Source of the DNA: Virgibacillus natechei
Lineage (GTDB): Bacteria; Bacillota; Bacilli; Bacillales; Amphibacillaceae
DNA: 64,000 bases
Direction: 5' to 3'
NCBI RefSeq assembly: GCF_026013645.1
Contig: NZ_CP110224.1
Span: forward strand, 248,001-312,000
Both the position numbers and the translations under genes were made by a program. A model generated the notes under the pieces. That model saw only the letters and a list, made by a program, of their open reading frames with translations, was not told the DNA's origin and searched no databases. Within the stretch, counting starts at the first letter, position 1. Every line of letters begins with the position of its first letter. Below are positions 1-64,000 of this stretch, piece by piece.

Positions 1-704
1 ATCTAAAAAAACTAGCTCTAAAGATTTACTCTGATTCTGAGAAAACATTAGAGATTAATGTGCAGGGAGAAGGAATAGTTACGGCTGCAGACATTACGTA
101 TGATAGTGATGTAGAAGTATTGAATCCAGAACTGCCAATTGCTACGATTAATAGCAAAGGTAGCTTGCATATGAAAATAACGGCATCTACTGGACGCGGT
201 TATCGTAATTCCGAACAAAATAAACATGATGAGCAGCCAATCGGTGTTGTTGCAGTTGATTCTATTTTTACACCTGTATCTCGTGTCACGTACACGGTAG
301 AAGATACACGTATAGGTCAAGTTGCAAGCTACGATAAGTTAACGTTAGATGTAACGACTGATGGAAGCATTCGTCCGGAGGAAGCAGTCTCCTTAGCGGC
401 AAAAGTCTTTACAGAGCATCTTAATATTTTCGTAGGATTAACAGATCAAGCACAAAAAGCTGAAATCATGATTGAAAAAGAAGAAGATCAAAAAGAAAAA
501 GTTATGGAAATGACAATAGAAGAACTAGATCTTTCTGTCAGATCCTATAATTGTTTGAAACGTGCTGGCATTAATTCAGTTCAAGAGCTTGCAAATAAAT
601 CTGAAGAAGATATGATGAAAGTCCGTAATTTAGGCCGTAAATCACTAGAGGAAGTAAAAGTAAAACTAGATGATCTTGGCTTAGGCTTACGCGATGATGA
701 CTAA
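1..704 (+). CDS. rpoA: RNA polymerase alpha subunit, 3' part (cut by window start)
   Basis: The frame is already open at base 3, so the true start lies upstream of the window; an in-frame GTG at 60 is internal. About 233 residues are visible. They cover the end of the N-terminal dimerisation domain (LKKLALK, later [13 protein letters not shown]), the charged linker (KEEDQKEKV) and the whole C-terminal domain, with [16 protein letters not shown] and the helix-hairpin-helix [13 protein letters not shown] that contacts UP-element DNA and activators in this family. It is followed by rplQ after 72 bp, the usual Bacillus order. Nothing is odd in the visible part. Confidence 0.98.
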
Positions 705-776
705 TCAATATAACTCCTTTAGAGTCTGAATTAAAGGGCAAGCGCCCCGAAACAACAGGAAAGGGAGGGATAATTC

Positions 777-1130
777 ATGGCTAGAAAATTTGGTCGTACA
801 ACAGATACTCGAATGGCACTACTTCGTAACCTTGCATCTGATCTTATTATTCATGAAAGACTTGAAGTGACAGAGGCAAAAGCGAAAGATCTTAAATCTG
901 TAGCAGAAAAGATGATTACGCTAGGCAAACGTGGTGATCTTCACGCACGCCGTCAAGCTGCATCATTCCTATATAACCAAGAAGCAAATGAAAATGAAAA
1001 TGTTATCCAAAAGCTTTTTGATGATGTTGCCTCGCGCTATGAAGACCGTCAAGGCGGATATACGCGTGTACTTAAGTTAGGCGCTCGTCAAGGTGATGGA
1101 GCAAAAATGGCAATCATTGAATTAGTTTAA
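777..1130 (+). CDS. rplQ: 50S ribosomal protein L17
   Basis: A 117-residue protein starting [20 protein letters not shown], the typical start of bacterial L17, which sits near the exit tunnel of the large subunit. The ATG follows a strong ribosome binding site (AAAGGGAGGG) at about 8 bp. Length and ending ([12 protein letters not shown]) match Gram-positive L17. It is the last gene of the rpoA transcription unit and is followed by a terminator hairpin at 1146. Confidence 0.97.
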
Positions 1131-1145
1131 TACAATGATAACGTC

Positions 1146-1193
1146 AAGGGCAGGCTGAATCTCTTCTACGAGGTGAATCCAGGCCCTTTTTTT
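1146..1193 (+). terminator. Intrinsic terminator after rplQ
   Basis: AAGGGC (1146-1151) can pair with GCCCTT just before a run of seven T residues, with a long internal segment that can add pairs (GAATC/GATTC-like). It separates the ribosomal operon from the ECF transporter operon. Confidence 0.65.
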
Positions 1194-1248
1194 GTAGGCA
1201 GTGATCGAATTTTAGTTAACCTAGGGCAGGTGCAGAGGAGGTTGGGCA

Positions 1249-2088
1249 ATGAGGGGGAAGTTAATCGAGTTTAGAAACGTCTCTTTTCGATATGGAGATG
1301 ATTATCCGTGGGTATTGAAGAATTGTTCGTTTGATATATATGAGAGTGAATGGGTTGCCATTATCGGTCACAATGGTTCCGGGAAATCGACTATAGCTAA
1401 ACTATTGAATGGGTTATTGTTTCCGCAAGAAGGGGAAATTATCATTAATGGTCAGGAAGTGAACCAAGAGACCATTTGGGATATTCGTAGAGAGGTAGGA
1501 ATGGTTTTTCAGAATCCGGATAATCAATTTGTGGGAACAACGGTACAGGATGATGTAGCGTTTGGGATGGAAAACCGTGGTGTCCCCAGGGATGAAATGG
1601 TAAAGCGTATTGACCAAAACCTCACTGCTGTTGGAATGGCTGGCTATCTGTTGACGGAACCACATCGGTTGTCAGGTGGTCAAAAACAACGTGTGGCAAT
1701 TGCCGGCGTATTAGCCGTTTCTCCTCAGGTGCTTATTTTAGATGAGGCGACAGCTATGCTTGACCCCAAAGGCCGTACCGAAATTATGGAGACTGTATCG
1801 AATGTCCAGGATAAGAATGACCTATCATTAATTACAATTACACATGATTTGCGTGAGGTTGTTCAGGCTGAACGCGTTATTGTCATGAATGAAGGACAAG
1901 TTTGGGAAGCGTCCACACCACGTGAAGTCTTTTCAAAAAAAGATGCGCTTCAAAAAATTGGACTGGATGTACCATTTATTGCTGTTTTAGCAGAAGAACT
2001 AAAAAAAGCAGGTGTTCCGGTAACAAAAGAACCTCTAAATCATGAGGAATTGGTGGAGGATTTATGGACATTACATTCAATAACGTAA
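1249..2088 (+). CDS. ecfA1: ECF transporter ATPase A1
   Basis: A 279-residue ABC ATPase of the energy-coupling-factor (CbiO/EcfA) family. Visible motifs are Walker [10 protein letters not shown] (about residue 40), Q-loop FQNPDNQF, signature LSGGQKQRV, Walker [13 protein letters not shown] and H-loop [12 protein letters not shown] is characteristic of EcfA1. In the complex, EcfA1 and EcfA2 form the ATPase dimer that drives vitamin or metal uptake through EcfT and exchangeable S components. The gene overlaps ecfA2 by 25 bp, implying translational coupling. The ATG at 1249 has GAGGAGG upstream. No S-component gene is adjacent, as in other Bacilli where group II ECF modules are shared. Confidence 0.95.
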
Positions 2089-2933
2089 GCTATATTTATC
2101 AACGTAATTCACCGTTTGCACATAAAGCAATTGACGATTTGTCATTTCATATTCCCTCCGGATCCTTTGTTGCGATAATCGGCCATACGGGTTCTGGTAA
2201 GTCAACGATTATTCAGCATTTAAATGGACTTGTTCGACCGAGTGAAGGAGAAGTTACCATTGGTGATTTCAAGCTAACGAAAGATGAGAAACCCACCAAT
2301 ATGAAAGAGTTACGCAGTCGTGTTGGTGTTGTATTTCAATATCCAGAACACCAATTATTTGAAGAAACGGTGGAAAAAGATATTGCATTTGGACCAGAAA
2401 ATTTTGGTGTAAAAAGTACTGAGGTAAACCAGCGTATCAAGGAGATAACCCCAGCTGTCGGATTGACAGATGAATTACTTCAACGTTCCCCATTTGATTT
2501 AAGTGGCGGACAGATGCGCAGAGTTGCTATCGCAGGTGTACTCGCAATCAGGCCGGATGTCCTTGTTCTTGATGAACCATCTGCAGGACTAGATCCACGA
2601 GGGCAAAAGGAAATGATGGATATGTTCTACGATTTACACAATGAACAAGCGCTAACGACTGTTCTTGTGACACATAGCATGGAAGACGCTGTGAAATATG
2701 CTGATCATGTTATTCTATTAAATAATGGAACCAAGTACATGGAAGGGACGCCAGAAGAAGTCTTTACACAAAAAGAAGCCCTTCATAACGTTCAGCTTGA
2801 TGTACCAGAGATGGTTCAATTTTTGAATCTATTTGAAAAGAAATTCGGGAAATCCATTCCATTCAAGCGGCAGTCGATAAATGAAATAGCAACGTCCATA
2901 CGGCAGTTGATCGAGGAGGGCCACTCCTCATGA
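2064..2933 (+). CDS. ecfA2: ECF transporter ATPase A2
   Basis: A 289-residue ABC ATPase paralogous to its upstream neighbour. Motifs: Walker [11 protein letters not shown]-loop FQYPEHQLF (the EcfA2 form), signature LSGGQMRRV, Walker [14 protein letters not shown]-loop VTHS. The C-terminal extension is typical of EcfA2. It starts at an ATG inside the end of ecfA1, with GGTGGAGG ahead of it, and overlaps ecfT by 4 bp, so the three subunits are translationally coupled. Confidence 0.95.
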
Positions 2934-3733
2934 ACAATGCAATAATAATTGGTCAGTATGTTCCGGGTGAATCTCTTATTCACCGGTTAGACCCCCGAAC
3001 AAAGATCACCATTATTTTCTTTTTTGTACTCATTGTATTCTTTGCAAATACGGTCTTAAGTTACGGGGTATTAACTGCTTTTGCACTAGGGAGCATGCTT
3101 ACATCGAGAGTCCCGATTCGGTTTATTATGAAAGGATTAACCCCTGTTTGGTTTTTAATTATATTTACGTTTATATTGCACTTATTTGTTACGAATGAAG
3201 GAACGCTTTTATTTGATTTTTTTATTTTTGAAGTGTATAGCGGTGGTGTCATCCAAGGTTTTGCTATTTCGATGCGATTTTTCTTGCTTATCCTTGTTAC
3301 ATCTCTGCTAACATTAACGACAACGCCAATTGAAATTACCGATGCGATAGAGGATATGCTTCATCCATTGAAGAAATTTAGATTCCCGGTTCATGAACTG
3401 GCTTTAATGATGTCCATCTCCCTTCGATTTATTCCAACCCTAATGCAGGAAACGGATAAAATATCCAAGGCACAAGCATCACGTGGTGTTGACTTTCGAA
3501 CAGGGCCGGTGAAAGAACGGGCAAAGGCGGTTGTGCCATTATTGGTCCCGCTATTTGTAAGTGCCTTTAAACGTGCAGAAGAATTGGCTATGGCAATGGA
3601 AGCGCGTGGTTACCAGGGCGGGGAAGGCCGAACCAAACTCCGAGATTTAAAGGTTGAAAAACGAGATATTATGATCTATCTCCTATTTCTTGCTGTCATA
3701 GCGGTATTATTTATGACAAGAAGTTATTCTTAG
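2930..3733 (+). CDS. ecfT: ECF transporter transmembrane protein EcfT
   Basis: A 267-residue integral membrane protein with hydrophobic stretches near residues 25-60, 70-90, 105-125 and at the C-terminus ([15 protein letters not shown]). The cytoplasmic coupling region carries the two Ala-Arg-Gly helices diagnostic of EcfT, QASRGVDF and MEARGYQGG, which contact the ATPases. The start overlaps the ecfA2 stop (ATGA). Two inverted repeats lie between it and truA. Confidence 0.95.
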
Positions 3734-3740
3734 AAAACTT

Positions 3741-3769
3741 GGTTGTCACCAAGCTTTTGGGTGACAACC
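3741..3769 (+). terminator. Hairpin after ecfT
   Basis: GGTTGTCACC (3741-3750) is a perfect 10-bp inverted repeat of GGTGACAACC (3760-3769). No T run follows directly, so termination is plausible but not certain. Confidence 0.45.
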
Positions 3770-3788
3770 TTAGTTGCACTTATGGAGT

Positions 3789-3811
3789 AAGAAAGTATTT
3801 TATACTTTCTT
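3789..3811 (+). other. Palindrome upstream of truA
   Basis: AAGAAAGTAT and ATACTTTCTT form a 10-bp inverted repeat around TTT, 26 bp before the truA start. It may be an RNA hairpin or an operator; the sequence does not decide. Confidence 0.4.
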
Positions 3812-3836
3812 ATCTGCCTAAGAAAGGCTGGGACAA

Positions 3837-4589
3837 ATGGAAAAATTGAAATGTACAATTAATTATGATGGGTCCCAGTTTACCGGTTTCCAAATACAGC
3901 CTAAATCTCGCACCGTACAGGGCGAATTTGAAAAAGCTTTAACCAAGATGCATAAGGGCACCCATGTACGTATCCATCCATCTGGACGTACAGATACAGG
4001 TGTCCATGCGAAGGGGCAGACGATTCATTTTGAGTCACCGTATGACATTCCGCTCTATAATTGGAAGCAGGCGCTAAATACGCTGTTGCCTGGCGATTTA
4101 TTTGTACAGGAGGTAGTAAAGGTACCTGATTCTTTTCATGCTCGCTATGATGTTGTAGAAAAAGAATACCGCTATTATGTATGGAATGAAAGAGAGTCCG
4201 ATGTTTTTAAGCGAAATTACTTTTACCAGTTTCCTTATAGATTGAATGTGGAGGCCATTCAAGAGGCTTGTAGGCAGTTTGAGGGAACGCATGACTTTAC
4301 CACGTTCTCCTCAGCTAAAGCCACCACAAAAGGAAGTAAGGAAAGAACGCTCTATCAGGTTTCTTGCGAGAAGCGAGGTAGTGAAATAGAATTTATTTTT
4401 CGCGGAAGTGGCTTTTTATATAATATGGTGCGGATTATTGTTGGCGTATTACTGGATATCGGGAAGGGGAGGCGCGAGCCGGCAGATATTGCTGGCTTAC
4501 TGGCTAAAAAAGATCGCCAATTAGTTGGTGAAACGATACCACCACAAGGCTTGTATTTATGGAGTGTGAAGTATAAAGGGGAAAACTAG
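3837..4589 (+). CDS. truA: tRNA pseudouridine(38-40) synthase TruA
   Basis: A 250-residue enzyme that makes pseudouridine at positions 38-40 of the tRNA anticodon arm. The catalytic aspartate lies in the motif SGRTDTGVHA (about residues 50-59); the start MEKLKCTINYDGSQFTGFQ and the late FLYNMVRIIVG are family hallmarks. Its position between ecfT and rplM is the conserved Bacillus order. Length is normal. Confidence 0.96.
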   Translation: MEKLKCTINYDGSQFTGFQIQPKSRTVQGEFEKALTKMHKGTHVRIHPSGRTDTGVHAKGQTIHFESPYDIPLYNWKQALNTLLPGDLFVQEVVKVPDSFHARYDVVEKEYRYYVWNERESDVFKRNYFYQFPYRLNVEAIQEACRQFEGTHDFTTFSSAKATTKGSKERTLYQVSCEKRGSEIEFIFRGSGFLYNMVRIIVGVLLDIGKGRREPADIAGLLAKKDRQLVGETIPPQGLYLWSVKYKGEN

Positions 4590-4606
4590 TTTTATTTAAC
4601 TTCTGC

Positions 4607-4636
4607 TTGACAAATAGCTGTGGTTTGGTATATTAT
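4607..4636 (+). promoter_or_regulatory. Sigma-A promoter for rplM-rpsI
   Basis: A perfect -35 TTGACA (4607-4612) is followed after 16-18 bp by overlapping -10 candidates TATATT (4629-4634) and TATTAT (4631-4636). It lies in the 179-bp gap before rplM, giving a leader of about 125 nt. Confidence 0.7.
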
Positions 4637-4642
4637 ATACTA

Positions 4643-4768
4643 TGGCATTTTTATTTCTAAACCATGATTAGCCCCGGAATCTAATTATGTTCAGATATAG
4701 GAATAACAACGAATTTAAATGAATGAAATGAACGAAAATGAATGATTGAAATATGGAGGGAAACTATC
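4643..4768 (+). promoter_or_regulatory. Probable L13 leader RNA
   Basis: The untranslated stretch from the predicted start point to the rplM ATG is where Firmicutes carry the L13 leader, an RNA through which L13 represses its own operon. The position fits; I could not verify the consensus fold by eye, so this is an inference from location. Confidence 0.4.
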
Positions 4769-5206
4769 ATGCGCACAACTTTCATGGCAAATGAAAATAA
4801 TATCGAACGCAAATGGCTTGTTGTGGATGCTGAAGGCCAACGTCTTGGTCGTTTGGCAAGTGAGGTTGCTGCGATCCTTCGTGGAAAGCATAAACCAACT
4901 TACACACCACACGCTGATACTGGTGATAATATAATTATCATTAACGCTGCAAAAATAGAGTTAACTGGTAATAAAATGGATGACAAAATGTACTACCGTC
5001 ACACAGGTTATTCTAGTGGTATAAAAGAACGGAATGCAAATGAAATGCGTACGAAATACCCTGAGCAAATGCTAGAGCTTGCTGTTAAAGGAATGCTTCC
5101 TAATGGTCCATTAGGTCGTAAAATGGCTAAAAAACTGCATGTATTCAGAGGTTCTGAACACAATCATCAAGCACAAAAACCGCAAACTTACGAGCTTCGC
5201 GGATAA
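4769..5206 (+). CDS. rplM: 50S ribosomal protein L13
   Basis: A 145-residue L13 ([20 protein letters not shown]; ends [10 protein letters not shown]), exactly the length of the Bacillus protein. An in-frame ATG at 4742 was rejected because ATG 4769 follows GGAGGG at the right distance and gives the conserved N-terminus. Co-transcribed with rpsI 19 bp downstream. Confidence 0.97.
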
Positions 5207-5225
5207 CTAAGGGAGGTAAACTAAT

Positions 5226-5618
5226 TTGGCACAAGTACAATATTACGGCACAGGCCGTCGTAAAAGATCAACTGCTCGCGTACGTTTAGTACCAGGAACT
5301 GGTAACGTTAAGATTAATGACCGCGATGCAAAAGACTATTTTCCATATGAAACCCAATTACTAATTTTGAATCAGCCGCTTGTCGCTACTGAGACGCAAG
5401 GAACGTATGACGTTTTAGTTAACGTTCATGGTGGAGGATTTACTGGACAAGCTGGTGCTATTCGCCACGGCGTTTCTCGTGCATTACTAAAAGCAGACCC
5501 AGAATATCGTGCTGCGCTTAAAGCAGAAGGATATCTAACTCGTGATTCACGTATGACTGAACGTAAGAAATACGGACTTAGATCAGCTCGTCGTGCACCA
5601 CAGTTCTCAAAACGTTAA
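5226..5618 (+). CDS. rpsI: 30S ribosomal protein S9
   Basis: A 130-residue S9 ([21 protein letters not shown]-terminal basic tail RRAPQFSKR reaching the P-site). It starts at a TTG codon 8 bp after GGGAGGTAA; no ATG is available at this position, so the rare start is real. It is the last gene of conserved order before the accessory material; in Bacillus the next conserved gene is cwlD, here 21 kb away. Confidence 0.97.
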
Positions 5619-5630
5619 TATCGTTTCATC

Positions 5631-5668
5631 AAAAGCTCTTTTTCCTTTATTGGAAAGAGAGCTTTTTT
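5631..5668 (+). terminator. Intrinsic terminator after rpsI
   Basis: AAAGCTCTTTTTCC pairs with GGAAAGAGAGCTTT around TTTAT, followed by a T run. Confidence 0.9.
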
Positions 5669-5737
5669 AATGTGAAACATCATAATTTTCCTATAGTATA
5701 GGGACTAACATATTTCTAAATAGAGGAGGCTCACACC

Positions 5738-6880
5738 TTGAAAAATATTCAAACATTAACCGAAGCAAATTATGAAGAAATCTTCTCTTTATCTCAGTTC
5801 GCTTTCCAATATGAATTATCAGAAGAAGATTTAGAAAAAAAGAAAGTGGAAGCACATCGGCATACGATCTGGGGATGGATGGAAGAAGCGCAAATAGCGG
5901 CGAAGCTTCATCTTATACCACTGCCTTGTTACATTCACGGTAAGCCATTTGAAATGGGAGGTATTAGCGGGGTTGCAACATGGCCTGAATACCGCAGGCG
6001 GGGGATGGTCAAACATTTGCTTTACCATGCTTTAAAACAGATGAAACAAAATGGGCAGGCACTATCCTTCCTTCATCCGTTTTCCTTTGCCTTTTACCGG
6101 AAGTATGGTTGGGAGCACACCTTTACAAATCAGCAGTATTCGATCCCGGTGGAAAGGCTGAAAAATAAATGGGATGCAAAAGGTTATGTAAGGCGCATCC
6201 AACCAGATATCGAGTTACTGCATGGTGTTTATACGGAATATGCGAAATCGTTCAATGGGATGCTTGTACGTGATGAAAAGTGGTGGGAGCAACGTGTACT
6301 AAAGGACAAATCACTTCAAATTGCGGTAGCCTATGACACCGACGATCATCCAGAAGGTTACTTATTGTATAAGGTTAAAGAGAATGTGCTTACGGTGAAG
6401 GAAATGGTGTATCACAATTTGAATGCGCGAAAATTGTTATTGGACTTTATGGGGAACCATGATTCAATGGCTAATACTGTTAGTCTCACTGTTCCTGAAG
6501 GGGATAATCTTGCGCTCTTACTTGATGATCCAACGTTTGAGCAGAAACTGCAGCCTTATTTTATGGCGCGTATTGTTGACGTCCGGGCATTTTTGAAAGA
6601 ATATCCTTTTCAAGGCGAGGCTAATCTCTCGATAACGGTAGAGGATAGCTTTTTTCCGGAAAATAGTGGAACCTATTCCTTGCAGCATTCCGGTGAAAGG
6701 CTAGATGATCATAAAGCATCTATATATTGCTCGATCCAAGTTCTTACAGGCATGCTGCTAGGCTATAAACGGCCCAAAGATTATGAACAGGCTGGTCTGC
6801 TGAACGGGGATGGACAAGCTATTGATCAACTTGAAGACCTCATTCCAAGACAGCATACGTTTTTTGCTGATTTCTTTTAA
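5738..6880 (+). CDS. Eis-like GNAT N-acetyltransferase
   Basis: A 380-residue protein with the layout of the Eis family: an N-terminal GNAT fold with the acetyl-CoA loop GVATWPEYRRRGMVKHLL (about residues 77-94), a second degenerate GNAT-like domain, and a C-terminal sterol-carrier-like domain ending in an aromatic residue (FFADFF), whose terminal carboxylate acts as the base in studied Eis enzymes. Relatives acetylate amines, including aminoglycosides; the substrate here is unknown. It starts at TTG 5738 after AGAGGAGGC. It stands alone, between the rpsI terminator and a different transcription unit. Confidence 0.85.
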   Translation: MKNIQTLTEANYEEIFSLSQFAFQYELSEEDLEKKKVEAHRHTIWGWMEEAQIAAKLHLIPLPCYIHGKPFEMGGISGVATWPEYRRRGMVKHLLYHALKQMKQNGQALSFLHPFSFAFYRKYGWEHTFTNQQYSIPVERLKNKWDAKGYVRRIQPDIELLHGVYTEYAKSFNGMLVRDEKWWEQRVLKDKSLQIAVAYDTDDHPEGYLLYKVKENVLTVKEMVYHNLNARKLLLDFMGNHDSMANTVSLTVPEGDNLALLLDDPTFEQKLQPYFMARIVDVRAFLKEYPFQGEANLSITVEDSFFPENSGTYSLQHSGERLDDHKASIYCSIQVLTGMLLGYKRPKDYEQAGLLNGDGQAIDQLEDLIPRQHTFFADFF

Positions 6881-7017
6881 AAATTTCCAGTTAGTAGGGT
6901 ACAAATTCCCAATTTGTTAAATTTATGCGAAAAGGATAGAATCTTAGCAAATTTTGGGTTAAAATTGAGTAACTATTTTAAATTATTAAAGTCCACAATA
7001 GAAAAGGAATGTCACTC

Positions 7018-7692
7018 ATGTCTTATCCTATTAATGTATTCAAATTTCTCTTTTCTATGGATGATCATTTATTCCGGATCCGTAAAGCAGAGAAAGTGCA
7101 AAACCTATGGAAGGTAAGTGCATTACTTGTACTATGTAGTGTGTTTGTCTATGTTTGGATGGCTTATCTGGGAATTGGAACAGCTATTATTTCCCAAGAT
7201 GCTACGGCATTAAGTTCGACCGAATACGAACTAAGTAAGCTCTGGTTTATCATCGGCCGTGTTTTGTTTGCTGTTTTATTTGCTGCGTTACTTTTATTTG
7301 TACCCACACTGTATTTTTATTTACTAACAGACATACCTTATCGTAAGTTGATTATCATGCAACAGGTTGTACTTTTGGTGCTTTTAGTTGAAAGAATTCT
7401 ATGGGTACCATTGGTGCTGTTTAGTGGGCTGGATTGGTATGTATCGCCGTTATCATTTGGAGTCATTGCTTCTTATTTAACGGAAACACCTTGGATTATC
7501 TATTTTTTCGGAGCCATATCCCTTTTTCAGTTATGGGTTATTTGGTTTCAGGTGAAATACCTTAGCACGATGACTGCTATCAAGAAACATTGGCTGTGGG
7601 TAAATGTCATCTGTTTACATATTCTATACTGGTGTCTGGCGGCATTTTTGGCTTATGCTAATACGTATATCATAAGTGGGTGGTTTGGATGA
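7018..7692 (+). CDS. Integral membrane protein, possibly YIP1-like
   Basis: About 224 residues with five or six hydrophobic segments (near residues 30-50, 75-100, 110-135, 150-175 and 190-215). The layout, a short polar N-terminus followed by helices, resembles YIP1-domain proteins of Bacilli, but no diagnostic motif is certain. ATG 7018 is preferred over ATG 7009 because AAAAGGA sits only 2 bp from the latter and about 11 bp from the former. The stop overlaps the next gene by 13 bp, so the two are coupled and probably function together at the membrane. Confidence 0.6.
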   Translation: MSYPINVFKFLFSMDDHLFRIRKAEKVQNLWKVSALLVLCSVFVYVWMAYLGIGTAIISQDATALSSTEYELSKLWFIIGRVLFAVLFAALLLFVPTLYFYLLTDIPYRKLIIMQQVVLLVLLVERILWVPLVLFSGLDWYVSPLSFGVIASYLTETPWIIYFFGAISLFQLWVIWFQVKYLSTMTAIKKHWLWVNVICLHILYWCLAAFLAYANTYIISGWFG

Positions 7693-8981
7693 TACGAAGA
7701 AGACTTATTCAAGCATTAGCTGTTGTATTTATAGGCGTTAATTTTTTATTGGTGTATGTTGATGATGGGGAAAATGTGGAGCGAACATCGTATATTACGA
7801 ACTGGTCGCACGTTTTTGAATCGGATATGCTTGAGCAGCTCCATAAGCCAGGGGTTCTCGCATATGCGGAAGAGGAACATATCTACTTTGATCAAAACGT
7901 TGGTAGTTTTCAAGAATTCTTGGTCGAGGAAGGGGCTCAAGTGAACGCGGGTGATGGGCTTTATGTCTATCAAGTTAACGATTATGTCGAGGTAGAAGCC
8001 AATCTAATGCGTGAGGTAGAAGCCCTCAATGGAGAAATTTCGGCGGTTGAAGAGGCTATAGCACAAATGGATAGCTATCAAATCCAAGATATATCTCCAT
8101 CAACGCTTGACCCGTTTGGTTTTGATGAAGAGCTGCCACCGCTAGATGAGGGAGAAATGTTGGATCCAGCTGAAACAGCAGATGAACGAGATGAAAGAGA
8201 TGAACCAGAAGAAGCGGTAGAAGCAGAATTGATGAAAGAACAATATATCATTGAGAAAGAAAAAGAGTTAGCCCAAAAGACGGCTCAATTAAATAGTGTA
8301 GAGGGCCAACTAACCGAGCTTCAGTCTGGTGGCGATACCGTAACGGTAGTAAGTCCTTTCCAGGGAACAATTAAAGCGGTAAAAGAAACGCTCGAGGATC
8401 CAGTTATTACGATTGAAGGTACAGCATTACATGCTGAAGGTGAGCTAACGGAACAGGAGCGAACTCAAGTTGAGCCTGGGCAGGAAGTAGAGGTACGTCT
8501 CACGGAGCAAGAAATGGTAATGGAAGGCGAAGTAAATGAGATAAGTGAGTCGCCAATAGAAGTCCAGATAGAAGGCGAAAGCATCTACCCATTTACTGTA
8601 GCGTTTAATGAAATGGATGAAGAAGTAGATCAGGAGGACCTGCTTCCAGGCTACCATGCTAACGTAAGCATTGTGATGGAAGAGTCCCTAGGTGCTACGG
8701 TTTTATTTGAAGACCATGTATTTACTGATTCTGTATGGAAAATGAATGCGGATGGAAAACTAGTGGAACAAAGGGTGGAAACAGGTATTTTGATGGACAC
8801 GATGCTTGAAATAACCAATGGTGTAACGATGGGTGATACAGTGGCAGAAGAGCCGACTGCACAATTCCGTAATGGCGCATCATTCATCACGCCACTCAAA
8901 CGAAGTGGGATTTCTTGGGATAATATCACGAGCTATGAGCATTGGAGTAAAGCCATGGTTTCAGGGTTCCTTTCCAGGTGA
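7680..8981 (+). CDS. Membrane-fusion (HlyD/YknX-like) adaptor protein
   Basis: A 433-residue protein with an N-terminal signal anchor (IRRRLIQALAVVFIGVNFLLVY), a short lipoyl-like half (VEEGAQVNAGDGLYVYQV), a long coiled coil with an acidic insert (about residues 100-205), a second half-motif (VSPFQGTIKAVKETLEDP) and beta-barrel-like segments. This is the plan of periplasmic adaptor subunits of efflux pumps; in Gram-positives such proteins join ABC exporters. No ATPase or permease of that type is adjacent; the coupled upstream membrane protein may replace it. The start may be GTG 7680 or ATG 7689. Confidence 0.7.
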   Translation: MVWMIRRRLIQALAVVFIGVNFLLVYVDDGENVERTSYITNWSHVFESDMLEQLHKPGVLAYAEEEHIYFDQNVGSFQEFLVEEGAQVNAGDGLYVYQVNDYVEVEANLMREVEALNGEISAVEEAIAQMDSYQIQDISPSTLDPFGFDEELPPLDEGEMLDPAETADERDERDEPEEAVEAELMKEQYIIEKEKELAQKTAQLNSVEGQLTELQSGGDTVTVVSPFQGTIKAVKETLEDPVITIEGTALHAEGELTEQERTQVEPGQEVEVRLTEQEMVMEGEVNEISESPIEVQIEGESIYPFTVAFNEMDEEVDQEDLLPGYHANVSIVMEESLGATVLFEDHVFTDSVWKMNADGKLVEQRVETGILMDTMLEITNGVTMGDTVAEEPTAQFRNGASFITPLKRSGISWDNITSYEHWSKAMVSGFLSR

Positions 8982-9019
8982 TCAAGGGGTGTTCTGGAAA
9001 GGAGCCCTCCATTTCACAT

Positions 9020-9868
9020 TTAAGAAACAGAGGTCTTATCATCATATTGGCGTTGTTCTTGCTTTCGGTGGTATAGCACATTTACAATCGCACCCACCAT
9101 TAAGATTAGTCCGGTTAAAAAGAACCAAATCATTAATATGATAACACCACCTAGACTGCCGTAAGTGGCAGAATAGTTACCGAAATTACTAACATAAAAC
9201 GAGAAACCTAAGGATATGATTTGCCATAGGAAACTGGCTGTGAGTGCACCAGGGATAATGTTCTTAAATGGTATTTGTTTATTTGGTGCAAATCGATATA
9301 ATAGCATTAAGAGGCTCGTTAGGACGACAATACTAATGGTCCAACGTAATACTTGGAATAACAGAGCCATCGTGCCTGAGAGCCCTAGAAATGATTGTAG
9401 AAAGCTTACAATAATATTTCCAAACATCGGTAAGGTAAAAGCAATAATCAACGCCACAATCATGCCAAGTGTTAATCCTAGTGATAGAAGGCGAACCAGA
9501 ATAAAAGGTCTGGTTTCCTCAACATCATAGGCTGTATTGGACGATTTAATAAATGCGTTAATCCCGTTGGACGCGGCCCATAAGGCACCGATTATACCAA
9601 TAGTGAGCAATCCACCCTGAGGAGTTGCTATCATGCTTATTATATTTTCTTCAAAAATAGAGGCTATTTCGCCTGGAAGCATGTTACCTATGAAATTCAC
9701 AGCATCATTTGGATTAATATTAAAATACGGTATAATGGTAAAGCCGACAATAATTAATGGGAAAATAGCTAGTAAATAATAGTATGCTTGTGCTGCTGCT
9801 AATAAAGGAACGTTATCAGCTTTAAATTTTGTCATAAAATCAGTTGCGAACTTTTTTAATTGAATCAT
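9020..9868 (-). CDS. YihY/BrkB family membrane protein
   Basis: 282 residues, six predicted membrane helices and the family signature LLAAAQAYYYLLAIFPLIIV near residue 22, with the conserved NGINAFIKSSNTAYDVEETRPF loop region. Once misnamed ribonuclease BN, the family is of unknown biochemical role. A good ribosome binding site (GGGGGAAG) precedes the ATG. It is convergent with the adaptor gene and divergent from the DUF948 operon. Confidence 0.9.
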   Translation of the reverse strand: MIQLKKFATDFMTKFKADNVPLLAAAQAYYYLLAIFPLIIVGFTIIPYFNINPNDAVNFIGNMLPGEIASIFEENIISMIATPQGGLLTIGIIGALWAASNGINAFIKSSNTAYDVEETRPFILVRLLSLGLTLGMIVALIIAFTLPMFGNIIVSFLQSFLGLSGTMALLFQVLRWTISIVVLTSLLMLLYRFAPNKQIPFKNIIPGALTASFLWQIISLGFSFYVSNFGNYSATYGSLGGVIILMIWFFLTGLILMVGAIVNVLYHRKQEQRQYDDKTSVS

Positions 9869-9953
9869 GTAACTTCCCCCAGGTATTTGTTTACTTCCTT
9901 TCTATACCCTAGATCGCGTATAGTAAACCTGTTCAATAGAGAACATAAATAAT

Positions 9954-9979
9954 GTTTTAATTCACTGCACAAGTGGTAT
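9954..9979 (+). promoter_or_regulatory. Candidate sigma-B promoter of the DUF948 operon
   Basis: GTTTTA (9954-9959), a 14-bp spacer and TGGTAT (9974-9979) match the Bacillus sigma-B consensus (GTTTAA, 12-14 bp, GGGTAT) at ten of twelve positions. The related ytxGHJ genes of B. subtilis are sigma-B dependent, which supports the call; the element itself is only read by eye. Confidence 0.6.
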
Positions 9980-10004
9980 AATTGCATGAAAGGAGGTCTG
10001 ATCC

Positions 10005-10460
10005 ATGGGAGTAATCTATTTAGGAATTCTACTATGTTCAATCGCATTTGCAGGTAGCGTTGCATACATATGTCTTGTATTAAAACGCATATCCACCACG
10101 ATGCAAACCCTGGGGACAACCTTAGGTGAGGTGGAGAAAGAACTGGAATCCATTACCCCGGAGATAAAGGAGACGGTTCAGCATACAGGTAATCTTGTTG
10201 ATGATGTGTCGGATAAAGTGAACGCAACCGACAGTGTATTCGATACGCTTGAGAATATCGGAAATTCAGCTAACGCTGTGAATGATGTCTATCACCATAA
10301 TCGAGAAAAGCTTTCCGATGAACAATTTCAGCGAAAAGTTACCCCGTTTATTGAGGGAATAAGATGGACGGAAGCTGCTTTTCTATTATATTCGAAGTGG
10401 AAAAAACAACAATCAAATGAGGAACCAATCAATCAAACAGGGAGTAGGGATGAAATATGA
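10005..10460 (+). CDS. DUF948 (YtxG-like) membrane-anchored protein
   Basis: A 151-residue protein with one N-terminal membrane helix (residues 3-22) followed by a long amphipathic region with heptad repeats (TMQTLGTTLGEVEKELESI, NLVDDVSDKVNATDSVFDTL). This is the layout of DUF948 general-stress proteins. It starts at ATG 10005 after AAAGGAGGTC. The stop overlaps the next gene by 4 bp. Confidence 0.8.
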   Translation: MGVIYLGILLCSIAFAGSVAYICLVLKRISTTMQTLGTTLGEVEKELESITPEIKETVQHTGNLVDDVSDKVNATDSVFDTLENIGNSANAVNDVYHHNREKLSDEQFQRKVTPFIEGIRWTEAAFLLYSKWKKQQSNEEPINQTGSRDEI

Positions 10461-10912
10461 CGTTAACTGGAATAGGTGTACTTATTATCGGGGTTGCTTT
10501 TCTTGTCTTAACAATCTTCATAGCACATACATTACAAAACCTTGCAGGTATACTTAGTGGAATTGAAAAAACAGTTGAAAAATTGCCTGATCAACTGGAT
10601 GATGTTTTTAAAGAAACAGGAACGCTAATTAATCAAAGTAATGACACCATCGCTGATGTAAATGACAAATTAGAGCAATTAAGTCCGCTGTTTTACATTG
10701 TTGGAGATGTCGGGAACGTGACGAGAAATGTTACCTCTTCATTCGTTGATGTGACCGAAACAATGAAACATAACACAGAAGACAGCAAGGAAGTTTCTGA
10801 TAAAAATAGCCTTGGCGGTTTATATGGATCATTTGCATTAGGTTACTATTTACTTCAAAAACGCAGGCAAGCAAGAAGTGAAGGAGCTACCTCAAATGAG
10901 CAAAACGAATAA
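10457..10912 (+). CDS. DUF948 (YtxG-like) protein, second copy
   Basis: A 151-residue paralogue of the upstream gene: N-terminal helix (LTGIGVLIIGVAFLVLTIFI), central repeat region (LINQSNDTIADVNDKLEQLSP) and the C-terminal LGGLYGSFALGYYLLQKRR. A third family member with the same beginning and end (GIGVLVIGVAF, LEGLYGVLTLGYYIFQKS) lies on the other strand at 26132. It overlaps both neighbours, so the three genes form a tight operon. Confidence 0.85.
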   Translation: MTLTGIGVLIIGVAFLVLTIFIAHTLQNLAGILSGIEKTVEKLPDQLDDVFKETGTLINQSNDTIADVNDKLEQLSPLFYIVGDVGNVTRNVTSSFVDVTETMKHNTEDSKEVSDKNSLGGLYGSFALGYYLLQKRRQARSEGATSNEQNE

Positions 10913-11117
10913 TATGCTAGTGGCAAGTGCTGTGAGTGGTGTTTTTATAGGATGGGTTATGAAAAATTCTATTGCGAAGCGGCAACAAAGAGTAGAGTAT
11001 AAACCGATCCTCGACATGTTAAAAAGAAAAGAAAGAAATATGTATGAAGAAGGTCGCAGGCGTGCGAATGAATTAAGCCAGATTAAGCAGGAAATAACAA
11101 ACAAAGTCGTACAATAA
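10896..11117 (+). CDS. Small YtxH-like protein
   Basis: 73 residues (MSKTNNMLVASAVSGVFIGW start), a short glycine-containing hydrophobic helix and a charged C-terminal half. It resembles a shortened YtxH partner of DUF948 proteins by context. ATG 10896 is preferred over an in-frame GTG at 10878 since AAGGAG lies between them. It overlaps the preceding gene by 17 bp. Confidence 0.6.
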   Translation: MSKTNNMLVASAVSGVFIGWVMKNSIAKRQQRVEYKPILDMLKRKERNMYEEGRRRANELSQIKQEITNKVVQ

Positions 11118-11124
11118 TAATGTG

Positions 11125-11160
11125 TAAATCTCTGCGTGTGAGCAGGGATTTATTTTTATA
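11125..11160 (+). terminator. Intrinsic terminator after the DUF948 operon
   Basis: AAATCTCTGC pairs with GCAGGGATTT around GTGTGA, followed by ATTTTTAT. Confidence 0.8.
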
Positions 11161-11225
11161 CAAAAAAGAGCTGGAGGTGCAATTAGTAGTTCACTTAGGT
11201 TGGAGAAAATCGACAATTAAATGAT

Positions 11226-11270
11226 AATTAGCATACCGAATCACATAAGATTTAGTATGCTAATTTTTAT
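11226..11270 (+). terminator. Second hairpin terminator at the left edge of the array
   Basis: AATTAGCATAC pairs with GTATGCTAATT, followed by TTT. It marks the last host-like signal before the repeat-gene array. The rest of 11118-11470 carries no gene that I can see. Confidence 0.7.
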
Positions 11271-11471
11271 TGATATATCAGTTTTTTAAAGAACAATGGG
11301 CCAATTTTAACGTTTGAATTAACAGTGAAATTAGTATATCGACAATTATGTTAAAATAAATCTAAAGATTGTAATACAAGGGCCTTAAATTGAAGGTTTT
11401 GGGTTTCAAACTTTATAACTATCGGCTAGATTGTGGAAGATGGCTAATTGAACAAAAAGGAGGCGATAAAG

Positions 11472-11645
11472 TTGAGAGCGACAACATACTTATTATTTAC
11501 AATTCTAATAATGCACTTAATCACGCTTACAAACATAGTTGTTTTTGACGGGAATTGGAATGGTATAGTAATGACTGTCAATACAGTTTTACTTATTCTA
11601 GCATTTGGCTTAGTCCAAAACGTAAAAAAGACAATAAATGATTAA
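11472..11645 (+). CDS. Small membrane protein, array gene
   Basis: 57 residues with two hydrophobic helices (TYLLFTILIMHLITLTNIVV and VMTVNTVLLILAFGLVQ). TTG 11472 follows AAGGAGG by 8 bp; the in-frame TTG at 11448 precedes that binding site and is unlikely. Function unknown. It is the first gene of the array. Confidence 0.55.
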   Translation: MRATTYLLFTILIMHLITLTNIVVFDGNWNGIVMTVNTVLLILAFGLVQNVKKTIND

Positions 11646-11670
11646 TTCCTAAGCATCGTTCAACCCTCAG

Positions 11671-11706
11671 TTATCGGGTGCTTTAGCCGAATAACACATT
11701 GTTGAA
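11671..11706 (+). repeat. Array repeat, half copy
   Basis: TTATCGGGTGCTTTAGCCGA then ATAACACATTGTTGAA: the left-half core followed directly by a terminal ATTGTTGAA; the GGGCCA part is missing. Confidence 0.6.
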
Positions 11707-11751
11707 GGCTTAACAGGAAAAATGCTAGACAGAGGAGTGTTATAAATAGAA

Positions 11752-12021
11752 GTGTTTTTCCAAGACAAACAAGAACAAGAGATAAGTACAAAACCAATGA
11801 AAATAATCAGGCTATCAATTGCAATATTAATGGTGATATTATTTGTCTTTAGCATTATCGATGGTTTTGATCTTACCTTAATAAAGTGGGTTATCATATT
11901 AGCAGGAGTCATTTCCTTATTTGATGGTATCGAAAAATATTATCAAAAAAAATCGAGTAAAGTAATTCTTTTTGAGTTTGGATTTGCTCTTTTTTGGTTT
12001 ACATTAGTATTTAGTGTGTAG
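11752..12021 (+). CDS. Small membrane protein, array gene
   Basis: 89 residues, three hydrophobic segments (LSIAILMVILFVFSIID, LIKWVIILAGVISLFDGI, FGFALFWFTLVFSV), charged N-terminus. Starts at GTG 11752 about 14 bp after AGAGGAG; an ATG at 11797 is the alternative. No recognised family. Confidence 0.55.
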   Translation: MFFQDKQEQEISTKPMKIIRLSIAILMVILFVFSIIDGFDLTLIKWVIILAGVISLFDGIEKYYQKKSSKVILFEFGFALFWFTLVFSV

Positions 12022-12080
12022 AGAACGAAGCGGAAAAATCTTGAACATACGGTTCCACTATACCAGCTAATATTAGAAAT

Positions 12081-12123
12081 TTGTTCAAAAATTGGGCACT
12101 TAACGAACAATCATATTCCGGAA
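12081..12123 (+). repeat. Array repeat, variant half copy inside an ORF start
   Basis: Begins TTGTTCAAAAATTGGGCACT and ends with GAACAATCATATTCCGGAA, the same variant left half as the copy at 21510. It overlaps the apparent 5' end of the acetyltransferase frame, which suggests the frame there is only accidentally open. Confidence 0.6.
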
Positions 12124-12941
12124 TATGGCTATTTGCGGAACAAACTATACTAAATAGAAGGCGTCTGCTTTTAGAAGGGGAAGGGAATATTTATGGAGAA
12201 AAATACACTATAGTTACATTAAAAGAACGTCCAGATTTAGAAGGTGACTTAAATAATTTGCATAGTATAGGGTGGACAAAATATATGAGAGAGGACCCTA
12301 TAGCAGTAAAGTATTGGGATAAATTACTCTCTTGGTTTCCTGAATTTCAATATATTCTTTTGGATGAGAAATTAAATCCTGTGGCTTGTGGAAATTCAGT
12401 TCCTTTTGATTGGGATGGTAATGAAGGTAGCTTGCCAACAGGATGGGATGGGGTTTTTGAAAAAGGAATAGTAGATTATGAAAATAACATACAGCCAAAT
12501 TCATTGTCAGCATTAGCTATTATCATTCATCCAGCATTCAGGGGTAAGGGTCTGAGTAAGAGAATGGTGAAGGAAATGAAAGGTTTAGCCATTAAAAGTA
12601 ATTTTAATAATATGGTAGCCCCTGTTCGTCCTTCGTTAAAATCCAAATATCCTTTGATTCCAATGGAAGAATACATCGGTTGGATGAGAGATGACGGAAC
12701 TCATTTTGATCCTTGGATTAGAACGCATTTTAAAATTGGTGCTTCCATTATAAAAGTGGCAGAAACATCTATGGTAATTCCAGCTACAGTTAAGGATTGG
12801 GAAAAGTGGATTAATATGAAATTACCTTCGTCGGGAAGCTATATAATAAATGAGGGTTTAGTACCTTTAGAATTAGATAAGGACGCCAACAAGGGTGTTT
12901 ACATCGAACCTAATGTATGGATGAAGCATCCATTGGTCTAA
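12081..12941 (+). CDS. GNAT-family acetyltransferase, array gene (start uncertain)
   Basis: A frame of 286 codons with a GNAT acetyl-CoA motif, HPAFRGKGLSKRMVKEMKGL (about residues 152-171). The first 15 codons overlap an array repeat, so the real start is further in. The best ribosome binding site (AGGGGAAGGG, just before 12190) precedes no ATG in this frame, only ATT and a nearby CTG; the gene may use a rare start or have lost its own 5' end when joined to the repeat. Substrate unknown. Confidence 0.6.
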   Translation: MFKNWALNEQSYSGIWLFAEQTILNRRRLLLEGEGNIYGEKYTIVTLKERPDLEGDLNNLHSIGWTKYMREDPIAVKYWDKLLSWFPEFQYILLDEKLNPVACGNSVPFDWDGNEGSLPTGWDGVFEKGIVDYENNIQPNSLSALAIIIHPAFRGKGLSKRMVKEMKGLAIKSNFNNMVAPVRPSLKSKYPLIPMEEYIGWMRDDGTHFDPWIRTHFKIGASIIKVAETSMVIPATVKDWEKWINMKLPSSGSYIINEGLVPLELDKDANKGVYIEPNVWMKHPLV

Positions 12942-12954
12942 TTGAAAATGTTTC

Positions 12955-12980
12955 GCAATCGGGCCATATTGTAGAGTAAT
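12955..12980 (+). repeat. Array repeat, right half only
   Basis: GCAATCGGGCCATATTGTAG followed by AGTAAT matches the right half of the full repeat. It lies between the acetyltransferase and nucleotidyltransferase genes. Confidence 0.6.
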
Positions 12981-13026
12981 GTGTGTGAAGTTTTAGCTGT
13001 ATATTGAATAGGGGAGTATGTAGTTG

Positions 13027-13812
13027 ATGAGCAATATGACTAATGAAGAAATACCAAGGGAAGCATTTGACGCATTAAGAATTGCGAAGAATGTACTCGG
13101 GAGCAAGTTAGTTGGTATGTCTCTTTATGGTTCGGCAGTAAGTGGTGGGTTACGCATAAATAGTGATGTCGATGTCCTTGCTGTCGTAAATCAGCAATTA
13201 TCTGAAGCTACTCGAAGAAAACTAACAGAACGCTTAATGCCGATATCAGGAAAAATAGGGGATGAAAAAGGAATGCGGTATCTTGAATTCATCGTTATTA
13301 ATAAAGAAGATAGCGTACCTTGGCAATATCCACCGAGGAATGAATTGATATATGGGGAATGGCTTAGATCTGAGTTTGAGAATGGTCAAATTCCGAAACC
13401 AATATTTGATCCTGATTTAGCTATAGTTTTGGCACAAGCACGAGAACATAGCGTTTCACTATTTGGACCTGATTTGTCAACGATACTTGACCCCATTCCG
13501 GTAACAGATATTCAAAAAGCAATAAAGGAGTCTTTGCCAGAGTTAATTGATGATCTTAAGGGTGACGAACGTAATGTGCTATTAACTCTAGCTCGCATGT
13601 GGCAAACAATGGCTGAAAATGCAATTTCTCCAAAGGATGTGGCTGCACAATGGGCAATCCCTAAGTTACCGAAGCAGCAGGCGAAAGTGCTCGATATCGC
13701 TAAAAAAGCTTATCTTGGTGAGTATGATGATGATTGGGACGGAATGGAAGCCGAAGTGATGTCGCTGGTCAATCATATGAGGGGAAAAATAGAGGCTTAT
13801 TTTGATATATGA
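13027..13812 (+). CDS. AadA-like aminoglycoside nucleotidyltransferase, array gene
   Basis: 261 residues resembling the ANT(3'')/ANT(9) family that adenylylates streptomycin and/or spectinomycin. The nucleotidyltransferase signature is complete: LYGSAVSGGLRINSDVDVL (G-S ... D-V-D metal ligands). Family blocks follow: VPWQYPPRNELIYGEWLR, DLAIVLAQAREHSVSLFGP and GDERNVLLTLARMWQTM ... SPKDVAAQWA. Length fits AadA (about 260). Start ATG 13027 follows GGGGAG; TTG 13024 and ATG 13036 are alternatives. It sits in a cassette array, as aadA does in integrons. Whether it confers resistance cannot be read from sequence. Confidence 0.88.
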   Translation: MSNMTNEEIPREAFDALRIAKNVLGSKLVGMSLYGSAVSGGLRINSDVDVLAVVNQQLSEATRRKLTERLMPISGKIGDEKGMRYLEFIVINKEDSVPWQYPPRNELIYGEWLRSEFENGQIPKPIFDPDLAIVLAQAREHSVSLFGPDLSTILDPIPVTDIQKAIKESLPELIDDLKGDERNVLLTLARMWQTMAENAISPKDVAAQWAIPKLPKQQAKVLDIAKKAYLGEYDDDWDGMEAEVMSLVNHMRGKIEAYFDI

Positions 13813-13836
13813 GGTAGTTATTGGAGAACTATACTC

Positions 13837-13899
13837 TTCCTCAATCGGGCCGGATAACTGAATAAATAAGTGCCGCAATAGAGCCAGATTGTTGAGGAA
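13837..13899 (+). repeat. Array repeat, full copy
   Basis: Left flank TTCCTCAAT, core CGGGCCGGATAACTGAATAA, right core CGCAATAGAGCCAG, right flank ATTGTTGAGGAA. The flanks TTCCTCAA and TTGAGGAA are inverted repeats, giving a closed stem. Confidence 0.8.
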
Positions 13900-13903
13900 A
13901 GGA

Positions 13904-13953
13904 GGGGTGTTTTATGCATTAGGTGCATTGGTAGTTGGGATTGCCATGTCACT
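13904..13953 (+). pseudogene. Remnant of a membrane-protein cassette
   Basis: The ribosome binding site and about 40 bp (from CATTAGGTGCATTGGTAGTT to TCACTATT) match the cassette gene at 20518-20679, including the sequence upstream of its start; the middle of the gene is deleted. The remnant ends where the next fragment begins, near 13953. Confidence 0.75.
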
Positions 13954-14129
13954 ATTGCGAACTAGGTATCGCAATTGGACAAGGAAAAAGGATTTTTCTT
14001 TATTCACCAAATGAAGAGGTGAATAATTTTGAAACAACAAGTACGTTTTATCATCTAGCAGAGGTTGAAAAATGCTTTGGAACGCTTGATGAGTTATTGG
14101 AACAAGTTACTATAGTAAAGAAATCTTAA
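13954..14129 (+). pseudogene. C-terminal fragment of a nucleoside 2-deoxyribosyltransferase-like protein
   Basis: The frame reads CELGIAIGQGKRIFLYSPN followed by NNFETTSTFYHLAEVEKC and a C-terminal LDELLEQV, the second half of small nucleoside 2-deoxyribosyltransferase-like proteins of Bacilli. The N-terminal half, with the nucleotide loop, is absent, and the frame is fused upstream to the membrane-protein remnant. It is probably non-functional. Confidence 0.65.
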
Positions 14130-14194
14130 TTTCTTTTCTTTTGATCTCGTTACACTTGAAAAAGTGACAAAAAGTTGGTATTGGAGGAATTCAG

Positions 14195-14758
14195 ATGTCT
14201 GGTACTATTATTTTAATCGGACCAATTTGTTCTGGTAAAAGTACAGTGGCTGAGGTCCTTTCAAGTAAAACTGGGATTCCTCAGCGACCAATGGATGATC
14301 GACGATTTGATTATTATAAAGAAATAGGTTTTAGTAAAGAAAGGCAAAATGAAATATGTGAAAATTATGGTTATATGTCTATGTATGAGTATTGGAAACC
14401 GTTCGAAGCACACGCAGTTAAAAGGGCGCTAGAGGATTATCCGAATTGTATTCACGACTTCGGTGCGGGACACTCTGTTTATGAAGATGAAGTCTTGTTG
14501 AAAGAAGTCAAAAGCATCCTCTATAACTACGAAAATGTATTTTTATTGCTGCCAAGTCAAAATGAAAAAGAATCCATTAATGTTTTAAATGAAAGATTAA
14601 AAGATGTGACCACTAACAACGATGTATATAAACTAAATGAACACTTTGTTAATCACAAGTCCAATAAGCTACTAGCTAAATACACTATTTATACTAATGG
14701 CTACTCTCCAGAAGAAATTGCTGATGAAATAACTGAAATAACTACTAACAATTCGTAG
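14195..14758 (+). CDS. P-loop kinase, shikimate/nucleoside kinase-like, array gene
   Basis: 187 residues with an N-terminal Walker A, ILIGPICSGKST (residues 7-18), a DDRRFDYYKEIGFS substrate-side region and a lid-like segment near residue 130 (NVLNERLKD). The fold class is that of small-molecule kinases such as shikimate kinase, but substrate residues are not recognisable. ATG 14195 follows GGAGGAATTC. GC and codon use look like the rest of the array. Confidence 0.65.
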   Translation: MSGTIILIGPICSGKSTVAEVLSSKTGIPQRPMDDRRFDYYKEIGFSKERQNEICENYGYMSMYEYWKPFEAHAVKRALEDYPNCIHDFGAGHSVYEDEVLLKEVKSILYNYENVFLLLPSQNEKESINVLNERLKDVTTNNDVYKLNEHFVNHKSNKLLAKYTIYTNGYSPEEIADEITEITTNNS

Positions 14759-14770
14759 CATTGGATTCCT

Positions 14771-14832
14771 ATGGCGCTTTTCCCTAATAATAAATAGCGC
14801 CAATACCGCATGTAAGTCCATTTAATGGAATA
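14771..14832 (+). repeat. Array repeat, divergent copy
   Basis: TGGCGCTTTTCCCTAATAAT, then AATAGCGCCAATACC and TCCATTTAATGGAATAA. It has the half-unit pattern GGCGC ... AATAA and a late CCATTTAATGGAATAA, as in the copies at 19771 and 21932. Confidence 0.5.
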
Positions 14833-14927
14833 ACTCCTTGTAAAAATAACAGATATTTGAAATAATTATTATTAAGCTAAAGAGACTGAATTATTGAATA
14901 AGTGTATTATGATTTTGGAGGGAAGAA

Positions 14928-15059
14928 ATGTTGCTAACACTCGTATTATTGGGAATTGCAGTAGCCCTATTTATTATTGCATATAATATCAAGACGATTG
15001 GCGAAAGATTAATTAAAATTCTCGAAAAAAACTATTCAAACGAGAATGACGAAAACTAA
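14928..15059 (+). CDS. 43-residue membrane protein, cassette copy 1
   Basis: MLLTLVLLGIAVALFIIAYN followed by a charged tail ending NENDEN. One hydrophobic helix. ATG follows TTTGGAGGGAAG. The gene and about 70 bp downstream are near-identical to 19567-19698 and its flank, so the whole cassette has been duplicated. Function unknown. Confidence 0.65.
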   Translation: MLLTLVLLGIAVALFIIAYNIKTIGERLIKILEKNYSNENDEN

Positions 15060-15130
15060 CTCGATAACGGTTAAAATCAAGACAGATAGTGTATTTAGGT
15101 ACCCATTTCACCTGTTTTTGGTCTGTTCAG

Positions 15131-15199
15131 GAATTGGGGGCTTTAGCTGAATAACATATTCATTTATCGGGCCAGATAATGGAACAATTAACAGAATAA
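15131..15199 (+). repeat. Array repeat, full divergent copy
   Basis: GAATTGGGGGCTTTAGCTGA then ATAACATATTCATTTATCGG and GCCAGATAATGGAACAATTA; two half units in tandem. It follows the duplicated 43-residue gene, like the copy at 19771, but the cores differ. Confidence 0.6.
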
Positions 15200-15246
15200 A
15201 ATGGTTAAGTATTCTTGTGAAAATTGTATGGGAAGGAGGGGAAATT

Positions 15247-15816
15247 GTGAAAAGGTTAGTGATTATAACAGTTGGTAAGACCCATAGTGGAAAAAGTACT
15301 TTTGCAAAGGATTTAGAAAATGAGTTAGATAATTCTTTTGTTATGGACCAAGATAACAATGCTGAATTTATAAATACATATTACAAAAAGTTGCAACCCA
15401 AATCTGGACCTAATACACTTAAACATTCTATCTCAAAGTTAATTGTTGATTATGCTAAAGAACACACTGATTTGCATATTATTGCTAGTAGTGCAAATCG
15501 AACTAAAAAAGGGAGAAAGTATTTACTGGAAGAAATCTATCCTAAAGATGAGTTTGTCCGTATCATAGTTCATTTTGATATTCCAGATAAAGTTCTGCAT
15601 TGGCGAGTTACTAATAGTAAACGTAGTACAGATATATTTAGAGGTGCTTATTCTAATTTTGAGGAAGTGTTATTAAGGCAACAAGCTGAATCTCAATTAG
15701 AAGATGTTGTGGATCCAGTGGAAGGGGAATCGGACAGTTTATTCGTAATTAAAGATAACTTGGAGGTTGATTCTGTAATAAAAGAAATTGTTCATATTTC
15801 CAAAGGCTATAATTGA
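15247..15816 (+). CDS. P-loop ATPase/kinase, array gene
   Basis: 189 residues with Walker A VGKTHSGKSTFAKDL (residues 9-23), an MDQDNNAEFIN acidic segment, and an arginine-rich lid region HWRVTNSKRSTDIFR. It looks like a small zeta/adenylate-kinase-type P-loop kinase; the substrate is unknown. GTG 15247 follows AAGGAGGGG at 6 bp; an in-frame ATG at 15217 precedes the binding site. Confidence 0.65.
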   Translation: MKRLVIITVGKTHSGKSTFAKDLENELDNSFVMDQDNNAEFINTYYKKLQPKSGPNTLKHSISKLIVDYAKEHTDLHIIASSANRTKKGRKYLLEEIYPKDEFVRIIVHFDIPDKVLHWRVTNSKRSTDIFRGAYSNFEEVLLRQQAESQLEDVVDPVEGESDSLFVIKDNLEVDSVIKEIVHISKGYN

Positions 15817-15865
15817 TTACTTCCTGTTTTACGTCTAGCTATACCAGTAATATTAGAAAGCATTC

Positions 15866-15926
15866 CATTAACGGGCGCAGTTGTTGAAGAAGCACTGTGC
15901 CATAATCAGGCCATTATCTGGAATAA
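15866..15926 (+). repeat. Array repeat, divergent full copy
   Basis: CCATTAACGGGCGCAGTTGT ... GTGCCATAATCAGGCCATTATCTGGAATAA. Left GGGCGC and right GGCCA-GGAATAA units are both present. Confidence 0.6.
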
Positions 15927-15986
15927 GCGTTCATGAATTTTAAGAAAGATGCCAAAGACAAGTCAAAAAAGAAGGGAGTTTATATA

Positions 15987-16070
15987 ATGAATCCTGGTAT
16001 TGTGGCTGCATTACTTTTAATCTTTATAGGTGTTATGGGTATGAGTTCCAAAAAGGAAAAAGTAAAATAA
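15987..16070 (+). CDS. 27-residue membrane peptide, array gene
   Basis: MNPGIVAALLLIFIGVMGMS then SKKEKVK: one hydrophobic helix and a basic tail, preceded by GAAGGGAG. A 28-residue gene of the same design is at 21394. Possibly a small membrane peptide or a toxin-like peptide; nothing decides between these. Confidence 0.45.
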   Translation: MNPGIVAALLLIFIGVMGMSSKKEKVK

Positions 16071-16100
16071 ACGGGCGCTATTCTCTAATAAATAATTTTG
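16069..16100 (+). repeat. Array repeat, half copy
   Basis: AAACGGGCGCTATTCTCTAA followed by TAAATAATTTTG. It overlaps the stop codon of the 27-residue gene. Confidence 0.55.
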
Positions 16101-16230
16101 CCAGTATCGTATATAAGATGGAAGAAGAGAAAATCAAAAGTAACCATACCAAGGTAATTTATAGTTAAATTGAATTGTTACTGGTACTTAATATAATATG
16201 AATAGAAATCATTATAAAAGGAGAAATTTT

Positions 16231-16599
16231 ATGGTTAATAACGAAAGAAAAGTTGGAGAGGTTGACAAGTTTATTTCGAATTTGCCGAAAGGTATTCAAG
16301 ACATTACAGTTGCTTTAAGGGAAATTATTTTTGAATCTTCGCCTGAACTTACAGAAGAATTCAAATGGTCTATGCCCAATTATTCATATAATGGTTTAGT
16401 TTGTTATCTGCAAACTTCCAAAAAACACGTTAATCTTGGTTTTCATAAAGGAAATGAACTTCAAGAAAAAGATATAAATAAATTATTGCAGGGTACAGGA
16501 AAAACAATGAGACATATAAGAATAAAAAAGATGGACGAAATTCATCCGGAAGTCTTCACCTCGCTCATTAAAGAAGCAATGGCATTAAATGAGGGATAA
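16231..16599 (+). CDS. DUF1801-domain protein, array gene
   Basis: 122 residues with the DUF1801 (YdhG-like) pattern: an N-terminal helix pair (VDKFISNLPKGIQDITVALR), EEFKWSMPNYSYNGLVCYLQ, NLGFHKGNELQ, and the late GTGKTMRHIRIKKMDEI. The family adopts a YdhG/frataxin-like fold and is of unknown function. ATG 16231 follows AAAAGGAG; the in-frame ATG at 16198 precedes that site. Confidence 0.75.
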   Translation: MVNNERKVGEVDKFISNLPKGIQDITVALREIIFESSPELTEEFKWSMPNYSYNGLVCYLQTSKKHVNLGFHKGNELQEKDINKLLQGTGKTMRHIRIKKMDEIHPEVFTSLIKEAMALNEG

Positions 16600-16697
16600 C
16601 GCAATAAGAATTAAATAATTCAAATGCTCTTTTATTTTGATGACTATGATTTCGATGGTTCCGAGGATATTATAAAGTGGGAGGATAATGGATTATC

Positions 16698-17123
16698 ATG
16701 ACTAAAATTAATACAGCATTAATAGATAATATTAAATTTCAATTTAGTATTTCTAGACAACTTCTCGAATACCATCTTTCATCATTAAGTCAGGATGAAT
16801 ATATGTGGCGTTCTCCTAATAGTGGACTATATATTCATGAAGTAGATGGAAATTGGTATGCTGACTTACCTGAATCCGAAGCATATGATATTGGTACACC
16901 AAGTATTGCTTGGACATTGTGGCATATAACATTCTGGTGGGAAACGGTATTTAATCACTCTTTTGGTGAAGGTACTCTAACCAAAGAGGATATAAATGTT
17001 AATAAAAATGTAGAATCAGTCAAGTCAACTATCAACTCTCTGATAGAAAGATGGGAAAAGACATATATAGCCCGATTATGGCACATATTTATTCGGTTAT
17101 CGCGCTCGTTTGTTGTAGTTTAA
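16698..17123 (+). pseudogene. DinB-family gene, 5' part, cut by an inversion
   Basis: The frame gives about 122 residues of a DinB-like metal-binding four-helix protein, with WTLWHITFWWETVFNHSFGE carrying a histidine of the metal site. From about 17064 the frame runs into an array repeat in reverse orientation and the last 18 residues (from IARLWHIF on) are repeat-encoded. The missing C-terminus lies just downstream on the opposite strand, so the gene was broken by a local inversion. Confidence 0.75.
17066..17118 (-). repeat. Array repeat, full-length core in inverted orientation
   Basis: On the minus strand it reads GAGCGCGATAACCGAATAAA then TATGTGCCATAATCGGGCTA. It is the only copy in reverse orientation and lies inside the inverted segment that splits the DinB gene. 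Confidence 0.8.
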
Positions 17124-17147
17124 TAGCGTATTATTAATCGCACTTTT

Positions 17148-17264
17148 CTATCTAATAGATGATGCATACTCAAATCTAACATAACCAATTTCAGAAGCAT
17201 TTTTCATTAATTCGAGATTTAACCAAGAGGCTAGTTTATGAAACTCCACCTCATACTGAATAAT
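17148..17264 (-). pseudogene. DinB-family gene, 3' part, inverted
   Basis: On the minus strand this reads YEVEFHKLASWLNLELMKNA then SEIGYVRFEYASSIR and a stop. ASWLNLELMKNASEIGY with the second half of the family signature is the normal C-terminus of DinB-like proteins. The stop codon is followed, in this orientation, by the array repeat, exactly as for intact cassettes. Reversing about 17064-17264 would rejoin both parts. Confidence 0.75.
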
Positions 17265-17292
17265 TTACTGATGGATTTCGAGGGGTGATAAA

Positions 17293-17511
17293 ATGAATAT
17301 ATTTCGTATAGCTAATATAATTATAGCTATCGCAATGATTAGTTTTGTGTTCTTTCCTGAACTACCATCTGAAGTTATTATTACCTTTATTCCTATAATA
17401 TTCTTGTTATTTGGGGTTGAAGGTGTAAAGAACGATGATAAGGTACTTGGCTATTTTTACATAATTGCTGGGCTAATTAGTTTTCCTGGACTGATAATCA
17501 AGTTATTTTAA
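17293..17511 (+). CDS. Small membrane protein, array gene
   Basis: 72 residues, mostly hydrophobic in three segments (residues 2-20, 27-45, 53-70). ATG follows CGAGGGGTG. No known family recognised. Confidence 0.6.
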   Translation: MNIFRIANIIIAIAMISFVFFPELPSEVIITFIPIIFLLFGVEGVKNDDKVLGYFYIIAGLISFPGLIIKLF

Positions 17512-17520
17512 AAATCATAC

Positions 17521-17584
17521 TTAAACAAACGGGCGCAATAACCGAATAAATGTCTGCCGCAATAGGCCCAGTTAATAGAGTAAA
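17521..17584 (+). repeat. Array repeat, full copy
   Basis: TTAAACAAACGGGCGCAATA then ACCGAATAAATGTCTGCCGC and AATAGGCCCAGTTAATAGAG. It follows the stop codon at 17511 by 9 bp. Confidence 0.75.
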
Positions 17585-17604
17585 TTGTAAAAAGAGGTGA
17601 TTGA

Positions 17605-18069
17605 ATGAACACTCTTACTTTTTTGCTTATCATACATATTATTGCGGGTAGTTTTTGCCTATTGACAGGAGCAATCAACTTTTCTGTAAAGAAAGAAAAA
17701 GGCTATCATACAAGAATTGGAGAATTGTATCATATTGGCTATTTTGTGGTTTTCATAACCTCTGTTTGGATGGCGATAATTAACTGGTCAGAAAGTGCTT
17801 ATCTTTTCTATATAGCTGTTTTTTCTTATGGTTTAGCCCTTTTTGGATACCTAGCAAGAAAGAGACGTTGGAGAGGTTGGTTGTCGATGCATATAGGTGG
17901 GATGGCGGGGTCTTATATTGGAATTATTACTGCTGTTTTGGTCGTTAATGGTGCAGACATTCCATTAATAAACCAAATTCCTTTTCTTTTATTATGGTTT
18001 ATCCCTACCATCATTGGCACCCCCATTATTTTTATGGTAAGTAAACGTTATAGAACCTATACAAAATAA
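17605..18069 (+). CDS. DUF2306-like membrane protein, array gene
   Basis: 154 residues, four or five helices. HIIAGSFCLLTGAINFSVKK, HTRIGELYHIGYFVVFITSV and WLSMHIGGMAGSYIGIITAV resemble the DUF2306 family, with conserved histidines in the helices. ATG follows AAAGAGGTGA. Role unknown. Confidence 0.65.
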   Translation: MNTLTFLLIIHIIAGSFCLLTGAINFSVKKEKGYHTRIGELYHIGYFVVFITSVWMAIINWSESAYLFYIAVFSYGLALFGYLARKRRWRGWLSMHIGGMAGSYIGIITAVLVVNGADIPLINQIPFLLLWFIPTIIGTPIIFMVSKRYRTYTK

Positions 18070-18110
18070 AAGAGATTGCATAAAAGTCTTCATAAAATCC
18101 TTCTTCCACA

Positions 18111-18140
18111 CTATAGGGCGCGATTGCCGAACAAATTTTT
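18111..18140 (+). repeat. Array repeat, half copy
   Basis: CACTATAGGGCGCGATTGCC followed by GAACAAATTTTT: left half with a GAACAAA variant of the GAATAAA block. Confidence 0.6.
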
Positions 18141-18159
18141 CATAAAAGAGAGAGACAAG

Positions 18160-18405
18160 TTGGTCAAAAACAAAAGGTTTAAAGTGTTATCTTTAATTTG
18201 TTTAATTATTTGTGTTCTTGTTTGGGTTCCGAATATAGTTTTTCAGATCTCGAGTCCATTATGGATGATAACTTTTGTTATTGCTCCAATTGGGCTAGTG
18301 TTCGCTGCATTGATTAAAGAACATTGGTTAATAATTGCCAATACGATTATGTTTTTTAGCTTTTTTATATTTATGTTTGTGGGATACCTTGTAAATTATA
18401 GCTGA
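18160..18405 (+). CDS. Small membrane protein, array gene
   Basis: 81 residues with three hydrophobic segments (VLSLICLIICVLVWVPNIVF, MITFVIAPIGLVFAALI, IIANTIMFFSFFIFMFVGYL). TTG 18160 follows AAGAGAGAGA; the longer frame from 18076 would translate the repeat and is unlikely. Confidence 0.5.
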   Translation: MVKNKRFKVLSLICLIICVLVWVPNIVFQISSPLWMITFVIAPIGLVFAALIKEHWLIIANTIMFFSFFIFMFVGYLVNYS

Positions 18406-18425
18406 TGGTAATTCTTAATTCTAAA

Positions 18426-18460
18426 TTGTTCAATAACCAGGCGCGCTAATTGAATAAATA
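18426..18460 (+). repeat. Array repeat, half copy
   Basis: TTGTTCAATAACCAGGCGCG then CTAATTGAATAAATA. It retains a TTGTTCAAT left flank. Confidence 0.55.
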
Positions 18461-18484
18461 AGATGGATGTAAGGAGGGTTTGGT

Positions 18485-18691
18485 ATGATACCTGTAAAAA
18501 AAGACAGTGAATATACTCCAATGGATCTACGTTTATATGCGGTTGTATTTGTAGTTGTGTATTTAGGAACGATGTTTCTCAAATATATAGCTGGTATTAC
18601 GATGGATTGGCTAGTAACATTTTTATTATTTTTCGGTATTTCTGTTGTGTACCTTTTGTTGCGGTCAACAGGCGAGAAAAGAAATGAATGA
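18485..18691 (+). CDS. Small membrane protein, array gene
   Basis: 68 residues, a charged N-terminus (VKKDSEYTPMDLRLY) and two helices (AVVFVVVYLGTMFLKYIAGI, WLVTFLLFFGISVVYLLL). ATG follows AAGGAGGGT. The 295 bp after it (18692-18986) hold degraded repeat-like pieces (CTATCGGCCATATG; a GAGCGC..AATAATCGCCA stretch) and no gene. Confidence 0.6.
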   Translation: MIPVKKDSEYTPMDLRLYAVVFVVVYLGTMFLKYIAGITMDWLVTFLLFFGISVVYLLLRSTGEKRNE

Positions 18692-18986
18692 ATAGCGCAT
18701 CTCTGTTTCAATTTACTAGCTGATTTTTAATAATCCTAGTGAAACAGGAGCACTCTATCGGCCATATGTTTATCAGTTTAAGCGGATCAATGCCAAAATG
18801 AATTTATCGAGAGTATAGCAAGAAAAATGGATGAACAGCAGGAAAAAGATAAAGGCTGAATAGATGATAGTAACCATTCCTACTTTTCCCACATTCGAGC
18901 GCAAGAATGTAATAATCGCCATTCTGCTATCGGATCTTTATGATAAAATGTGTTAGAGAGAACTGGTTTAAAGGGGGTAAAACGAT

Positions 18987-19337
18987 ATGATGATTTTACA
19001 GGAAGCGTGGAAGGCATTTCGATTTCCAGTATTTATAGGATTAATTTTCGGGATTGGCTGGTATTTTTTTCTAACTCACTATGATAAGGAACCAGTGCTT
19101 GCATCATCCATTCTTTTCGGTTTTTGGATGTTTTGTGTTCCCTTCGGTTTACGTACGATTTCTGGTTTTATGTCAAAAATGAAACAAGGTTGGTTTCGAT
19201 CACTGCTTAATGGTTTTATTAAGTTTTTTACCACAGTATCCGTTTCTTTAGCTTTTGCTCCAGTCTTTTTTGTGATTCAATTCATTGCACTGTTGAGACG
19301 TATTTGGCAGGAGAATAAGGGAGCTACAATTCATTAA
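18987..19337 (+). CDS. Membrane protein, array gene
   Basis: 116 residues with helices near residues 12-30, 37-55 and 83-107; amphipathic basic middle (SKMKQGWFRSLLNGFIKFF). ATG 18987 follows AAAGGGGG. Not recognised. It is one of the longer membrane proteins of the array. Confidence 0.6.
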   Translation: MMILQEAWKAFRFPVFIGLIFGIGWYFFLTHYDKEPVLASSILFGFWMFCVPFGLRTISGFMSKMKQGWFRSLLNGFIKFFTTVSVSLAFAPVFFVIQFIALLRRIWQENKGATIH

Positions 19338-19436
19338 ACGGGGGCTTAGTGTGCCCTTTTGAAACGGCATGTATCGTATGATGTAAGCGGTTTAAGGGAG
19401 TTTCCATTATGGCATTTTTTCTTTATGTTTTATGGG

Positions 19437-19497
19437 ATTGGGCAAAAAAGCGCAATAACCGAATAGATGTCTACCGGAATAGGGGCAGATTGTTGAA
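19437..19497 (+). repeat. Array repeat, full copy
   Basis: GATTGGGCAAAAAAGCGCAA then TAACCGAATAGATGTCTACC and GGAATAGGGGCAGATTGTTG. The left GGGC and GCGC are split by an A run. Confidence 0.7.
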
Positions 19498-19566
19498 GAT
19501 CCGTTTCAAAGTCATCTGGATATTTATGTCAATAGGTGGTAATAAATAATGATTTGGAGGGAAGAA

Positions 19567-19698
19567 ATGTTGCTAACACTCGTATTATTGGGAATTGCAG
19601 TAGCCCTATTTATTATTGCATATAATATCAAGATAATTGGCGAAAGATTAATTAAAACCCTTGAAAGAAACTATTCAAATGATAATGACGAAAACTAA
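19567..19698 (+). CDS. 43-residue membrane protein, cassette copy 2
   Basis: Nearly the same as 14928-15059 (differences near IKIIGERLIKTLERNY SND), with the same ribosome binding site and the same 70-bp downstream flank (ACGGTTAAAATCA..TGTATTTAGGT). Most differences within the gene are single bases, pointing to a fairly recent duplication of the unit. Confidence 0.65.
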   Translation: MLLTLVLLGIAVALFIIAYNIKIIGERLIKTLERNYSNDNDEN

Positions 19699-19770
19699 CT
19701 CGACAACGGTTAAAATCAGGGCAGATAGTGTATTTAGGTGTACCGATTTCACCTTTTTTGGCCTGTTCAG

Positions 19771-19838
19771 GAATTGGGCGCAGTAATGGAATATGTTGTT
19801 CTCATTTATGTGATTATCGGGCCATTTAACGGAATAAA
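19771..19838 (+). repeat. Array repeat, full divergent copy
   Basis: GAATTGGGCGCAGTAATGGA, ATATGTTGTTCTCATTTATG, TGATTATCGGGCCATTTAAC, GGAATAA. Two half units, each ending in a GGAATA(A) block. Confidence 0.7.
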
Positions 19839-19854
19839 GCAAGGGGGAGTTTTT

Positions 19855-20019
19855 ATGTTTATGTGGGGCGATTTCATAGTCCAGTTAGTGTTTCTTATTA
19901 TTTTAGTAGTTATCGTTGCATTAGTTGTGTTAGTTATCCGTAAATTTTCGAAACGGTCTAAACAACTAGATAGAATCGAAAAGAAGTTAGATGATATAGC
20001 AGCCAACAAGGATGGTTGA
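19855..20019 (+). CDS. Small single-helix protein, array gene
   Basis: 54 residues: a long hydrophobic helix (FIVQLVFLIILVVIVALVVL) and a basic coiled-coil-like tail (KRSKQLDRIEKKLDDIAAN), the layout of YtzI/DUF4083-type small Bacillus membrane proteins. ATG 19855 follows AGGGGGAG; the longer frame from 19738 crosses the repeat. Confidence 0.6.
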   Translation: MFMWGDFIVQLVFLIILVVIVALVVLVIRKFSKRSKQLDRIEKKLDDIAANKDG

Positions 20020-20023
20020 TTGT

Positions 20024-20082
20024 TCCTCAATCGGGCGCGATAATGGAGCAAGGTTGTGCCTCAAACAGGCCATTTAACGGAA
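20024..20082 (+). repeat. Array repeat, full copy
   Basis: TTCCTCAATCGGGCGCGATA, ATGGAGCAAGGTTGTGCC, TCAAACAGGCCATTTAACGG. It starts 4 bp after a stop codon. Confidence 0.75.
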
Positions 20083-20096
20083 AGGGAGGACACCTT

Positions 20097-20270
20097 ATGA
20101 GATTTATTATTATGTTTATCCTTATGATTGCGGGAGGGGTAGTCGGGGCATATGTAGATGATCAACTGTTGGGCCTCATTCTTATAGGGTTATGGTTATT
20201 TGCCGCCTTAGCTCTCTCTTATTTTTTTAAAAAAAGAAATGAAATATCTTCCCTCAATCGGGCACTTTAG
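20097..20270 (+). CDS. Small membrane protein, array gene
   Basis: 57 residues, two helices (FIIMFILMIAGGVVGAYV, LLGLILIGLWLFAALALSYF) then KKRNE. The last residues (SSLNRAL) and the stop are read from the next repeat, so the original stop codon was probably lost or the repeat supplies it. ATG 20097 follows GGGAGGA. Confidence 0.6.
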   Translation: MRFIIMFILMIAGGVVGAYVDDQLLGLILIGLWLFAALALSYFFKKRNEISSLNRAL

Positions 20271-20275
20271 TAAAG
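20249..20275 (+). repeat. Array repeat, half copy supplying a stop codon
   Basis: TTCCCTCAATCGGGCACTTT then AGTAAAG. It contains the TAG that ends the preceding gene. Confidence 0.6.
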
Positions 20276-20290
20276 AAAGGAGGCGTTGAT

Positions 20291-20389
20291 ATGGAAATTA
20301 TAAATGACCACAAAAACGATAAATACAGTGATATGTATACGTTATTTGTGATTCTTTCCTTAATTACTTTCAAAAAATTAAGAAAATAG
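20291..20389 (+). CDS. 32-residue peptide, shortened cassette copy
   Basis: MEIINDHKNDKYSDMYTLFV then ILSLITFKKLRK. Same gene as 20737-20868, but one base is missing near the end and a TAG results, cutting 11 residues. ATG follows AAGGAGGCG. Confidence 0.55.
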   Translation: MEIINDHKNDKYSDMYTLFVILSLITFKKLRK

Positions 20390-20443
20390 AGCGAAAGAAA
20401 AGGTATTTATATAATAAGCTAAACTCTTTGGATTGACTGTCTC

Positions 20444-20502
20444 CTCAACAATAGGGCGCGATAACCGAATAAATATGTGCGCAATAGGGCCAGATTGTTG
20501 AG
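20444..20502 (+). repeat. Array repeat, full copy with perfect terminal stem
   Basis: Left flank CTCAACAAT (20444-20452), core AGGGCGCGATAACCGAATAA, then ATATGTGCGCAATAGGGCCA, right flank ATTGTTGAG (20494-20502). The flanks are a perfect 9-bp inverted repeat. Confidence 0.85.
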
Positions 20503-20517
20503 AAAAGGAGGGGGGGT

Positions 20518-20679
20518 TTGAATTGGGTGCTTCCCATCGGTTTAACTATTGGAACTTTTATAGGGGTGTACTTGCCAACTCAATCTCTTGCACAAGCCTT
20601 ATCTGGGGCATTAGGTGCATTGGTAGTTGGGATTGCCATCTCACTATTAATACAAACTAAAAGAAATCAGCGTAATTAA
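20518..20679 (+). CDS. 53-residue membrane protein, array gene
   Basis: Starts at TTG after AGGAGGGGGGG. Sequence begins MNWVLPIGLTIGTFIGVYLP, then a second helix ALGALVVGIAISLLI and a basic end TKRNQRN. A deleted remnant of the same gene is at 13904-13953. Confidence 0.65.
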   Translation: MNWVLPIGLTIGTFIGVYLPTQSLAQALSGALGALVVGIAISLLIQTKRNQRN

Positions 20680-20704
20680 TCAATCGGACGCTTTCCTTGA
20701 ATAA
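20680..20704 (+). repeat. Array repeat, half copy
   Basis: TCAATCGGACGCTTTCCTTG followed by AATAA; it overlaps the last base after the preceding stop codon. Confidence 0.6.
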
Positions 20705-20736
20705 AATTAGTTTTCCCGAAAAGGAGTTGACTCTGT

Positions 20737-20868
20737 ATGGATATTATAAATGACCACAAAAACGATAAATACAGTGAGATGTATACGTTATTAGTGATTC
20801 TTTCCTTAATTACTTTTAAAAAGGTTCAGAAAATAGAACGAAAGAAAAAGGTATTATATAATAGCTAG
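20737..20868 (+). CDS. 43-residue peptide, longer cassette copy
   Basis: MDIINDHKNDKYSEMYTLLV then ILSLITFKKVQKIERKKKVL. Hydrophilic N-terminus, one hydrophobic helix, basic tail. ATG follows AAAAGGAGTTGA. Paralogue of 20291-20389. Confidence 0.6.
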   Translation: MDIINDHKNDKYSEMYTLLVILSLITFKKVQKIERKKKVLYNS

Positions 20869-20962
20869 TTAACGGAATAACTTATTGCAAAAATGAAGCT
20901 GACTTGAAATAATTGGCGCAATATTTTGGACTTAATCACATAATTTTGAGGTGTTGTTTTAT

Positions 20963-21274
20963 ATGAGTGAAATCGTTTGGAGTGATGTTACATTCCAATT
21001 TATTACTATTGTAATTTTAATACTAATAATCGTATTAATTGTGTCAGCTTTTCGCTTAATGACTAAACGATCTAAACAAATTGATAAGAAGTCAATTATA
21101 AATATAATCATTGATATAGCACTTATATTGGTACTTTGGTTTGTTCTCGAACTTATAGGAGTACACACATCGTATGTAGTTCCTAAAATAATAGAATGGG
21201 CGACAAAATTTATTCTACCTTGGATAGTATTATATTGGCTGATAAGACTTATTAAAAGTCTTGAGAAAAAATGA
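20963..21274 (+). CDS. Membrane protein, array gene
   Basis: 103 residues with four hydrophobic segments and a basic loop (RLMTKRSKQIDKKS). The first half resembles the 19855 gene (FQFITIVILILIIVLIVSAF, KRSKQ). ATG 20963 follows GAGGTG; GTG 20951 overlaps that site. Function unknown. Confidence 0.6.
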   Translation: MSEIVWSDVTFQFITIVILILIIVLIVSAFRLMTKRSKQIDKKSIINIIIDIALILVLWFVLELIGVHTSYVVPKIIEWATKFILPWIVLYWLIRLIKSLEKK

Positions 21275-21284
21275 ATCATATTGC

Positions 21285-21340
21285 TTCAGGCACGATAACC
21301 GAATAAATATGTGTCGCAATAGGGCCATTTTGTCGAGTAA
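21285..21340 (+). repeat. Array repeat, full copy
   Basis: TTCAGGCACGATAACCGAAT, AAATATGTGTCGCAATAGGG, CCATTTTGTCGAGTAA. The left GGGCGC is reduced to GGCAC. Confidence 0.75.
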
Positions 21341-21393
21341 CAGCTTTATATTTGCAATAATATTACGTAAAACAAAATTAGGGAGGAGGAGCA

Positions 21394-21480
21394 ATGATGA
21401 ATATAGGTGTCTGGGTTGCAATAGGTATTGCGATAGCTGCGGGTATAGGGTTGTTTGGGAAACCTAAAAAGAAGAAATAA
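21394..21480 (+). CDS. 28-residue membrane peptide, array gene
   Basis: MMNIGVWVAIGIAIAAGIGL then FGKPKKKK, with a perfect GGGAGGAGG upstream. Same design as the 15987 peptide. Confidence 0.5.
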   Translation: MMNIGVWVAIGIAIAAGIGLFGKPKKKK

Positions 21481-21509
21481 ATTATCTTTGAGGGAGTATC
21501 ATTTCTAAA

Positions 21510-21565
21510 TCTATCGGGCGCTTTTATCGAACAATCATATTCCGGAATGGGGCCAGATTGTTCAA
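21510..21565 (+). repeat. Array repeat, full copy, variant spacer
   Basis: TCTATCGGGCGCTTTTATCG, AACAATCATATTCCGGAATG, GGGCCAGATTGTTC. Internal GAACAATC and GATTGTTC are perfect inverted repeats. The left half matches the copy at 12081. Confidence 0.75.
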
Positions 21566-21588
21566 AACGGATGGAGGAATAACGTGGG

Positions 21589-21924
21589 ATGCAAAGAACC
21601 TTTAAAGCATTGACAATTATTGTTTTATTAATAATTTCCGGGTGTTCTAATTCAATAAACGAAAATGATGAAAAACCTGCTGAAACCGAAACAATCAATT
21701 CTCATTTCACAGGAACAATCAAAGAAATTAACGGAGATAGAGCAATTGTTTCTGCTAAAGTGGTTGAAGATAATTCAGAAGGTGACGTGTTTGTTGACCT
21801 TTCTGTAAACGAGAATGAAACATTTCAGGTGTATGACAAAGTAAAAGTAGGATTCGACGGCGTTGTTATGGAATCGACACCTGCACAAATAAATACACTT
21901 TCTGTTGAAATTGTTGATGATTAA
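21589..21924 (+). CDS. Small lipoprotein, array gene
   Basis: 111 residues with a lipoprotein signal peptide (FKALTIIVLLIISGCSNS; lipobox ISGC, cysteine near residue 19) and a beta-rich C-terminal domain (TGTIKEINGDRAIVSAKVVE) of an OB-like, DUF3221-type layout. It would be anchored outside the membrane. ATG 21589 follows ATGGAGGAAT. Confidence 0.65.
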   Translation: MQRTFKALTIIVLLIISGCSNSINENDEKPAETETINSHFTGTIKEINGDRAIVSAKVVEDNSEGDVFVDLSVNENETFQVYDKVKVGFDGVVMESTPAQINTLSVEIVDD

Positions 21925-21931
21925 TATAAGT

Positions 21932-22002
21932 AATTGTTCAATTATCGGGCGCACTAATGGAATAAAAGTACGCTCTTTCTGAATCGGTCCATTTAACGGA
22001 AT
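21932..22002 (+). repeat. Array repeat, full divergent copy
   Basis: TTGTTCAATTATCGGGCGCA, CTAATGGAATAAAAGTACGC, TCTTTCTGAATCGGTCCATT, TAACGGAATT. Two GGAAT-ended half units. Confidence 0.7.
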
Positions 22003-22034
22003 TTTACTTTCTAAAAGGGAGGAGGACTCGATTA

Positions 22035-22346
22035 ATGCTTATTATTGGTGCATTGGTACTACCATTCTTTATATATGCTCTTGTAATGTATTTTAAATTT
22101 TCAAGAAGTGATAAATCTAAGGATGAAAAAGAACAAGTCTTAGCTTATTCATCTAAACATGCACTTGGTGTATTTCCAATCGGATGGCTTATTCTCCATT
22201 TATATCACAATTTCATAGCGAGCATACCGTATGATACATACAGGGATGCGATGTGGGTATTAGTATTACTGTTATTCACCGTTCAAGGATTTGCAATCAA
22301 TTATTATAAAAAAAGAATGCAGCAATCGGATGCCAGTCAGGAATAA
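22035..22346 (+). CDS. Membrane protein, array gene
   Basis: 103 residues, three hydrophobic segments (residues 2-20, about 48-62, 72-90) separated by a charged loop (RSDKSKDEKEQVLAYSSKH). ATG follows GGGAGGAGG. Between this gene and the next a right-half repeat piece (GAGCCAGATTGTTTAATAG, about 22365) is present. Confidence 0.55.
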   Translation: MLIIGALVLPFFIYALVMYFKFSRSDKSKDEKEQVLAYSSKHALGVFPIGWLILHLYHNFIASIPYDTYRDAMWVLVLLLFTVQGFAINYYKKRMQQSDASQE

Positions 22347-22486
22347 AGAAAAGTTGCTCATATTTCATTTAAAGAGCCAGATTGTTTAATAGAGAAGGAA
22401 GTGATTCAATGGTTTTTCCCTCAAAAAGCATTGGGAATATCCGTTACTTCCAATCGAAAATAGCATAACAGGAGACGAGGACAAAA

Positions 22487-22795
22487 ATGGGAATTGAAAC
22501 GGGAATCGGTATTATTATCGGTGTATTTTTAATTTGGGTTGGCTATATTGTTCGAAAAAAAGGGATATATTCCTTACTACCTGGCTTCTTCTGGATAACG
22601 TGGGAACCGGTTAATAGCGAAAAACTGGGCAACAGGATTGGTACTCTTTTAATCATTTTGGGTGTTCTTGCCATTTTAACAGCTATATTTACCATATGGT
22701 TTGGAGCTGTGGTTGGGAAAATCTCTGCAATCCTAGCCCTTATTGATGGGATTATGATTTTTATTGTAATCGCATTGGATCAAATGGGGCGTTGA
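22487..22795 (+). CDS. Membrane protein, array gene
   Basis: 102 residues; helices at residues 3-20, about 53-75 and 80-98. ATG follows AGGAGACGAGG. Not recognised. The 270 bp after it hold a repeat and no other gene. Confidence 0.55.
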   Translation: MGIETGIGIIIGVFLIWVGYIVRKKGIYSLLPGFFWITWEPVNSEKLGNRIGTLLIILGVLAILTAIFTIWFGAVVGKISAILALIDGIMIFIVIALDQMGR

Positions 22796-22951
22796 AAGAA
22801 GTGTTTCTATTTTAAGAGTTTTAATTTCAATGAAAATGAGGAACTCCATCCTGAAGGAAGTGGAGATAGAACAAAGGAAATAGAAAAAATTTAAAAATCA
22901 AAACGAACGACTGTATTATAGAAGTTTTAGAAGGTATAAGAGATAAATAAA

Positions 22952-23015
22952 AACTATACTATAATCGGGCGCGATAACCGAATAAATATTTGACGCAATA
23001 GGGCCATATAGTTGA
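22952..23015 (+). repeat. Array repeat, full copy with a different terminal stem
   Basis: Left flank ACTATA, core ATCGGGCGCGATAACCGAAT, AAATATTTGACGCAATAGGG, right flank TATAGT. Flanks are perfectly complementary but differ from the CAACAAT/ATTGTTG pair of other copies. Confidence 0.8.
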
Positions 23016-23067
23016 ACAAATGGAAGTTTAATATTTTTAAATAATATAACAAAAAGGAGAATATTCA

Positions 23068-23262
23068 ATGTCAGAGAACTACCCCTATTATTACAGGACT
23101 TGGTTTGTCGTATTTATGTTAATTTTATTTTTTCCAGCAGGGCTCATCCTTATGTGGAAAGGTAATAAGTTTGGAGAAACGAGTCGGATTATTATATCTG
23201 CCTTTGGACTATCACTGTTATATCCTTTTATACTAAGGATTAAGAAACAAATATCGTCTTAA
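23068..23262 (+). CDS. Small membrane protein, array gene
   Basis: 64 residues (MSENYPYYYRTWFVVFMLIL start) with two helices separated by WKGNKFGETS, resembling short Bacillus membrane proteins with a pre-helix aromatic stretch. ATG follows AAAAAGGAGAA. The stop codon overlaps the following repeat. Confidence 0.6.
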   Translation: MSENYPYYYRTWFVVFMLILFFPAGLILMWKGNKFGETSRIIISAFGLSLLYPFILRIKKQISS

Positions 23263-23318
23263 ACAATCGGGCGCGATAACTGAATAAATATGTGCAGCAA
23301 TAGGACCACATTGTTTAA
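23259..23318 (+). repeat. Array repeat, full copy with perfect terminal stem
   Basis: Left flank TTAAACAAT (23259-23267), core CGGGCGCGATAACTGAATAA, ATATGTGCAGCAATAGGACC, right flank ATTGTTTAA (23310-23318). A perfect 9-bp inverted repeat with a sequence different from the copies at 20444 and 22952. Confidence 0.85.
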
Positions 23319-23342
23319 TAAGAATATGTAAAGGGGGACAAA

Positions 23343-23609
23343 ATGGATGCTTTAATGTTAGAAGGATGGACACCGATTTTGCTCATTGGAATTGTTGTTG
23401 CTTTTATCATCTTTTTTATATCTCGTAAGATTTCTAGAAAAGCTCTATTTTTAATTTCCATTGTATTGAGTTTAATTTGTGTCGGAATCGTAATTTACAG
23501 TAGAGAAGCTGTTGGCGGTTGGGAAGGTATTGGATTGGCATTTGTTACGTTCAGTGGTTTCCTTGGAATATGGGTAGGTACTATAAGTGGAATGATTATT
23601 AAAAAATAA
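23343..23609 (+). CDS. Membrane protein, array gene
   Basis: 88 residues, three helices (ILLIGIVVAFIIFFISRKI, LISIVLSLICVGIVIYS, GLAFVTFSGFLGIWVGTISG). ATG 23343 follows AAGGGGGAC. Function unknown. Confidence 0.6.
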   Translation: MDALMLEGWTPILLIGIVVAFIIFFISRKISRKALFLISIVLSLICVGIVIYSREAVGGWEGIGLAFVTFSGFLGIWVGTISGMIIKK

Positions 23610-23622
23610 ATATGTAATGTAA

Positions 23623-23695
23623 TTTGTTCAATTAACGGGCGCATTCGCGGAATACACTTTGTGCCTATTATTGCTTCATCGAGCCAGGTTGTAGG
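23623..23695 (+). repeat. Array repeat, full divergent copy
   Basis: TTGTTCAATTAACGGGCGCA, TTCGCGGAATACACTTTGTG, CCTATTATTGCTTCATCGAG, CCAGGTTGTAGGG. The GAGCCAG right core is kept. Confidence 0.65.
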
Positions 23696-23725
23696 GAAGA
23701 TTTTTTCGTATTAAGGAGGGGTAAT

Positions 23726-24010
23726 TTGCGAAAATGTAACAACTGTAAATCACAATTTAGCTGGAGTGAAATCTTTAAATCGTTTTGGCCAGTATATGAA
23801 CCAATTGAATGTGCCAACTGTGGTACGAAACATAAGATAACCACTTTTGGTAAAAGTACAGTTGGATCCATAAGTCTTTTGCCAATATTTATATTTGGGT
23901 ATGCTCTTTATCCTTTAGGTAACATCTTTGTAATGGTTGGTATAGGAGCTCTTATAGGAATTATTGGTTTTTTACTCACACCATATATTGTTCAATACAA
24001 AGAAATATAG
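23726..24010 (+). CDS. Cysteine-rich two-helix protein (TIGR04104-like), array gene
   Basis: 94 residues with a zinc-ribbon-like pair of CxxC motifs, CNNC (residues 4-7) and CANC (about 34-37), then two membrane helices. The 20-odd residue gap between the CxxC pairs matches the TIGR04104 family, small Bacilli proteins of unknown role. TTG 23726 follows AAGGAGGGG. Confidence 0.75.
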   Translation: MRKCNNCKSQFSWSEIFKSFWPVYEPIECANCGTKHKITTFGKSTVGSISLLPIFIFGYALYPLGNIFVMVGIGALIGIIGFLLTPYIVQYKEI

Positions 24011-24029
24011 TGAGGAATTATGCTTAGAC

Positions 24030-24052
24030 AAACGGGCGTCTATCTTGAATAA
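24030..24052 (+). repeat. Array repeat, half copy
   Basis: AAACGGGCGTCTATCTTGAA then TAA. A further repeated tract, TTTTGAAATAATTGGC, lies at about 24098 and is shared with 20905. Confidence 0.55.
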
Positions 24053-24175
24053 GGAAAGTGTCTTAATTTTTGCAATAATATTTGAGTTGGATTAGTTGTT
24101 TTGAAATAATTGGCACTAAGCTTTAGTAATAGGTTAGTTGAACAAGAAGTAAAACTTTTAAAGGGCGGACTATTT

Positions 24176-24352
24176 TTGAGACAATATTTGATTTTATTTA
24201 TTTTATCTTTCATTTCTCAAATCATATACTTTACTTTCTTAATAGAAGACGAAAGTATGACGATTTTGAGTATGTTAGGTTTCTCAGTGGTTTTTACGTT
24301 TTTTTGGGCGCTATTTGACAAGGTATTCCCACCCAAGAATAAAAGAAAATAA
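24176..24352 (+). CDS. Small membrane protein, array gene
   Basis: 58 residues, two helices (LRQYLILFILSFISQIIYFT, ILSMLGFSVVFTFFWALF), basic C-terminus PPKNKRK. TTG 24176 follows AAAGGGCGG; the frame is open back to 24110 within repeat-like sequence. Confidence 0.5.
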   Translation: MRQYLILFILSFISQIIYFTFLIEDESMTILSMLGFSVVFTFFWALFDKVFPPKNKRK

Positions 24353-24448
24353 GAAAGGTTAGATCAGATATACAAATTTATTGATTTAACGAGCAGGACT
24401 GTGCAACAAATTTTTACCTTTAGTTAAATACGTTACCCACAATGCCTA

Positions 24449-24503
24449 TCTGGATTGGCGCGATAACCGAATAAATATGTGCCGTAATCGTGCCAAATTG
24501 TTG
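24449..24503 (+). repeat. Array repeat, full copy
   Basis: ATCTGGATTGGCGCGATAAC, CGAATAAATATGTGCCGTAA, TCGTGCCAAATTGTT. Confidence 0.75.
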
Positions 24504-24518
24504 TAAAAGAGGTGCATA

Positions 24519-24680
24519 ATGGGATTTAAAAAAAGAGTAATACTAGCAATTGTTTTCTTTGCAGTGGCATTAACTTTGATTTTTATGTTTTTTAACCCTG
24601 GTACAATGCAGTCATTGTTACTAGTAATTACTGCATTTTGCACAATTTTAATTATGCAATACAAAAGACCAGAAAAGTAG
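24519..24680 (+). CDS. 53-residue membrane protein, array gene
   Basis: Two helices (VILAIVFFAVALTLIFMFF and SLLLVITAFCTILIMQY) with a basic start MGFKKR and end KRPEK. ATG follows AAAAGAGGTGC. Function unknown. Confidence 0.6.
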   Translation: MGFKKRVILAIVFFAVALTLIFMFFNPGTMQSLLLVITAFCTILIMQYKRPEK

Positions 24681-24696
24681 GTGCTGAACCTATATC

Positions 24697-24722
24697 ATTA
24701 ACGGGCACTTATGCGGAATAAG
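24697..24722 (+). repeat. Array repeat, half copy
   Basis: TCATTAACGGGCACTTATGC then GGAATA. Last repeat copy before the right edge of the array. Confidence 0.55.
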
Positions 24723-24796
24723 ATGGAATTATTTTGTACTTATTCATTGTTGTGCTGCAATTCTCATTTATAATGGATATAAGGGAGGAATGCAAA

Positions 24797-25042
24797 ATGA
24801 AATGGGAAGAAGCTCGGGAACTATTTCCTGATCAGTTCCTTTTGGTTTCCATTTTGGATTATCATTATGAAGGCGAGAAGAAGATTGTTGATGAGGTAGC
24901 TCCAATACGACGAATCAAAGATGAAGGTGCAAATACAGAGTTTTTCAAGGCAAAAGAGGGAACGATGGTTTATCATACAGGAAATAGTGATTTTGTAATC
25001 CATATACGTAGAGGTCCTCTAATGAAAGTGAGAAGGATCTAA
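24797..25042 (+). CDS. Small soluble protein, array gene
   Basis: 81 residues (MKWEEARELFPDQFLLVSIL start), mixed alpha/beta and charged, without membrane helix. Layout resembles small Bacillus cassette proteins described only as hypothetical. ATG 24797 follows AAGGGAGGA. The 235 bp after it show no gene. Confidence 0.6.
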   Translation: MKWEEARELFPDQFLLVSILDYHYEGEKKIVDEVAPIRRIKDEGANTEFFKAKEGTMVYHTGNSDFVIHIRRGPLMKVRRI

Positions 25043-25277
25043 TGGATCTATTTATGTAACTCGACTTATGGTATACGCTGTTTGTAATCTTCAACGAACT
25101 GGTTTGTTAACAAAAGAAACAGTTGTCTTCTAGCAACTCGTATTACCTATTATGAGAGATCTTTCCAACAATATGTTAAAAACAAAGGAGCTACCCAAAT
25201 ATCGCCAATTGTGGATGTTTGAGTTAGCCTCTTTTTAATTTTAGTATAAAAATCAAATGCATCACTGGGGTGGAAAA

Positions 25278-25925
25278 GTGAAAGTAAATAAAAATATAAT
25301 ATTGGTTATTTGCATTGTAATTTTCTTTATTGTAGCTACATATTTTATAGAACCTACTGAAGGTAATGATTCACCAGGCGAATCAGATAATGTAACTAAC
25401 ATAGAAAATGAAAATGAAAAACTAAAGCAGGATATAGAACATTTAGAGGAATCTCTATTTGAAGCAGAAAAATATATATATGATTCCGAATTAGCAAGTG
25501 ATTATCTACCATTTGCAGAAAAAGAAATCATTTATAAGGAAATTGAAGAGAGAAAGTACGTTATCCTTTACAAGAGTGAGGTAGGAGGTCAGATAGAAAA
25601 TCACCTACTTGTAGTATCGGACAAACCCAATTTTAAAGCTTTCCTAACCGTTCCTTCATTAAACCCAACGAATGGAATTACGATGGATTATATTGGCGAT
25701 GCTGAGTATAACTACTTTGGTGGAATTATTACGGATAAAGAGGTTAAAAAGGTACAAGTATTACAAAATGAAAAAGTGCATGAAGCTAACATTTTTAAAG
25801 TAGATGAAGATATCTATGGGTGGTACAGTATTTTTGAAAGAGACGATAAGGATAGACGTGATAAGTTGAGAATAGAAGCTCTTGATGAGAATGACGTAAT
25901 ATTATGGCAAGAATCCATTAGATAG
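25278..25925 (+). CDS. Membrane-anchored protein with coiled coil, array edge
   Basis: 215 residues: an N-terminal signal anchor (IILVICIVIFFIVATYFI), a glutamate-rich coiled coil (about residues 35-60), and a beta-rich extracellular domain (YVILYKSEVGGQIENHLLVV). No family recognised. GTG 25278 follows GGGGTGG. It is the last gene before the convergent terminator at 25992. Confidence 0.6.
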   Translation: MKVNKNIILVICIVIFFIVATYFIEPTEGNDSPGESDNVTNIENENEKLKQDIEHLEESLFEAEKYIYDSELASDYLPFAEKEIIYKEIEERKYVILYKSEVGGQIENHLLVVSDKPNFKAFLTVPSLNPTNGITMDYIGDAEYNYFGGIITDKEVKKVQVLQNEKVHEANIFKVDEDIYGWYSIFERDDKDRRDKLRIEALDENDVILWQESIR

Positions 25926-25991
25926 AGATATAGAGAGATAATAATTTACTAACCCGCGCGCGCAATTACTTAGGAATCAAATGAAAATGAT

Positions 25992-26030
25992 AAAACAGCT
26001 TAGTTCACATTGAACTGAGCTGTTTTATTT
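25992..26030 (+). terminator. Terminator closing the array
   Basis: AAAACAGCTTAGTTCA and TGAACTGAGCTGTTTT form a long stem around CAT, then ATTTTAATTT. It can act in both directions. Confidence 0.85.
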
Positions 26031-26131
26031 TAATTTCAAAAGTCACCATTCATATTATAAGTTTTCTCCACGGTAAGTGAACTACTTAGAGGTGAAATCC
26101 AAACTCTTTTTGATCGTATGTGAGAAGCTAG

Positions 26132-26551
26132 TTATCTTGTTCTGCTTTTCTGGAAGATATAATAACCTAAAGTCAGTACGCCATATAGTCCTTCTAAGTT
26201 TTGGCCTTTCGTTAGTGACCTTCCTTCTGCTGTGGTTGCTTTTATATCATCAGTTGCGCCAACGATGGAAGATGATAATTTCCTGGTCGCATTCCCTGCA
26301 TCACCTATGATATGAAGAACTGGGCTTAACTGTCTAATTTGGTCATTTAGTTGATTCAATGTATCGTTTCCCGTTGTAAGCACCTCTTTTGTTTGTGTGC
26401 TCACATCCTCTACAGTTTGTGGTAACTTGTCGGTTGTTGTTTGCAAGCTGCTTAGTATGCCTGACAATTTAGTAAGTGGTTTTATAAGAAGAATAACGAG
26501 TGCAAAAAAGGCAACGCCTATAACGAGTACTCCAATTCCTAACCAATCCAT
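26132..26551 (-). CDS. DUF948 (YtxG-like) protein, third copy
   Basis: 139 residues with an N-terminal helix (WLGIGVLVIGVAFFALVILL), heptad-like middle (VLTTGNDTLNQLNDQIRQLS) and C-terminal LEGLYGVLTLGYYIFQKSRT, clearly paralogous to 10457-10912. It faces the array from the right on the opposite strand, so DUF948 genes flank the array on both sides. Confidence 0.8.
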   Translation of the reverse strand: MDWLGIGVLVIGVAFFALVILLIKPLTKLSGILSSLQTTTDKLPQTVEDVSTQTKEVLTTGNDTLNQLNDQIRQLSPVLHIIGDAGNATRKLSSSIVGATDDIKATTAEGRSLTKGQNLEGLYGVLTLGYYIFQKSRTR

Positions 26552-26716
26552 TTTCCTGTCTCCTCTCGCTAGATATGTCGTTTATTTTATCATACCACTA
26601 GTTTGTTGAAATGAAACGTTATAAGTATTTCCTCAAAATTTAGTTATTATGTATAGACATAAACGGATAACCCGTCCCATAGAATAATGAAAGCATATTT
26701 ATAAGGGGCGAGTATA

Positions 26717-27448
26717 ATGAATCGTAGCATTAAATTTATCATATGGGCGGCAGGATTTCTTTTATTAATTTTTCTAATTCAGTTTCCAATTCAAGAAAGT
26801 GAAGAGGCCTCGGAGACTTCCACTCCATGGTCGTTACCGCTTTCTGGCAAAACGATCGTCATTGACCCAGGTCATGGAGGTGTTGATGGCGGTGCGGTTG
26901 GCAAAGATGAAACCTTAGAAAAGGATATTGCATTATCTATATCCAAAAAACTCCAGAGCTACTTACATCAGTCTGGTGCCCTTGTTTATTTGACAAGGGA
27001 AGAAGACGTGGATTTGGCCGCGGAGGATACAGAGGGGTACTCAAGAAGGAAAATGGAAGATATTCGTAACCGACTGCAGTTTATTCATGATCAAGAAGCG
27101 GATTTTTTCCTATCTTTACATTTAAATGCTCTCCCATCAGATAAATGGAGTGGTGCGCAAACTTTTTATTACCCTGAACAGGATGAAAGTAGACACTTAG
27201 CGCAAATGATTCAATCTGAAATTATTCGTAATCTGGAAAATACAGATCGTACTCCTTTAGCGAATAATGGGGTATACCTTTTAAAAAATGCTGAGATTCC
27301 AGGTGCTTTAGTTGAAGTTGGCTTTCTATCAAATGAGCAGGAACGTGAATTATTAAAACAGGATGAGTATCAGCAACGGATGTCTGCTAGTATTTATGAA
27401 GGTATTTTACGCTATGCTACCGAAGAAATGGAAGAATCGAATGAATGA
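26717..27448 (+). CDS. cwlD: N-acetylmuramoyl-L-alanine amidase CwlD
   Basis: 243 residues: an N-terminal anchor (FIIWAAGFLLLIFLIQFPI) and an Amidase_3 domain with the zinc motifs IDPGHGGVDGGAVG (about residues 50-63), an E after it, LSLHLNA, and the late LVEVGFLSNEQE. In Bacillus, CwlD with PdaA makes muramic-delta-lactam in the spore cortex. Position next to salA and gerD is the conserved order. Confidence 0.93.
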   Translation: MNRSIKFIIWAAGFLLLIFLIQFPIQESEEASETSTPWSLPLSGKTIVIDPGHGGVDGGAVGKDETLEKDIALSISKKLQSYLHQSGALVYLTREEDVDLAAEDTEGYSRRKMEDIRNRLQFIHDQEADFFLSLHLNALPSDKWSGAQTFYYPEQDESRHLAQMIQSEIIRNLENTDRTPLANNGVYLLKNAEIPGALVEVGFLSNEQERELLKQDEYQQRMSASIYEGILRYATEEMEESNE

Positions 27449-27551
27449 AAACGTTCTAAATTCCTTGATTCAAATCACTTAGGTTCTATGTGATTTGTGT
27501 TATACTAGCAGTGGAAGAATAACTACAGCTAGAAAAGGGATGGTGAAATGA

Positions 27552-28607
27552 ATGTTAACAAAAGAAGAAATCACACAACTCCTTAACACGGTTGAGGATC
27601 CGTTTTTACATACAACGTTTGAACAAACGGATGCTATCAAAAGCATCACCATTAAAGAAGAGAAAAAGCACGTTAGTTTAAAAATAGCAATTGGACAAAC
27701 CAATACTGGTGAACAGATGCAACTGCAACAACAAATCGTAGGTATTTTAAAGAAAAATGGTGCGACAACGGTCGGATTACGCTTCGAACAATTACCAGAT
27801 GACGTTATTCAAAAATACCAACCAGCTGTCGATGAGGAAAAAGAAAGCTCATTAATGGGTGGCGGATCATCACCACATTTTATTGCTATCGCAAGTGGCA
27901 AGGGAGGCGTTGGGAAATCAACGGTTACGGTTAACCTCGCGATGTCATTGATGCGCCTTGGTAAAAAAGTAGGCATTCTTGATGCGGATATATACGGATT
28001 TAGTATTCCGGATATGATGGGTGTCGAGGAACGCCCTCAGGTTCGCGGAAAAACGATCATTCCAGTTGAACGTTTTGGTGTAAAACTTATTTCCATGGGC
28101 TTCTTTGTTGAAGACAACTCACCAATCATCTGGCGAGGTCCTATGCTTGGTAAAATGCTGAACAATTTCTTCAAGGAAGTAGAGTGGGGGGATTTGGATT
28201 ATCTCTTGCTTGATCTACCACCGGGTACAGGTGACATTGCAATGGACGTTCATGATTTATTACCATCGTGCAAAGAGTTACTTGTAACAACACCACATCC
28301 AACTGCAGCATTTGTAGCGGCGCGTGCCGGTCAAATGGCGTTGAAAACAGAGCATGAAATATTAGGTGTTGTTGAAAATATGGCCTATTACCAAAATAAA
28401 GCCGGAGAAAAAGAGTATGTATTTGGAAAAGGCGGCGGGCCGAAGCTAGCTGAAGCATTGAAAACAAAAGTGCTCGGCCACTTACCTTTGCAACAGCCAT
28501 ATGAAGAAGAGGACATTTTTGCCCCATCCATTTATCAGGAAGATCATCCAACGGGCCAAGAATATCATAAAATCGCATCAAAAGTTGTTGCAAAATTGGA
28601 AGCGTAG
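27552..28607 (+). CDS. salA: Mrp/SalA family P-loop ATPase
   Basis: 351 residues with an N-terminal DUF59/MIP18-like domain (LLNTVEDPFLHTTFEQTD) and a deviant Walker A, ASGKGGVGKSTVTVNLAMSL, typical of Mrp/NBP35 proteins; later LLDLPPGTGD. The family carries Fe-S clusters or, in B. subtilis as SalA, regulates scoC. A CxxC pair in the C-terminal part is not evident, which fits SalA rather than a classical Fe-S carrier. Confidence 0.9.
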   Translation: MLTKEEITQLLNTVEDPFLHTTFEQTDAIKSITIKEEKKHVSLKIAIGQTNTGEQMQLQQQIVGILKKNGATTVGLRFEQLPDDVIQKYQPAVDEEKESSLMGGGSSPHFIAIASGKGGVGKSTVTVNLAMSLMRLGKKVGILDADIYGFSIPDMMGVEERPQVRGKTIIPVERFGVKLISMGFFVEDNSPIIWRGPMLGKMLNNFFKEVEWGDLDYLLLDLPPGTGDIAMDVHDLLPSCKELLVTTPHPTAAFVAARAGQMALKTEHEILGVVENMAYYQNKAGEKEYVFGKGGGPKLAEALKTKVLGHLPLQQPYEEEDIFAPSIYQEDHPTGQEYHKIASKVVAKLEA

Positions 28608-28623
28608 AATAGATTTAGAGGAG

Positions 28624-28650
28624 AGGGTGTCGCATGCGGCACCCTTTTAT
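28624..28650 (+). terminator. Terminator between salA and gerD
   Basis: GGGTGTCG pairs with CGGCACCC around CATG, then TTTTAT. It serves salA; gerD converges on it. Confidence 0.75.
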
Positions 28651-28654
28651 ATTA

Positions 28655-29311
28655 CTAACCCCCGTTTTCACCGCCACTTCCACCTCCATCTTCTCCGCCG
28701 TTTCCACTACTTTCGCCATTCCCTTCGCTTTCTTCTGAATCACCGCTACTACCACCTTGACCGCTTTCCTGCTCTTCAGCTGCTTTTAATAAGATTTCCT
28801 GTATTTTAGCTTGGAATGTCGGTGTTTCTAACGTTTGCTGGATTGTTTCTTCTAAATGAGAGCGAAATTCCTGACCTTTTAAAACACTTAGCATTTGTTC
28901 GTTTATCTCGGGATTTTGTAATAGTTCAAGCATTTGTTCCTGGTAATCAGAGTCATTCATTAATTTTTTCATTAGCTCCTGTTGTTCTTCTTCCATTGAG
29001 CTGGCGAAAGTTTCAACAAATGAGGGGTCCTCAAATAAGTTTTTCCACATCTCTGTTCCCTCTTCTGAAACGAGCTTCTCATTAATCGATTCCTTTACGA
29101 CATCTGATTCAATAGCTAGTTCCTTCTTGATTTCATCATCAGAAATGATCTCTATAATCGCCTGCTTGCCATCATCTGTCTGTAATATGTCAACAACCAT
29201 CTTCTTTGTTTCTTCATAATCTGCTTCATTTCCGGAGGAGTCTTCACCATTACAAGCACTTATGAACATGATGGAAATCCCTGCTATTATAAGTAAAATT
29301 ATACGATTCAC
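28655..29311 (-). CDS. gerD: Spore germination lipoprotein GerD
   Basis: 218 residues: lipoprotein signal (ILLIIAGISIMFISACNG, cysteine near residue 20), helical core rich in Glu/Gln (EDPSFVETFASSMEEEQQEL), and a glycine/serine-rich tail, as in GerD, the scaffold that clusters nutrient germinant receptors in the spore inner membrane. Opposite strand to salA and kbaA, as in Bacillus. Confidence 0.92.
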   Translation of the reverse strand: MNRIILLIIAGISIMFISACNGEDSSGNEADYEETKKMVVDILQTDDGKQAIIEIISDDEIKKELAIESDVVKESINEKLVSEEGTEMWKNLFEDPSFVETFASSMEEEQQELMKKLMNDSDYQEQMLELLQNPEINEQMLSVLKGQEFRSHLEETIQQTLETPTFQAKIQEILLKAAEEQESGQGGSSGDSEESEGNGESSGNGGEDGGGSGGENGG

Positions 29312-29476
29312 TAGGAAACCTCCTTCTTCGTTACCTTTAATATGAGTGACAAATTTATAAAATATTCACTTCGTTAAGGAAAAAAGTGCTCCTTCATGAT
29401 AAAATACGTACGGAAGCACTTATGAAATTATAGCTTGATGTACATAGATGTAGATATACGTAGGGGGAAATAAGTC

Positions 29477-30112
29477 TTGAGTAGTCGTAAATTAGTGAAT
29501 TTCTTTTTTAAAACATTATTTATTGGAGGATTAGCAGGGCTTCTTACAAGCTTTTTTGTAAAAGCTGAAGATTATAGCCAATTCTTAAATCCGTTTGATT
29601 TTATGGAATTAGTCGGTTTACTGATATTTTTCCTAGGGTTAGGGCTTGTTTTTGCAGTTGTCAGTCAAACTGGTTTTTTCGCACATTTATTCCTTAATCG
29701 ATTAGGTTTGGGGCTGTTCCGTTCCTATTGGCCAACGATACAAATTTTATTGATAGCCTTTGTTGTTTTTGATTTAGTATACTTTCCTTACCGAGCGGCT
29801 GAAGGGGAAGTTTCTGTCCTGTGGTTTATGCTGATGTCTGCTGCGATTCTTGGTTATGGATTGCTCATTGCCTGGATTAAAGCAAAGGAAACAAAACGAC
29901 GGGCGTTTATTCCTGCATTGTTTTTAATGGTTGTTATGACGACGATCGAATGGATCCCCGGAATGAGAACAGAAGGAACAGATTACGCATGGTTAATGAT
30001 TATCCCGCTCCTGGCTTGTAATACCTATCAATTGCTTACACTGCACCGACTCCACAATAGTGATGCAAGTGAAGCAAACAAATCGAAAAAAGAAAAGCCT
30101 GCCAACGTATAA
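29477..30112 (+). CDS. kbaA: KinB-signalling pathway activator KbaA
   Basis: 211 residues with about six hydrophobic helices and a charged C-terminus; start MSSRKLVNFFFKTLFIGGLA is typical of KbaA, a membrane protein that feeds the KinB arm of the sporulation phosphorelay. TTG 29477 follows TAGGGGGAA. Conserved between gerD and pdaB. Confidence 0.9.
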   Translation: MSSRKLVNFFFKTLFIGGLAGLLTSFFVKAEDYSQFLNPFDFMELVGLLIFFLGLGLVFAVVSQTGFFAHLFLNRLGLGLFRSYWPTIQILLIAFVVFDLVYFPYRAAEGEVSVLWFMLMSAAILGYGLLIAWIKAKETKRRAFIPALFLMVVMTTIEWIPGMRTEGTDYAWLMIIPLLACNTYQLLTLHRLHNSDASEANKSKKEKPANV

Positions 30113-30114
30113 TA

Positions 30115-30147
30115 AAAACCCCCTGATGCAGATGCATGAGGGGGTTT
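30115..30147 (+). terminator. Bidirectional terminator between kbaA and pdaB
   Basis: AAACCCCCTGATGCA and TGCATGAGGGGGTTT pair around GA, flanked by A and T runs, so it can serve both convergent genes. Confidence 0.9.
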
Positions 30148-30150
30148 AAC

Positions 30151-30909
30151 TTATTCGACTAGTTCAGGTTCAGCTTGCGTTTGATTGATTAGTTCTGATA
30201 TGGATACAAACTGAAATTCTTTATTTTTCAATCCAGGCAAAATAGTGTTTAAAGCATTAGCGGTTTGCTTTGCGGAATCAGAAGCATGCATTAATAATAT
30301 ATCGCCATTTGTGGTTTCTTTCATAATATTATCGACAATTACGTCTGTTCCCGGGTTATTCCAATCATTAGAATTAACATTCCAATGGATGACCTCGAAA
30401 TCCATCTCTTCCGCCAATTCAATGATTTCTGTATTGAAGTGACCATTAGGCGTTCGCAGTAAATTAACATCTTCGAAATTGAGCGTTTCAAACGCTTCTC
30501 TAGCCTGTATTAAATCTTGTCTTACTTCATCGATTTCCTGATCTAGATAACTCCTGTAACTATACCCTAGCATGCCAATCTCGTGTTCTCCTTCTGCTAT
30601 ACTTTCTACAATATCAGGATGCCGTTCCACCCATTCCCCACTTAAAAAAAAGGTAGCTTGTACTTGTTCTTCTTCCAATTGTTCTAGAATCTCAAATACT
30701 TTTTCCTCGCCCCAACTAATATTAAATGTTAAAGCGATGTTTGATTCATTGGCATTCCCTTTTGTTAAAGCAACAGGTTCATTCGTTGAAAAGACCGAAA
30801 GCCCACCGTCCCGTTCAAACCATACAAATGTAGCGGTAAACAAAGCAAATAATAGAACAACAAGCCATCGTTTCCACCTATCAAATTTCCAAACATAAAA
30901 ATGATTCAT
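30151..30909 (-). CDS. pdaB: Sporulation polysaccharide deacetylase PdaB
   Basis: 252 residues: N-terminal anchor (RWLVVLLFALFTATFVWF) and a NodB domain. The usual TFDD motif is replaced by TFNISWGEE and the HSxxH motif reads HEIGMLGYSYR, so the zinc ligands are incomplete. TFNISWG matches the PdaB/YlxY-like branch, in which such changes occur. PdaB is needed for late spore stability in B. subtilis; whether this branch is an active deacetylase is doubtful from the residues. Confidence 0.88.
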   Translation of the reverse strand: MNHFYVWKFDRWKRWLVVLLFALFTATFVWFERDGGLSVFSTNEPVALTKGNANESNIALTFNISWGEEKVFEILEQLEEEQVQATFFLSGEWVERHPDIVESIAEGEHEIGMLGYSYRSYLDQEIDEVRQDLIQAREAFETLNFEDVNLLRTPNGHFNTEIIELAEEMDFEVIHWNVNSNDWNNPGTDVIVDNIMKETTNGDILLMHASDSAKQTANALNTILPGLKNKEFQFVSISELINQTQAEPELVE

Positions 30910-31184
30910 AAGTTCGCCTCCTATAACAAGTTCTTTTATTTAGTCTATGAATATAAAGAATGAATAAGAACAAGCTAACGCTTAATTCGAAGGAAGCGAC
31001 TGAGAGGAAGGTCTATCTGAAAAAAATAATAAATAGTTTGATGGGTTTGAAGGATTTTGATTAGGGGTAACCAAAAAATAATGGTACTACCGACAAAATT
31101 CGTCATTTTTTACGAATGAATGTATAAAGAGCTTTTGGGAAAAGACTAAACGGATTAGTTGAAGAAGGTTTGAGGTGAAAGTAA

Positions 31185-31409
31185 ATGTTAGGCTTATTAG
31201 TTAATGATATGGAACAAAAAGAAATCGAGTATCTGTTGAAAAGAGAGTTAGAGGAACTACTTATGGATTTAGAAGATCATAGAATAGATCATTTGGTAAA
31301 GCGAGCAATGAGAGATAGGTATCAGGTTATATTTCAGTTGTTCCGCCGAGTAGCCAGTGAACAAGATTGCATTAAATACATGCCGAAAAGAAGCGAAAAT
31401 CAACATTGA
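31185..31409 (+). CDS. Conserved small helical protein upstream of rrn
   Basis: 74 residues (MLGLLVNDMEQKEIEYLLKR start), almost wholly helical and charged, ending KRSENQH. Short proteins with the pattern LLKRELEELLMDLEDHRID recur in Bacilli but have no known role. ATG follows TTTGAGGTGAAAG. The 275 bp before it are AT-rich without a gene. Confidence 0.65.
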   Translation: MLGLLVNDMEQKEIEYLLKRELEELLMDLEDHRIDHLVKRAMRDRYQVIFQLFRRVASEQDCIKYMPKRSENQH

Positions 31410-31547
31410 ACTACGAGGGGGGGAAACCTATTGGAGATGATCTCTCTACATTGGTTTTCCCCATTTTCATGGATAAGTTCGGGTCCAGTTATAAAGAAGT
31501 TGTTCATTTTTTGCTATGCTATTTCTATATTAATTTTAAATTTCCTA

Positions 31548-31576
31548 TTGATCTTGTTTTGTTATTATGCTATATT
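31548..31576 (+). promoter_or_regulatory. rrn promoter P1
   Basis: TTGATC (31548-31553), 17-bp spacer, TATATT (31571-31576). Confidence 0.65.
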
Positions 31577-31647
31577 AATTTCTGTTGTCATTTACGAAAC
31601 ATAGAAACAAAACGGTTCGCCAAAGAAAAAATATTTTGTTCAATCTA

Positions 31648-31676
31648 TTGACAATTAAACGTGAACATGATAAATT
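31648..31676 (+). promoter_or_regulatory. rrn promoter P2
   Basis: TTGACA (31648-31653), 17-bp spacer, TAAATT (31671-31676), exactly 100 bp after P1. Tandem promoters in this arrangement are usual for Bacillus rrn operons. A leader of about 210 nt follows. Confidence 0.75.
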
Positions 31677-31894
31677 GAATTTCGTCGCAAAAAACGACAA
31701 ACGAAAAATTGATCCTTGAAAACTGAACAAAACAACCAGTATGTCAAGAAGAACAGGTTACTGTTTTTCACATGTCAGAAGAGGTAAGTGAATGTCTGGA
31801 TTATATGAATTCGACAAAAACAAATTTCTTTTGCACATGAAAGGAAGAAAGCTAAGACAATTGATGAGATTGACGGTGTCGATCTTATTCAAAC

Positions 31895-33469
<1,575 letters not shown>

Positions 33470-33584
33470 ATAAATAGAAGGAACGCTTCAGAGACACCCT
33501 AACGGGTTCTCTGAGGTCAGGGGCATACATGGTTGTTTGGTTCAGTTTTGAGGGATTAATTTCTCTTGCTATATTAAGATAGAT

Positions 33585-33661
<77 letters not shown>

Positions 33662-33678
33662 TCTACATGAATGAATAC

Positions 33679-33751
33679 GGGGCCTTAGCTCAGATGGGAG
33701 AGCGCCTGCCTTGCACGCAGGAGGTCAGCGGTTCGATCCCGCTAGGCTCCA
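33679..33751 (+). tRNA. tRNA-Ala (TGC)
   Basis: GGGGCCT pairs with AGGCTCC; anticodon loop CTTGCAC; CCA not encoded. Second spacer tRNA. Confidence 0.93.
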
Positions 33752-33830
33752 TTTGTACCTTGAAAACTAAATAAGAGTAATCAACGACATCAAATTAAAT
33801 TGTACGTTCTTTTGAATGAAAACAAGTAAC

Positions 33831-36750
<2,920 letters not shown>

Positions 36751-36919
36751 ATTTCTTATTTGATCGGCGTTGATGATACTCTTATTTAGTTTTTAGGGTA
36801 TAAATGGACAAAAACCCTTGCATTTTAGACAAAAAATGCATATAATAAAACTTGTCCTTATCATAAGGAAGTTCTGTTGATATGTTCACATCCAGTGAAT
36901 AACACAGAATGACATCAGG

Positions 36920-37035
36920 TCTGGTGGTAATAGCGGAGAGGTCACACCTGTTCCCATGCCGAACACAGAAGTTAAGCTCTCCAGCGCTGATGGTAGTTGG
37001 GGCTTTGCCCCTGCAAGAGTAGGACGTCGCCAGGC
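36920..37035 (+). rRNA. rrf: 5S ribosomal RNA
   Basis: TCTGGTGGTAATAGCGGAGA start and GTAGGACGTCGCCAGGC end, about 116 nt, closing as a terminal stem. Confidence 0.94.
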
Positions 37036-37040
37036 TAATA

Positions 37041-37077
37041 TTAACACACTATTTTATTGCATAAAATAGTGTGTTAA
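37041..37077 (+). terminator. Hairpin after 5S
   Basis: A perfect 17-bp stem (TTAACACACTATTTTAT with ATAAAATAGTGTGTTAA) around TGC. No T run follows, so it may be a processing or a leaky termination site before the downstream tRNA. Confidence 0.55.
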
Positions 37078-37173
37078 TGTACATAATAATGCTATTGGGT
37101 TATTTTATAGTAGTTTGACTCAAGACGATAAGGTAGAGAAGCAAGTCCTATAATGAAATACGTATTGAATTAT

Positions 37174-37248
37174 TCCACAGTAGCTCAGTGGTAGAGCTAT
37201 CGGCTGTTAACCGATCGGTCGTAGGTTCGAATCCTACCTGTGGAGCCA
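37174..37248 (+). tRNA. tRNA-Asn (GTT)
   Basis: TCCACAG pairs with CTGTGGA; anticodon loop CTGTTAA; CCA encoded. Confidence 0.94.
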
Positions 37249-37370
37249 TTTTTGAAATTACAGCTAGCTTGCTCTTTATTGAGGAAGCATATTTTTATGG
37301 AAGAAACTTAAGTTACATACATAGAGTACTTCTTTGGATAAAAAATGTTAAGATTTTATGTGTTGACCGC

Positions 37371-37399
37371 TTGCAATTTGTTTCAGACCCCTTTATAAT
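37371..37399 (+). promoter_or_regulatory. Former promoter of the split tRNA-Thr
   Basis: TTGCAA (37371-37376), 17 bp, TATAAT (37394-37399). It now transcribes only the tRNA 5' half and the left end of the island. Confidence 0.6.
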
Positions 37400-37432
37400 G
37401 ATATCTGTTCGCTTCATAATAAAGCTTTTTTA

Positions 37433-37485
37433 AAATATGCTTCCATAGCTCAGCAGGTAGAGCACCACCATGGTAAGGTGGGGGT
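37433..37485 (+). repeat. attL: left 53-bp direct repeat of the island
   Basis: Identical to 55201-55253, from AAATATGCTTCCATAGCTCA to GTAAGGTGGGGGT. It covers the tRNA-Thr acceptor 5' strand, D arm, anticodon arm and part of the variable loop. Confidence 0.92.
37439..37485 (+). pseudogene. tRNA-Thr 5' half left by integration
   Basis: Positions 1 to about 47 of tRNA-Thr(GGT); the following GAAACTTGTTCAGTA cannot form a T arm. A short GCTTGGAAG at 37505 recalls the lost 3' end, suggesting the element's own att site once held a longer tRNA copy. Confidence 0.8.
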
Positions 37486-37599
37486 GAAACTTGTTCAGTA
37501 AAAGCTTGGAAGGTCAGTATTTAGGGAGCTACTTGGTAAAGGGGTCAGTAACACACCCAAAGCCATAAATTATAACAACTTTACATACAAGGCTGAACT

Positions 37600-37649
37600 A
37601 GCCACTTTCCTTTTGGAGTGAGAACTCTATGAGGAAGGTGGCTTTTTTT
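37600..37649 (+). terminator. Terminator immediately before the integrase start
   Basis: AGCCACTTTCC and GGAAGGTGGCT form an 11-bp stem followed by seven T residues, and the integrase ATG comes 1-2 bases later. The 3' arm contains the only ribosome binding site (GAGGAAGGTGG). Confidence 0.8.
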
Positions 37650-37650
37650 A

Positions 37651-38565
37651 ATGTTATTAAGATTTGCTTACAAAGAATTTTACTCAGACAAAGAACTGGA
37701 AGGGCTCAGAAAGAGAACGCTGGAAGGTTATACAATGTTTTTTGATATGTTTCTGGATTGGTGCGACCAGAGAGAGCTAAAACATATTGAGGAGGTCACT
37801 CCAAGAGTGGTCAAAGGTTTTCTTTCTTATTGCAAGACCGAGAGAGGAAATAACCCCACGAGTTTAAACACAAAGCTAAAATATTTCAGGACCTTTTTCA
37901 GCTTCTTAGTTGCTGAGGGGTTGCTTGATAGTAACCCTACAAAGACAATAAAGACAGCAAAAGAGGATATTTCTATACAAAGCTTCTCAGATAGTGAAAT
38001 AAACCAAATACTTTCCCACCTCAGGAGGAATAAGAGGAAGGAAAATGACTTTCACGCTGTAAGAAATTACTCTATTTTTGTCACTCTATTGGGGACTGGC
38101 GTGAGAATTGGTGAGCTGGTTAACCTTAAGTGGTCTGATATTCATTTTAAAGAGGGATATATAACGGTGTTTGGTAAGACCAGAAGGCAAGAAGCAATCC
38201 CAATGATCGAGAAGGTAGCCAATGAGCTGGGCTTTTGGAAAAGCTATTGTGAAAGCTCTTTTGATAATCTTAACCCTTATATATTTGTTAATCGACAAAA
38301 TAAGACAATTACAGTAAACGCTATCAAGTGTTTTTTCAAGCGACTCTCAGCAATTATGGAGATGAAAGGTGTCAGAGTTTCAGCTCATACATTGCGCCAT
38401 ACGTTTGCTAGGAAGTTTATTGAGAATGGTGGAGACGTTTCTGTACTCTCAAGGATTCTCAGACACCAAAACTTACAAACAACTTCAAGGTATTTAAAAT
38501 TCTTCTCTAACAAGCTGGCTGAGGATAATGACAAGTATAACGCTTTAAGGGATATCAGCTTATGA
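37651..38565 (+). CDS. int: Tyrosine recombinase (island integrase)
   Basis: 304 residues with an N-terminal SAM-like DNA-binding domain (TLEGYTMFFDMFLDWCDQRE) and a catalytic domain with the full set of residues: R in GTGVRIGELVNLKW, K in the following beta hairpin (VFGKTRRQEA), H-x-x-R in AHTLRHTFA, H in LRHQNL, and Y in TTSRYLKF. It is closest in layout to XerC/XerD-like short recombinases. It lies next to attL and reads away from it. A terminator abuts its start, so its expression is probably limited or uses element-internal signals. Confidence 0.93.
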   Translation: MLLRFAYKEFYSDKELEGLRKRTLEGYTMFFDMFLDWCDQRELKHIEEVTPRVVKGFLSYCKTERGNNPTSLNTKLKYFRTFFSFLVAEGLLDSNPTKTIKTAKEDISIQSFSDSEINQILSHLRRNKRKENDFHAVRNYSIFVTLLGTGVRIGELVNLKWSDIHFKEGYITVFGKTRRQEAIPMIEKVANELGFWKSYCESSFDNLNPYIFVNRQNKTITVNAIKCFFKRLSAIMEMKGVRVSAHTLRHTFARKFIENGGDVSVLSRILRHQNLQTTSRYLKFFSNKLAEDNDKYNALRDISL

Positions 38566-38592
38566 AGGAGTTATTAATAGGGAGGTTGTTTT

Positions 38593-38712
38593 ATGAAGCA
38601 TATTAGTGATGGCTGGATAAAATTAATAGTTGAAGCTAAACAGCTGGGACTTACACACTCAGAAGTTAGGGAGATACTTCAAAAGGGAGCTGGCTCAAAT
38701 GCTAAAGATTAG
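38593..38712 (+). CDS. SinI-like antirepressor peptide
   Basis: 39 residues, MKHISDGWIKLIVEAKQLGL then THSEVREILQKGAGSNAKD. WIKLIVEAKQLGLTHSEVRE matches the SinI/SinR dimerisation motif (W/V-x-L-M/I-V-E-A-K, P/S-E-E-I/V-R) of B. subtilis, where SinI disables the repressor SinR by swapping this helical hairpin. ATG follows GGGAGGTTG. No SinR-like partner is adjacent; the XRE protein at 45702 lacks the domain. It may act on a host SinR or an element repressor elsewhere. Confidence 0.75.
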   Translation: MKHISDGWIKLIVEAKQLGLTHSEVREILQKGAGSNAKD

Positions 38713-38875
38713 TAATTCATATGAGTTGCACAAGCTCAGGGAGCAAAAGAAAGTTCTTAAATACTTAATAAAACAAGACACCAGCGAGAAAGATAAAAAG
38801 ATACACCAAAGAACACTGAAAGAAGTAGAGGAAAAGCTTGAGCAAGTAACAAATAATATAAGGACATGCGAATAA
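38699..38875 (+). CDS. Small coiled-coil protein
   Basis: 58 residues, MLKISNSYELHKLREQKKVL then a charged heptad-rich tail. The ATG overlaps the end of the SinI-like gene by 14 bp and follows AAGGGAG, so both are co-translated. Function unknown. Confidence 0.55.
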   Translation: MLKISNSYELHKLREQKKVLKYLIKQDTSEKDKKIHQRTLKEVEEKLEQVTNNIRTCE

Positions 38876-38883
38876 GCAAAATA

Positions 38884-38975
38884 AAGGAGCTCCCCTTCAC
38901 AGTTTGGCGACTGAGGGAAGCTCCAGAAACTAATACTAGAGGGGTTTACACGGAAACCCCTCCAAAGCTCATTAT
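38884..38975 (+). terminator. Pair of hairpins before the replication-type gene
   Basis: GGAGCTCCCCTTC pairs with GAGGGAAGCTCC across 38885-38923, and GAGGGGTTT with AAACCCCTC at 38939-38962. The T run lies some 30 bp later (38990), so a terminator or a leader structure are both possible. Confidence 0.5.
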
Positions 38976-39032
38976 AAGGGCTATGGGGGTTTTTTTCAAG
39001 TGTACTCCCTCCAATCACTGGAGGAGAAACCA

Positions 39033-39815
39033 ATGGAGGAGTTAAGAGGGCTAGAGACCTTTGAGACGGTTCAAGAAATGGATAACGCTACAAATGAAGC
39101 CTTGACATATTTTGACCTTAAGACAAGTGAGAGAGATATACTTTTGAAGCTATCTCAATACTCTTGTAAATTTGTAGGGGTCAGCTATATGAAAGTGAGG
39201 AAACTGGCTCAAGAGGTGAAGCTATCAGAGCGCACTGTTAAACGTGCTCTCAAGCGATTGAGTGAGCTTGGTATCATTACAAGGGTAAAGCAATTAAGAC
39301 CTGTGAGAGGTGGCTGGGGTGCTTCCATAACTGTGATTAACCCCTCTCATTGTCATATCGAGCTGGCACCACGCCCAGAGGAGGAAACTCCAGAGGGGAC
39401 AAGCTCTAAAGGTGCCAGCTCAAGAAATGAAACTATTTATTTTAAAGCTATCAAGATCATTAAAGAATTACGACAGCCAGAGGGTTTTACTCTTGATTAC
39501 AGCTATTTAGAAGCTTATGGAGTGCCAGCTCATTTCATTGGTACAGTAAAGCCATTCATAAACCCAGAGGAAGCTTTTTCATTATGGGGAAAAGTACAAG
39601 CTTGCTGGAAGAGATATGCTCCAGATGTTACAGATATTCTTGAGCCAGCTATCCAAGCGTTTAAAGCTAGTGTTACAGCTTATAAGTTTAAGCGCATTAA
39701 GAGAAGCTTTGGAGCGTACTTCTGGGGGACGCTCAGAGGTGTCTTTACGGTGGAACAAAGAAAGCAATTATCTGCAAGTAACCTATTAGGTTGGAATTGG
39801 TTAACAGGGGACTGA
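39033..39815 (+). CDS. HTH replication-initiation-like protein
   Basis: 260 residues with a winged-helix region (YMKVRKLAQEVKLSERTVKR ALKRLSELGIITR), then a low-complexity stretch (PRPEEETPEGTSS) and a basic C-terminal domain (FKRIKRSFGAYFWGTLRGVF). This design is common for plasmid and satellite replication or regulatory proteins of Firmicutes, without firm functional proof. ATG 39033 is chosen since GGAGGAG lies 7 bp before it; a GTG at 39000 is not preceded by a site. AGCT occurs about every 50 bp, as in other backbone genes. Confidence 0.6.
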   Translation: MEELRGLETFETVQEMDNATNEALTYFDLKTSERDILLKLSQYSCKFVGVSYMKVRKLAQEVKLSERTVKRALKRLSELGIITRVKQLRPVRGGWGASITVINPSHCHIELAPRPEEETPEGTSSKGASSRNETIYFKAIKIIKELRQPEGFTLDYSYLEAYGVPAHFIGTVKPFINPEEAFSLWGKVQACWKRYAPDVTDILEPAIQAFKASVTAYKFKRIKRSFGAYFWGTLRGVFTVEQRKQLSASNLLGWNWLTGD

Positions 39816-39888
39816 GGTCTTGTGTATCTATTCTTTTGGCATATTTGCTATAATCATAGCAAAGGAAATTATAGGGGGGAATTACTTT

Positions 39889-40785
39889 TTGAACCTACCA
39901 ATTAAACAGCATATTATACCTAAAACGTATTTAAAACAATTTACTTCAGATGATAAAAATATATGGCTGTTTCAGAAGGATACAAAGCACTTCAGAGAGC
40001 AAAGTATTAATAAAGTTCCGATAATAAAGGACTTCTATACTGTTACTGATGAAGAAAATGATGGCAAGAAACTTTATGATTTTGAATACTTTCTGGCAAA
40101 CGATATAGAGCCACTTTATCAGCTTTATATCGAACAGTTACAACGAGGAAAACTGTTGAGCGAATTAGAGAAAAATCATTTTGCTTTTTTTGTGTCATCC
40201 CAAAAGTTAAGGTCAGTAAGCATGAAGGATAAAATAATAAAAGAAATTGAAAGAGCTTTTAAGTATGGTGAAGCTGGTGAGTGGTTTGATAAAACTTCAA
40301 TTGAACAGTTTACCCAACATTTTTATGAGGATGGAAAGGAAATTACATACGAGGAGTTTCTCGAAAAGTCTGAGGGAAATTTGGATGAGATTCCATTGGA
40401 TATTAGTAAAGATTGTTTTGTTCAATTCTTACCTGAGAAAATGAAGGATTTTGCTGAAACGCTAGCTTCTCAGAATTGGAGCTATCTCAGAGCACCTAAA
40501 GGTAGATGCTTTATTACTTCTGACAATCCAGTTATTTTAGATAATGAGATTGGTGATTCTACTTTTCCCTTTAAAGGTGGTATTTTCCCGTTAACTACAC
40601 AGTTAGCACTCAATATTAATTCTTTAGAAGAAAAATTTAGGGTAGTAGGTGCTAAGGAGTTAAGAAAAATTAATCAGCAAATAATAAGAAATTTTGATAG
40701 ATTTGTATTCTCCCATAATGAAGGTATTCTAAGAAGTAATATTAAGAAGAACTCACGTTTAATGGAGGTGACTAAATATGTCTGA
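39889..40785 (+). CDS. DUF4238-domain protein (possible defence cargo)
   Basis: 298 residues starting LNLPIKQHIIPKTYLKQFTS, the H-x-x-P-x-x-Y-L-x-x-F signature of DUF4238, followed by IWLFQKDTK, a helical middle, and the late CFITSDNPVIL block. DUF4238 proteins are frequent in mobile elements and next to defence genes; no reaction is known. TTG 39889 follows ATAGGGGGG. The stop overlaps the next gene by 8 bp. AGCT is not enriched in this gene, unlike in its neighbours. Confidence 0.8.
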   Translation: MNLPIKQHIIPKTYLKQFTSDDKNIWLFQKDTKHFREQSINKVPIIKDFYTVTDEENDGKKLYDFEYFLANDIEPLYQLYIEQLQRGKLLSELEKNHFAFFVSSQKLRSVSMKDKIIKEIERAFKYGEAGEWFDKTSIEQFTQHFYEDGKEITYEEFLEKSEGNLDEIPLDISKDCFVQFLPEKMKDFAETLASQNWSYLRAPKGRCFITSDNPVILDNEIGDSTFPFKGGIFPLTTQLALNINSLEEKFRVVGAKELRKINQQIIRNFDRFVFSHNEGILRSNIKKNSRLMEVTKYV

Positions 40786-41392
40786 AAAGGTTGTACTTAC
40801 TTGCCCACACTGTGGAAATAAAACCCTTATGAAAACACTTAATAGTTATGTGAAAGGAACAGAAACCCCTATGGGTTATGATGAATTATTTCAAGCAACA
40901 GATACTTTTGAGGTATTTGAGTGCCCTGTCTGTGAGGGCTTCCACTTGTTTCATACTCACATGAACTCTGAAGATTATCACCATTACCCAGCAGATTATG
41001 ACCCTTATGAAGATGGTGAGGTTTTATACCCTGCCTCTGAAAAGGTAAAATTAAATGGATTGCCTTCTAGTATTAAAAGTGCTTATGAGTCAGCTTTAAA
41101 GGTGCAAAACATTGATGATACTGTTTGTACAATTGCTTTAAGAAGAACGCTTGAAATGGTATGCAAGGATAAAGGGGCTGTTAGGGGTTCGCTTTATGAC
41201 AAGCTTAATGAGTTGCAAGAACAGGGGATTTTGCCCCCATTGATGGGAGACATTTCAAAGGTAATAAAGGATTTTGGGAATATGGCTGCTCATGGTGACC
41301 CAGTTACATTCAATAAGTATATGGTAGAAAGTATGTTTAGGTTTACCAACAAAATACTCGAATATATATATATATTCTCCCCAAAGAAATGA
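40778..41392 (+). CDS. DUF4145-domain protein with zinc ribbon
   Basis: 204 residues with two CxxC pairs (TCPHCGN near residue 9 and ECPVCEG near 48) and a C-terminal DUF4145 helical domain (IALRRTLEMVCKDKGAVRGS, DFGNMAAHGDPV). DUF4145 often accompanies restriction or other defence enzymes. It overlaps the DUF4238 gene, so the two probably work together. Confidence 0.8.
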   Translation: MSEKVVLTCPHCGNKTLMKTLNSYVKGTETPMGYDELFQATDTFEVFECPVCEGFHLFHTHMNSEDYHHYPADYDPYEDGEVLYPASEKVKLNGLPSSIKSAYESALKVQNIDDTVCTIALRRTLEMVCKDKGAVRGSLYDKLNELQEQGILPPLMGDISKVIKDFGNMAAHGDPVTFNKYMVESMFRFTNKILEYIYIFSPKK

Positions 41393-41520
41393 AGAGTGCA
41401 AGGCAAGAAATAGAGTTGCTAACTGGTAAAGGTAGTCACACTCCACCTTCCAAAAAATAACTAAAAAGAGACCTTTGAACTGGGTCTCTCTAACTGTTTA
41501 TCATTAAATTTGAGTGTATA

Positions 41521-41721
41521 TTATTGAAATAGTTTTTCTATCCAAATAACAATATCTTTCCAAAATGAGAATAACATGATAAACCCTACAAGTAACCCAG
41601 TGATAATGGAGATAATTATAGGGTGTCTAGTTGCAAAGTTTCCCTTTGGAGGTTGACTATTATTGTTTCCAATTACTGAGTTTTTTATCTTATTTTTATC
41701 CCCGATTTTAATACTCATCAT
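41521..41721 (-). CDS. Small membrane partner of the AbiTii protein
   Basis: 66 residues: an N-terminal SIKIGDKNKIKNSVIGNNNS motif and one or two helices (IIISIITGLLVGFIMLFSFW) with an acidic end. The start codon shares a base with the stop of the abiTii gene (TAATG), so the two are translationally coupled. The N-terminal motif repeats the one at the C-terminus of its partner. Confidence 0.6.
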   Translation of the reverse strand: MMSIKIGDKNKIKNSVIGNNNSQPPKGNFATRHPIIISIITGLLVGFIMLFSFWKDIVIWIEKLFQ

Positions 41722-42383
41722 TACTCACCACGATTTCCAACCTCACTAGACTTTATGTTGTTATTGTCTCCAATTTCAATAGATTGGTCATAAATAATAT
41801 TAATAATGTTTTGCTCAATATTTTCAGTGTTAGTTTCCTCAGAGAAAACATCAAGAGAATCTAAATTTCCATAGTCTTTTTCTATCGTTAAAATAATACT
41901 GGTTAGTTTACTTTTTATGTTTGCTAATATGCTATAAACTTGGTTTATGTTAACTTTATAACTCATTTTTAGAATCTCAATTTCTTGTGTGAGAATGCTT
42001 TTATAATACACAGTTGGTACGATATTTTCAATTGTACTCTTGGTTTCTAATAAATTTGTTATTCCCAACAAACTATCTGTTAGATATATTTTTCGGATAT
42101 TTTCATTTACAGAAAACTCGACAGAGCTGACAGGAATCACACAATCTTTATATGTGTGTATTACATAATTACTTGAATAATTATAATCTCCATATGGTTG
42201 ACCTGTAAGAATTCTATATCGTGGTACGTCTTCCTCTTTTTCATATCCCTCAATTTCACTATCAATCCATTTATTAATTTCAGTGTTATTTAAATCGAAT
42301 AAAATAACCTTCATTCTCATAAGTACACTCTCAATGTTATTATCACTATTTACTAAGTCAATTAATATTTGACTCCTAGCCAT
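41721..42383 (-). CDS. AbiTii-domain protein
   Basis: 220 residues. The N-terminal 70 residues (LIDLVNSDNNIESVLMRMKV, NKWIDSEIEGYEKEEDVPRY RILTG) match the AbiTii domain, named after an abortive-infection system. The middle is helical, and the C-terminus carries IEIGDNNNIKSSEVGN. ATG 42383 follows GGAGGGG; ATG 42398 overlaps that site. Oriented against the rest of the island, it and its membrane partner form a separate module. Confidence 0.75.
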   Translation of the reverse strand: MARSQILIDLVNSDNNIESVLMRMKVILFDLNNTEINKWIDSEIEGYEKEEDVPRYRILTGQPYGDYNYSSNYVIHTYKDCVIPVSSVEFSVNENIRKIYLTDSLLGITNLLETKSTIENIVPTVYYKSILTQEIEILKMSYKVNINQVYSILANIKSKLTSIILTIEKDYGNLDSLDVFSEETNTENIEQNIINIIYDQSIEIGDNNNIKSSEVGNRGE

Positions 42384-44698
42384 ACTTTTCCCCTCCATAT
42401 TCTCTCTCTATTATAATTCAACAAATCTTATGTTATCCTCTTTATTATATATTAAAAGACCAAACGCCACACTCATTAGAATTACTGTAAGTAATTATCC
42501 CATCAATCAAGCACAATAAGAAATGAGGTGTAAGCCCTTGAGCTGGCTTAACCTGGCATATGCTTATAATGAGTGCTAGGGTGGTATTTAATCGAGCAGG
42601 CTAATGAGCACGCTATAAAGTACACTCTGAGGGCTTATGTGAGTCCAAGAATGTTAACCCAGTATGTAAGTAAAAAAAGAAGGTAAATAAAAAGGGTGTA
42701 ATTTGTGAGCTGGTGCTTGTTTGATTGAGCTTGTAAGGGAACTCACTGGGAGAGTTATGAGCTGGAACGGATAAGGGACACTCACCAGAGAGCTCTCCAG
42801 CGTACTATTAGAGGGCTCTAATGGTTTAACTTGATGGGGTGGCTGTTGGTTTACTCCCTAGCATACTAACGGTAAAACCTCCACCCCGACAGACTCCCTT
42901 TTGAGTAATAAATACTTTGAACAATGTGTAAAGGTATATTACTTTACACTTATAACGCCATACACCCCAACAGTTTTACTCTGTAAAGTTAAATAGCTTG
43001 ACACTTATAAGGGCACTCGCCAGACCCCTAAGAGGACACCAATAAGCCACCTCACCAGAAATTTATATAACTCTGATAAGCCACTCACTGAGTAAGCTCT
43101 TAAGAGACCACTTTTCTCATACTTTCCACCCTCTGGAGACCACTTCCCAGCACTCAATGGAGAGTAAGCCTTGATTTAGAGCCATTTAGTAAACCACTTT
43201 CTTCATAGGGAAGGGGTCTATTGATAAGCTAGCTCATAAGTGCGATTGATAAGACCGACTTACAACCACCTCATGGCATGAGTAACTCCTCGAAAGTGAA
43301 ACTAATTAAGCATACCTCTAGGAGTACATATGAGCACGATCAAGAGCTTATACCTTACTGCTAATGTATTTGTGTGGTAAATCGTAAGTATCACTGTGAG
43401 AGCCCTCTATGGGCTTATTGTGGTATCCACCTCATTTCTTTATATGCTTGACTGAGGAGATACACCTCATAGAAAGCCATATAAAACACGCTGAGAGCTT
43501 TCCTTATCAGTCGAATATTAGAGGACTCACCAGAGAGTTCCCTCCTTTGGAGGTCTATGAGCCAACTCATAAGATACTAGAGAACTCATAACAGACAATA
43601 GCCATAGAAGTTCATATAAGCCACTCTTGATAGTTTACCTCTCCATCTTAATGTTATAAGCCCTTACTGATACAGCCAGCTCATAAGATACAAGAGGGAA
43701 CAGCCAAGGAGTAAGCTGATAAGTCACCATGAGGAAACACCAGACAGCACACCACTAGAGCTCATAGAAGGGGGCTGGTGAGGTGCTGTCTGGTTGTTCT
43801 TTGTGGCTTGTATTGCATGATAAGGAAACGCTTGAGAGGGCTCTAAGGAACTGGCTCAAAGGCTGGAGAGAGTGGGAGCTAATGGGAACAACTCAAGAAT
43901 TATAAGGGGTGGGGGGGGAGCTCACACACACACTTAGACATTTACAGAAAACATGAGGGGGAATAATTTTTTTATTAAATATTTTGGTTAAATTAATTAC
44001 TCTCTGGAGAGTATTCTCTTGAGTACGCTGGAGAGCCCTATAATTAAGCCAACTCATAGCCACCCAGAGAACTCACTGGAGAGTTTAAACCGCATAACAC
44101 CAGCGAATAGTTAACACCTCACAGCTCCCCTAGTGAGTGCACTCAAAAGCTCCACTTCATAGTGCACAAAAGAAACCAGCTCAAGGATAAAACTATATTT
44201 TATTTATTAAAAATAGAAGTTTACTATTGAGAGTGTAAAATATTTTTATTTGTTGTTATACCAGTAGTTTAACTGTATCATTAATGCTTTTTTATGCTAT
44301 TTCACTACACACTTTCTTAGTATTGTTAAGTGATTAACGCTTTAACAGTACACTGATGAGTTAAACTAAAGAATTGAGCTACATAAAAGATATAAATAAT
44401 AAAAAGAAAGTAACTAAAGAGAATAACCAAAGAGTTAAAAAATAGTAGTACCACCTCAATATAAAGATATATAAAACATAACTACCACTAAAGAAGTAAC
44501 TAAAGAATTAAACTAATAGCGACATAAATAATTATTAATAGCATTATATGAGGTGGACAATAAGAGTTAAGCCAATAGCTCCCCCCTCAAGTGCTCCCAC
44601 TAGCAACCCCTTGAGCCAGTTTTACAATAGTGTAATAAGACTCAAGTGAGACAGTAGGTGTCAAACCCTTGGGGCTCTAAGCGTTAACCCCCTTTTAT

Positions 44699-44753
44699 TC
44701 AAGTGCATATTTGATACTGGGAAGGCTCATCAAGTGCATATTTGATACTGGGA
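44699..44753 (+). repeat. Two tandem 24-bp repeats, 31-bp period
   Basis: TCAAGTGCATATTTGATACT-GGGA occurs at 44699-44722 and 44730-44753. Similar in style to iterons. Confidence 0.85.
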
Positions 44754-45183
44754 TAGCTCCCCCTCAAGTGCTTTCACTAATAACCCTATGAGCTTGGCGT
44801 TTTTGTCGTAGACAAGAACAAGATAATCATTTTACCTTAAAAGCAGGATAAAGCCAGTCATGACAAGGGTTTAACCTGCTTTTAATACCCTCGGTTTCAA
44901 AGTCAATATTTATAACTGGTGGGGGTACTATTCGATACATACCCAGCCATAATTATAAAAGTTGCACGCCATTAAAGTCCCCTATGAGCCAGCAACCCAT
45001 TAGAAGCATTTAAAGAGTCCTCTCAGCGTTTTTAATCCTTCAAGGTAAAACTCCCTTGCTATAACCCAAAGACACTCATGATCCCCACTCTGAGCTTCAT
45101 AATATAACTTTCCCCATGAAAAGGGTATGAATTTTTACATATAGCTGAAAGCCAAAAGAGCCAACCCACTAAACACTTGGCTG

Positions 45184-45206
45184 ATAATGTTTAGTAGAGG
45201 GACAAA
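45184..45206 (+). repeat. 23-bp direct repeat, copy 1
   Basis: ATAATGTTTAGTAGAGGGAC-AAA; second copy at 45342-45364. Confidence 0.85.
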
Positions 45207-45341
45207 AAGTAAGACAACTAGAATAAAAGGGAGATAGAAAAATAAAATTAAAATTGTTAAATACTTAGAGCCCCAAGGGTTACAGCGTTTTAACTACCCC
45301 TGAAATAGCCAAAATGAGCGTTTTTAGTACACGCTTTCCTA

Positions 45342-45364
45342 ATAATGTTTAGTAGAGGGACAAA
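45342..45364 (+). repeat. 23-bp direct repeat, copy 2
   Basis: Same 23 bases as 45184-45206, 158 bp apart. Between them an inverted CTTAGAGCCCCAAGGGTT (45267) mirrors CCCTTGGGGCTCTAAG at 44667. Confidence 0.85.
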
Positions 45365-45701
45365 TAAAAGGAAAATAATCAGCACTTGTTTTATAGCAAC
45401 TCCCTATTTCTCTAGGTTTTCTCTTATCCTGTTTATTACCTTTATAGCCCCAAGCCAGCTATCAAAATAATGGCTCTAATAAATCATGCTTCTCTCTCCT
45501 AAGTTTGAAGCTAAGTGATTGAGCTTGCCACGACCTCCAAGGGAGCGAGCGAGCCAACTAACTCACCTAATAATCATTTCTTCCGTTATATTTTATTTTG
45601 ATGTAAGAATATCTCCCTTGAGCTAGCTTAACAGCTGGCTACTTTATTGGGGGTTAGATAACAAAATTAAACAACTAATAAGGAGGTTAAAACCCATGTA
45701 T

Positions 45702-45905
45702 ATGTTAAGAAACAACCTACACAGCTTGTTAGACTCCAAAGGGGTATCTCAGTACCAACTAGCTGATAAATTAAACGTAAGCCCCCCCGCGATAAGCAGA
45801 CTAGTTAACGCTAGGGGAATGAGCCCCCAATGGATTGAGAGAATTTCTAATGAACTACAAGTGGAGGATATAAGCAAAATAGTAAGCATTGTAAAAGTAA
45901 AGTAA
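45702..45905 (+). CDS. XRE-family HTH regulator
   Basis: 67 residues (MLRNNLHSLLDSKGVSQYQL start) with one helix-turn-helix, VSQYQLADKLNVSPPAISRL, and little else. Likely a repressor or copy-control protein of the island. ATG 45702 follows GGAGGTTAAAAC; ATG 45696 is in frame just before. It is followed after 47 bp by the replication-type gene. Confidence 0.85.
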   Translation: MLRNNLHSLLDSKGVSQYQLADKLNVSPPAISRLVNARGMSPQWIERISNELQVEDISKIVSIVKVK

Positions 45906-45952
45906 TGAGAAGACAACTTGCAAAGCTCCTCTGAGGAGCAGGAGGAAGGGAA

Positions 45953-46774
45953 ATGAATGAGGGGTTTTACGATTTAACAGTCAGAGAGATAACTGAGCAA
46001 GGTGGAACAGTAATAACACCAGTAGAAGTTGAAAGAAGGCAAGCTTACAAGAAAAGAAACAAGCTTATTGATTCAGATAAAAGGTATTTCACACAAATAA
46101 ATGATAAGGGGTGCTCAATGGTGGTAAATACATTGACTTTAACTCAAGCTGGGACGCTTCTTAGTATGTTTGCTTATATGGAGGAGGGCTCAAGTGGCTA
46201 TCTATATTTTAATAGCAAGCGATTGAGTTTAAAAGATTTCTCTAAGCTAATTAACAAGGGATACGATAGCACTAAAAGAAACGTTACTGAGTTGGTAAAC
46301 CTTGGATATATTACAGCTCATAAGAGTGGAAAAACGACCCACTACTCAATTAATACACAACTGGCAACAAGAGGAAAAGCGACTGGAGAGGGCTTCTTTT
46401 CGAGGGTGTTTATTGTTCAACTAAGAGAGGTCATAAGAAAGGGCAAGCTTCAAGAGCTGGGATTATTCATGAATTTACTCCCACACTTTAACACTAGAGC
46501 TTATGTGGTATGTAACAACCCCCATGAGTTGGAGCTTAATGATATTGAGCTATTGAATAGAGAGCGAATAGCTGAAATTACTGGCTTAAGCTTACCAACT
46601 GTAAAAAGACTTATTCCAAGTATGATGAGAAATGGCTTATTGACTGGTGTAAAGACTTGGAGAACAGCTATTATTTTACACCCTAAGTTAGTGAGCAGAC
46701 AACTGAAAAAGGTAACTCTTGAGGACGTAACTGACATTATAGAGAATGAGTTAAACAAAAAGCGTGACTGGTAA
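45953..46774 (+). CDS. Winged-helix replication-type protein
   Basis: 273 residues with two winged-helix-like regions: SLKDFSKLINKGYDSTKRNV TELVNLGYITA (about residues 87-117) and RERIAEITGLSLPTVKRLIP SMMRNGLL (about 203-230). VREITEQGGTVITPVEVERR near the N-terminus recalls RepL-like plasmid initiators and phage replisome organisers. A replication or regulatory role is probable; I cannot name the family. AGCT density is high, as in the backbone. Confidence 0.6.
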   Translation: MNEGFYDLTVREITEQGGTVITPVEVERRQAYKKRNKLIDSDKRYFTQINDKGCSMVVNTLTLTQAGTLLSMFAYMEEGSSGYLYFNSKRLSLKDFSKLINKGYDSTKRNVTELVNLGYITAHKSGKTTHYSINTQLATRGKATGEGFFSRVFIVQLREVIRKGKLQELGLFMNLLPHFNTRAYVVCNNPHELELNDIELLNRERIAEITGLSLPTVKRLIPSMMRNGLLTGVKTWRTAIILHPKLVSRQLKKVTLEDVTDIIENELNKKRDW

Positions 46775-46861
46775 CAAAAGAGCTTGAAATAAGTTACTGA
46801 AAAGGAAACACTGAGGGGAACAAAAGGCTCTCAGAAGGCAAAAGGGAGAGTGAAATAAATT

Positions 46862-47470
46862 ATGAAATACGAAGTTAAAGAAACAAGAGTAAAGCAATTC
46901 GAGTTATTAAAAAATGGTGTGGTTATACAGAAAGAGTGTCGTACTTGCAGAGAGTTAAAACTAATTGAGGGCTTTCCAAAATATTCAGTTGGAACAACTA
47001 GACCAGATTGTAAAGAGTGCTGGAAGGAGAAACAAAAGCAATATATGGACTCAATTAAGGATAGAAGGAAGGTTTACAAAAATAGGGAAAGAGCAGTTAA
47101 ACTCAACGCTCCAGATAACTATTCTCTTAAGGACTATGAGGAACTTAAAGAGGTCTCTGGTGGGTATTGCATGATAAGCAAAGAAAAGGTTGATAACCTA
47201 CAAGTTGACCACTTCATTCCACTGTCAAATAAATTTGGATTAGGAAGCATTAAAGGAAACTTGATTTTAGTTTCTGAGGAGGTAAACCGATCAAAAGGGG
47301 ATATGGGCTTATTAGAGTTTATGTATAGTGAACGCTCAAGGGGGCTTATTGATTTTGACCAGCTCAAAGATACACTTAATTATTTAGCTCAAGCCAATGG
47401 AATGGAGTTAAATGATTATATTCAATTAGTGCAAGGAATTGATGAAATGAACAAAGCTTCCAAGAAATAA
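46862..47470 (+). CDS. HNH-type endonuclease-like protein
   Basis: 202 residues. N-terminal zinc-knuckle CRTCRELKLIEGFP ... RPDCKECWKE, and a central LQVDHFIPLSNKFGLGSIKG NLILVSEEVNRSKGD, which carries the D-H, N and late H/K-like positions of an HNH/beta-beta-alpha-metal motif. Similar proteins occur in phages and satellites near packaging genes. The last metal-binding histidine is not certain, so activity is open. Confidence 0.65.
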   Translation: MKYEVKETRVKQFELLKNGVVIQKECRTCRELKLIEGFPKYSVGTTRPDCKECWKEKQKQYMDSIKDRRKVYKNRERAVKLNAPDNYSLKDYEELKEVSGGYCMISKEKVDNLQVDHFIPLSNKFGLGSIKGNLILVSEEVNRSKGDMGLLEFMYSERSRGLIDFDQLKDTLNYLAQANGMELNDYIQLVQGIDEMNKASKK

Positions 47471-47560
47471 CTGGTGATAAAAACCAAAATGAAACACGCT
47501 TGCTCTTAACTGAGGAAGCTTATTTGAGTTACAAAAAAACTAATGGAGAGTGATTATAAA

Positions 47561-48160
47561 ATGGGACTATTTACAAGAGAAAACGAACGCACAAAATTAA
47601 TGCAAGAGAGAGACGCACTTCAAAAGGAAGACCAGAGCTTACAAACTAAAGCAACCAAAATTAATAACGCTATTCAAATGGCTGAGACAGAAGCCATGCT
47701 GGAAGGTACAAAGACAGCTGAAAGCAAAGTTAGTAAGTTTAAAAAGGGACTCCAGCAGACCCAAAAGGAACAACAAGAGCTTACAAAGAAAGCTGAAAAG
47801 ATAGGGGAAAAGCTTGGAGCTCTTAACGCTGAAAAGAATAAGGAAGAACTTGAGGAGATTGCTAATAGTGATATAGACAGCTATAGGGAATTTAAGATAG
47901 CCAATGAGCTAGAAAAGAAGCTCGATTACTTTGTTAGATATGAGCTCCCAGAGATTGCTCCAGCAAGTAACTCGGCAGAAGGATATAAACCAAAAGGGTT
48001 ACTTTACAAAGCAGGGGTTGAAGCTGGTTACTTTTCGCCCACAGACCCAGCAGAAAAGCCATTAAAAGAGCTATGGGAAACCAAAAAAGTGCAAGCTGAC
48101 AAGGAAGCTCTTAAGAAGGTTGAGCAAGTAATGGAACAGCTAAGAAAAATTACAGAATAA
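47561..48160 (+). CDS. Coiled-coil protein of the island
   Basis: 199 residues. Residues 1-105 are a continuous coiled coil rich in K, E and Q (MQERDALQKEDQSLQTKATK), followed by a globular tail (DYFVRYELPEIAPASNSAEG, YKPKGLLYKAGVEAGYFS). ATG 47561 is preferred over 47543, which overlaps GGAGAG. No family recognised; a structural or DNA-packaging role is possible. Confidence 0.55.
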   Translation: MGLFTRENERTKLMQERDALQKEDQSLQTKATKINNAIQMAETEAMLEGTKTAESKVSKFKKGLQQTQKEQQELTKKAEKIGEKLGALNAEKNKEELEEIANSDIDSYREFKIANELEKKLDYFVRYELPEIAPASNSAEGYKPKGLLYKAGVEAGYFSPTDPAEKPLKELWETKKVQADKEALKKVEQVMEQLRKITE

Positions 48161-48221
48161 TAACAGCCGGGGGGGAGCTTGACTCCCCTTGAAATAAATT
48201 AAAACTTGGGAGGGAGGAGCA

Positions 48222-48383
48222 TTGAAACTAGGGAGAGAGAAGCCACTTATAAGCATTGAGGAACAACGTGAATGGCTAGAGCATGAGAGCCAATTCAGAA
48301 GGAGCATGATGGAGCTCACGCTGAGACAAATAGAAATAGATTGCAAGCTCAATAGTTGCAGTAACAAGAAAGAAGCAAAGTAA
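48222..48383 (+). CDS. Small helical protein
   Basis: 53 residues, charged and helical (MKLGREKPLISIEEQREWLE), with two cysteines near the end (CKLNSC). TTG 48222 follows GGGAGGGAGGAG, a very strong site. Too short to classify. Confidence 0.55.
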   Translation: MKLGREKPLISIEEQREWLEHESQFRRSMMELTLRQIEIDCKLNSCSNKKEAK

Positions 48384-48395
48384 GGGGGCTCTTGG

Positions 48396-48460
48396 AGCTG
48401 GCTGGATTCTTGCAAAAGACCAGAAAGCCAGCTCAGAGGTCTTTTTATTATGGAGGTGCT
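48396..48460 (+). terminator. Terminator-like hairpin
   Basis: GAGCTGGCTGG pairs imperfectly with CCAGAAAGCCAGCTC, and a T run (CTTTTTATT) follows at 48441. The next gene starts at 48464, inside the tail. Confidence 0.6.
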
Positions 48461-48463
48461 GAG

Positions 48464-48673
48464 GTGAGCAATATAAAAACTAATTATAAGGACTTATTAA
48501 GCACTTATGATACAGCTTCAAAGCATTATGAGGAGACTGGCTCAATGAGACTATTAAAGCACACTCTGGAGAACTTGGAGAGCTTTGAGAGGTCTTTTAT
48601 AGAGTGTTATTCACTAGGGAAGCTCATGGAGTTACAAAGTGAGCTCAGTGCTCAAGAAATGGTAATAGTTTAA
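48464..48673 (+). CDS. Small helical protein
   Basis: 69 residues, helical (NYKDLLSTYDTASKHYEETG) with one cysteine. GTG 48464 follows TGGAGGTGC; the frame is open back to 48392 across the hairpin. Function unknown. Confidence 0.55.
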   Translation: MSNIKTNYKDLLSTYDTASKHYEETGSMRLLKHTLENLESFERSFIECYSLGKLMELQSELSAQEMVIV

Positions 48674-48696
48674 TTAAAAATGGAGGTGGAGAGATT

Positions 48697-49098
48697 ATGG
48701 CAATAACAAAAGCAGAAGGCAAGAGACTAGACCAATTAATAAGCAAGGCTCTGGATAGTATGGAGTCTTTGAGTGTCTCTGATGTGAACGAGCTTCAAGG
48801 TATTCTAAAGAAGCTGGAGAAGGCTAGGAAAGAAGCGAAAGAAAAAGAGTCACACTCAGAGCTAATTAATATAGCTGTTCAAATGCGAAATATTGAGCTG
48901 GCTCTTAGAAAGAATAAGGAAAAAGAAAAGGAATTTAATAAGCTGACTGGCTCAGAGAAACTTAAGGAGCTAAGCCCCAAGCTGGATAAGCTGGAAAGCT
49001 CTAAAGGATTAAAAGAGCTCAAGGAAAAACAAGACTTTGAGGAGTCTTACAATGAGCACGCTAAAAAGTTTGGAAACGACCCACTAACATGGGGGTAA
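48697..49098 (+). CDS. Coiled-coil protein of the island
   Basis: 133 residues, almost wholly helical and lysine/glutamate-rich (LQGILKKLEKARKEAKEKES). ATG follows TGGAGGTGGAG. Such proteins in phages act as scaffolds, but nothing specific supports that here. Confidence 0.55.
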   Translation: MAITKAEGKRLDQLISKALDSMESLSVSDVNELQGILKKLEKARKEAKEKESHSELINIAVQMRNIELALRKNKEKEKEFNKLTGSEKLKELSPKLDKLESSKGLKELKEKQDFEESYNEHAKKFGNDPLTWG

Positions 49099-49155
49099 CA
49101 AAACAGCTTACTAATTGTAGGCTTTTTTTAATGAAAAAATAAGGGGGTGCTTATA

Positions 49156-49803
49156 TTGGTAAAAGGAAACAAAGGAGGGCGACCCTTCAAAGAAACCCCA
49201 GGGTTAACAGAAGTGATTAAACAAGCTGAGAAGGCAAAGGGTGAGGGTAATGAGGAGGAGCTTAAAAAACTAAAAAAGCAACTCAAGAAACAGCATACTG
49301 TTTGTGGTGCTGTAATGGGTAATGACAAGGTTTGTATGAGAAAGCCAATAAGTGATAATGGACGTTGCCAGATTCATGGGGGCAACTCAAAAGGACAAAC
49401 AACCGAGGAGGGGAGAAAAAAAGCTATGGCTAATTTAAGTAATAAAAACAGTTTGATTCATGGGGCATACTCAAAGAATTTCAAGGATAATTTAACCAAA
49501 GAAGAAGTAGGGTTTTATAATGCTACTATTGACTGGTTTTTCGAGAACTTTGAAACAGATACAGACCCTATTAATTTAACCTTACTGGATAGATTTATAA
49601 TAAACTTTCTCAAGCAAGCACGTAAAGACTCAGTGGACTTCTTAAGTGAAACTCAGAGCTATAACGATTTTGAGGTAAAAATGATTCGATTCTCTGAGTC
49701 GCTAGGACTTAATAAAAAGTTTAAAGACAGCAAAGAAAACAAAGATAATACAAGCCAGTCTGATATTGCTTTATTACTTAGTAACATGAACAACAATCAA
49801 TAG
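49156..49803 (+). CDS. Terminase small-subunit-like protein with HGG motif
   Basis: 215 residues. KGNKGGRPF at the start, CGAVMGNDKVCMRKPISDN then GRCQIHGGNSKG (C ... C ... H-G-G zinc site), and NKNSLIHGAYSKNF further on are the pattern of phage small terminase and related HGG proteins. In phage-inducible islands a TerS directs packaging of the element by a helper phage. TTG 49156 follows AGGGGGTG. No large terminase or portal is present, which suits a satellite. Confidence 0.65.
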   Translation: MVKGNKGGRPFKETPGLTEVIKQAEKAKGEGNEEELKKLKKQLKKQHTVCGAVMGNDKVCMRKPISDNGRCQIHGGNSKGQTTEEGRKKAMANLSNKNSLIHGAYSKNFKDNLTKEEVGFYNATIDWFFENFETDTDPINLTLLDRFIINFLKQARKDSVDFLSETQSYNDFEVKMIRFSESLGLNKKFKDSKENKDNTSQSDIALLLSNMNNNQ

Positions 49804-49947
49804 CTGGCTCACTAGGCTCCCTCTGGAGCTTATTTGAGGTGGTAACAATACAAGAAGGATAGAACTGGAATGGGGAGAGCGCAGAAAGCTAACAGCTGGA
49901 GCTTTCCCCTCTGATGCCTTCTTCATTAAATTTATGAGGTGGTTTTA

Positions 49948-49980
49948 TTGTTTAAAAGCTATGAGTTTGACTCAAACTGA
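49948..49980 (+). CDS. 10-residue upstream reading frame coupled to the next gene
   Basis: TTG 49948 follows TGAGGTGG at 6 bp and codes for MFKSYEFDSN; its TGA overlaps the ATG of the next gene (TGATG). This would make translation of the next gene depend on the leader. Confidence 0.45.
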   Translation: MFKSYEFDSN

Positions 49981-50165
49981 TGATTGAGCTTAAGGACGGA
50001 TACAAGCTAAGCTCTCCAGAGGTAAAACAAGCTATTGATGAGCTATTACAAGAGAAAAGTTGTGAGTTGGCTATTGTCTTAGAGCGTGGAGAAGCTAAAA
50101 CACTAAGAAATGAAAAGACTGTCAATGTTGAGGACCTTATGAGGGGACCAATAAAGGGTGGATAA
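49980..50165 (+). CDS. Small island protein
   Basis: 61 residues, MIELKDGYKLSSPEVKQAID then ELLQEKSCELAIVLERGEAK. A charged helix-strand protein without a match that I know. No good ribosome binding site of its own; it is coupled to the 10-residue leader at 49948. The 180 bp after it carry no gene. Confidence 0.5.
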   Translation: MIELKDGYKLSSPEVKQAIDELLQEKSCELAIVLERGEAKTLRNEKTVNVEDLMRGPIKGG

Positions 50166-50348
50166 TCCAAGAGAAGTAAAGCTATGGCTAATAAAGCTCT
50201 AAGAGGAGAGCAATAACAAAGGAACACTGAGAGAGATGGCTATTGAACTGGCTCTTTTTTTATAGTTAAATTAATGTATTGTAAAAATTAAACATGTTTT
50301 TATGTTATCTTTAGTATTAAGGTGAATGTTTTTTAAAGGAGAGTAGTT

Positions 50349-52208
50349 ATGCAAAATCTATTGAATGACTTTATTCAAGTAATAAGAAATGATGAACGAT
50401 TAGTAATTGATGGATATATAAATAAAGCAAAGATTGAGGATTTAGCATTAAACCTAGATTCAGCTTTCTTAAAATTGTTAATGGATCATGAGGGACTAAA
50501 AAAACACTTTTTCCAAGAAGTTGGTAATGTTCTTGTGTTTGATAAAGTGAAATTTCAACGCTTTATTACTAATAAGTCCTTCCTTCCAGATAGTTATACT
50601 TCCTACAAAAATAAAATAGGTTTAATTAACACAGAAAATCAATTTATTTCACAGTCTAAGAATGTTTCATTAGTATTTCCTCATAAAGATTGTGTACTTG
50701 AAGGTGGACAAGCGGAAGAGGAAGCAAAAAGAAATGAAATTTTTTGGAATGAGCTTCTTGCACCGGACCAAATTGATCAAATTTTAGCACCAAAAGTATT
50801 AACAAATTTTAAAAGATATGATGAAAATGGTATTCATAAGGTCGAAAACATTTCAATTAACGATAACTTATTTATAAAAGGAAATAATTTAATAGCTTTA
50901 CATTCTTTAAAGGAAGTTTATGCGGGGAAAGTTAAAGTTATTTACATTGACCCACCATACAATACGGAGAATGATACTTTCATGTACAATGATACCTTTA
51001 CTCATTCTACATGGCTGACATTCATGAAAAACAGACTTGAAATAGCAAAAAAACTATTAAGTCCAGATGGAGTCTTATTTATAAATACTGACGAAATAGA
51101 ACATGCATATTTGAAAGTTCTATGTGATGAAATCTTTGATAGGGAAAATTTTGTTGGTGACCTTATTTGGAAAAAAAGAAAAGGTGGAGGTAATGATTCA
51201 ACTTACCTTGCTTTAGACCATGATTATATTTTGGTTTATGCTAAAAACAAAAGTAAAGATGTTCACAAGAAAAAATGGAGGGTTCCATATACTCCAGAAT
51301 ACTTAGAAAGATATAAAGAAGTAGACAAAGATAATGGTCGAAGATATTACTGGGATACTCTTTCAAGAGGTGGTCTACAAAGTCCAATTGCTGTTGAGCT
51401 TGATTGTCCAGATGGTACTAAAATTACTATAAACTCGCAAAAATCAAAGAAAACTATTTTAGAGGAACTTGAGAAAGGTTTAGTTAGGATTACTAAGACT
51501 CGTAATGGTTGGACAGTTCACCATAGAGTCTACGAACCAGAAGAGGGAAAAGTTCTACGTTCAATATTAGACAATGTAGGAACAAATAAAACAGCAAAAG
51601 ATGAAATAGAAGCATTATTTAATGACGATAAAGCTTTCAAACACCCTAAACCAGAGCAACTATTACAAACGCTTATAACTTTAGCTTCTGAAGAGGGAGA
51701 CCTCGTTATGGACTTCTTTGTTGGTAGTGGAACCACAGCAGCTGTTGCTCACAAATTAAAACGACAATATATTGCGATAGAACAGTTAGATTATATAGAA
51801 GATATTACAATTAAAAGATTGCAAAAGGTTGTTGAAGGAGAACAAGGTGGTGTTTCAGAAGAGTTTAATTGGAACGGTGGAGCTTCTTTTATTTATTGTG
51901 AATTAAGCAAACTGAACCAGCTCTGGATAGATAAAGTTATGGAAACTAAACAAGAAAATGATTTAATAGATATATGGCACAAAATGCAAGATGAAGCTTT
52001 CTTAAGCTATAAAATTAACCTAAAAGATATTGACGAGAGTAAAAATGATTTTCAAGAACTTTCATTTGATGACAAAAAGAAATTTTTAATAGAAGTTCTT
52101 GATAAAAACCTTTTGAATTTAAGTTATTCAGAAATTGAAGATGAGGATTTTGAGGTTAGTGAGGAAGATAAGATACTAAATGAAAAATTCTATTCATTAA
52201 AGGACTGA
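50349..52208 (+). CDS. mod: Type III restriction-modification methyltransferase (Mod)
   Basis: 619 residues of a beta-class N6-adenine methyltransferase. The catalytic motif DPPYNT (VIYIDPPYNTENDTFMYND, about residue 200) precedes the AdoMet motif FVGSGTT (DFFVGSGTTAAVAHKLKRQY, about residue 457), as in Mod/EcoP15I-type enzymes, with the target recognition region between. The C-terminal 100 residues are helical. It is followed by res after 29 bp. ATG 50349 follows AAAGGAGAG. AGCT is as rare as in the host, unlike in the island backbone, so the pair was acquired separately. Confidence 0.92.
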   Translation: MQNLLNDFIQVIRNDERLVIDGYINKAKIEDLALNLDSAFLKLLMDHEGLKKHFFQEVGNVLVFDKVKFQRFITNKSFLPDSYTSYKNKIGLINTENQFISQSKNVSLVFPHKDCVLEGGQAEEEAKRNEIFWNELLAPDQIDQILAPKVLTNFKRYDENGIHKVENISINDNLFIKGNNLIALHSLKEVYAGKVKVIYIDPPYNTENDTFMYNDTFTHSTWLTFMKNRLEIAKKLLSPDGVLFINTDEIEHAYLKVLCDEIFDRENFVGDLIWKKRKGGGNDSTYLALDHDYILVYAKNKSKDVHKKKWRVPYTPEYLERYKEVDKDNGRRYYWDTLSRGGLQSPIAVELDCPDGTKITINSQKSKKTILEELEKGLVRITKTRNGWTVHHRVYEPEEGKVLRSILDNVGTNKTAKDEIEALFNDDKAFKHPKPEQLLQTLITLASEEGDLVMDFFVGSGTTAAVAHKLKRQYIAIEQLDYIEDITIKRLQKVVEGEQGGVSEEFNWNGGASFIYCELSKLNQLWIDKVMETKQENDLIDIWHKMQDEAFLSYKINLKDIDESKNDFQELSFDDKKKFLIEVLDKNLLNLSYSEIEDEDFEVSEEDKILNEKFYSLKD

Positions 52209-52237
52209 TAAATATAAGGTCAGTTAGGAGTTTAGAA

Positions 52238-54907
52238 ATGAGTAATGAGCAATTTGAGTTATTAAATAATCTAAATTCATTAAAAAAGATGGACATGCTT
52301 CCTAAAGAAATACCAGACTCTATTCTTGAAAACATAAACCCTGATTTTGAGTTGAGAGAATATCAAAAAGAAGCTTTTTCGCGATTTATCTTTTATATGG
52401 AAAAATACAATGAAAGAGAAAAGCCTTCTCAATTGCTATTTCAAATGGCTACTGGAAGTGGAAAAACGCTTGTAATGGCTGGCTCTATTTTATATTTGTA
52501 CGAGCTAGGTTATAGGAATTTCATTTTCTTTGTTAATAGTACAAATATTATAGAGAAGACAAGAACAAATTTCTTAAATGAGGAATCTAATAAATATCTC
52601 TTCAATAGTCGTATAAAAATCGGAAACAGATTTGTTACTGTTAACGAGGTGGACAATTTCCAAGGTGTTAATGAGAATGAAATAAATATTCATTTCACCA
52701 CTACACAAGGATTACATCACAGAATGAATAACCCTAAAGAAAATTCTATAACTTATGAAGATTTTATTGACCAAAAAATAGTTATGCTATCAGATGAAGC
52801 TCACCATTTAAACGCTGAAACAAAAGCACTAAAGAAAAAGAAGCTTAATCAAAACGAATTTAGGGAGTTGTTAAGCTGGGAATCTACGGTAAACAGAATC
52901 TTTTCGTCAAATAAAGAAAATTTACTTTTAGAGTTCACAGCCACAGCTGAATTAACTGAGGAAGTTATTGCAAATAAATATAAAAATAAGCTGATTTATG
53001 ATTACAACTTGAAAAAATTTTATGTACATAAATTCTCAAAAGAAGTTAAGGTTCTTCAAGCAAACTTGCCTACAATAGAAAGAGCTTTGCAAGCAATAGT
53101 TTTAAGTCAGTATAGATATAAGTTATTTGCTGACCATAACAAAATAATTAAACCAGTTGTTATGTTTAAAGCGAATTATATCAACCCACCTAAAAGACTA
53201 GACGAAAACACAGTTGTTTCTTCAGAGTTTAAAGAGGAGTTTATTAAAAAAATTGATAATCTAAACGCGGCTGATTTGCAGGGAATTAGAGAAAACTCTG
53301 AAGAAGATTCTATTATAAAGAAAGCATTTGATTATTTTGAACAAAGTGGAACAACTCTTGAAAATCTCGTTATGCAGCTGAAATTGGCTTTCTCTGAAGA
53401 TAAATGTATTTCTGTTGATAGTTCTCAAGAAAACAAAAGAAATCAAATCATAATCAACTCATTAGAGGATAATAATAATCAAATTCGTGCTGTGTTTGCA
53501 GTAGACTCTTTAAATGAGGGTTGGGATGTCTTAAACCTCTTTGATATAGTAAGACTTTATGATACTCGTGACTCAAGAAATGGACAAGTTGGGAAAACAA
53601 CAATGGCTGAAGCTCAGTTAATTGGTAGAGGAGCAAGATATTTTCCATTTCAATTAGATAGATCACAGCCTTTATATAATCGAAAATATGATGATGATTT
53701 AGAAAATCCACTTAGAGTATGTGAAGAGCTTTATTATCATAGCTCACATAACCCACGGTATATACAAGAATTGAATAAAGCACTTGATACGATTGGTATT
53801 AAGCCTTCAAATACTGTTCAAAGAAATCTTATACTAAAGGAAGATTTTAAGAAAAGCGACTTTTATAAATTGGGTGTTATATGGGTAAATGAACTTAAAA
53901 CAATTAATAACTCGGAAATTGTTGGATTGGCAAATAAAATCAAAGAGAAGACTTTTAAGTTCTCTTTAAATACTGGTTTTACCTCAGAGCACAGTCTAAT
54001 AAAGGAAAGACCAGAGGACCTAGACCAAGATTATGAGGTAGTTGAAAAAACTGAGAAAATACTAAGTTGGTTTGGAGGATCAATAATAAGGAAAGCATTA
54101 CAACGAAATCCTTTTTATAATTTTACTAACTTAAAAACTCATTACTCTAACTTAAAATCCATTAGCGAATTTATAAGTTCAAAAGAATACCTTTCAAATT
54201 TAAGAGTTGAATTAACTGGAACGAAAAAGCAATTTACAAGTATAAATCCAGAACAGAAGCTAAACATTGTTTCTCATATTTTAAAAGATATTTCAAAAGA
54301 TATTACTAAGGATTCAAATAAGAAATATGGTTCCAAAACATTTACCGCTCAAGGTATAAAACATGTTTTCAAAGATAAGGTTTTAAATTTCAACTTGTCA
54401 GATGGTGAAGATGGAGAAAAGGGTTTTCCTATGAAGGATCCAAAAGTTCCTTCAAATTATTTAGATTTGAACGCAGAAGAATGGTACGCATTTAAAGAGG
54501 ATTTTGGCACTTCTGAGGAGAAAAAATTAGTCTTGTTTATGAAGTCTGCATATGAAGAACTAAAGAAAATATACTCTGAGATTTATCTATTACGAAATGA
54601 AAGACATTTTAAGTTATATAGATATTCTGATGGAAAAGTTGTTGAACCCGACTACGTATTATTTTTAGCTAAAAAAGGTGAAACAAAACAGTTAATATAT
54701 CAAGTCTTTATAGAGCCAAAAGGTGGTCATCTTTTAGAAAAAGACGCTTGGAAAGAAGAGTTTATAAAAGAAATTAAAAATGATTACGAGGTAAAAACAA
54801 TTTTCCAAAATAAAGATTATAACTTAATTGGCTTACCTTTTTATAACAATGAGGATGTTAATAAAAAAGAAGAGTTTAAAAATGAATTTTATAATCTTAT
54901 GATTTAG
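52238..54907 (+). CDS. res: Type III restriction enzyme (Res)
   Basis: 889 residues: an SF2 helicase with Walker A FQMATGSGKTLVMAG (about residues 66-80), DEAHH (LSDEAHHLN, about 184), motif V/VI LNEGWDVLNLFDIVRLYDTR and EAQLIGRGARYFPF (about 455-475), and a C-terminal nuclease with a PD-(D/E)xK arrangement, EPDYVLFL ... VFIEPKG (about 806-830). This is the normal Res plan; the enzyme cuts DNA when two unmethylated sites are met. No frameshift is visible, so the system appears intact. Confidence 0.92.
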   Translation: MSNEQFELLNNLNSLKKMDMLPKEIPDSILENINPDFELREYQKEAFSRFIFYMEKYNEREKPSQLLFQMATGSGKTLVMAGSILYLYELGYRNFIFFVNSTNIIEKTRTNFLNEESNKYLFNSRIKIGNRFVTVNEVDNFQGVNENEINIHFTTTQGLHHRMNNPKENSITYEDFIDQKIVMLSDEAHHLNAETKALKKKKLNQNEFRELLSWESTVNRIFSSNKENLLLEFTATAELTEEVIANKYKNKLIYDYNLKKFYVHKFSKEVKVLQANLPTIERALQAIVLSQYRYKLFADHNKIIKPVVMFKANYINPPKRLDENTVVSSEFKEEFIKKIDNLNAADLQGIRENSEEDSIIKKAFDYFEQSGTTLENLVMQLKLAFSEDKCISVDSSQENKRNQIIINSLEDNNNQIRAVFAVDSLNEGWDVLNLFDIVRLYDTRDSRNGQVGKTTMAEAQLIGRGARYFPFQLDRSQPLYNRKYDDDLENPLRVCEELYYHSSHNPRYIQELNKALDTIGIKPSNTVQRNLILKEDFKKSDFYKLGVIWVNELKTINNSEIVGLANKIKEKTFKFSLNTGFTSEHSLIKERPEDLDQDYEVVEKTEKILSWFGGSIIRKALQRNPFYNFTNLKTHYSNLKSISEFISSKEYLSNLRVELTGTKKQFTSINPEQKLNIVSHILKDISKDITKDSNKKYGSKTFTAQGIKHVFKDKVLNFNLSDGEDGEKGFPMKDPKVPSNYLDLNAEEWYAFKEDFGTSEEKKLVLFMKSAYEELKKIYSEIYLLRNERHFKLYRYSDGKVVEPDYVLFLAKKGETKQLIYQVFIEPKGGHLLEKDAWKEEFIKEIKNDYEVKTIFQNKDYNLIGLPFYNNEDVNKKEEFKNEFYNLMI

Positions 54908-55120
54908 CTCTATGCTACTTTTAATAGTGGCTATATGAGATGGCTCGCTCAAAGGGTTGCTCAGAATCTCTCTGTTGCAATTACCCTTTGTGAGCTGATT
55001 AATTAATCACTTAATTCAACTGAGTGGGCTGGTCGAGTTTCTTCCTATTATATAGTGGTCATATTTTACTCCAAAAGAATTACCCCACAGACCACCTTAC
55101 ACACTTCACTAGCCAACCCC

Positions 55121-55149
55121 TTGACTTTTATCTGTTACTACATTACAAT
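55121..55149 (+). promoter_or_regulatory. Element-borne promoter for tRNA-Thr
   Basis: TTGACT (55121-55126), 17 bp, TACAAT (55144-55149), 58 bp before the complete tRNA. The stretch after it (TGTCCGCTTCAAAAGAAAAG) resembles the one after the left promoter (TGTTCGCTTCATAATAAAG). Confidence 0.7.
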
Positions 55150-55200
55150 AATTCTTGTCCGCTTCAAAAGAAAAGTGGTATGTAGAGTTGAAATGCTCTC

Positions 55201-55253
55201 AAATATGCTTCCATAGCTCAGCAGGTAGAGCACCACCATGGTAAGGTGGGGGT
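55201..55253 (+). repeat. attR: right 53-bp direct repeat of the island
   Basis: Identical to 37433-37485. The island DNA ends here; chromosomal sequence continues with CAGCGGTTCG, the rest of the tRNA. Confidence 0.92.
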
Positions 55254-55279
55254 CAGCGGTTCGAATCCGCTTGGAAGCT
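55207..55279 (+). tRNA. tRNA-Thr (GGT), rebuilt by the island
   Basis: GCTTCCA pairs with TGGAAGC; anticodon loop ATGGTAA; T arm GCGGTTCGAATCCGC; CCA not encoded. The 5' half belongs to the repeat, the 3' half to the chromosome, and the promoter to the island. Confidence 0.93.
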
Positions 55280-55290
55280 CTAGTGAAAAT

Positions 55291-55334
55291 AAGCATCTAA
55301 TCCTCATATAATAGGATCAGATGCTTGTTTTTTT
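55291..55334 (+). terminator. Terminator after tRNA-Thr
   Basis: AAGCATCTAATCCT pairs with AGGATCAGATGCTT around CATATAAT, followed by a run of T. Confidence 0.9.
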
Positions 55335-55514
55335 ATGGATAGAGAAGTTCGTGCAGATAGTGAAACTGGCGGTCATACCGGTAACATGGTCCCTGTTTTT
55401 GCTGAAGGAGTAGGTTCTGAGAAGTTCAACGGAACATTAGACAATACGGATATTGTACAAATTATCGCAGAGATATCTGAAATGGACTTTGAGCCTGGAG
55501 AAATCATGCAGTAA
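55335..55514 (+). pseudogene. Alkaline phosphatase, C-terminal remnant
   Basis: Frame of 59 residues: SETGGHTGNMVPVFAEGVGS then EKFNGTLDNTDIVQIIAE. The H-T-G ... VPVFA-x-G-x-G-S-E ... LDNTDI block is the end of bacterial alkaline phosphatases, with one zinc-ligand histidine. The first four fifths of the gene are missing. It abuts the island, so the deletion could be linked to integration. Confidence 0.8.
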
Positions 55515-55768
55515 ACTGTTATATAATGAAAAACCAGTTGTGTGATAATCACATGGCTGGTTTTCTTTTGCTTGAAGAAAGGATGCTCCTTCAACAAAGC
55601 TGGATATAATATTCTAGCCTGTTTCCGCTGCCAAGCAAGTCAAGAATTTCCTGTGATAGGTTGCAGCTAAAGGAATTGAAAATTTATGTCGCCATCTTGG
55701 GGAATATGAATAAAAGAGTAATCAAATGCAAGGCGTCACGTTTTGATGCTGTAAAGGTGTTTTAGATT

Positions 55769-56238
55769 TTATTCATTCCTCACTGACATCCTAAACGCAT
55801 AATAAGCTTGCCCTTGTATTTCCTCCTCCCATTTTGCATGAACATTAAAAAAATATGTGCCCTCTTCCTCAGGAGCAGTTTATTGGTAACATCAACCTTT
55901 GATTCATTGCCTTTATGAAATTGAGTTACTTCAATTATGTCGGGAGGAATTGGTGTACCTACATACGCGCCGGTTACATGTGTGGTAAAAGTTAGAACGT
56001 TTCCTGAATTCACTCTAAATGACCGATCGTATGTTATTTCTTCTTCTGGGTCTCTAGGATTTATAGAACAATTACTTTCATCCCAACAATATGAATACCT
56101 ATTGGTAGGTATATTTATATTTCCTCCATCTAAAGAAATTTCAGGTGGTCTGGTGGATTTATTGTCTTCTTCAGTCTCGTCATTGTCGTCTGCCGCAACG
56201 AGTACGAATGATTCAGAATCAGTATCTTCATATAGCAA
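55769..56238 (-). pseudogene. Frameshifted gene for a secreted/cell-surface protein
   Basis: From 56238 the frame reads DRSFRVNSGNVLTFTTHVTG and FHKGNESKVDVTNKL, then shifts near 55865; in the other frame it goes on APEEEGTYFFNVHAKWEEEI QGQAYYAFRMSVRNE and stops at 55769. The N-terminal signal peptide is also missing. It is a decayed gene of unknown function with an extracellular beta-sandwich look. Confidence 0.65.
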
Positions 56239-56437
56239 ACAGATAACTAATTATCTCGTAGTTTATTCGGATCGTGATGTTCCGCCAAGTACGCATTACT
56301 ATAATGTAGGTGGATGGACTGGAACACTTAGCTTAGACCGTTGGCAATCGACTGGAACGGAAATACTTGCTTACTATTCTGGTACTGTGAATTGCTCAGG
56401 TCCGTGTGTAATGACAAAAAGTCCAGACAATGAATGA
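56239..56437 (+). pseudogene. C-terminal remnant of a secreted protein
   Basis: YSDRDVPPSTHYYNVGGWTG then TLSLDRWQSTGTEILAYYSG and a tail with two cysteines (NCSGPC). The reading frame continues upstream only through the antisense of the neighbouring pseudogene, so the true 5' part is lost. Function unknown. Confidence 0.5.
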
Positions 56438-56550
56438 CATAAGTATAGAGGATTTTACTGAAATTGAAGAGAACCCTTGTCTAATGGGGTTCTCTTTTCA
56501 TTAAACATGCATTTATAACGAAACAAAAATGAAGCATATGGAGGACTGTT

Positions 56551-57805
56551 ATGATAAACATGTTTTTATTTGAACTGAAAAAAATAGTTAAGTCTACTTT
56601 CTTCTTTATCATGCTTTTATTATTTTGTTTGTTTATTGTGGGTTATTATGTATTTGTTTACATCAATACCGTTCGGGCTGATGAATTAATTACTGAAATT
56701 GAAAGCAGTGTACATATTCGAGAAGAAAATATCGAAGAACTTAAGGATTTGAATAGTGATGATGAAAACGGGGACAGTCAACTGGAACAGGAAATTCAAT
56801 TTAGCGAAGAATATCTTGCGAGAGAAAAAACAACATTGGAGGCTTTTCAGAATAAAGATTGGTTCACGGTCTTGAACCAGGAAATTAAAATTGATGAGGA
56901 ATCTGGAGTTCGATCTTCAAACATACAATATAATACGTCATCATTCCAACATCTTTTACATCAGAAACACGTCTGGAACATACCGAGTGGATGCGGGATA
57001 AAAATATTCAGCCTATTCTCCCACTTGGCATTAATTCATGGATTACGGTTTATGATATTGACTTTGGAGTTCATTCTTGGGTAGAGGAGTTTGTTAAAGA
57101 CCGAAGTACAAAGTATTCCTCTTCAGCTCTTTATTTCCTGCATCATTTCTTCCAGATGCTATTTGGCCTCATTGGTCCAGTATTTTTCCTTTTACTATTA
57201 GGCGATACAGTTACGAAAGAAGGATTGGGGAGAAATGGCCCGATTCACCTATTAAGAACTCAGCCAATTCATCGATATAAAATTTTACTAAGCAAATTAT
57301 TCGCAGGCTTGGCTGCTACTGTTTTGGTTCTCCTCGGCACAAGCTTATTCGCTATATTGATAGGTACGATATTTGACCGATTTGGAAGTTGGGATTATCC
57401 AGTGTTAATTTATGGGCATACAGCTTTATGGAAATGGGCGTATTTCTGATTCACTCCGCTGTACTCTCCTTTATGGTTCTATTATTCTGTTATTCTTTAC
57501 TGTTCTTATTTTCTATTATAACAAAAATGGCGTTGCTGGCTGTTGGATTAACGATTGCTACTATTTTTATTGGAATCCAGTGGAGTGGACAATTTACATT
57601 ATCTGCTTTTGCTCCTTATATTCCATTTCACTATTTCTCCGTATCGGAAATAATTACGAATGAATTAGCAGTGACATTAGATAACTATAACTTTTCTTAT
57701 ACAACAGGGTTAATCGTTTTATCCATGTATAGTATTATAATTTTTCTTTTGACCTATTTAGTATCTTTTTTTCAAAGAAAAATGACTCATTCTTCGAAAA
57801 ATTAA
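56551..57805 (+). pseudogene. ABC-2 type permease gene with two frameshifts
   Basis: Three consecutive frames add up to one membrane protein of about 415 residues: N-terminal helix and large extracellular loop (56551-about 56950), then HFFQMLFGLIGPVFFLLLLG and later helices (about 56950-57412), then SFMEMGVFLIHSAVLSFMVL to the end (about 57412-57805). Shifts of one base are needed near 56950 and near 57412. The order (helix, long loop, five more helices) is that of ABC-2 export permeases. No ATPase gene is next to it. Confidence 0.75.
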
Positions 57806-57971
57806 AGCTAGTAAAATAGGGTAATTGTCAGGTATTTCGCTCGTGCAATGCGGAAAGAGGCAACGCTAACACTTTTACATCGTTTAAACATTTCTTGAAT
57901 CGGCCGCGAATTACAGCTCCACAGAATTTAATTTATAGAAATACACCAATAGATTAACCCGGTGAATAAAG

Positions 57972-58007
57972 AAAAACCATCCGCGTAATTAGCACACGGG
58001 TGGTTTT
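57972..58007 (+). terminator. Terminator after the permease remnant
   Basis: AAAAACCATCCG pairs with CGGGTGGTTTTT around CGTAATTAGCACA. The rest of 57806-58182 contains no gene that I can see. Confidence 0.75.
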
Positions 58008-58182
58008 TGGACTGGGATTGCGCGTAAATGCTCGTCCCACCGAAAACATTTGTACATCGTTAACCCCCTCACTAATGAGTTTTACTATATCCTCTTGTTG
58101 TCAGAATTCTTAAATACTGTTGTATCAGCCGTCTCCTTAATACAGAGTGAAAATACAATAACAAATAAGGAGGTGGTTGATA

Positions 58183-58380
58183 TTGTCTTGGAAAAAAGTA
58201 AGTCCTGCTGATAAAGGTGGTAAAAGAAACAAAAGACAAGAGTCTCCTAGAAGCGTAAGAGGGAGAGAGTGGCCAGTTGTTCCGAAAAGTACAAGAGATA
58301 ACGTTAAGAAGAAAGAAAAAGTAAGTCCTGTTAGAAGAAATAAATGTGGATGTGGACGAAGTAAAAGAGGCTATCTTTAA
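58183..58380 (+). CDS. Small arginine/lysine-rich protein
   Basis: 65 residues, over a third basic, MSWKKVSPADKGGKRNKRQE start and a C-terminal CGCGRSKRGYL. TTG 58183 lies 6 bp after the very strong AAGGAGGTGG. Without hydrophobic parts; possibly a nucleic-acid-binding or spore-coat-type protein. No family recognised. Confidence 0.6.
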   Translation: MSWKKVSPADKGGKRNKRQESPRSVRGREWPVVPKSTRDNVKKKEKVSPVRRNKCGCGRSKRGYL

Positions 58381-58390
58381 TGTAATGTGA

Positions 58391-58420
58391 TGAAAAGACA
58401 CCTATATAGGTGTCTTTTCA
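58391..58420 (+). terminator. Bidirectional terminator
   Basis: TGAAAAGACACC and GGTGTCTTTTCA form a perfect 12-bp stem around TATATA-type loop sequence; serves both convergent genes. Confidence 0.9.
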
Positions 58421-58425
58421 TTTAG

Positions 58426-59151
58426 CTAGCATTTTCTTATTTTACATATCAGTTTATACAGGCCAAAAAGAGCAATGAACATAGCTAAGGCTAATAAACA
58501 AAGATTGATGTAATACCATATCCCACTGCCTAGAAAATCAAGCGGGGTGCTAGCGGTAGGAGTATGGGAAAGAAATAGATAATTGGAATTCAATACGGGA
58601 TTAATAATCAATCCGGTAATGGCAGCATATAGCAGTAAATAACCGTATGCTTCCATAGTAGATTTAAAAGTGATCGCGACCGAACGTGTTATAACAAGGA
58701 AGATACTCACCCATGATATAACCATATGCTGAATGAAAAACATCAAGAAACGAAAGTGTGGGAATTCATAATGTAGTTCAGGTGTTAGCAGTGCCATAAC
58801 TGCAGGGATCAATCCGATAAAAAAGGTGAAAATAATTAATTTTTTGTTATGAGTAACAAGTGCAATAGTTGCTGTTATACCTGCCATGCTACAAAGATGC
58901 AGTGGAATGTAATATTCTGCCGTCCATATCCCATTAATAGACGCCCATATATGGTAGGATGCTTCTGATAAAACCAATAAACCAAAAAGGGTCCACCTCG
59001 TCGAATTGTATAAGGAGCGATTAGCCTTTATTTTTTTATAAGTGAGTAAAAGTATAATAAGACCAATGACGTATATAAACAGCATGGCGATATGACTTGT
59101 CCCAAACCAAGTAAAAGGTTCCCCCTCTAGGTTTAAGAACCATTCTCGCAT
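58426..59151 (-). CDS. TIGR02206 (YwaF-like) membrane protein
   Basis: 241 residues, seven predicted helices, start REWFLNLEGEPFTWFGTSHI and conserved YYIPLHLCSMAGITATIALV. These match the TIGR02206/YwaF family of integral membrane proteins of unknown function. GGGGGGAT-type site precedes the ATG. Confidence 0.85.
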   Translation of the reverse strand: MREWFLNLEGEPFTWFGTSHIAMLFIYVIGLIILLLTYKKIKANRSLYNSTRWTLFGLLVLSEASYHIWASINGIWTAEYYIPLHLCSMAGITATIALVTHNKKLIIFTFFIGLIPAVMALLTPELHYEFPHFRFLMFFIQHMVISWVSIFLVITRSVAITFKSTMEAYGYLLLYAAITGLIINPVLNSNYLFLSHTPTASTPLDFLGSGIWYYINLCLLALAMFIALFGLYKLICKIRKC

Positions 59152-59174
59152 ATGAATCCCCCCTTCAAACAGAA

Positions 59175-59213
59175 AGAGACGCTCACTACTTTGATATGCA
59201 GGTAAACGTCTCT
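59175..59213 (-). terminator. Terminator after fabI
   Basis: On the minus strand AGAGACG and CGTCTCT pair, followed by TTCTGTTT. Weak T run. Confidence 0.55.
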
Positions 59214-59228
59214 ACTCTTATTCTATAA

Positions 59229-60005
59229 TTAACCACCAATAATATGATAACCAGAATCTACATGTAGTATTTCGCCGGTTATACCTCTAGAAAGTTCACT
59301 TAGAAAGAATAATGTCGTATCACCAACTTGCTCCTGGTCGACATTTTGACGCAGTGGAGCTTTTTCCTCAATAATTTCAGCTTTTTCATTGAACCCAGAT
59401 ACACCTTTAGCTGATAGTGTGCGAATAGGGCCTGCGGAGACTGCATTGACACGGATTCCGTACTTACCTACATCTTCTGCTAAATACTTTACACTAGCCT
59501 CTAGAGATGCTTTTGCAACACCCATCACGTTGTAATTTTTAATAACGCGCTCAGCACCCAAGTATGTTTGCGTGACGACACTTCCGCCTTCTGTCATCAA
59601 TTCCTTAGCAGCTCTTGTTACGGATACGAGTGAGTATGCACTAATCTCTTGCGCCAATAAGAAACCTTCACGAGAGGTGTCCGCATATTCTCCTTTTAAC
59701 TCATCACGATTAGCAAAGGCAATAGCGTGCACAAGTCCATGAATAACGCCAACTTTTTCTTTAATTTCACCAAAAGCCTTATCAATGCTTTCATCACTTG
59801 CAACATCGCAGGAAACAATTAATGTTGCCTTGATATCATTTTTTTCAAGAAGTTTGGTCAGTTTTTGATAGGATCTTTCCTGTCTATTCGTGAAAATTAA
59901 ATTAGCACCTGCGTTATGTAACGATTTCGTTATACCCCAGGCAATGCTTCGCTCGTTTGCAACACCCATGACTACTATATTTTTCCCTTGCAATAAATTT
60001 GACAT
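59229..60005 (-). CDS. fabI: Enoyl-[acyl-carrier-protein] reductase FabI
   Basis: 258 residues of the atypical short-chain dehydrogenase family: NAD-binding GVANERSIAWGITKSLHNAG, and the Y-x6-K catalytic pair in YNVMGVAKASLEASVKYLAE. Reduces enoyl-ACP in the last step of each fatty-acid elongation cycle. Ends in GYHIIGG. GGAGGTTAAC precedes the ATG. Confidence 0.95.
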   Translation of the reverse strand: MSNLLQGKNIVVMGVANERSIAWGITKSLHNAGANLIFTNRQERSYQKLTKLLEKNDIKATLIVSCDVASDESIDKAFGEIKEKVGVIHGLVHAIAFANRDELKGEYADTSREGFLLAQEISAYSLVSVTRAAKELMTEGGSVVTQTYLGAERVIKNYNVMGVAKASLEASVKYLAEDVGKYGIRVNAVSAGPIRTLSAKGVSGFNEKAEIIEEKAPLRQNVDQEQVGDTTLFFLSELSRGITGEILHVDSGYHIIGG

Positions 60006-60254
60006 ATGTTAACCTCCAATGTATAGTTCTGTTATTCATTATAACCTACTTGTTTTCTTTAGAGAAACCAAATTGACAAGTATTTAATTATTTTCAGTGG
60101 TTACTTTGCTTAGGAGATATATCGATTCATACGTACGGATAAAAAAATATTTTAAAAAAAATCATTTACCCCTTTACAAAGGGAGAATATCTGGTTATAA
60201 TAAGATTCGTCAGTTTGTGACAAAGCCATTTCAAAGTAGAGTACTTTTTTTAAT

Positions 60255-60329
60255 GGCCCGTTGGTCAAGTGGTTAAGACACCGCCCTTTCACGGCGGTAA
60301 CACGGGTTCGAATCCCGTACGGGTCACCA
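60255..60329 (+). tRNA. tRNA-Glu (TTC)
   Basis: GGCCCGT pairs with ACGGGTC; anticodon loop CTTTCAC; CCA encoded. First of five clustered tRNAs. Confidence 0.94.
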
Positions 60330-60373
60330 ATTATTATTATAAGTGAAATGTAGAATGAGTAATTATTTTATTT

Positions 60374-60449
<76 letters not shown>

Positions 60450-60504
60450 TTTTTATTTTATATAAAATTTAATGTATAAAAAAATTATACTAGTCAACAA
60501 TATC

Positions 60505-60589
60505 GGAGGGGTAGCGAAGTGGCTAAACGCGGCGGACTGTAAATCCGCTCCCTCAGGGTTCGGGAGTTCGAATCTCTCCCCCTCCACCA
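60505..60589 (+). tRNA. tRNA-Tyr (GTA)
   Basis: GGAGGGG pairs with CCCCTCC; anticodon loop CTGTAAA; long variable arm (class II); CCA encoded. Confidence 0.94.
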
Positions 60590-60603
60590 TTACTTATATT
60601 TGT

Positions 60604-60678
60604 TGGGCTATAGCCAAGCGGTAAGGCATCGGGTTTTGATCCCGTGCATCCCAGGTTCGAATCCTGGTAGCCCAGCCA
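60604..60678 (+). tRNA. tRNA-Gln (TTG)
   Basis: TGGGCTA pairs with TAGCCCA; anticodon loop TTTTGAT; CCA encoded. Confidence 0.94.
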
Positions 60679-60738
60679 TTTTTTTGTGTCTAAAATGTGG
60701 TTTAATAACGTAATCAGGCAAGCAAGCTACACTATCAC

Positions 60739-60811
60739 GAGCCATTAGCTCAGTTGGCAGAGCATCTGACTTTTAATCAGAGGGTCGGAGGTTCGAATCC
60801 TCCATGGCTCA
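60739..60811 (+). tRNA. tRNA-Lys (TTT)
   Basis: GAGCCAT pairs with ATGGCTC; anticodon loop CTTTTAA; CCA not encoded. Confidence 0.93.
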
Positions 60812-60865
60812 TCATGCGTAAATAAAATCTAGCTATACATCGCAAAAAATAGGAGACGTAAAATG

Positions 60866-60905
60866 AACAAGGTCGTTTATGAAAGTAGATGGCCTTGTTT
60901 ATTTG
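60866..60905 (+). terminator. Terminator after the tRNA cluster
   Basis: AACAAGGTC pairs with GGCCTTGTT, followed by TATTTGCATTTTT. Confidence 0.7.
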
Positions 60906-60959
60906 CATTTTTGGTTATTTTTTTACATAATAGATAGAGTGTTTTTTAGCAATAGAAAC

Positions 60960-61258
60960 GTATAAACTCTCCTATTGCATAAGTGCGGGCTAGGCATTAA
61001 TTGAAAGGCTTGGTAAATGCCAAGTTTTTAAGCTAGATGAGGTCGGCGTCCTTTTGGGGCACGTACTTAGGGAGAGTAACGTAATAGGATTATAAGAATC
61101 AACGGACAATACTATTAAAGCTTTGTTACAGAATGAATATTTTTAAATAAAATAGACATATACGTGTTATAATTTTGATGTAGAGAATTTTTATACTAAA
61201 ATGTTAAAATAGAATGTACCTTTTTAAATAATTATGATAGACAAAAGGATGATAAGGT
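60960..61258 (+). promoter_or_regulatory. Possibly structured leader upstream of mvaA
   Basis: This gene-free stretch contains GGCATT/AATGCC and CTTGG/CCAAG inverted repeats followed by a T run (about 61010-61028), and an ACTCTCC (60966) that can pair with GGGAGAGT (61070). It could be an attenuator or simply two terminators. No known riboswitch consensus is evident. Confidence 0.3.
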
Positions 61259-62548
61259 ATGAAAACCTCCAGAATTCCTGGTTTTTATAATATGACTGTT
61301 GATGAGCGCAGAAATTTATTAAATGAAATGCATACATTTACAGAGGAAGAGGCAACTAATTTATTTTCAACTGTTCCATTATCAACAGACACTGCTGATA
61401 AAATGATTGAAAACGTGATTGGTACCTTTCCCTTACCATTAGGTTTAGGGTTGAATTTCTTAATAAATGGGAAAGAATATGTAGTACCAATGGCAGTAGA
61501 AGAGCCATCTGTAGTTGCCTCAGCAAGCTATATAGCTAAAATCGTTCGAAATGCTGGTGGTTTTACTACTGAAGCAACCGAAAGAATTATGATTGGTCAA
61601 ATACAAGTAGTGGGTAGTCCTGATATTGATGCTGCAAAAGCAGCTCTTGAAAAAGAGAAAGAATCATTAATAGAAGATGCGAATGCAGCATATCCAAGCT
61701 TGGTAGCTAGAGGTGGCGGTGCAGAGGACCTGGAAGTAAGAGTATTGAACGGGGAATCAAATTCTAAATATGGTCAGATGCTAGTTGTACACCTATACGT
61801 AAATACATGTGATGCAATGGGCGCAAACATCATTAATACGATGGTGGAGTCGTTAGCCCCTACAGTAGAGGTTTTGACGAAAGGGAAAGTATATTTGCGA
61901 ATTTTGTCTAATTATGCAGATAAGTGCCTGGCGCGTTCACGTTGTGTCATACCTCCTAGCTTATTGGAAACTGGGGAATATACAGGTGAAGAAGTCCGTG
62001 ACGGTATTGTTCATGCTTTTGAATTTGCTGCTTCGGATCCGTATCGTGCCGTAACGCATAATAAAGGAATTATGAATGGGATTGATCCGGTTGTAATTGC
62101 TACAGGGAATGACTGGCGTGCAGTTGAAGCTGGAGCACATGCTTATGCAGCTCGTGATGGTCAGTACGGATCGATGACAACATGGTCAACAGACGTGTCG
62201 GGTAACCTCGTAGGAGAACTCGAATTGCCGATGTCAGTCGGATCTGTAGGTGGGTCTACACAGGTTCATTCCATGTCTAAGATTGCATACAGTATGTTAG
62301 ATATTGAATCGGCCCAAGAATTAGCCCAGGTCATTGTAACAGTAGGGTTGGCACAAAATCTTGGAGCACTAAAAGCGCTAGTAACGGATGGTATTCAAAA
62401 AGGTCATATGGCCTTACATTCTCGCTCTGTTGCAATTGCGGCAGGGGCTTCTGGGGAGATGATTGATATTATTGCTGAACAATTAATTAAAGAAAAACAA
62501 ATCCGTGTTGGAAAAGCTAAAGAATTGGTGGAACAAAATATAAAATGA
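61259..62548 (+). CDS. mvaA: Hydroxymethylglutaryl-CoA reductase (class II)
   Basis: 429 residues with HMG-CoA reductase motifs: ENVIGTFPLPLGLGLNFLIN (substrate loop, catalytic E), DAMGANIINTMVE (NAD(P) side), DKCLARSRCVIPP (catalytic K region) and GSVGGSTQVH, plus a C-terminal histidine in MALHSRSVAIAAGA. The length and layout are those of bacterial class II enzymes, which make (or, in degraders, oxidise) mevalonate. With mvk and mvaD downstream it clearly serves isoprenoid synthesis. Stop overlaps mvk by 4 bp (ATGA). Confidence 0.94.
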   Translation: MKTSRIPGFYNMTVDERRNLLNEMHTFTEEEATNLFSTVPLSTDTADKMIENVIGTFPLPLGLGLNFLINGKEYVVPMAVEEPSVVASASYIAKIVRNAGGFTTEATERIMIGQIQVVGSPDIDAAKAALEKEKESLIEDANAAYPSLVARGGGAEDLEVRVLNGESNSKYGQMLVVHLYVNTCDAMGANIINTMVESLAPTVEVLTKGKVYLRILSNYADKCLARSRCVIPPSLLETGEYTGEEVRDGIVHAFEFAASDPYRAVTHNKGIMNGIDPVVIATGNDWRAVEAGAHAYAARDGQYGSMTTWSTDVSGNLVGELELPMSVGSVGGSTQVHSMSKIAYSMLDIESAQELAQVIVTVGLAQNLGALKALVTDGIQKGHMALHSRSVAIAAGASGEMIDIIAEQLIKEKQIRVGKAKELVEQNIK

Positions 62549-63507
62549 GTATACAGAAAGCAACAACAACCGAACAAACAGCTATAGGAGTAGCTCATAG
62601 TAAACTAATTTTGATTGGGGAGCATGCAGTTGTACACGGACAACCTGCAATTGCTATTCCCTTTCCGTTAGTGGGCGTTGAGTCCGTCATCGAGTATGTA
62701 CCAGGTTCAGTTAAACTGGATAGTTCTTTTTATCATGGTCCACTCGAGTCCGCACCTGAATCGTTAAGTGGCATCGCAACTTGTATCAAAGAAACATTGA
62801 AGCACCTCCAATTACCATGTAAGGATTTATTAATTACGATTAATTCATCTATTCCACATGGAAAAGGTCTGGGTTCAAGCGCATCGGTAGCTATATCTCT
62901 AACGAGGTCTCTATTTGCATATGCTAATGAGGAATATACGGAAGCTGAATTATTAAAACTTGCAAATATTGCCGAAACGTATGCTCATGGTGCTCCAAGT
63001 GGTATTGATACACTCACCATTACTTCTGAATCACCCGTTTGGTATGAAAAGGAGCATCCGATTGACTTAATTAATCTTAGTGATGACTTCCATTTTGTTG
63101 TAGCGGATTCTGGGAGAATTGGTGATACACGCTTGTCAGTAGAATCTGTAGCACATTTATTGATGTCTGCACCGAAAAGAATCCGTTCAAAGCTTGATCG
63201 CATAGGTGAATTAACCCATCATGCAAAATACGCTTTAGAAAAAGCTGGCAAAACCCTATTAGGGCAAATGCTTAATGAAGCACAGAAAGAACTGGAAACC
63301 CTTGGTGTAAGTGATGCGGGACTAAATCGGCTTATTTACTTTGCGCGTCAAGAAGGTGCTTTAGGAGCCAAGTTGACAGGCGGAGGTAATGGAGGCTGTA
63401 TTATAGCACTGGCTCAAAATGAAGTACACTCCAGACAGCTCGCTGAGAAGTTGAGGAAAGTTGGCGCTCAGGCTGTTTGGCCATTTGTTTTAAAGAAACA
63501 AGAATAG
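62545..63507 (+). CDS. mvk: Mevalonate kinase
   Basis: 320 residues of the GHMP kinase family: HSKLILIGEHAVVHGQPAIA (motif 1), PHGKGLGSSASVAISLTRSL (ATP-binding motif 2) and KLTGGGNGGCIIAL (motif 3). Phosphorylates mevalonate. Translationally coupled to mvaA. The phosphomevalonate kinase gene is not visible and probably follows mvaD beyond the window. Confidence 0.94.
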   Translation: MSIQKATTTEQTAIGVAHSKLILIGEHAVVHGQPAIAIPFPLVGVESVIEYVPGSVKLDSSFYHGPLESAPESLSGIATCIKETLKHLQLPCKDLLITINSSIPHGKGLGSSASVAISLTRSLFAYANEEYTEAELLKLANIAETYAHGAPSGIDTLTITSESPVWYEKEHPIDLINLSDDFHFVVADSGRIGDTRLSVESVAHLLMSAPKRIRSKLDRIGELTHHAKYALEKAGKTLLGQMLNEAQKELETLGVSDAGLNRLIYFARQEGALGAKLTGGGNGGCIIALAQNEVHSRQLAEKLRKVGAQAVWPFVLKKQE

Positions 63508-63544
63508 AGATATAGCGGATATTCAAAAAGTCCGGTAAAAATGA

Positions 63545-63700
63545 CACATCGGGATAGAGGATCTTCGACTAAGTACCGACACGTCCTGTGTCGAACGTCG
63601 AAGTCACCACATCCTGTGGAAGCTCGTTGGCTTGCTTTTCCGTTCCTTGGAAAAGAAATACACTTTTCCTGCGTGCTAGAACGTTTGCTCACGTATTAAT
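63545..63700 (+). repeat. Cluster of small hairpins between mvk and mvaD
   Basis: Successive stem-loops share a TCCT-type loop: CGACACGTCCTGTGTCG (about 63579), CCACATCCTGTGG (about 63607), TTTTCCGTTCCTTGGAAAA (about 63637) and ACTTTTCCTGCGT. It resembles a composite intergenic repeat. No gene is visible in 63508-63803. Confidence 0.65.
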
Positions 63701-63803
63701 TACATACGCTGTGTTACTCAAAGCTACGCCGCCTCGAACTTCTCGGTCCTTTTTATCCTCCTTTTTGAACACGCAGATATAGCTGAAAAAGGGGAAGAAA
63801 CGA

Positions 63804-64000
63804 TGAAGGCGACTGCTACAGCACATACAAATATTGCCTTAATTAAATATTGGGGAAAGCGTAACGAATCGTTGATATTACCGACAAATAGTAGCCTTTC
63901 CCTAACGTTAGATGGATTTCGCACAACGACAACAGTAGATTTTCGAGATGAATTATCTCAGGATACGTTTACGCTAAATGACGAAATCATTTCAGGTGAA
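63804..64000 (+). CDS. mvaD: Diphosphomevalonate decarboxylase, 5' part (cut by window end)
   Basis: The first 65 residues begin MKATATAHTNIALIKYWGKR and continue NESLILPTNSSLSLTLDGFR, the start of mevalonate diphosphate decarboxylase (A-H-x-N-I-A-L-I-K-Y-W-G-K). ATG follows AGGGGAAG. The gene continues past the window. Confidence 0.93.

Follow-up and report, generated by a model that had tools for sequence, protein, structure and literature searches.

A one-directional array of small genes and palindromic sites in Virgibacillus natechei suggests that Bacilli have an integron-like cassette system and a dedicated recombinase

The window, a 64-kb stretch of the Virgibacillus natechei genome (G000), contains a run of small genes that are followed, one after another, by copies of a single repeat. 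This raises the question of whether such an array is assembled by gene capture and, if so, by which enzyme. An earlier note on this DNA had described an array of genes with structured repeats in full and half copies, and had proposed an unnamed gene-capture system of Bacillaceae whose acting enzyme lies elsewhere. From sequence comparisons, we consider it quite likely that the array belongs to a cassette system of Bacilli that resembles integrons but has a recombinase and sites of its own.

The array is real: its small genes run in one direction, and most are followed by a repeat. We picked 33 genes (11,472-25,925) from the + strand open reading frames (ORFs) only; the 12 - strand ORFs of at least 60 aa in the array stretch each overlap a chosen gene. 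A site scoring at least 10 lies before the next gene in 27 of the 33 cases, including one site on the - strand (17,100), with a median of 28 bp from stop codon to site core. No such site follows genes 11752, 14195, 16231, 20737, 24797, and 25278, and gene 14195 has a weak site alone (score 8.4). The site model detected 41 sites in the window, 39 of them on the + strand, all within 11,674-24,701 and none outside. When codirectional ORFs of at least 40 aa with a ribosome-binding-like motif were counted, such an ORF ended just 5' of the core in 19 of 28 window site groups versus 3 in the mirror-image arrangement; the corresponding counts were 220 versus 31 of 337 in other arrays of the window's site type and 67 versus 21 of 139 in a second site type. 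The organization of integron-type cassettes, gene plus site in one orientation, was thus found in 27/33 genes here and in 220/337 versus 31/337 cases elsewhere.

Each site is about 32 bp long and consists of two inverted boxes (consensus about TTnTTCCnnAA and TTnnYGGAATAA) flanking an asymmetric core, WCGGGC plus GC or CA. Both forms of the repeat noted earlier exist: a full copy comprises two sites (a doublet), usually with core GGGCGC followed by GGGCCA, and a half copy is a single site. Over all arrays, doublet spacing is mostly 33-35 or 43-46 bp. On the + strand of the window, single sites occupy 11663..11694 (the array's first; core GGGTGC, score 26.3), 12948..12979 (core GGGCCA, 28.2), 16060..16091 (30.9), 18103..18134 (25.0), 18426..18457 (27.9), 18884..18915 (weak, 15.6), 20247..20278 (weak, 15.5), 20673..20704 (27.1), 23624..23655 (29.8), 24021..24052 (24.5), and 24690..24721 (the array's last; 25.6). 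Doublets on the same strand lie at 13834..13899 (34 bp apart; scores 32.6 and 23.2), 15123..15187 (33 bp apart; 26.6 and 30.3), 15860..15926 (35 bp apart; 30.9 and 29.3), 17518..17583 (35.1 and 20.5), 19435..19500 (weak; 11.1 and 17.5), 19763..19837 (43 bp apart; 26.2 and 26.1), 20020..20085 (37.3 and 20.7), 20441..20505 (34.7 and 20.7), 21275..21340 (10.6 and 28.3), 21503..21571 (28.7 and 24.5, the near-palindromic second member scoring higher on the - strand), 21934..22004 (39 bp apart; 36.0 and 12.1), 22315..22392 (46 bp apart; 21.8 and 18.0), 22954..23019 (34.8 and 29.5), 23256..23321 (36.8 and 26.6), and 24443..24508 (first member under the call threshold at 9.1, second 20.0). The inverted site at 17064..17123 (- strand, 29.3) overlaps the 3' end of ORF 16698-17123; it is a doublet by its match to other doublets, with one of two members called.

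The arrays themselves served as training data for the site models, and the second model drew in part on the 15 recombinase loci that it was used to scan. With an earlier, palindromic version of the model and sites counted on both strands, 856 matches scored above 14 in real loci versus 4 in first-order Markov shuffles of 636 kb. Genome-wide, the reversed pattern gave a background of 0-4 matches per genome. A 26-position pattern, too strict for these sites, matched four stretches only in the genome collection and 0 in viral contigs.

The repeats show little sign of structure. The 86 doublets folded with a mean z of -0.47 (top strand) and -0.29 (bottom strand), and single sites with a mean z of -0.08 (150 of 340 singles). 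At least 5 outer arm pairs appeared in the best fold of 30/86 doublets; covariation of the arms was sought and none was found, the arms pairing no better than permuted ones, and the two cores of one doublet are not complementary. Neither folding z nor arm pairing indicated a bottom-strand hairpin of the attC type, Rfam gave no match to the repeat up to E 0.05, and the site consensus has no T-run. A structured RNA or attC-like hairpin was rejected on the near-random folding, the lack of arm covariation, and the lack of an Rfam match. The repeat is a simple palindromic site of the double-stranded type, not a folded attC-like structure, so that the term "structured" has to be dropped from a description whose one-directional run, with a site after 27/33 genes, holds.

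The genes, all on the + strand, are of many kinds. Pfam recognized an AadA_C/nucleotidyltransferase domain at 13027..13812 (PF13427, 114.9 bits), DUF1801 at 16231..16599 (no site found 3' of the gene), DinB_2 at 16698..17123 (its end overlapping the inverted site), and DUF3221 at 21589..21924. The gene at 17605..18069 is DUF2306-like with 29.1 bits, under Pfam's cut-off of 31.6, and that at 15247..15816 is weakly AAA_33-like, also under the cut-off; by reading, a small gene at 18184..18405 is membrane-protein-like and one at 23726..24010 is zinc-ribbon-like.

Several lines of evidence suggest that these genes have moved. The array of about 15 kb, an inserted region at approximately 11094..26146 (+), is missing from the same locus in both same-genus genomes compared by BLAST (G001 and G002): homology to L037 ends at 11,093 and restarts at 26,147, with 81 bp between in L037, and homology to L038 ends at 10,988 and restarts at 26,147, with 182 bp between in L038. 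Furthermore, single cassettes recur in other orders across arrays and species, and nine stretches of the window have copies in other arrays or a second copy within the window. Within the window, the 43-aa gene at 14928..15059 has a near-identical counterpart at 19567-19698 (stretch 92.0% identical), and the 32-aa gene at 20291..20389 a near-duplicate at 20737-20868. Elsewhere in the same genome, the stretch of 15247..15816 has a 97.6% identical copy in an array at 1.117 Mb, and that of 18184..18405 a 91.3% copy in L011. In Lentibacillus sp. CBA3610 there are a 92.0% copy of the stretch of 23068..23262, which breaks at both site cores, and an 87.1% copy of the stretch of 24797..25042 (81 aa, no site found 3' of the gene). 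Stretches related to 23726..24010 occur in L011 of the same genome, L040 of G002, and L044 and L051 of Lentibacillus sp. CBA3610.

Homology breaks within GGGC at one or both ends in some examples. Overall, 97 of 749 alignment ends lie within 5 bp of a core versus 1.4% for random positions, only 13% of the ends thus sitting at a core. This enrichment of breaks points to exchange at the site core. Singly shared cassettes, breaks enriched at the core, and the empty locus in both same-genus genomes support the gene-capture system proposed earlier; matches spread at random or a fixed gene order, named there as grounds against it, were looked at and did not refute it.

Through the arrays of relatives, we found a Xer-type tyrosine recombinase of about 280 aa (TR), encoded within or next to arrays of this kind in other Bacilli. 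Sites of at least 11 occurred in 28/30 TR loci (26/28 without the two discovery loci) versus 4/49 distinct loci of XerC, XerD, serine, and other recombinases (60 control loci taken, 11 overlapping others), and sites of at least 20 in 17/30 versus 0/49. In further TR loci, sites of at least 14 occurred in 20/24, compared with 0/24 after shuffling and 5/49 controls. TR retains the R-K-H-R-H-Y residues and has core-binding and catalytic domains. In a tree of 46 rows, its 33 rows form a clade apart from XerC/XerD (support 100/99), and it scored under the cut-offs of TIGR02224 and TIGR02225, which does not indicate an XerC or XerD orthologue. Three TRs gave 212.1, 220.2, and 214.1 bits with the XerA model NF040815 (cut-off 220, reached by one) and 91.2, 100.8, and 93.4 bits with the integron integrase model TIGR02249 (cut-off 265). 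Besides, alignment with XerC revealed no IntI-type insertion in the catalytic domain, and the comparison with IntI4 gave E 1.3e-9 versus 5.3e-28 for 4a8e. In a phage collection, all 389 matching records were under 60% to TR, the six listed being at 30.5-35.7%.

The TR gene itself stands between sites like a cassette. In L180, L184, L187, L188, and L190, sites lie 83-134 bp ahead of it, and 7/15 loci have sites 883-888 bp downstream of the gene's start; any of these might serve as a primary, attI-like site. A PemK/MazF-like gene lies beside TR. The core letters follow the TR lineage. Of 43 listed TR matches, 13 are interrupted by stop codons, and frame shifts break the L061 and L093 copies. TR was not found in G000, whose six tyrosine recombinase family matches are XerC, XerD, and others. 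The enzyme thus appears to lie elsewhere, as the earlier note had it, in a family that other genomes carry together with sites of this kind. Other candidates were rejected: a XerC-like integrase in the window (37,651-38,565; 27-29% to TR, near a tRNA), a 319-aa G000 integrase (with a close counterpart in V. halotolerans alone of the 14 genomes searched), phage-type integrases (L017 and L040), runs of at least three recombinases in G061/G062 (not seen in G000), and serine recombinases, which contributed control loci.

TR was detected in 32/159 genomes of one family and in 32/398 sampled genomes of the class Bacilli. The system reaches other families of Bacilli and plasmids of several genera, a range wider than the Bacillaceae first proposed; plasmids searched with a 4.3-kb piece of the window yielded no match. 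Site numbers vary from 0 to 141 over the 159 genomes, and they are higher where TR is present (median 18 sites in 32 TR-positive versus 6 in 127 TR-negative genomes; p 2.5e-7). The sites are also targets of other elements, with 6/7 group II intron 5' ends and 5/5 right ends of an IS110-type element at the core; a second IS110-type element (L043/L044) is not inserted there. The intron protein includes a reverse transcriptase and, judging from its end, an HNH motif that has no Pfam match.

We suggest that the array is made up of mobile gene cassettes, each delimited by direct repeats of a recombination site of the double-stranded type. The two inverted boxes would bind the recombinase around the asymmetric core, within which TR would exchange strands; recombination of two direct repeats would release the cassette between them as a circle, which could enter any like-oriented site. 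This would account for the single direction of the genes and for the shuffling of cassettes one at a time. We infer that TR catalyses the exchange, that a circle is the intermediate, and that the G000 arrays are orphans. The sites of G000 lie in five places of the genome, and because TR was not found there, these arrays have probably been orphaned or are served in trans, which would make them the counterpart of CALINs among integrons. It is nevertheless possible that TR is a frequent passenger and does not drive the system, because 17/127 TR-negative genomes have at least 20 sites (G000 among them, with 47) and 8/32 TR-positive genomes have fewer than 10.

If TR is a passenger, cassette movement might be the work of host XerC/XerD, by analogy with Acinetobacter dif/pdif modules. 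TR is indeed Xer-like, and genes labelled XerC and XerD are present in each of the six genomes examined, including TR-less G000. However, all 159 family genomes are expected to have XerC/XerD and yet differ from 0 to 141 in sites, recombinase control loci, those of XerC and XerD included, seldom carry sites (4/49), core letters track the TR lineage, and the sites are direct repeats, whereas pdif modules have an inverted site orientation. The boxes, which we take to differ from Bacillus dif, also count against host XerC/XerD, and we regard this explanation as unlikely.

We consider it very unlikely that the array is a true integron or CALIN with diverged attC sites and IntI elsewhere. Gene-plus-site units in a single direction and enzyme-less arrays would fit, the consensus of the second site type has RYYYAAC/GTTRRRY-like letters by reading, the description of NF040815, just reached by one of three TRs, contains "integron integrase", and IntegronFinder 2.0 finds a few CALINs in Firmicutes, according to the part of the report consulted (PMC9024848). 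Against this, single sites of about 32 bp suffice, doublets fold little better than shuffled sequences, without covariation in the arms or complementary cores, and three TRs score 91-101 bits against an integron-integrase cut-off of 265. Terminators, REP-like, or regulatory elements at gene ends, with genes mixed by ordinary homologous recombination, would account for sites just after stop codons and for repeats that can serve as RecA substrates; we hold this to be highly improbable, as the consensus lacks a T-run, folds little more than expected, and has no Rfam match, the orientation is strict, and the sites are linked to one recombinase family. Moreover, identity between sites is short and imperfect, so that RecA exchange should be rare.

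Beyond the TR-linked cassette system itself, we favor on balance a gene-capture platform of Bacilli independent of integrons, with a Xer-derived recombinase that may be carried as a cassette, short double-stranded sites of two core types, arrays served in trans on chromosomes and plasmids, and its own parasites. If so, it would help explain the near absence of integrons from Firmicutes, where they are extremely rare for unclear reasons (PMC9024848, as far as consulted). The cassette system itself combines integron logic with another enzyme and another kind of site, extends to site-rich genomes beyond the TR-positive ones, offers a second case for testing integron rules, exposes hundreds of small, mostly unknown cassette genes, and may provide a simple double-stranded cassette-exchange tool. 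Among the matches listed from the open-access literature searched, there was no description of these sites or TR, and the parts consulted of PMC9024848, PMC7923331, PMC11187229, PMC8138268, PMC11089894, and PMC12907356 do not describe them.

The Acinetobacter dif/pdif (XerCD) system similarly forms linear module arrays bounded by simple tyrosine recombinase sites, according to the part of PMC12907356 consulted, whereas here the sites are directly repeated and differ in consensus, and a distinct recombinase family is linked to them. IS1111-attC elements and integron group II introns likewise have cassette recombination sites as their targets (PMC11187229 and PMC7923331, in the parts consulted), but the elements described here enter the core of a different type of site. 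With integrons, the system shares one-direction units of gene and site, numerous small genes without a known function, a PemK/MazF-like gene (here beside TR), breaks at the site, enzyme-less arrays, and group II introns and IS110/IS1111-type elements as parasites at the site. In contrast to integrons, its enzyme is Xer-like and fails the IntI model, its sites are simple palindromes of the double-stranded type without folding or covariation, TR itself lies between sites like a cassette, and its hosts are Bacilli.

The V. natechei genome (3.87 Mb, one contig) carries the array between a gene block ending near 11.1 kb of the window and other genes from 26.1 kb on, with an Amidase_3 protein (window 26,717) in the right flank. 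Using a position-weight site model built on the arrays of this genome and related ones, we located 41 sites in the 64-kb window, 39 of them on the plus strand and all inside 11,674-24,701. The earlier note had described small, mutually unrelated genes, nearly each followed by a repeat, and this description was borne out. Among 33 small genes of our own selection from the plus-strand open reading frames, 27 had a site ahead of the next gene, with a median distance of 28 bp from stop codon to core. Besides, a Pfam scan of ten products gave differing domains: an AadA_C-domain protein, DUF1801, DinB_2, and DUF3221 over the cut-off, and AAA domains, a TscT model, and DUF2306 as weaker matches, with no Pfam match for three of the ten. 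Many remaining products look like short membrane proteins. One inverted site (window 17,064-17,123) runs opposite to the others, and the DinB_2 gene overlaps it with its 3' end; a 25-nt inverted repeat (88%) lies near both array ends (window 11,185-11,209 and 26,062-26,086).

Based on hundreds of copies, the site consists of inverted boxes (approximately TTnTTCCnnAA and TTnnYGGAATAA) flanking an asymmetric core, WCGGGC, which continues with GC (type 1) or CA (type 2). Repeats previously taken as "half" copies are single sites, and "full" copies are mostly a type-1 site followed by a type-2 site, i.e., two sites rather than one unit. Same-strand neighbors less than 90 bp apart are spaced by 33 to 35 bp in 42 of 105 cases and by 43 to 46 bp in 39 of 105, two clusters that differ by about one helical turn. 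The complementary tails of the earlier note are accounted for by a single binding consensus that each of the two arms fits, and arm pairing equaled that of permuted pairs (z from -0.4 to 0.1 over single sites, 338; outer and inner arms of doublets, 87 and 85; and cassettes, 335). In a second array lineage, z was 0.6, 1.3, 2.1, and 0.9 on 120, 21, 20, and 94 pairs. Folding was likewise near random, yet at least five outer arm pairs occurred in the best fold of 30 of 86 doublets. Because arm pairing is as in permuted pairs and folding is near random, the site looks like a double-stranded recombinase site rather than an attC hairpin.

The core is also where mobile elements lie. A group II intron, identified by Rfam RF02004/RF00029 and encoding a 624-aa reverse transcriptase protein, starts within 1 to 2 bases of GGGCGC in six of the seven copies or remnants shown, which come from three genomes. 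All five copies of an IS110-type element (PF01548) that keep their right end finish with ATACGA(T/A) immediately upstream of (C)GGGC; a sixth copy, in locus L009, is a fragment without this end. A second IS110-type element (loci L043 and L044) showed no insertion at the core. Since two unrelated kinds of element have both settled there, these insertions support the core as an apparently frequent and long-lived target. Passages in two papers on integrons describe insertion of group II introns and IS110/IS1111-type elements in attC (PMC7923331, PMC11187229).

Gene content at this locus differs greatly within the genus, the ~15 kb in the window corresponding to 182 bp and 81 bp in the two other genomes (G001 and G002, respectively). 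By BLAST comparison with other arrays and with the window itself, nine window stretches recur, two of them as duplications within the window. The same genome has a 97.6% identical copy of stretch 15,168-15,878 at 1.117 Mb, and 23,702-24,038 and 18,116-18,402 both recur near 1.129 Mb, where they are adjacent, whereas in the window they stand 5.3 kb apart in swapped order. Furthermore, 23,001-23,288 and 24,760-25,053 are also found in Lentibacillus sp. CBA3610, and 13,959-14,132 and 11,456-11,685 in G002. In the alignments inspected, many ends fall inside the core, e.g., both ends of 23,001-23,288 against locus L047 and the 3' end of the match between loci L063 and L064; in one pair (L011 and L047), the core switches from type 2 to type 1 at such an end. 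Overall, a core was no more than 5 bp away for 97 of 749 distinct alignment ends (13.0%), versus 1.4% of random positions; to judge from these alignments, breakage at the core is an enrichment and not a rule, most ends lying elsewhere.

A 26-position site pattern is present in Lentibacillus salicampi, Lentibacillus sp. CBA3610, and Virgibacillus halotolerans. Over 159 family genomes, a looser pattern gave 0 to 141 matches per genome (0 to 4 for a reversed control pattern), and each of the twelve genomes of the genus g63, in which a shared contig places L. salicampi, had 32 to 141. V. natechei has sites in five places, namely the window and four others at ~21-33 kb, 970-973 kb, 1.116-1.129 Mb, and 3.641 Mb; very few are at 3.641 Mb.

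A search for tyrosine recombinases near arrays revealed a broken XerC-like gene inside two of them, and its longest piece served as the query for a recombinase family, TR (E <= 1e-50). TR matched in 32 of the 159 family genomes and 16 of 46 genera; many matches have an uninterrupted ~280-aa frame, with stops in 13 of the 43 matches listed. From these 43, 30 loci were fetched, and 28 had sites scoring at least 11 within ~1.5 kb of TR (26 of 28 without the two discovery loci), compared with 4 of 49 distinct control loci bearing other recombinases; sites scoring at least 20 occurred in 17 of 30 versus 0 of 49. In a tree, the TRs grouped in a single clade (100/99), separate from the genes we labeled XerC and XerD in the same genomes, long branches outside this clade being unsure, and the alignment showed that its catalytic residues are kept.

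In a class-wide sample of Bacilli, TR was found in 32 of 398 genomes and 23 of 146 genera (E <= 1e-55), although the weakest matches (38 to 41% identity) may be other recombinases. Around 24 non-training loci from this search, a two-model scan found sites scoring at least 12, 14, and 20 in 20, 20, and 16 loci; the same scan gave 7, 5, and 0 of the 49 controls and 1, 0, and 0 of the 24 loci after shuffling. Around plasmid TRs, 24 (a record named Arthrobacter citreus), 9 (Sporosarcina), 6 (Cytobacillus), and 5 (Peribacillus, on mixed strands) sites were called, the second model having been trained in part on these four stretches. On the A. citreus-named plasmid, 12 of 17 complete codirectional genes by our count had a like-oriented site within 110 bp after the stop. 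This plasmid (L190; CP053689.1) is filed under Actinomycetota, yet its recombinase is ~61% identical to TR of Bacilli and it carries the same kind of array; the name given to the strain may be wrong.

Nearly all sites are codirectional with TR in its 82-94% identity group, where L061 and L093 have a PemK/MazF-like gene after TR, and most are opposed to it in the ~60-66% group. In 7 of 15 loci of the latter (L180, L181, L183, L184, L187, L188, and L190), a site lies 883 to 888 bp past the TR start, and five of the seven have a further site 83 to 134 bp upstream; with sites both before and after it, TR is thus placed like a cassette. Cores were GGGCGC (22), GGGCCA (19), and GGGTGC (7) among 80 called sites in V. 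natechei, GGGCGC (91) and GGGCCA (25) among 158 in Lentibacillus sp. CBA3610, and GGGCGC (33) and GGGCCA (12) among 72 around close TRs. Around 60-66% TRs they were TGGTGC (26), GGGTGC (20), GGGCAG (19), and GGGCGC (11) among 124, and on plasmids TGATGC (8), TGGCAG (6), and GGGTGC (5) among 42. Two core types recur and core letters vary with the enzyme, a contrast that may be sharpened because the site models were fitted to the same groups whose cores are compared.

Most likely, TR would bind both boxes and exchange strands within the core, so that a cassette would be cut out between like-oriented sites as a circle and inserted at another site; catalysis by TR, the circles, and cassette expression are what we infer here. 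The asymmetric core would permit direct-repeat products only, which would account for one-way arrays. Some observations weigh against this mechanism: 17 of 127 TR-negative genomes have at least 20 sites, 8 of 32 TR-positive genomes have fewer than 10, and core breaks are a minority among alignment ends. TR might be a favored cargo of the arrays and not their driver. V. natechei itself had no TR match at E <= 1e-50, its six tyrosine recombinase family matches being XerC and XerD (our labels), a fragment, and three integrases unlike these; its arrays would therefore be fossils, or would depend on a TR that is present only at times, or on XerCD.

Elsewhere in the window, segment 37,174-41,392 has the look of an integrated element that is not related to the array: an XerC-like integrase (37,651-38,565) lies near a tRNA gene, and behind it come a weakly HTH-like gene and two further genes without NCBIfam match. 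A ~3.3-kb stretch (42,400-45,690) has a single open reading frame of at least 60 aa over both strands, abounds by eye in short words of the GAGAG/CACTC/GAGTG type, and had no Rfam match in the window scan; it may belong to that element as a portion that has decayed or does not code for protein. Runs of at least three consecutive tyrosine recombinase matches, presumably recombinase-in-trio-like, occur in genomes G062 (C1:2,681,438-2,684,191 and 3,736,333-3,741,170) and G061 (C85:7,702-10,427, a contig that also bears an array). Self-alignments showed tandem repeats of ~140 bp in L065 (8113-9500, genome G003) and ~52 bp in L050 (578-1064, G062).

Among the open-access titles and abstracts listed by our literature searches, we found no description of such sites or of this recombinase. 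A passage on integron integrases describes them as a subgroup with a catalytic-domain insertion that is incompletely conserved there (PMC8138268), and by alignment TR is without this insertion. In its working, the array system resembles integrons but departs from them in two defining features, the enzyme family and the folded site; it likewise resembles pdif modules but differs in its direct repeats and dedicated enzyme. We place it among the cassette-array systems, as a new variety.
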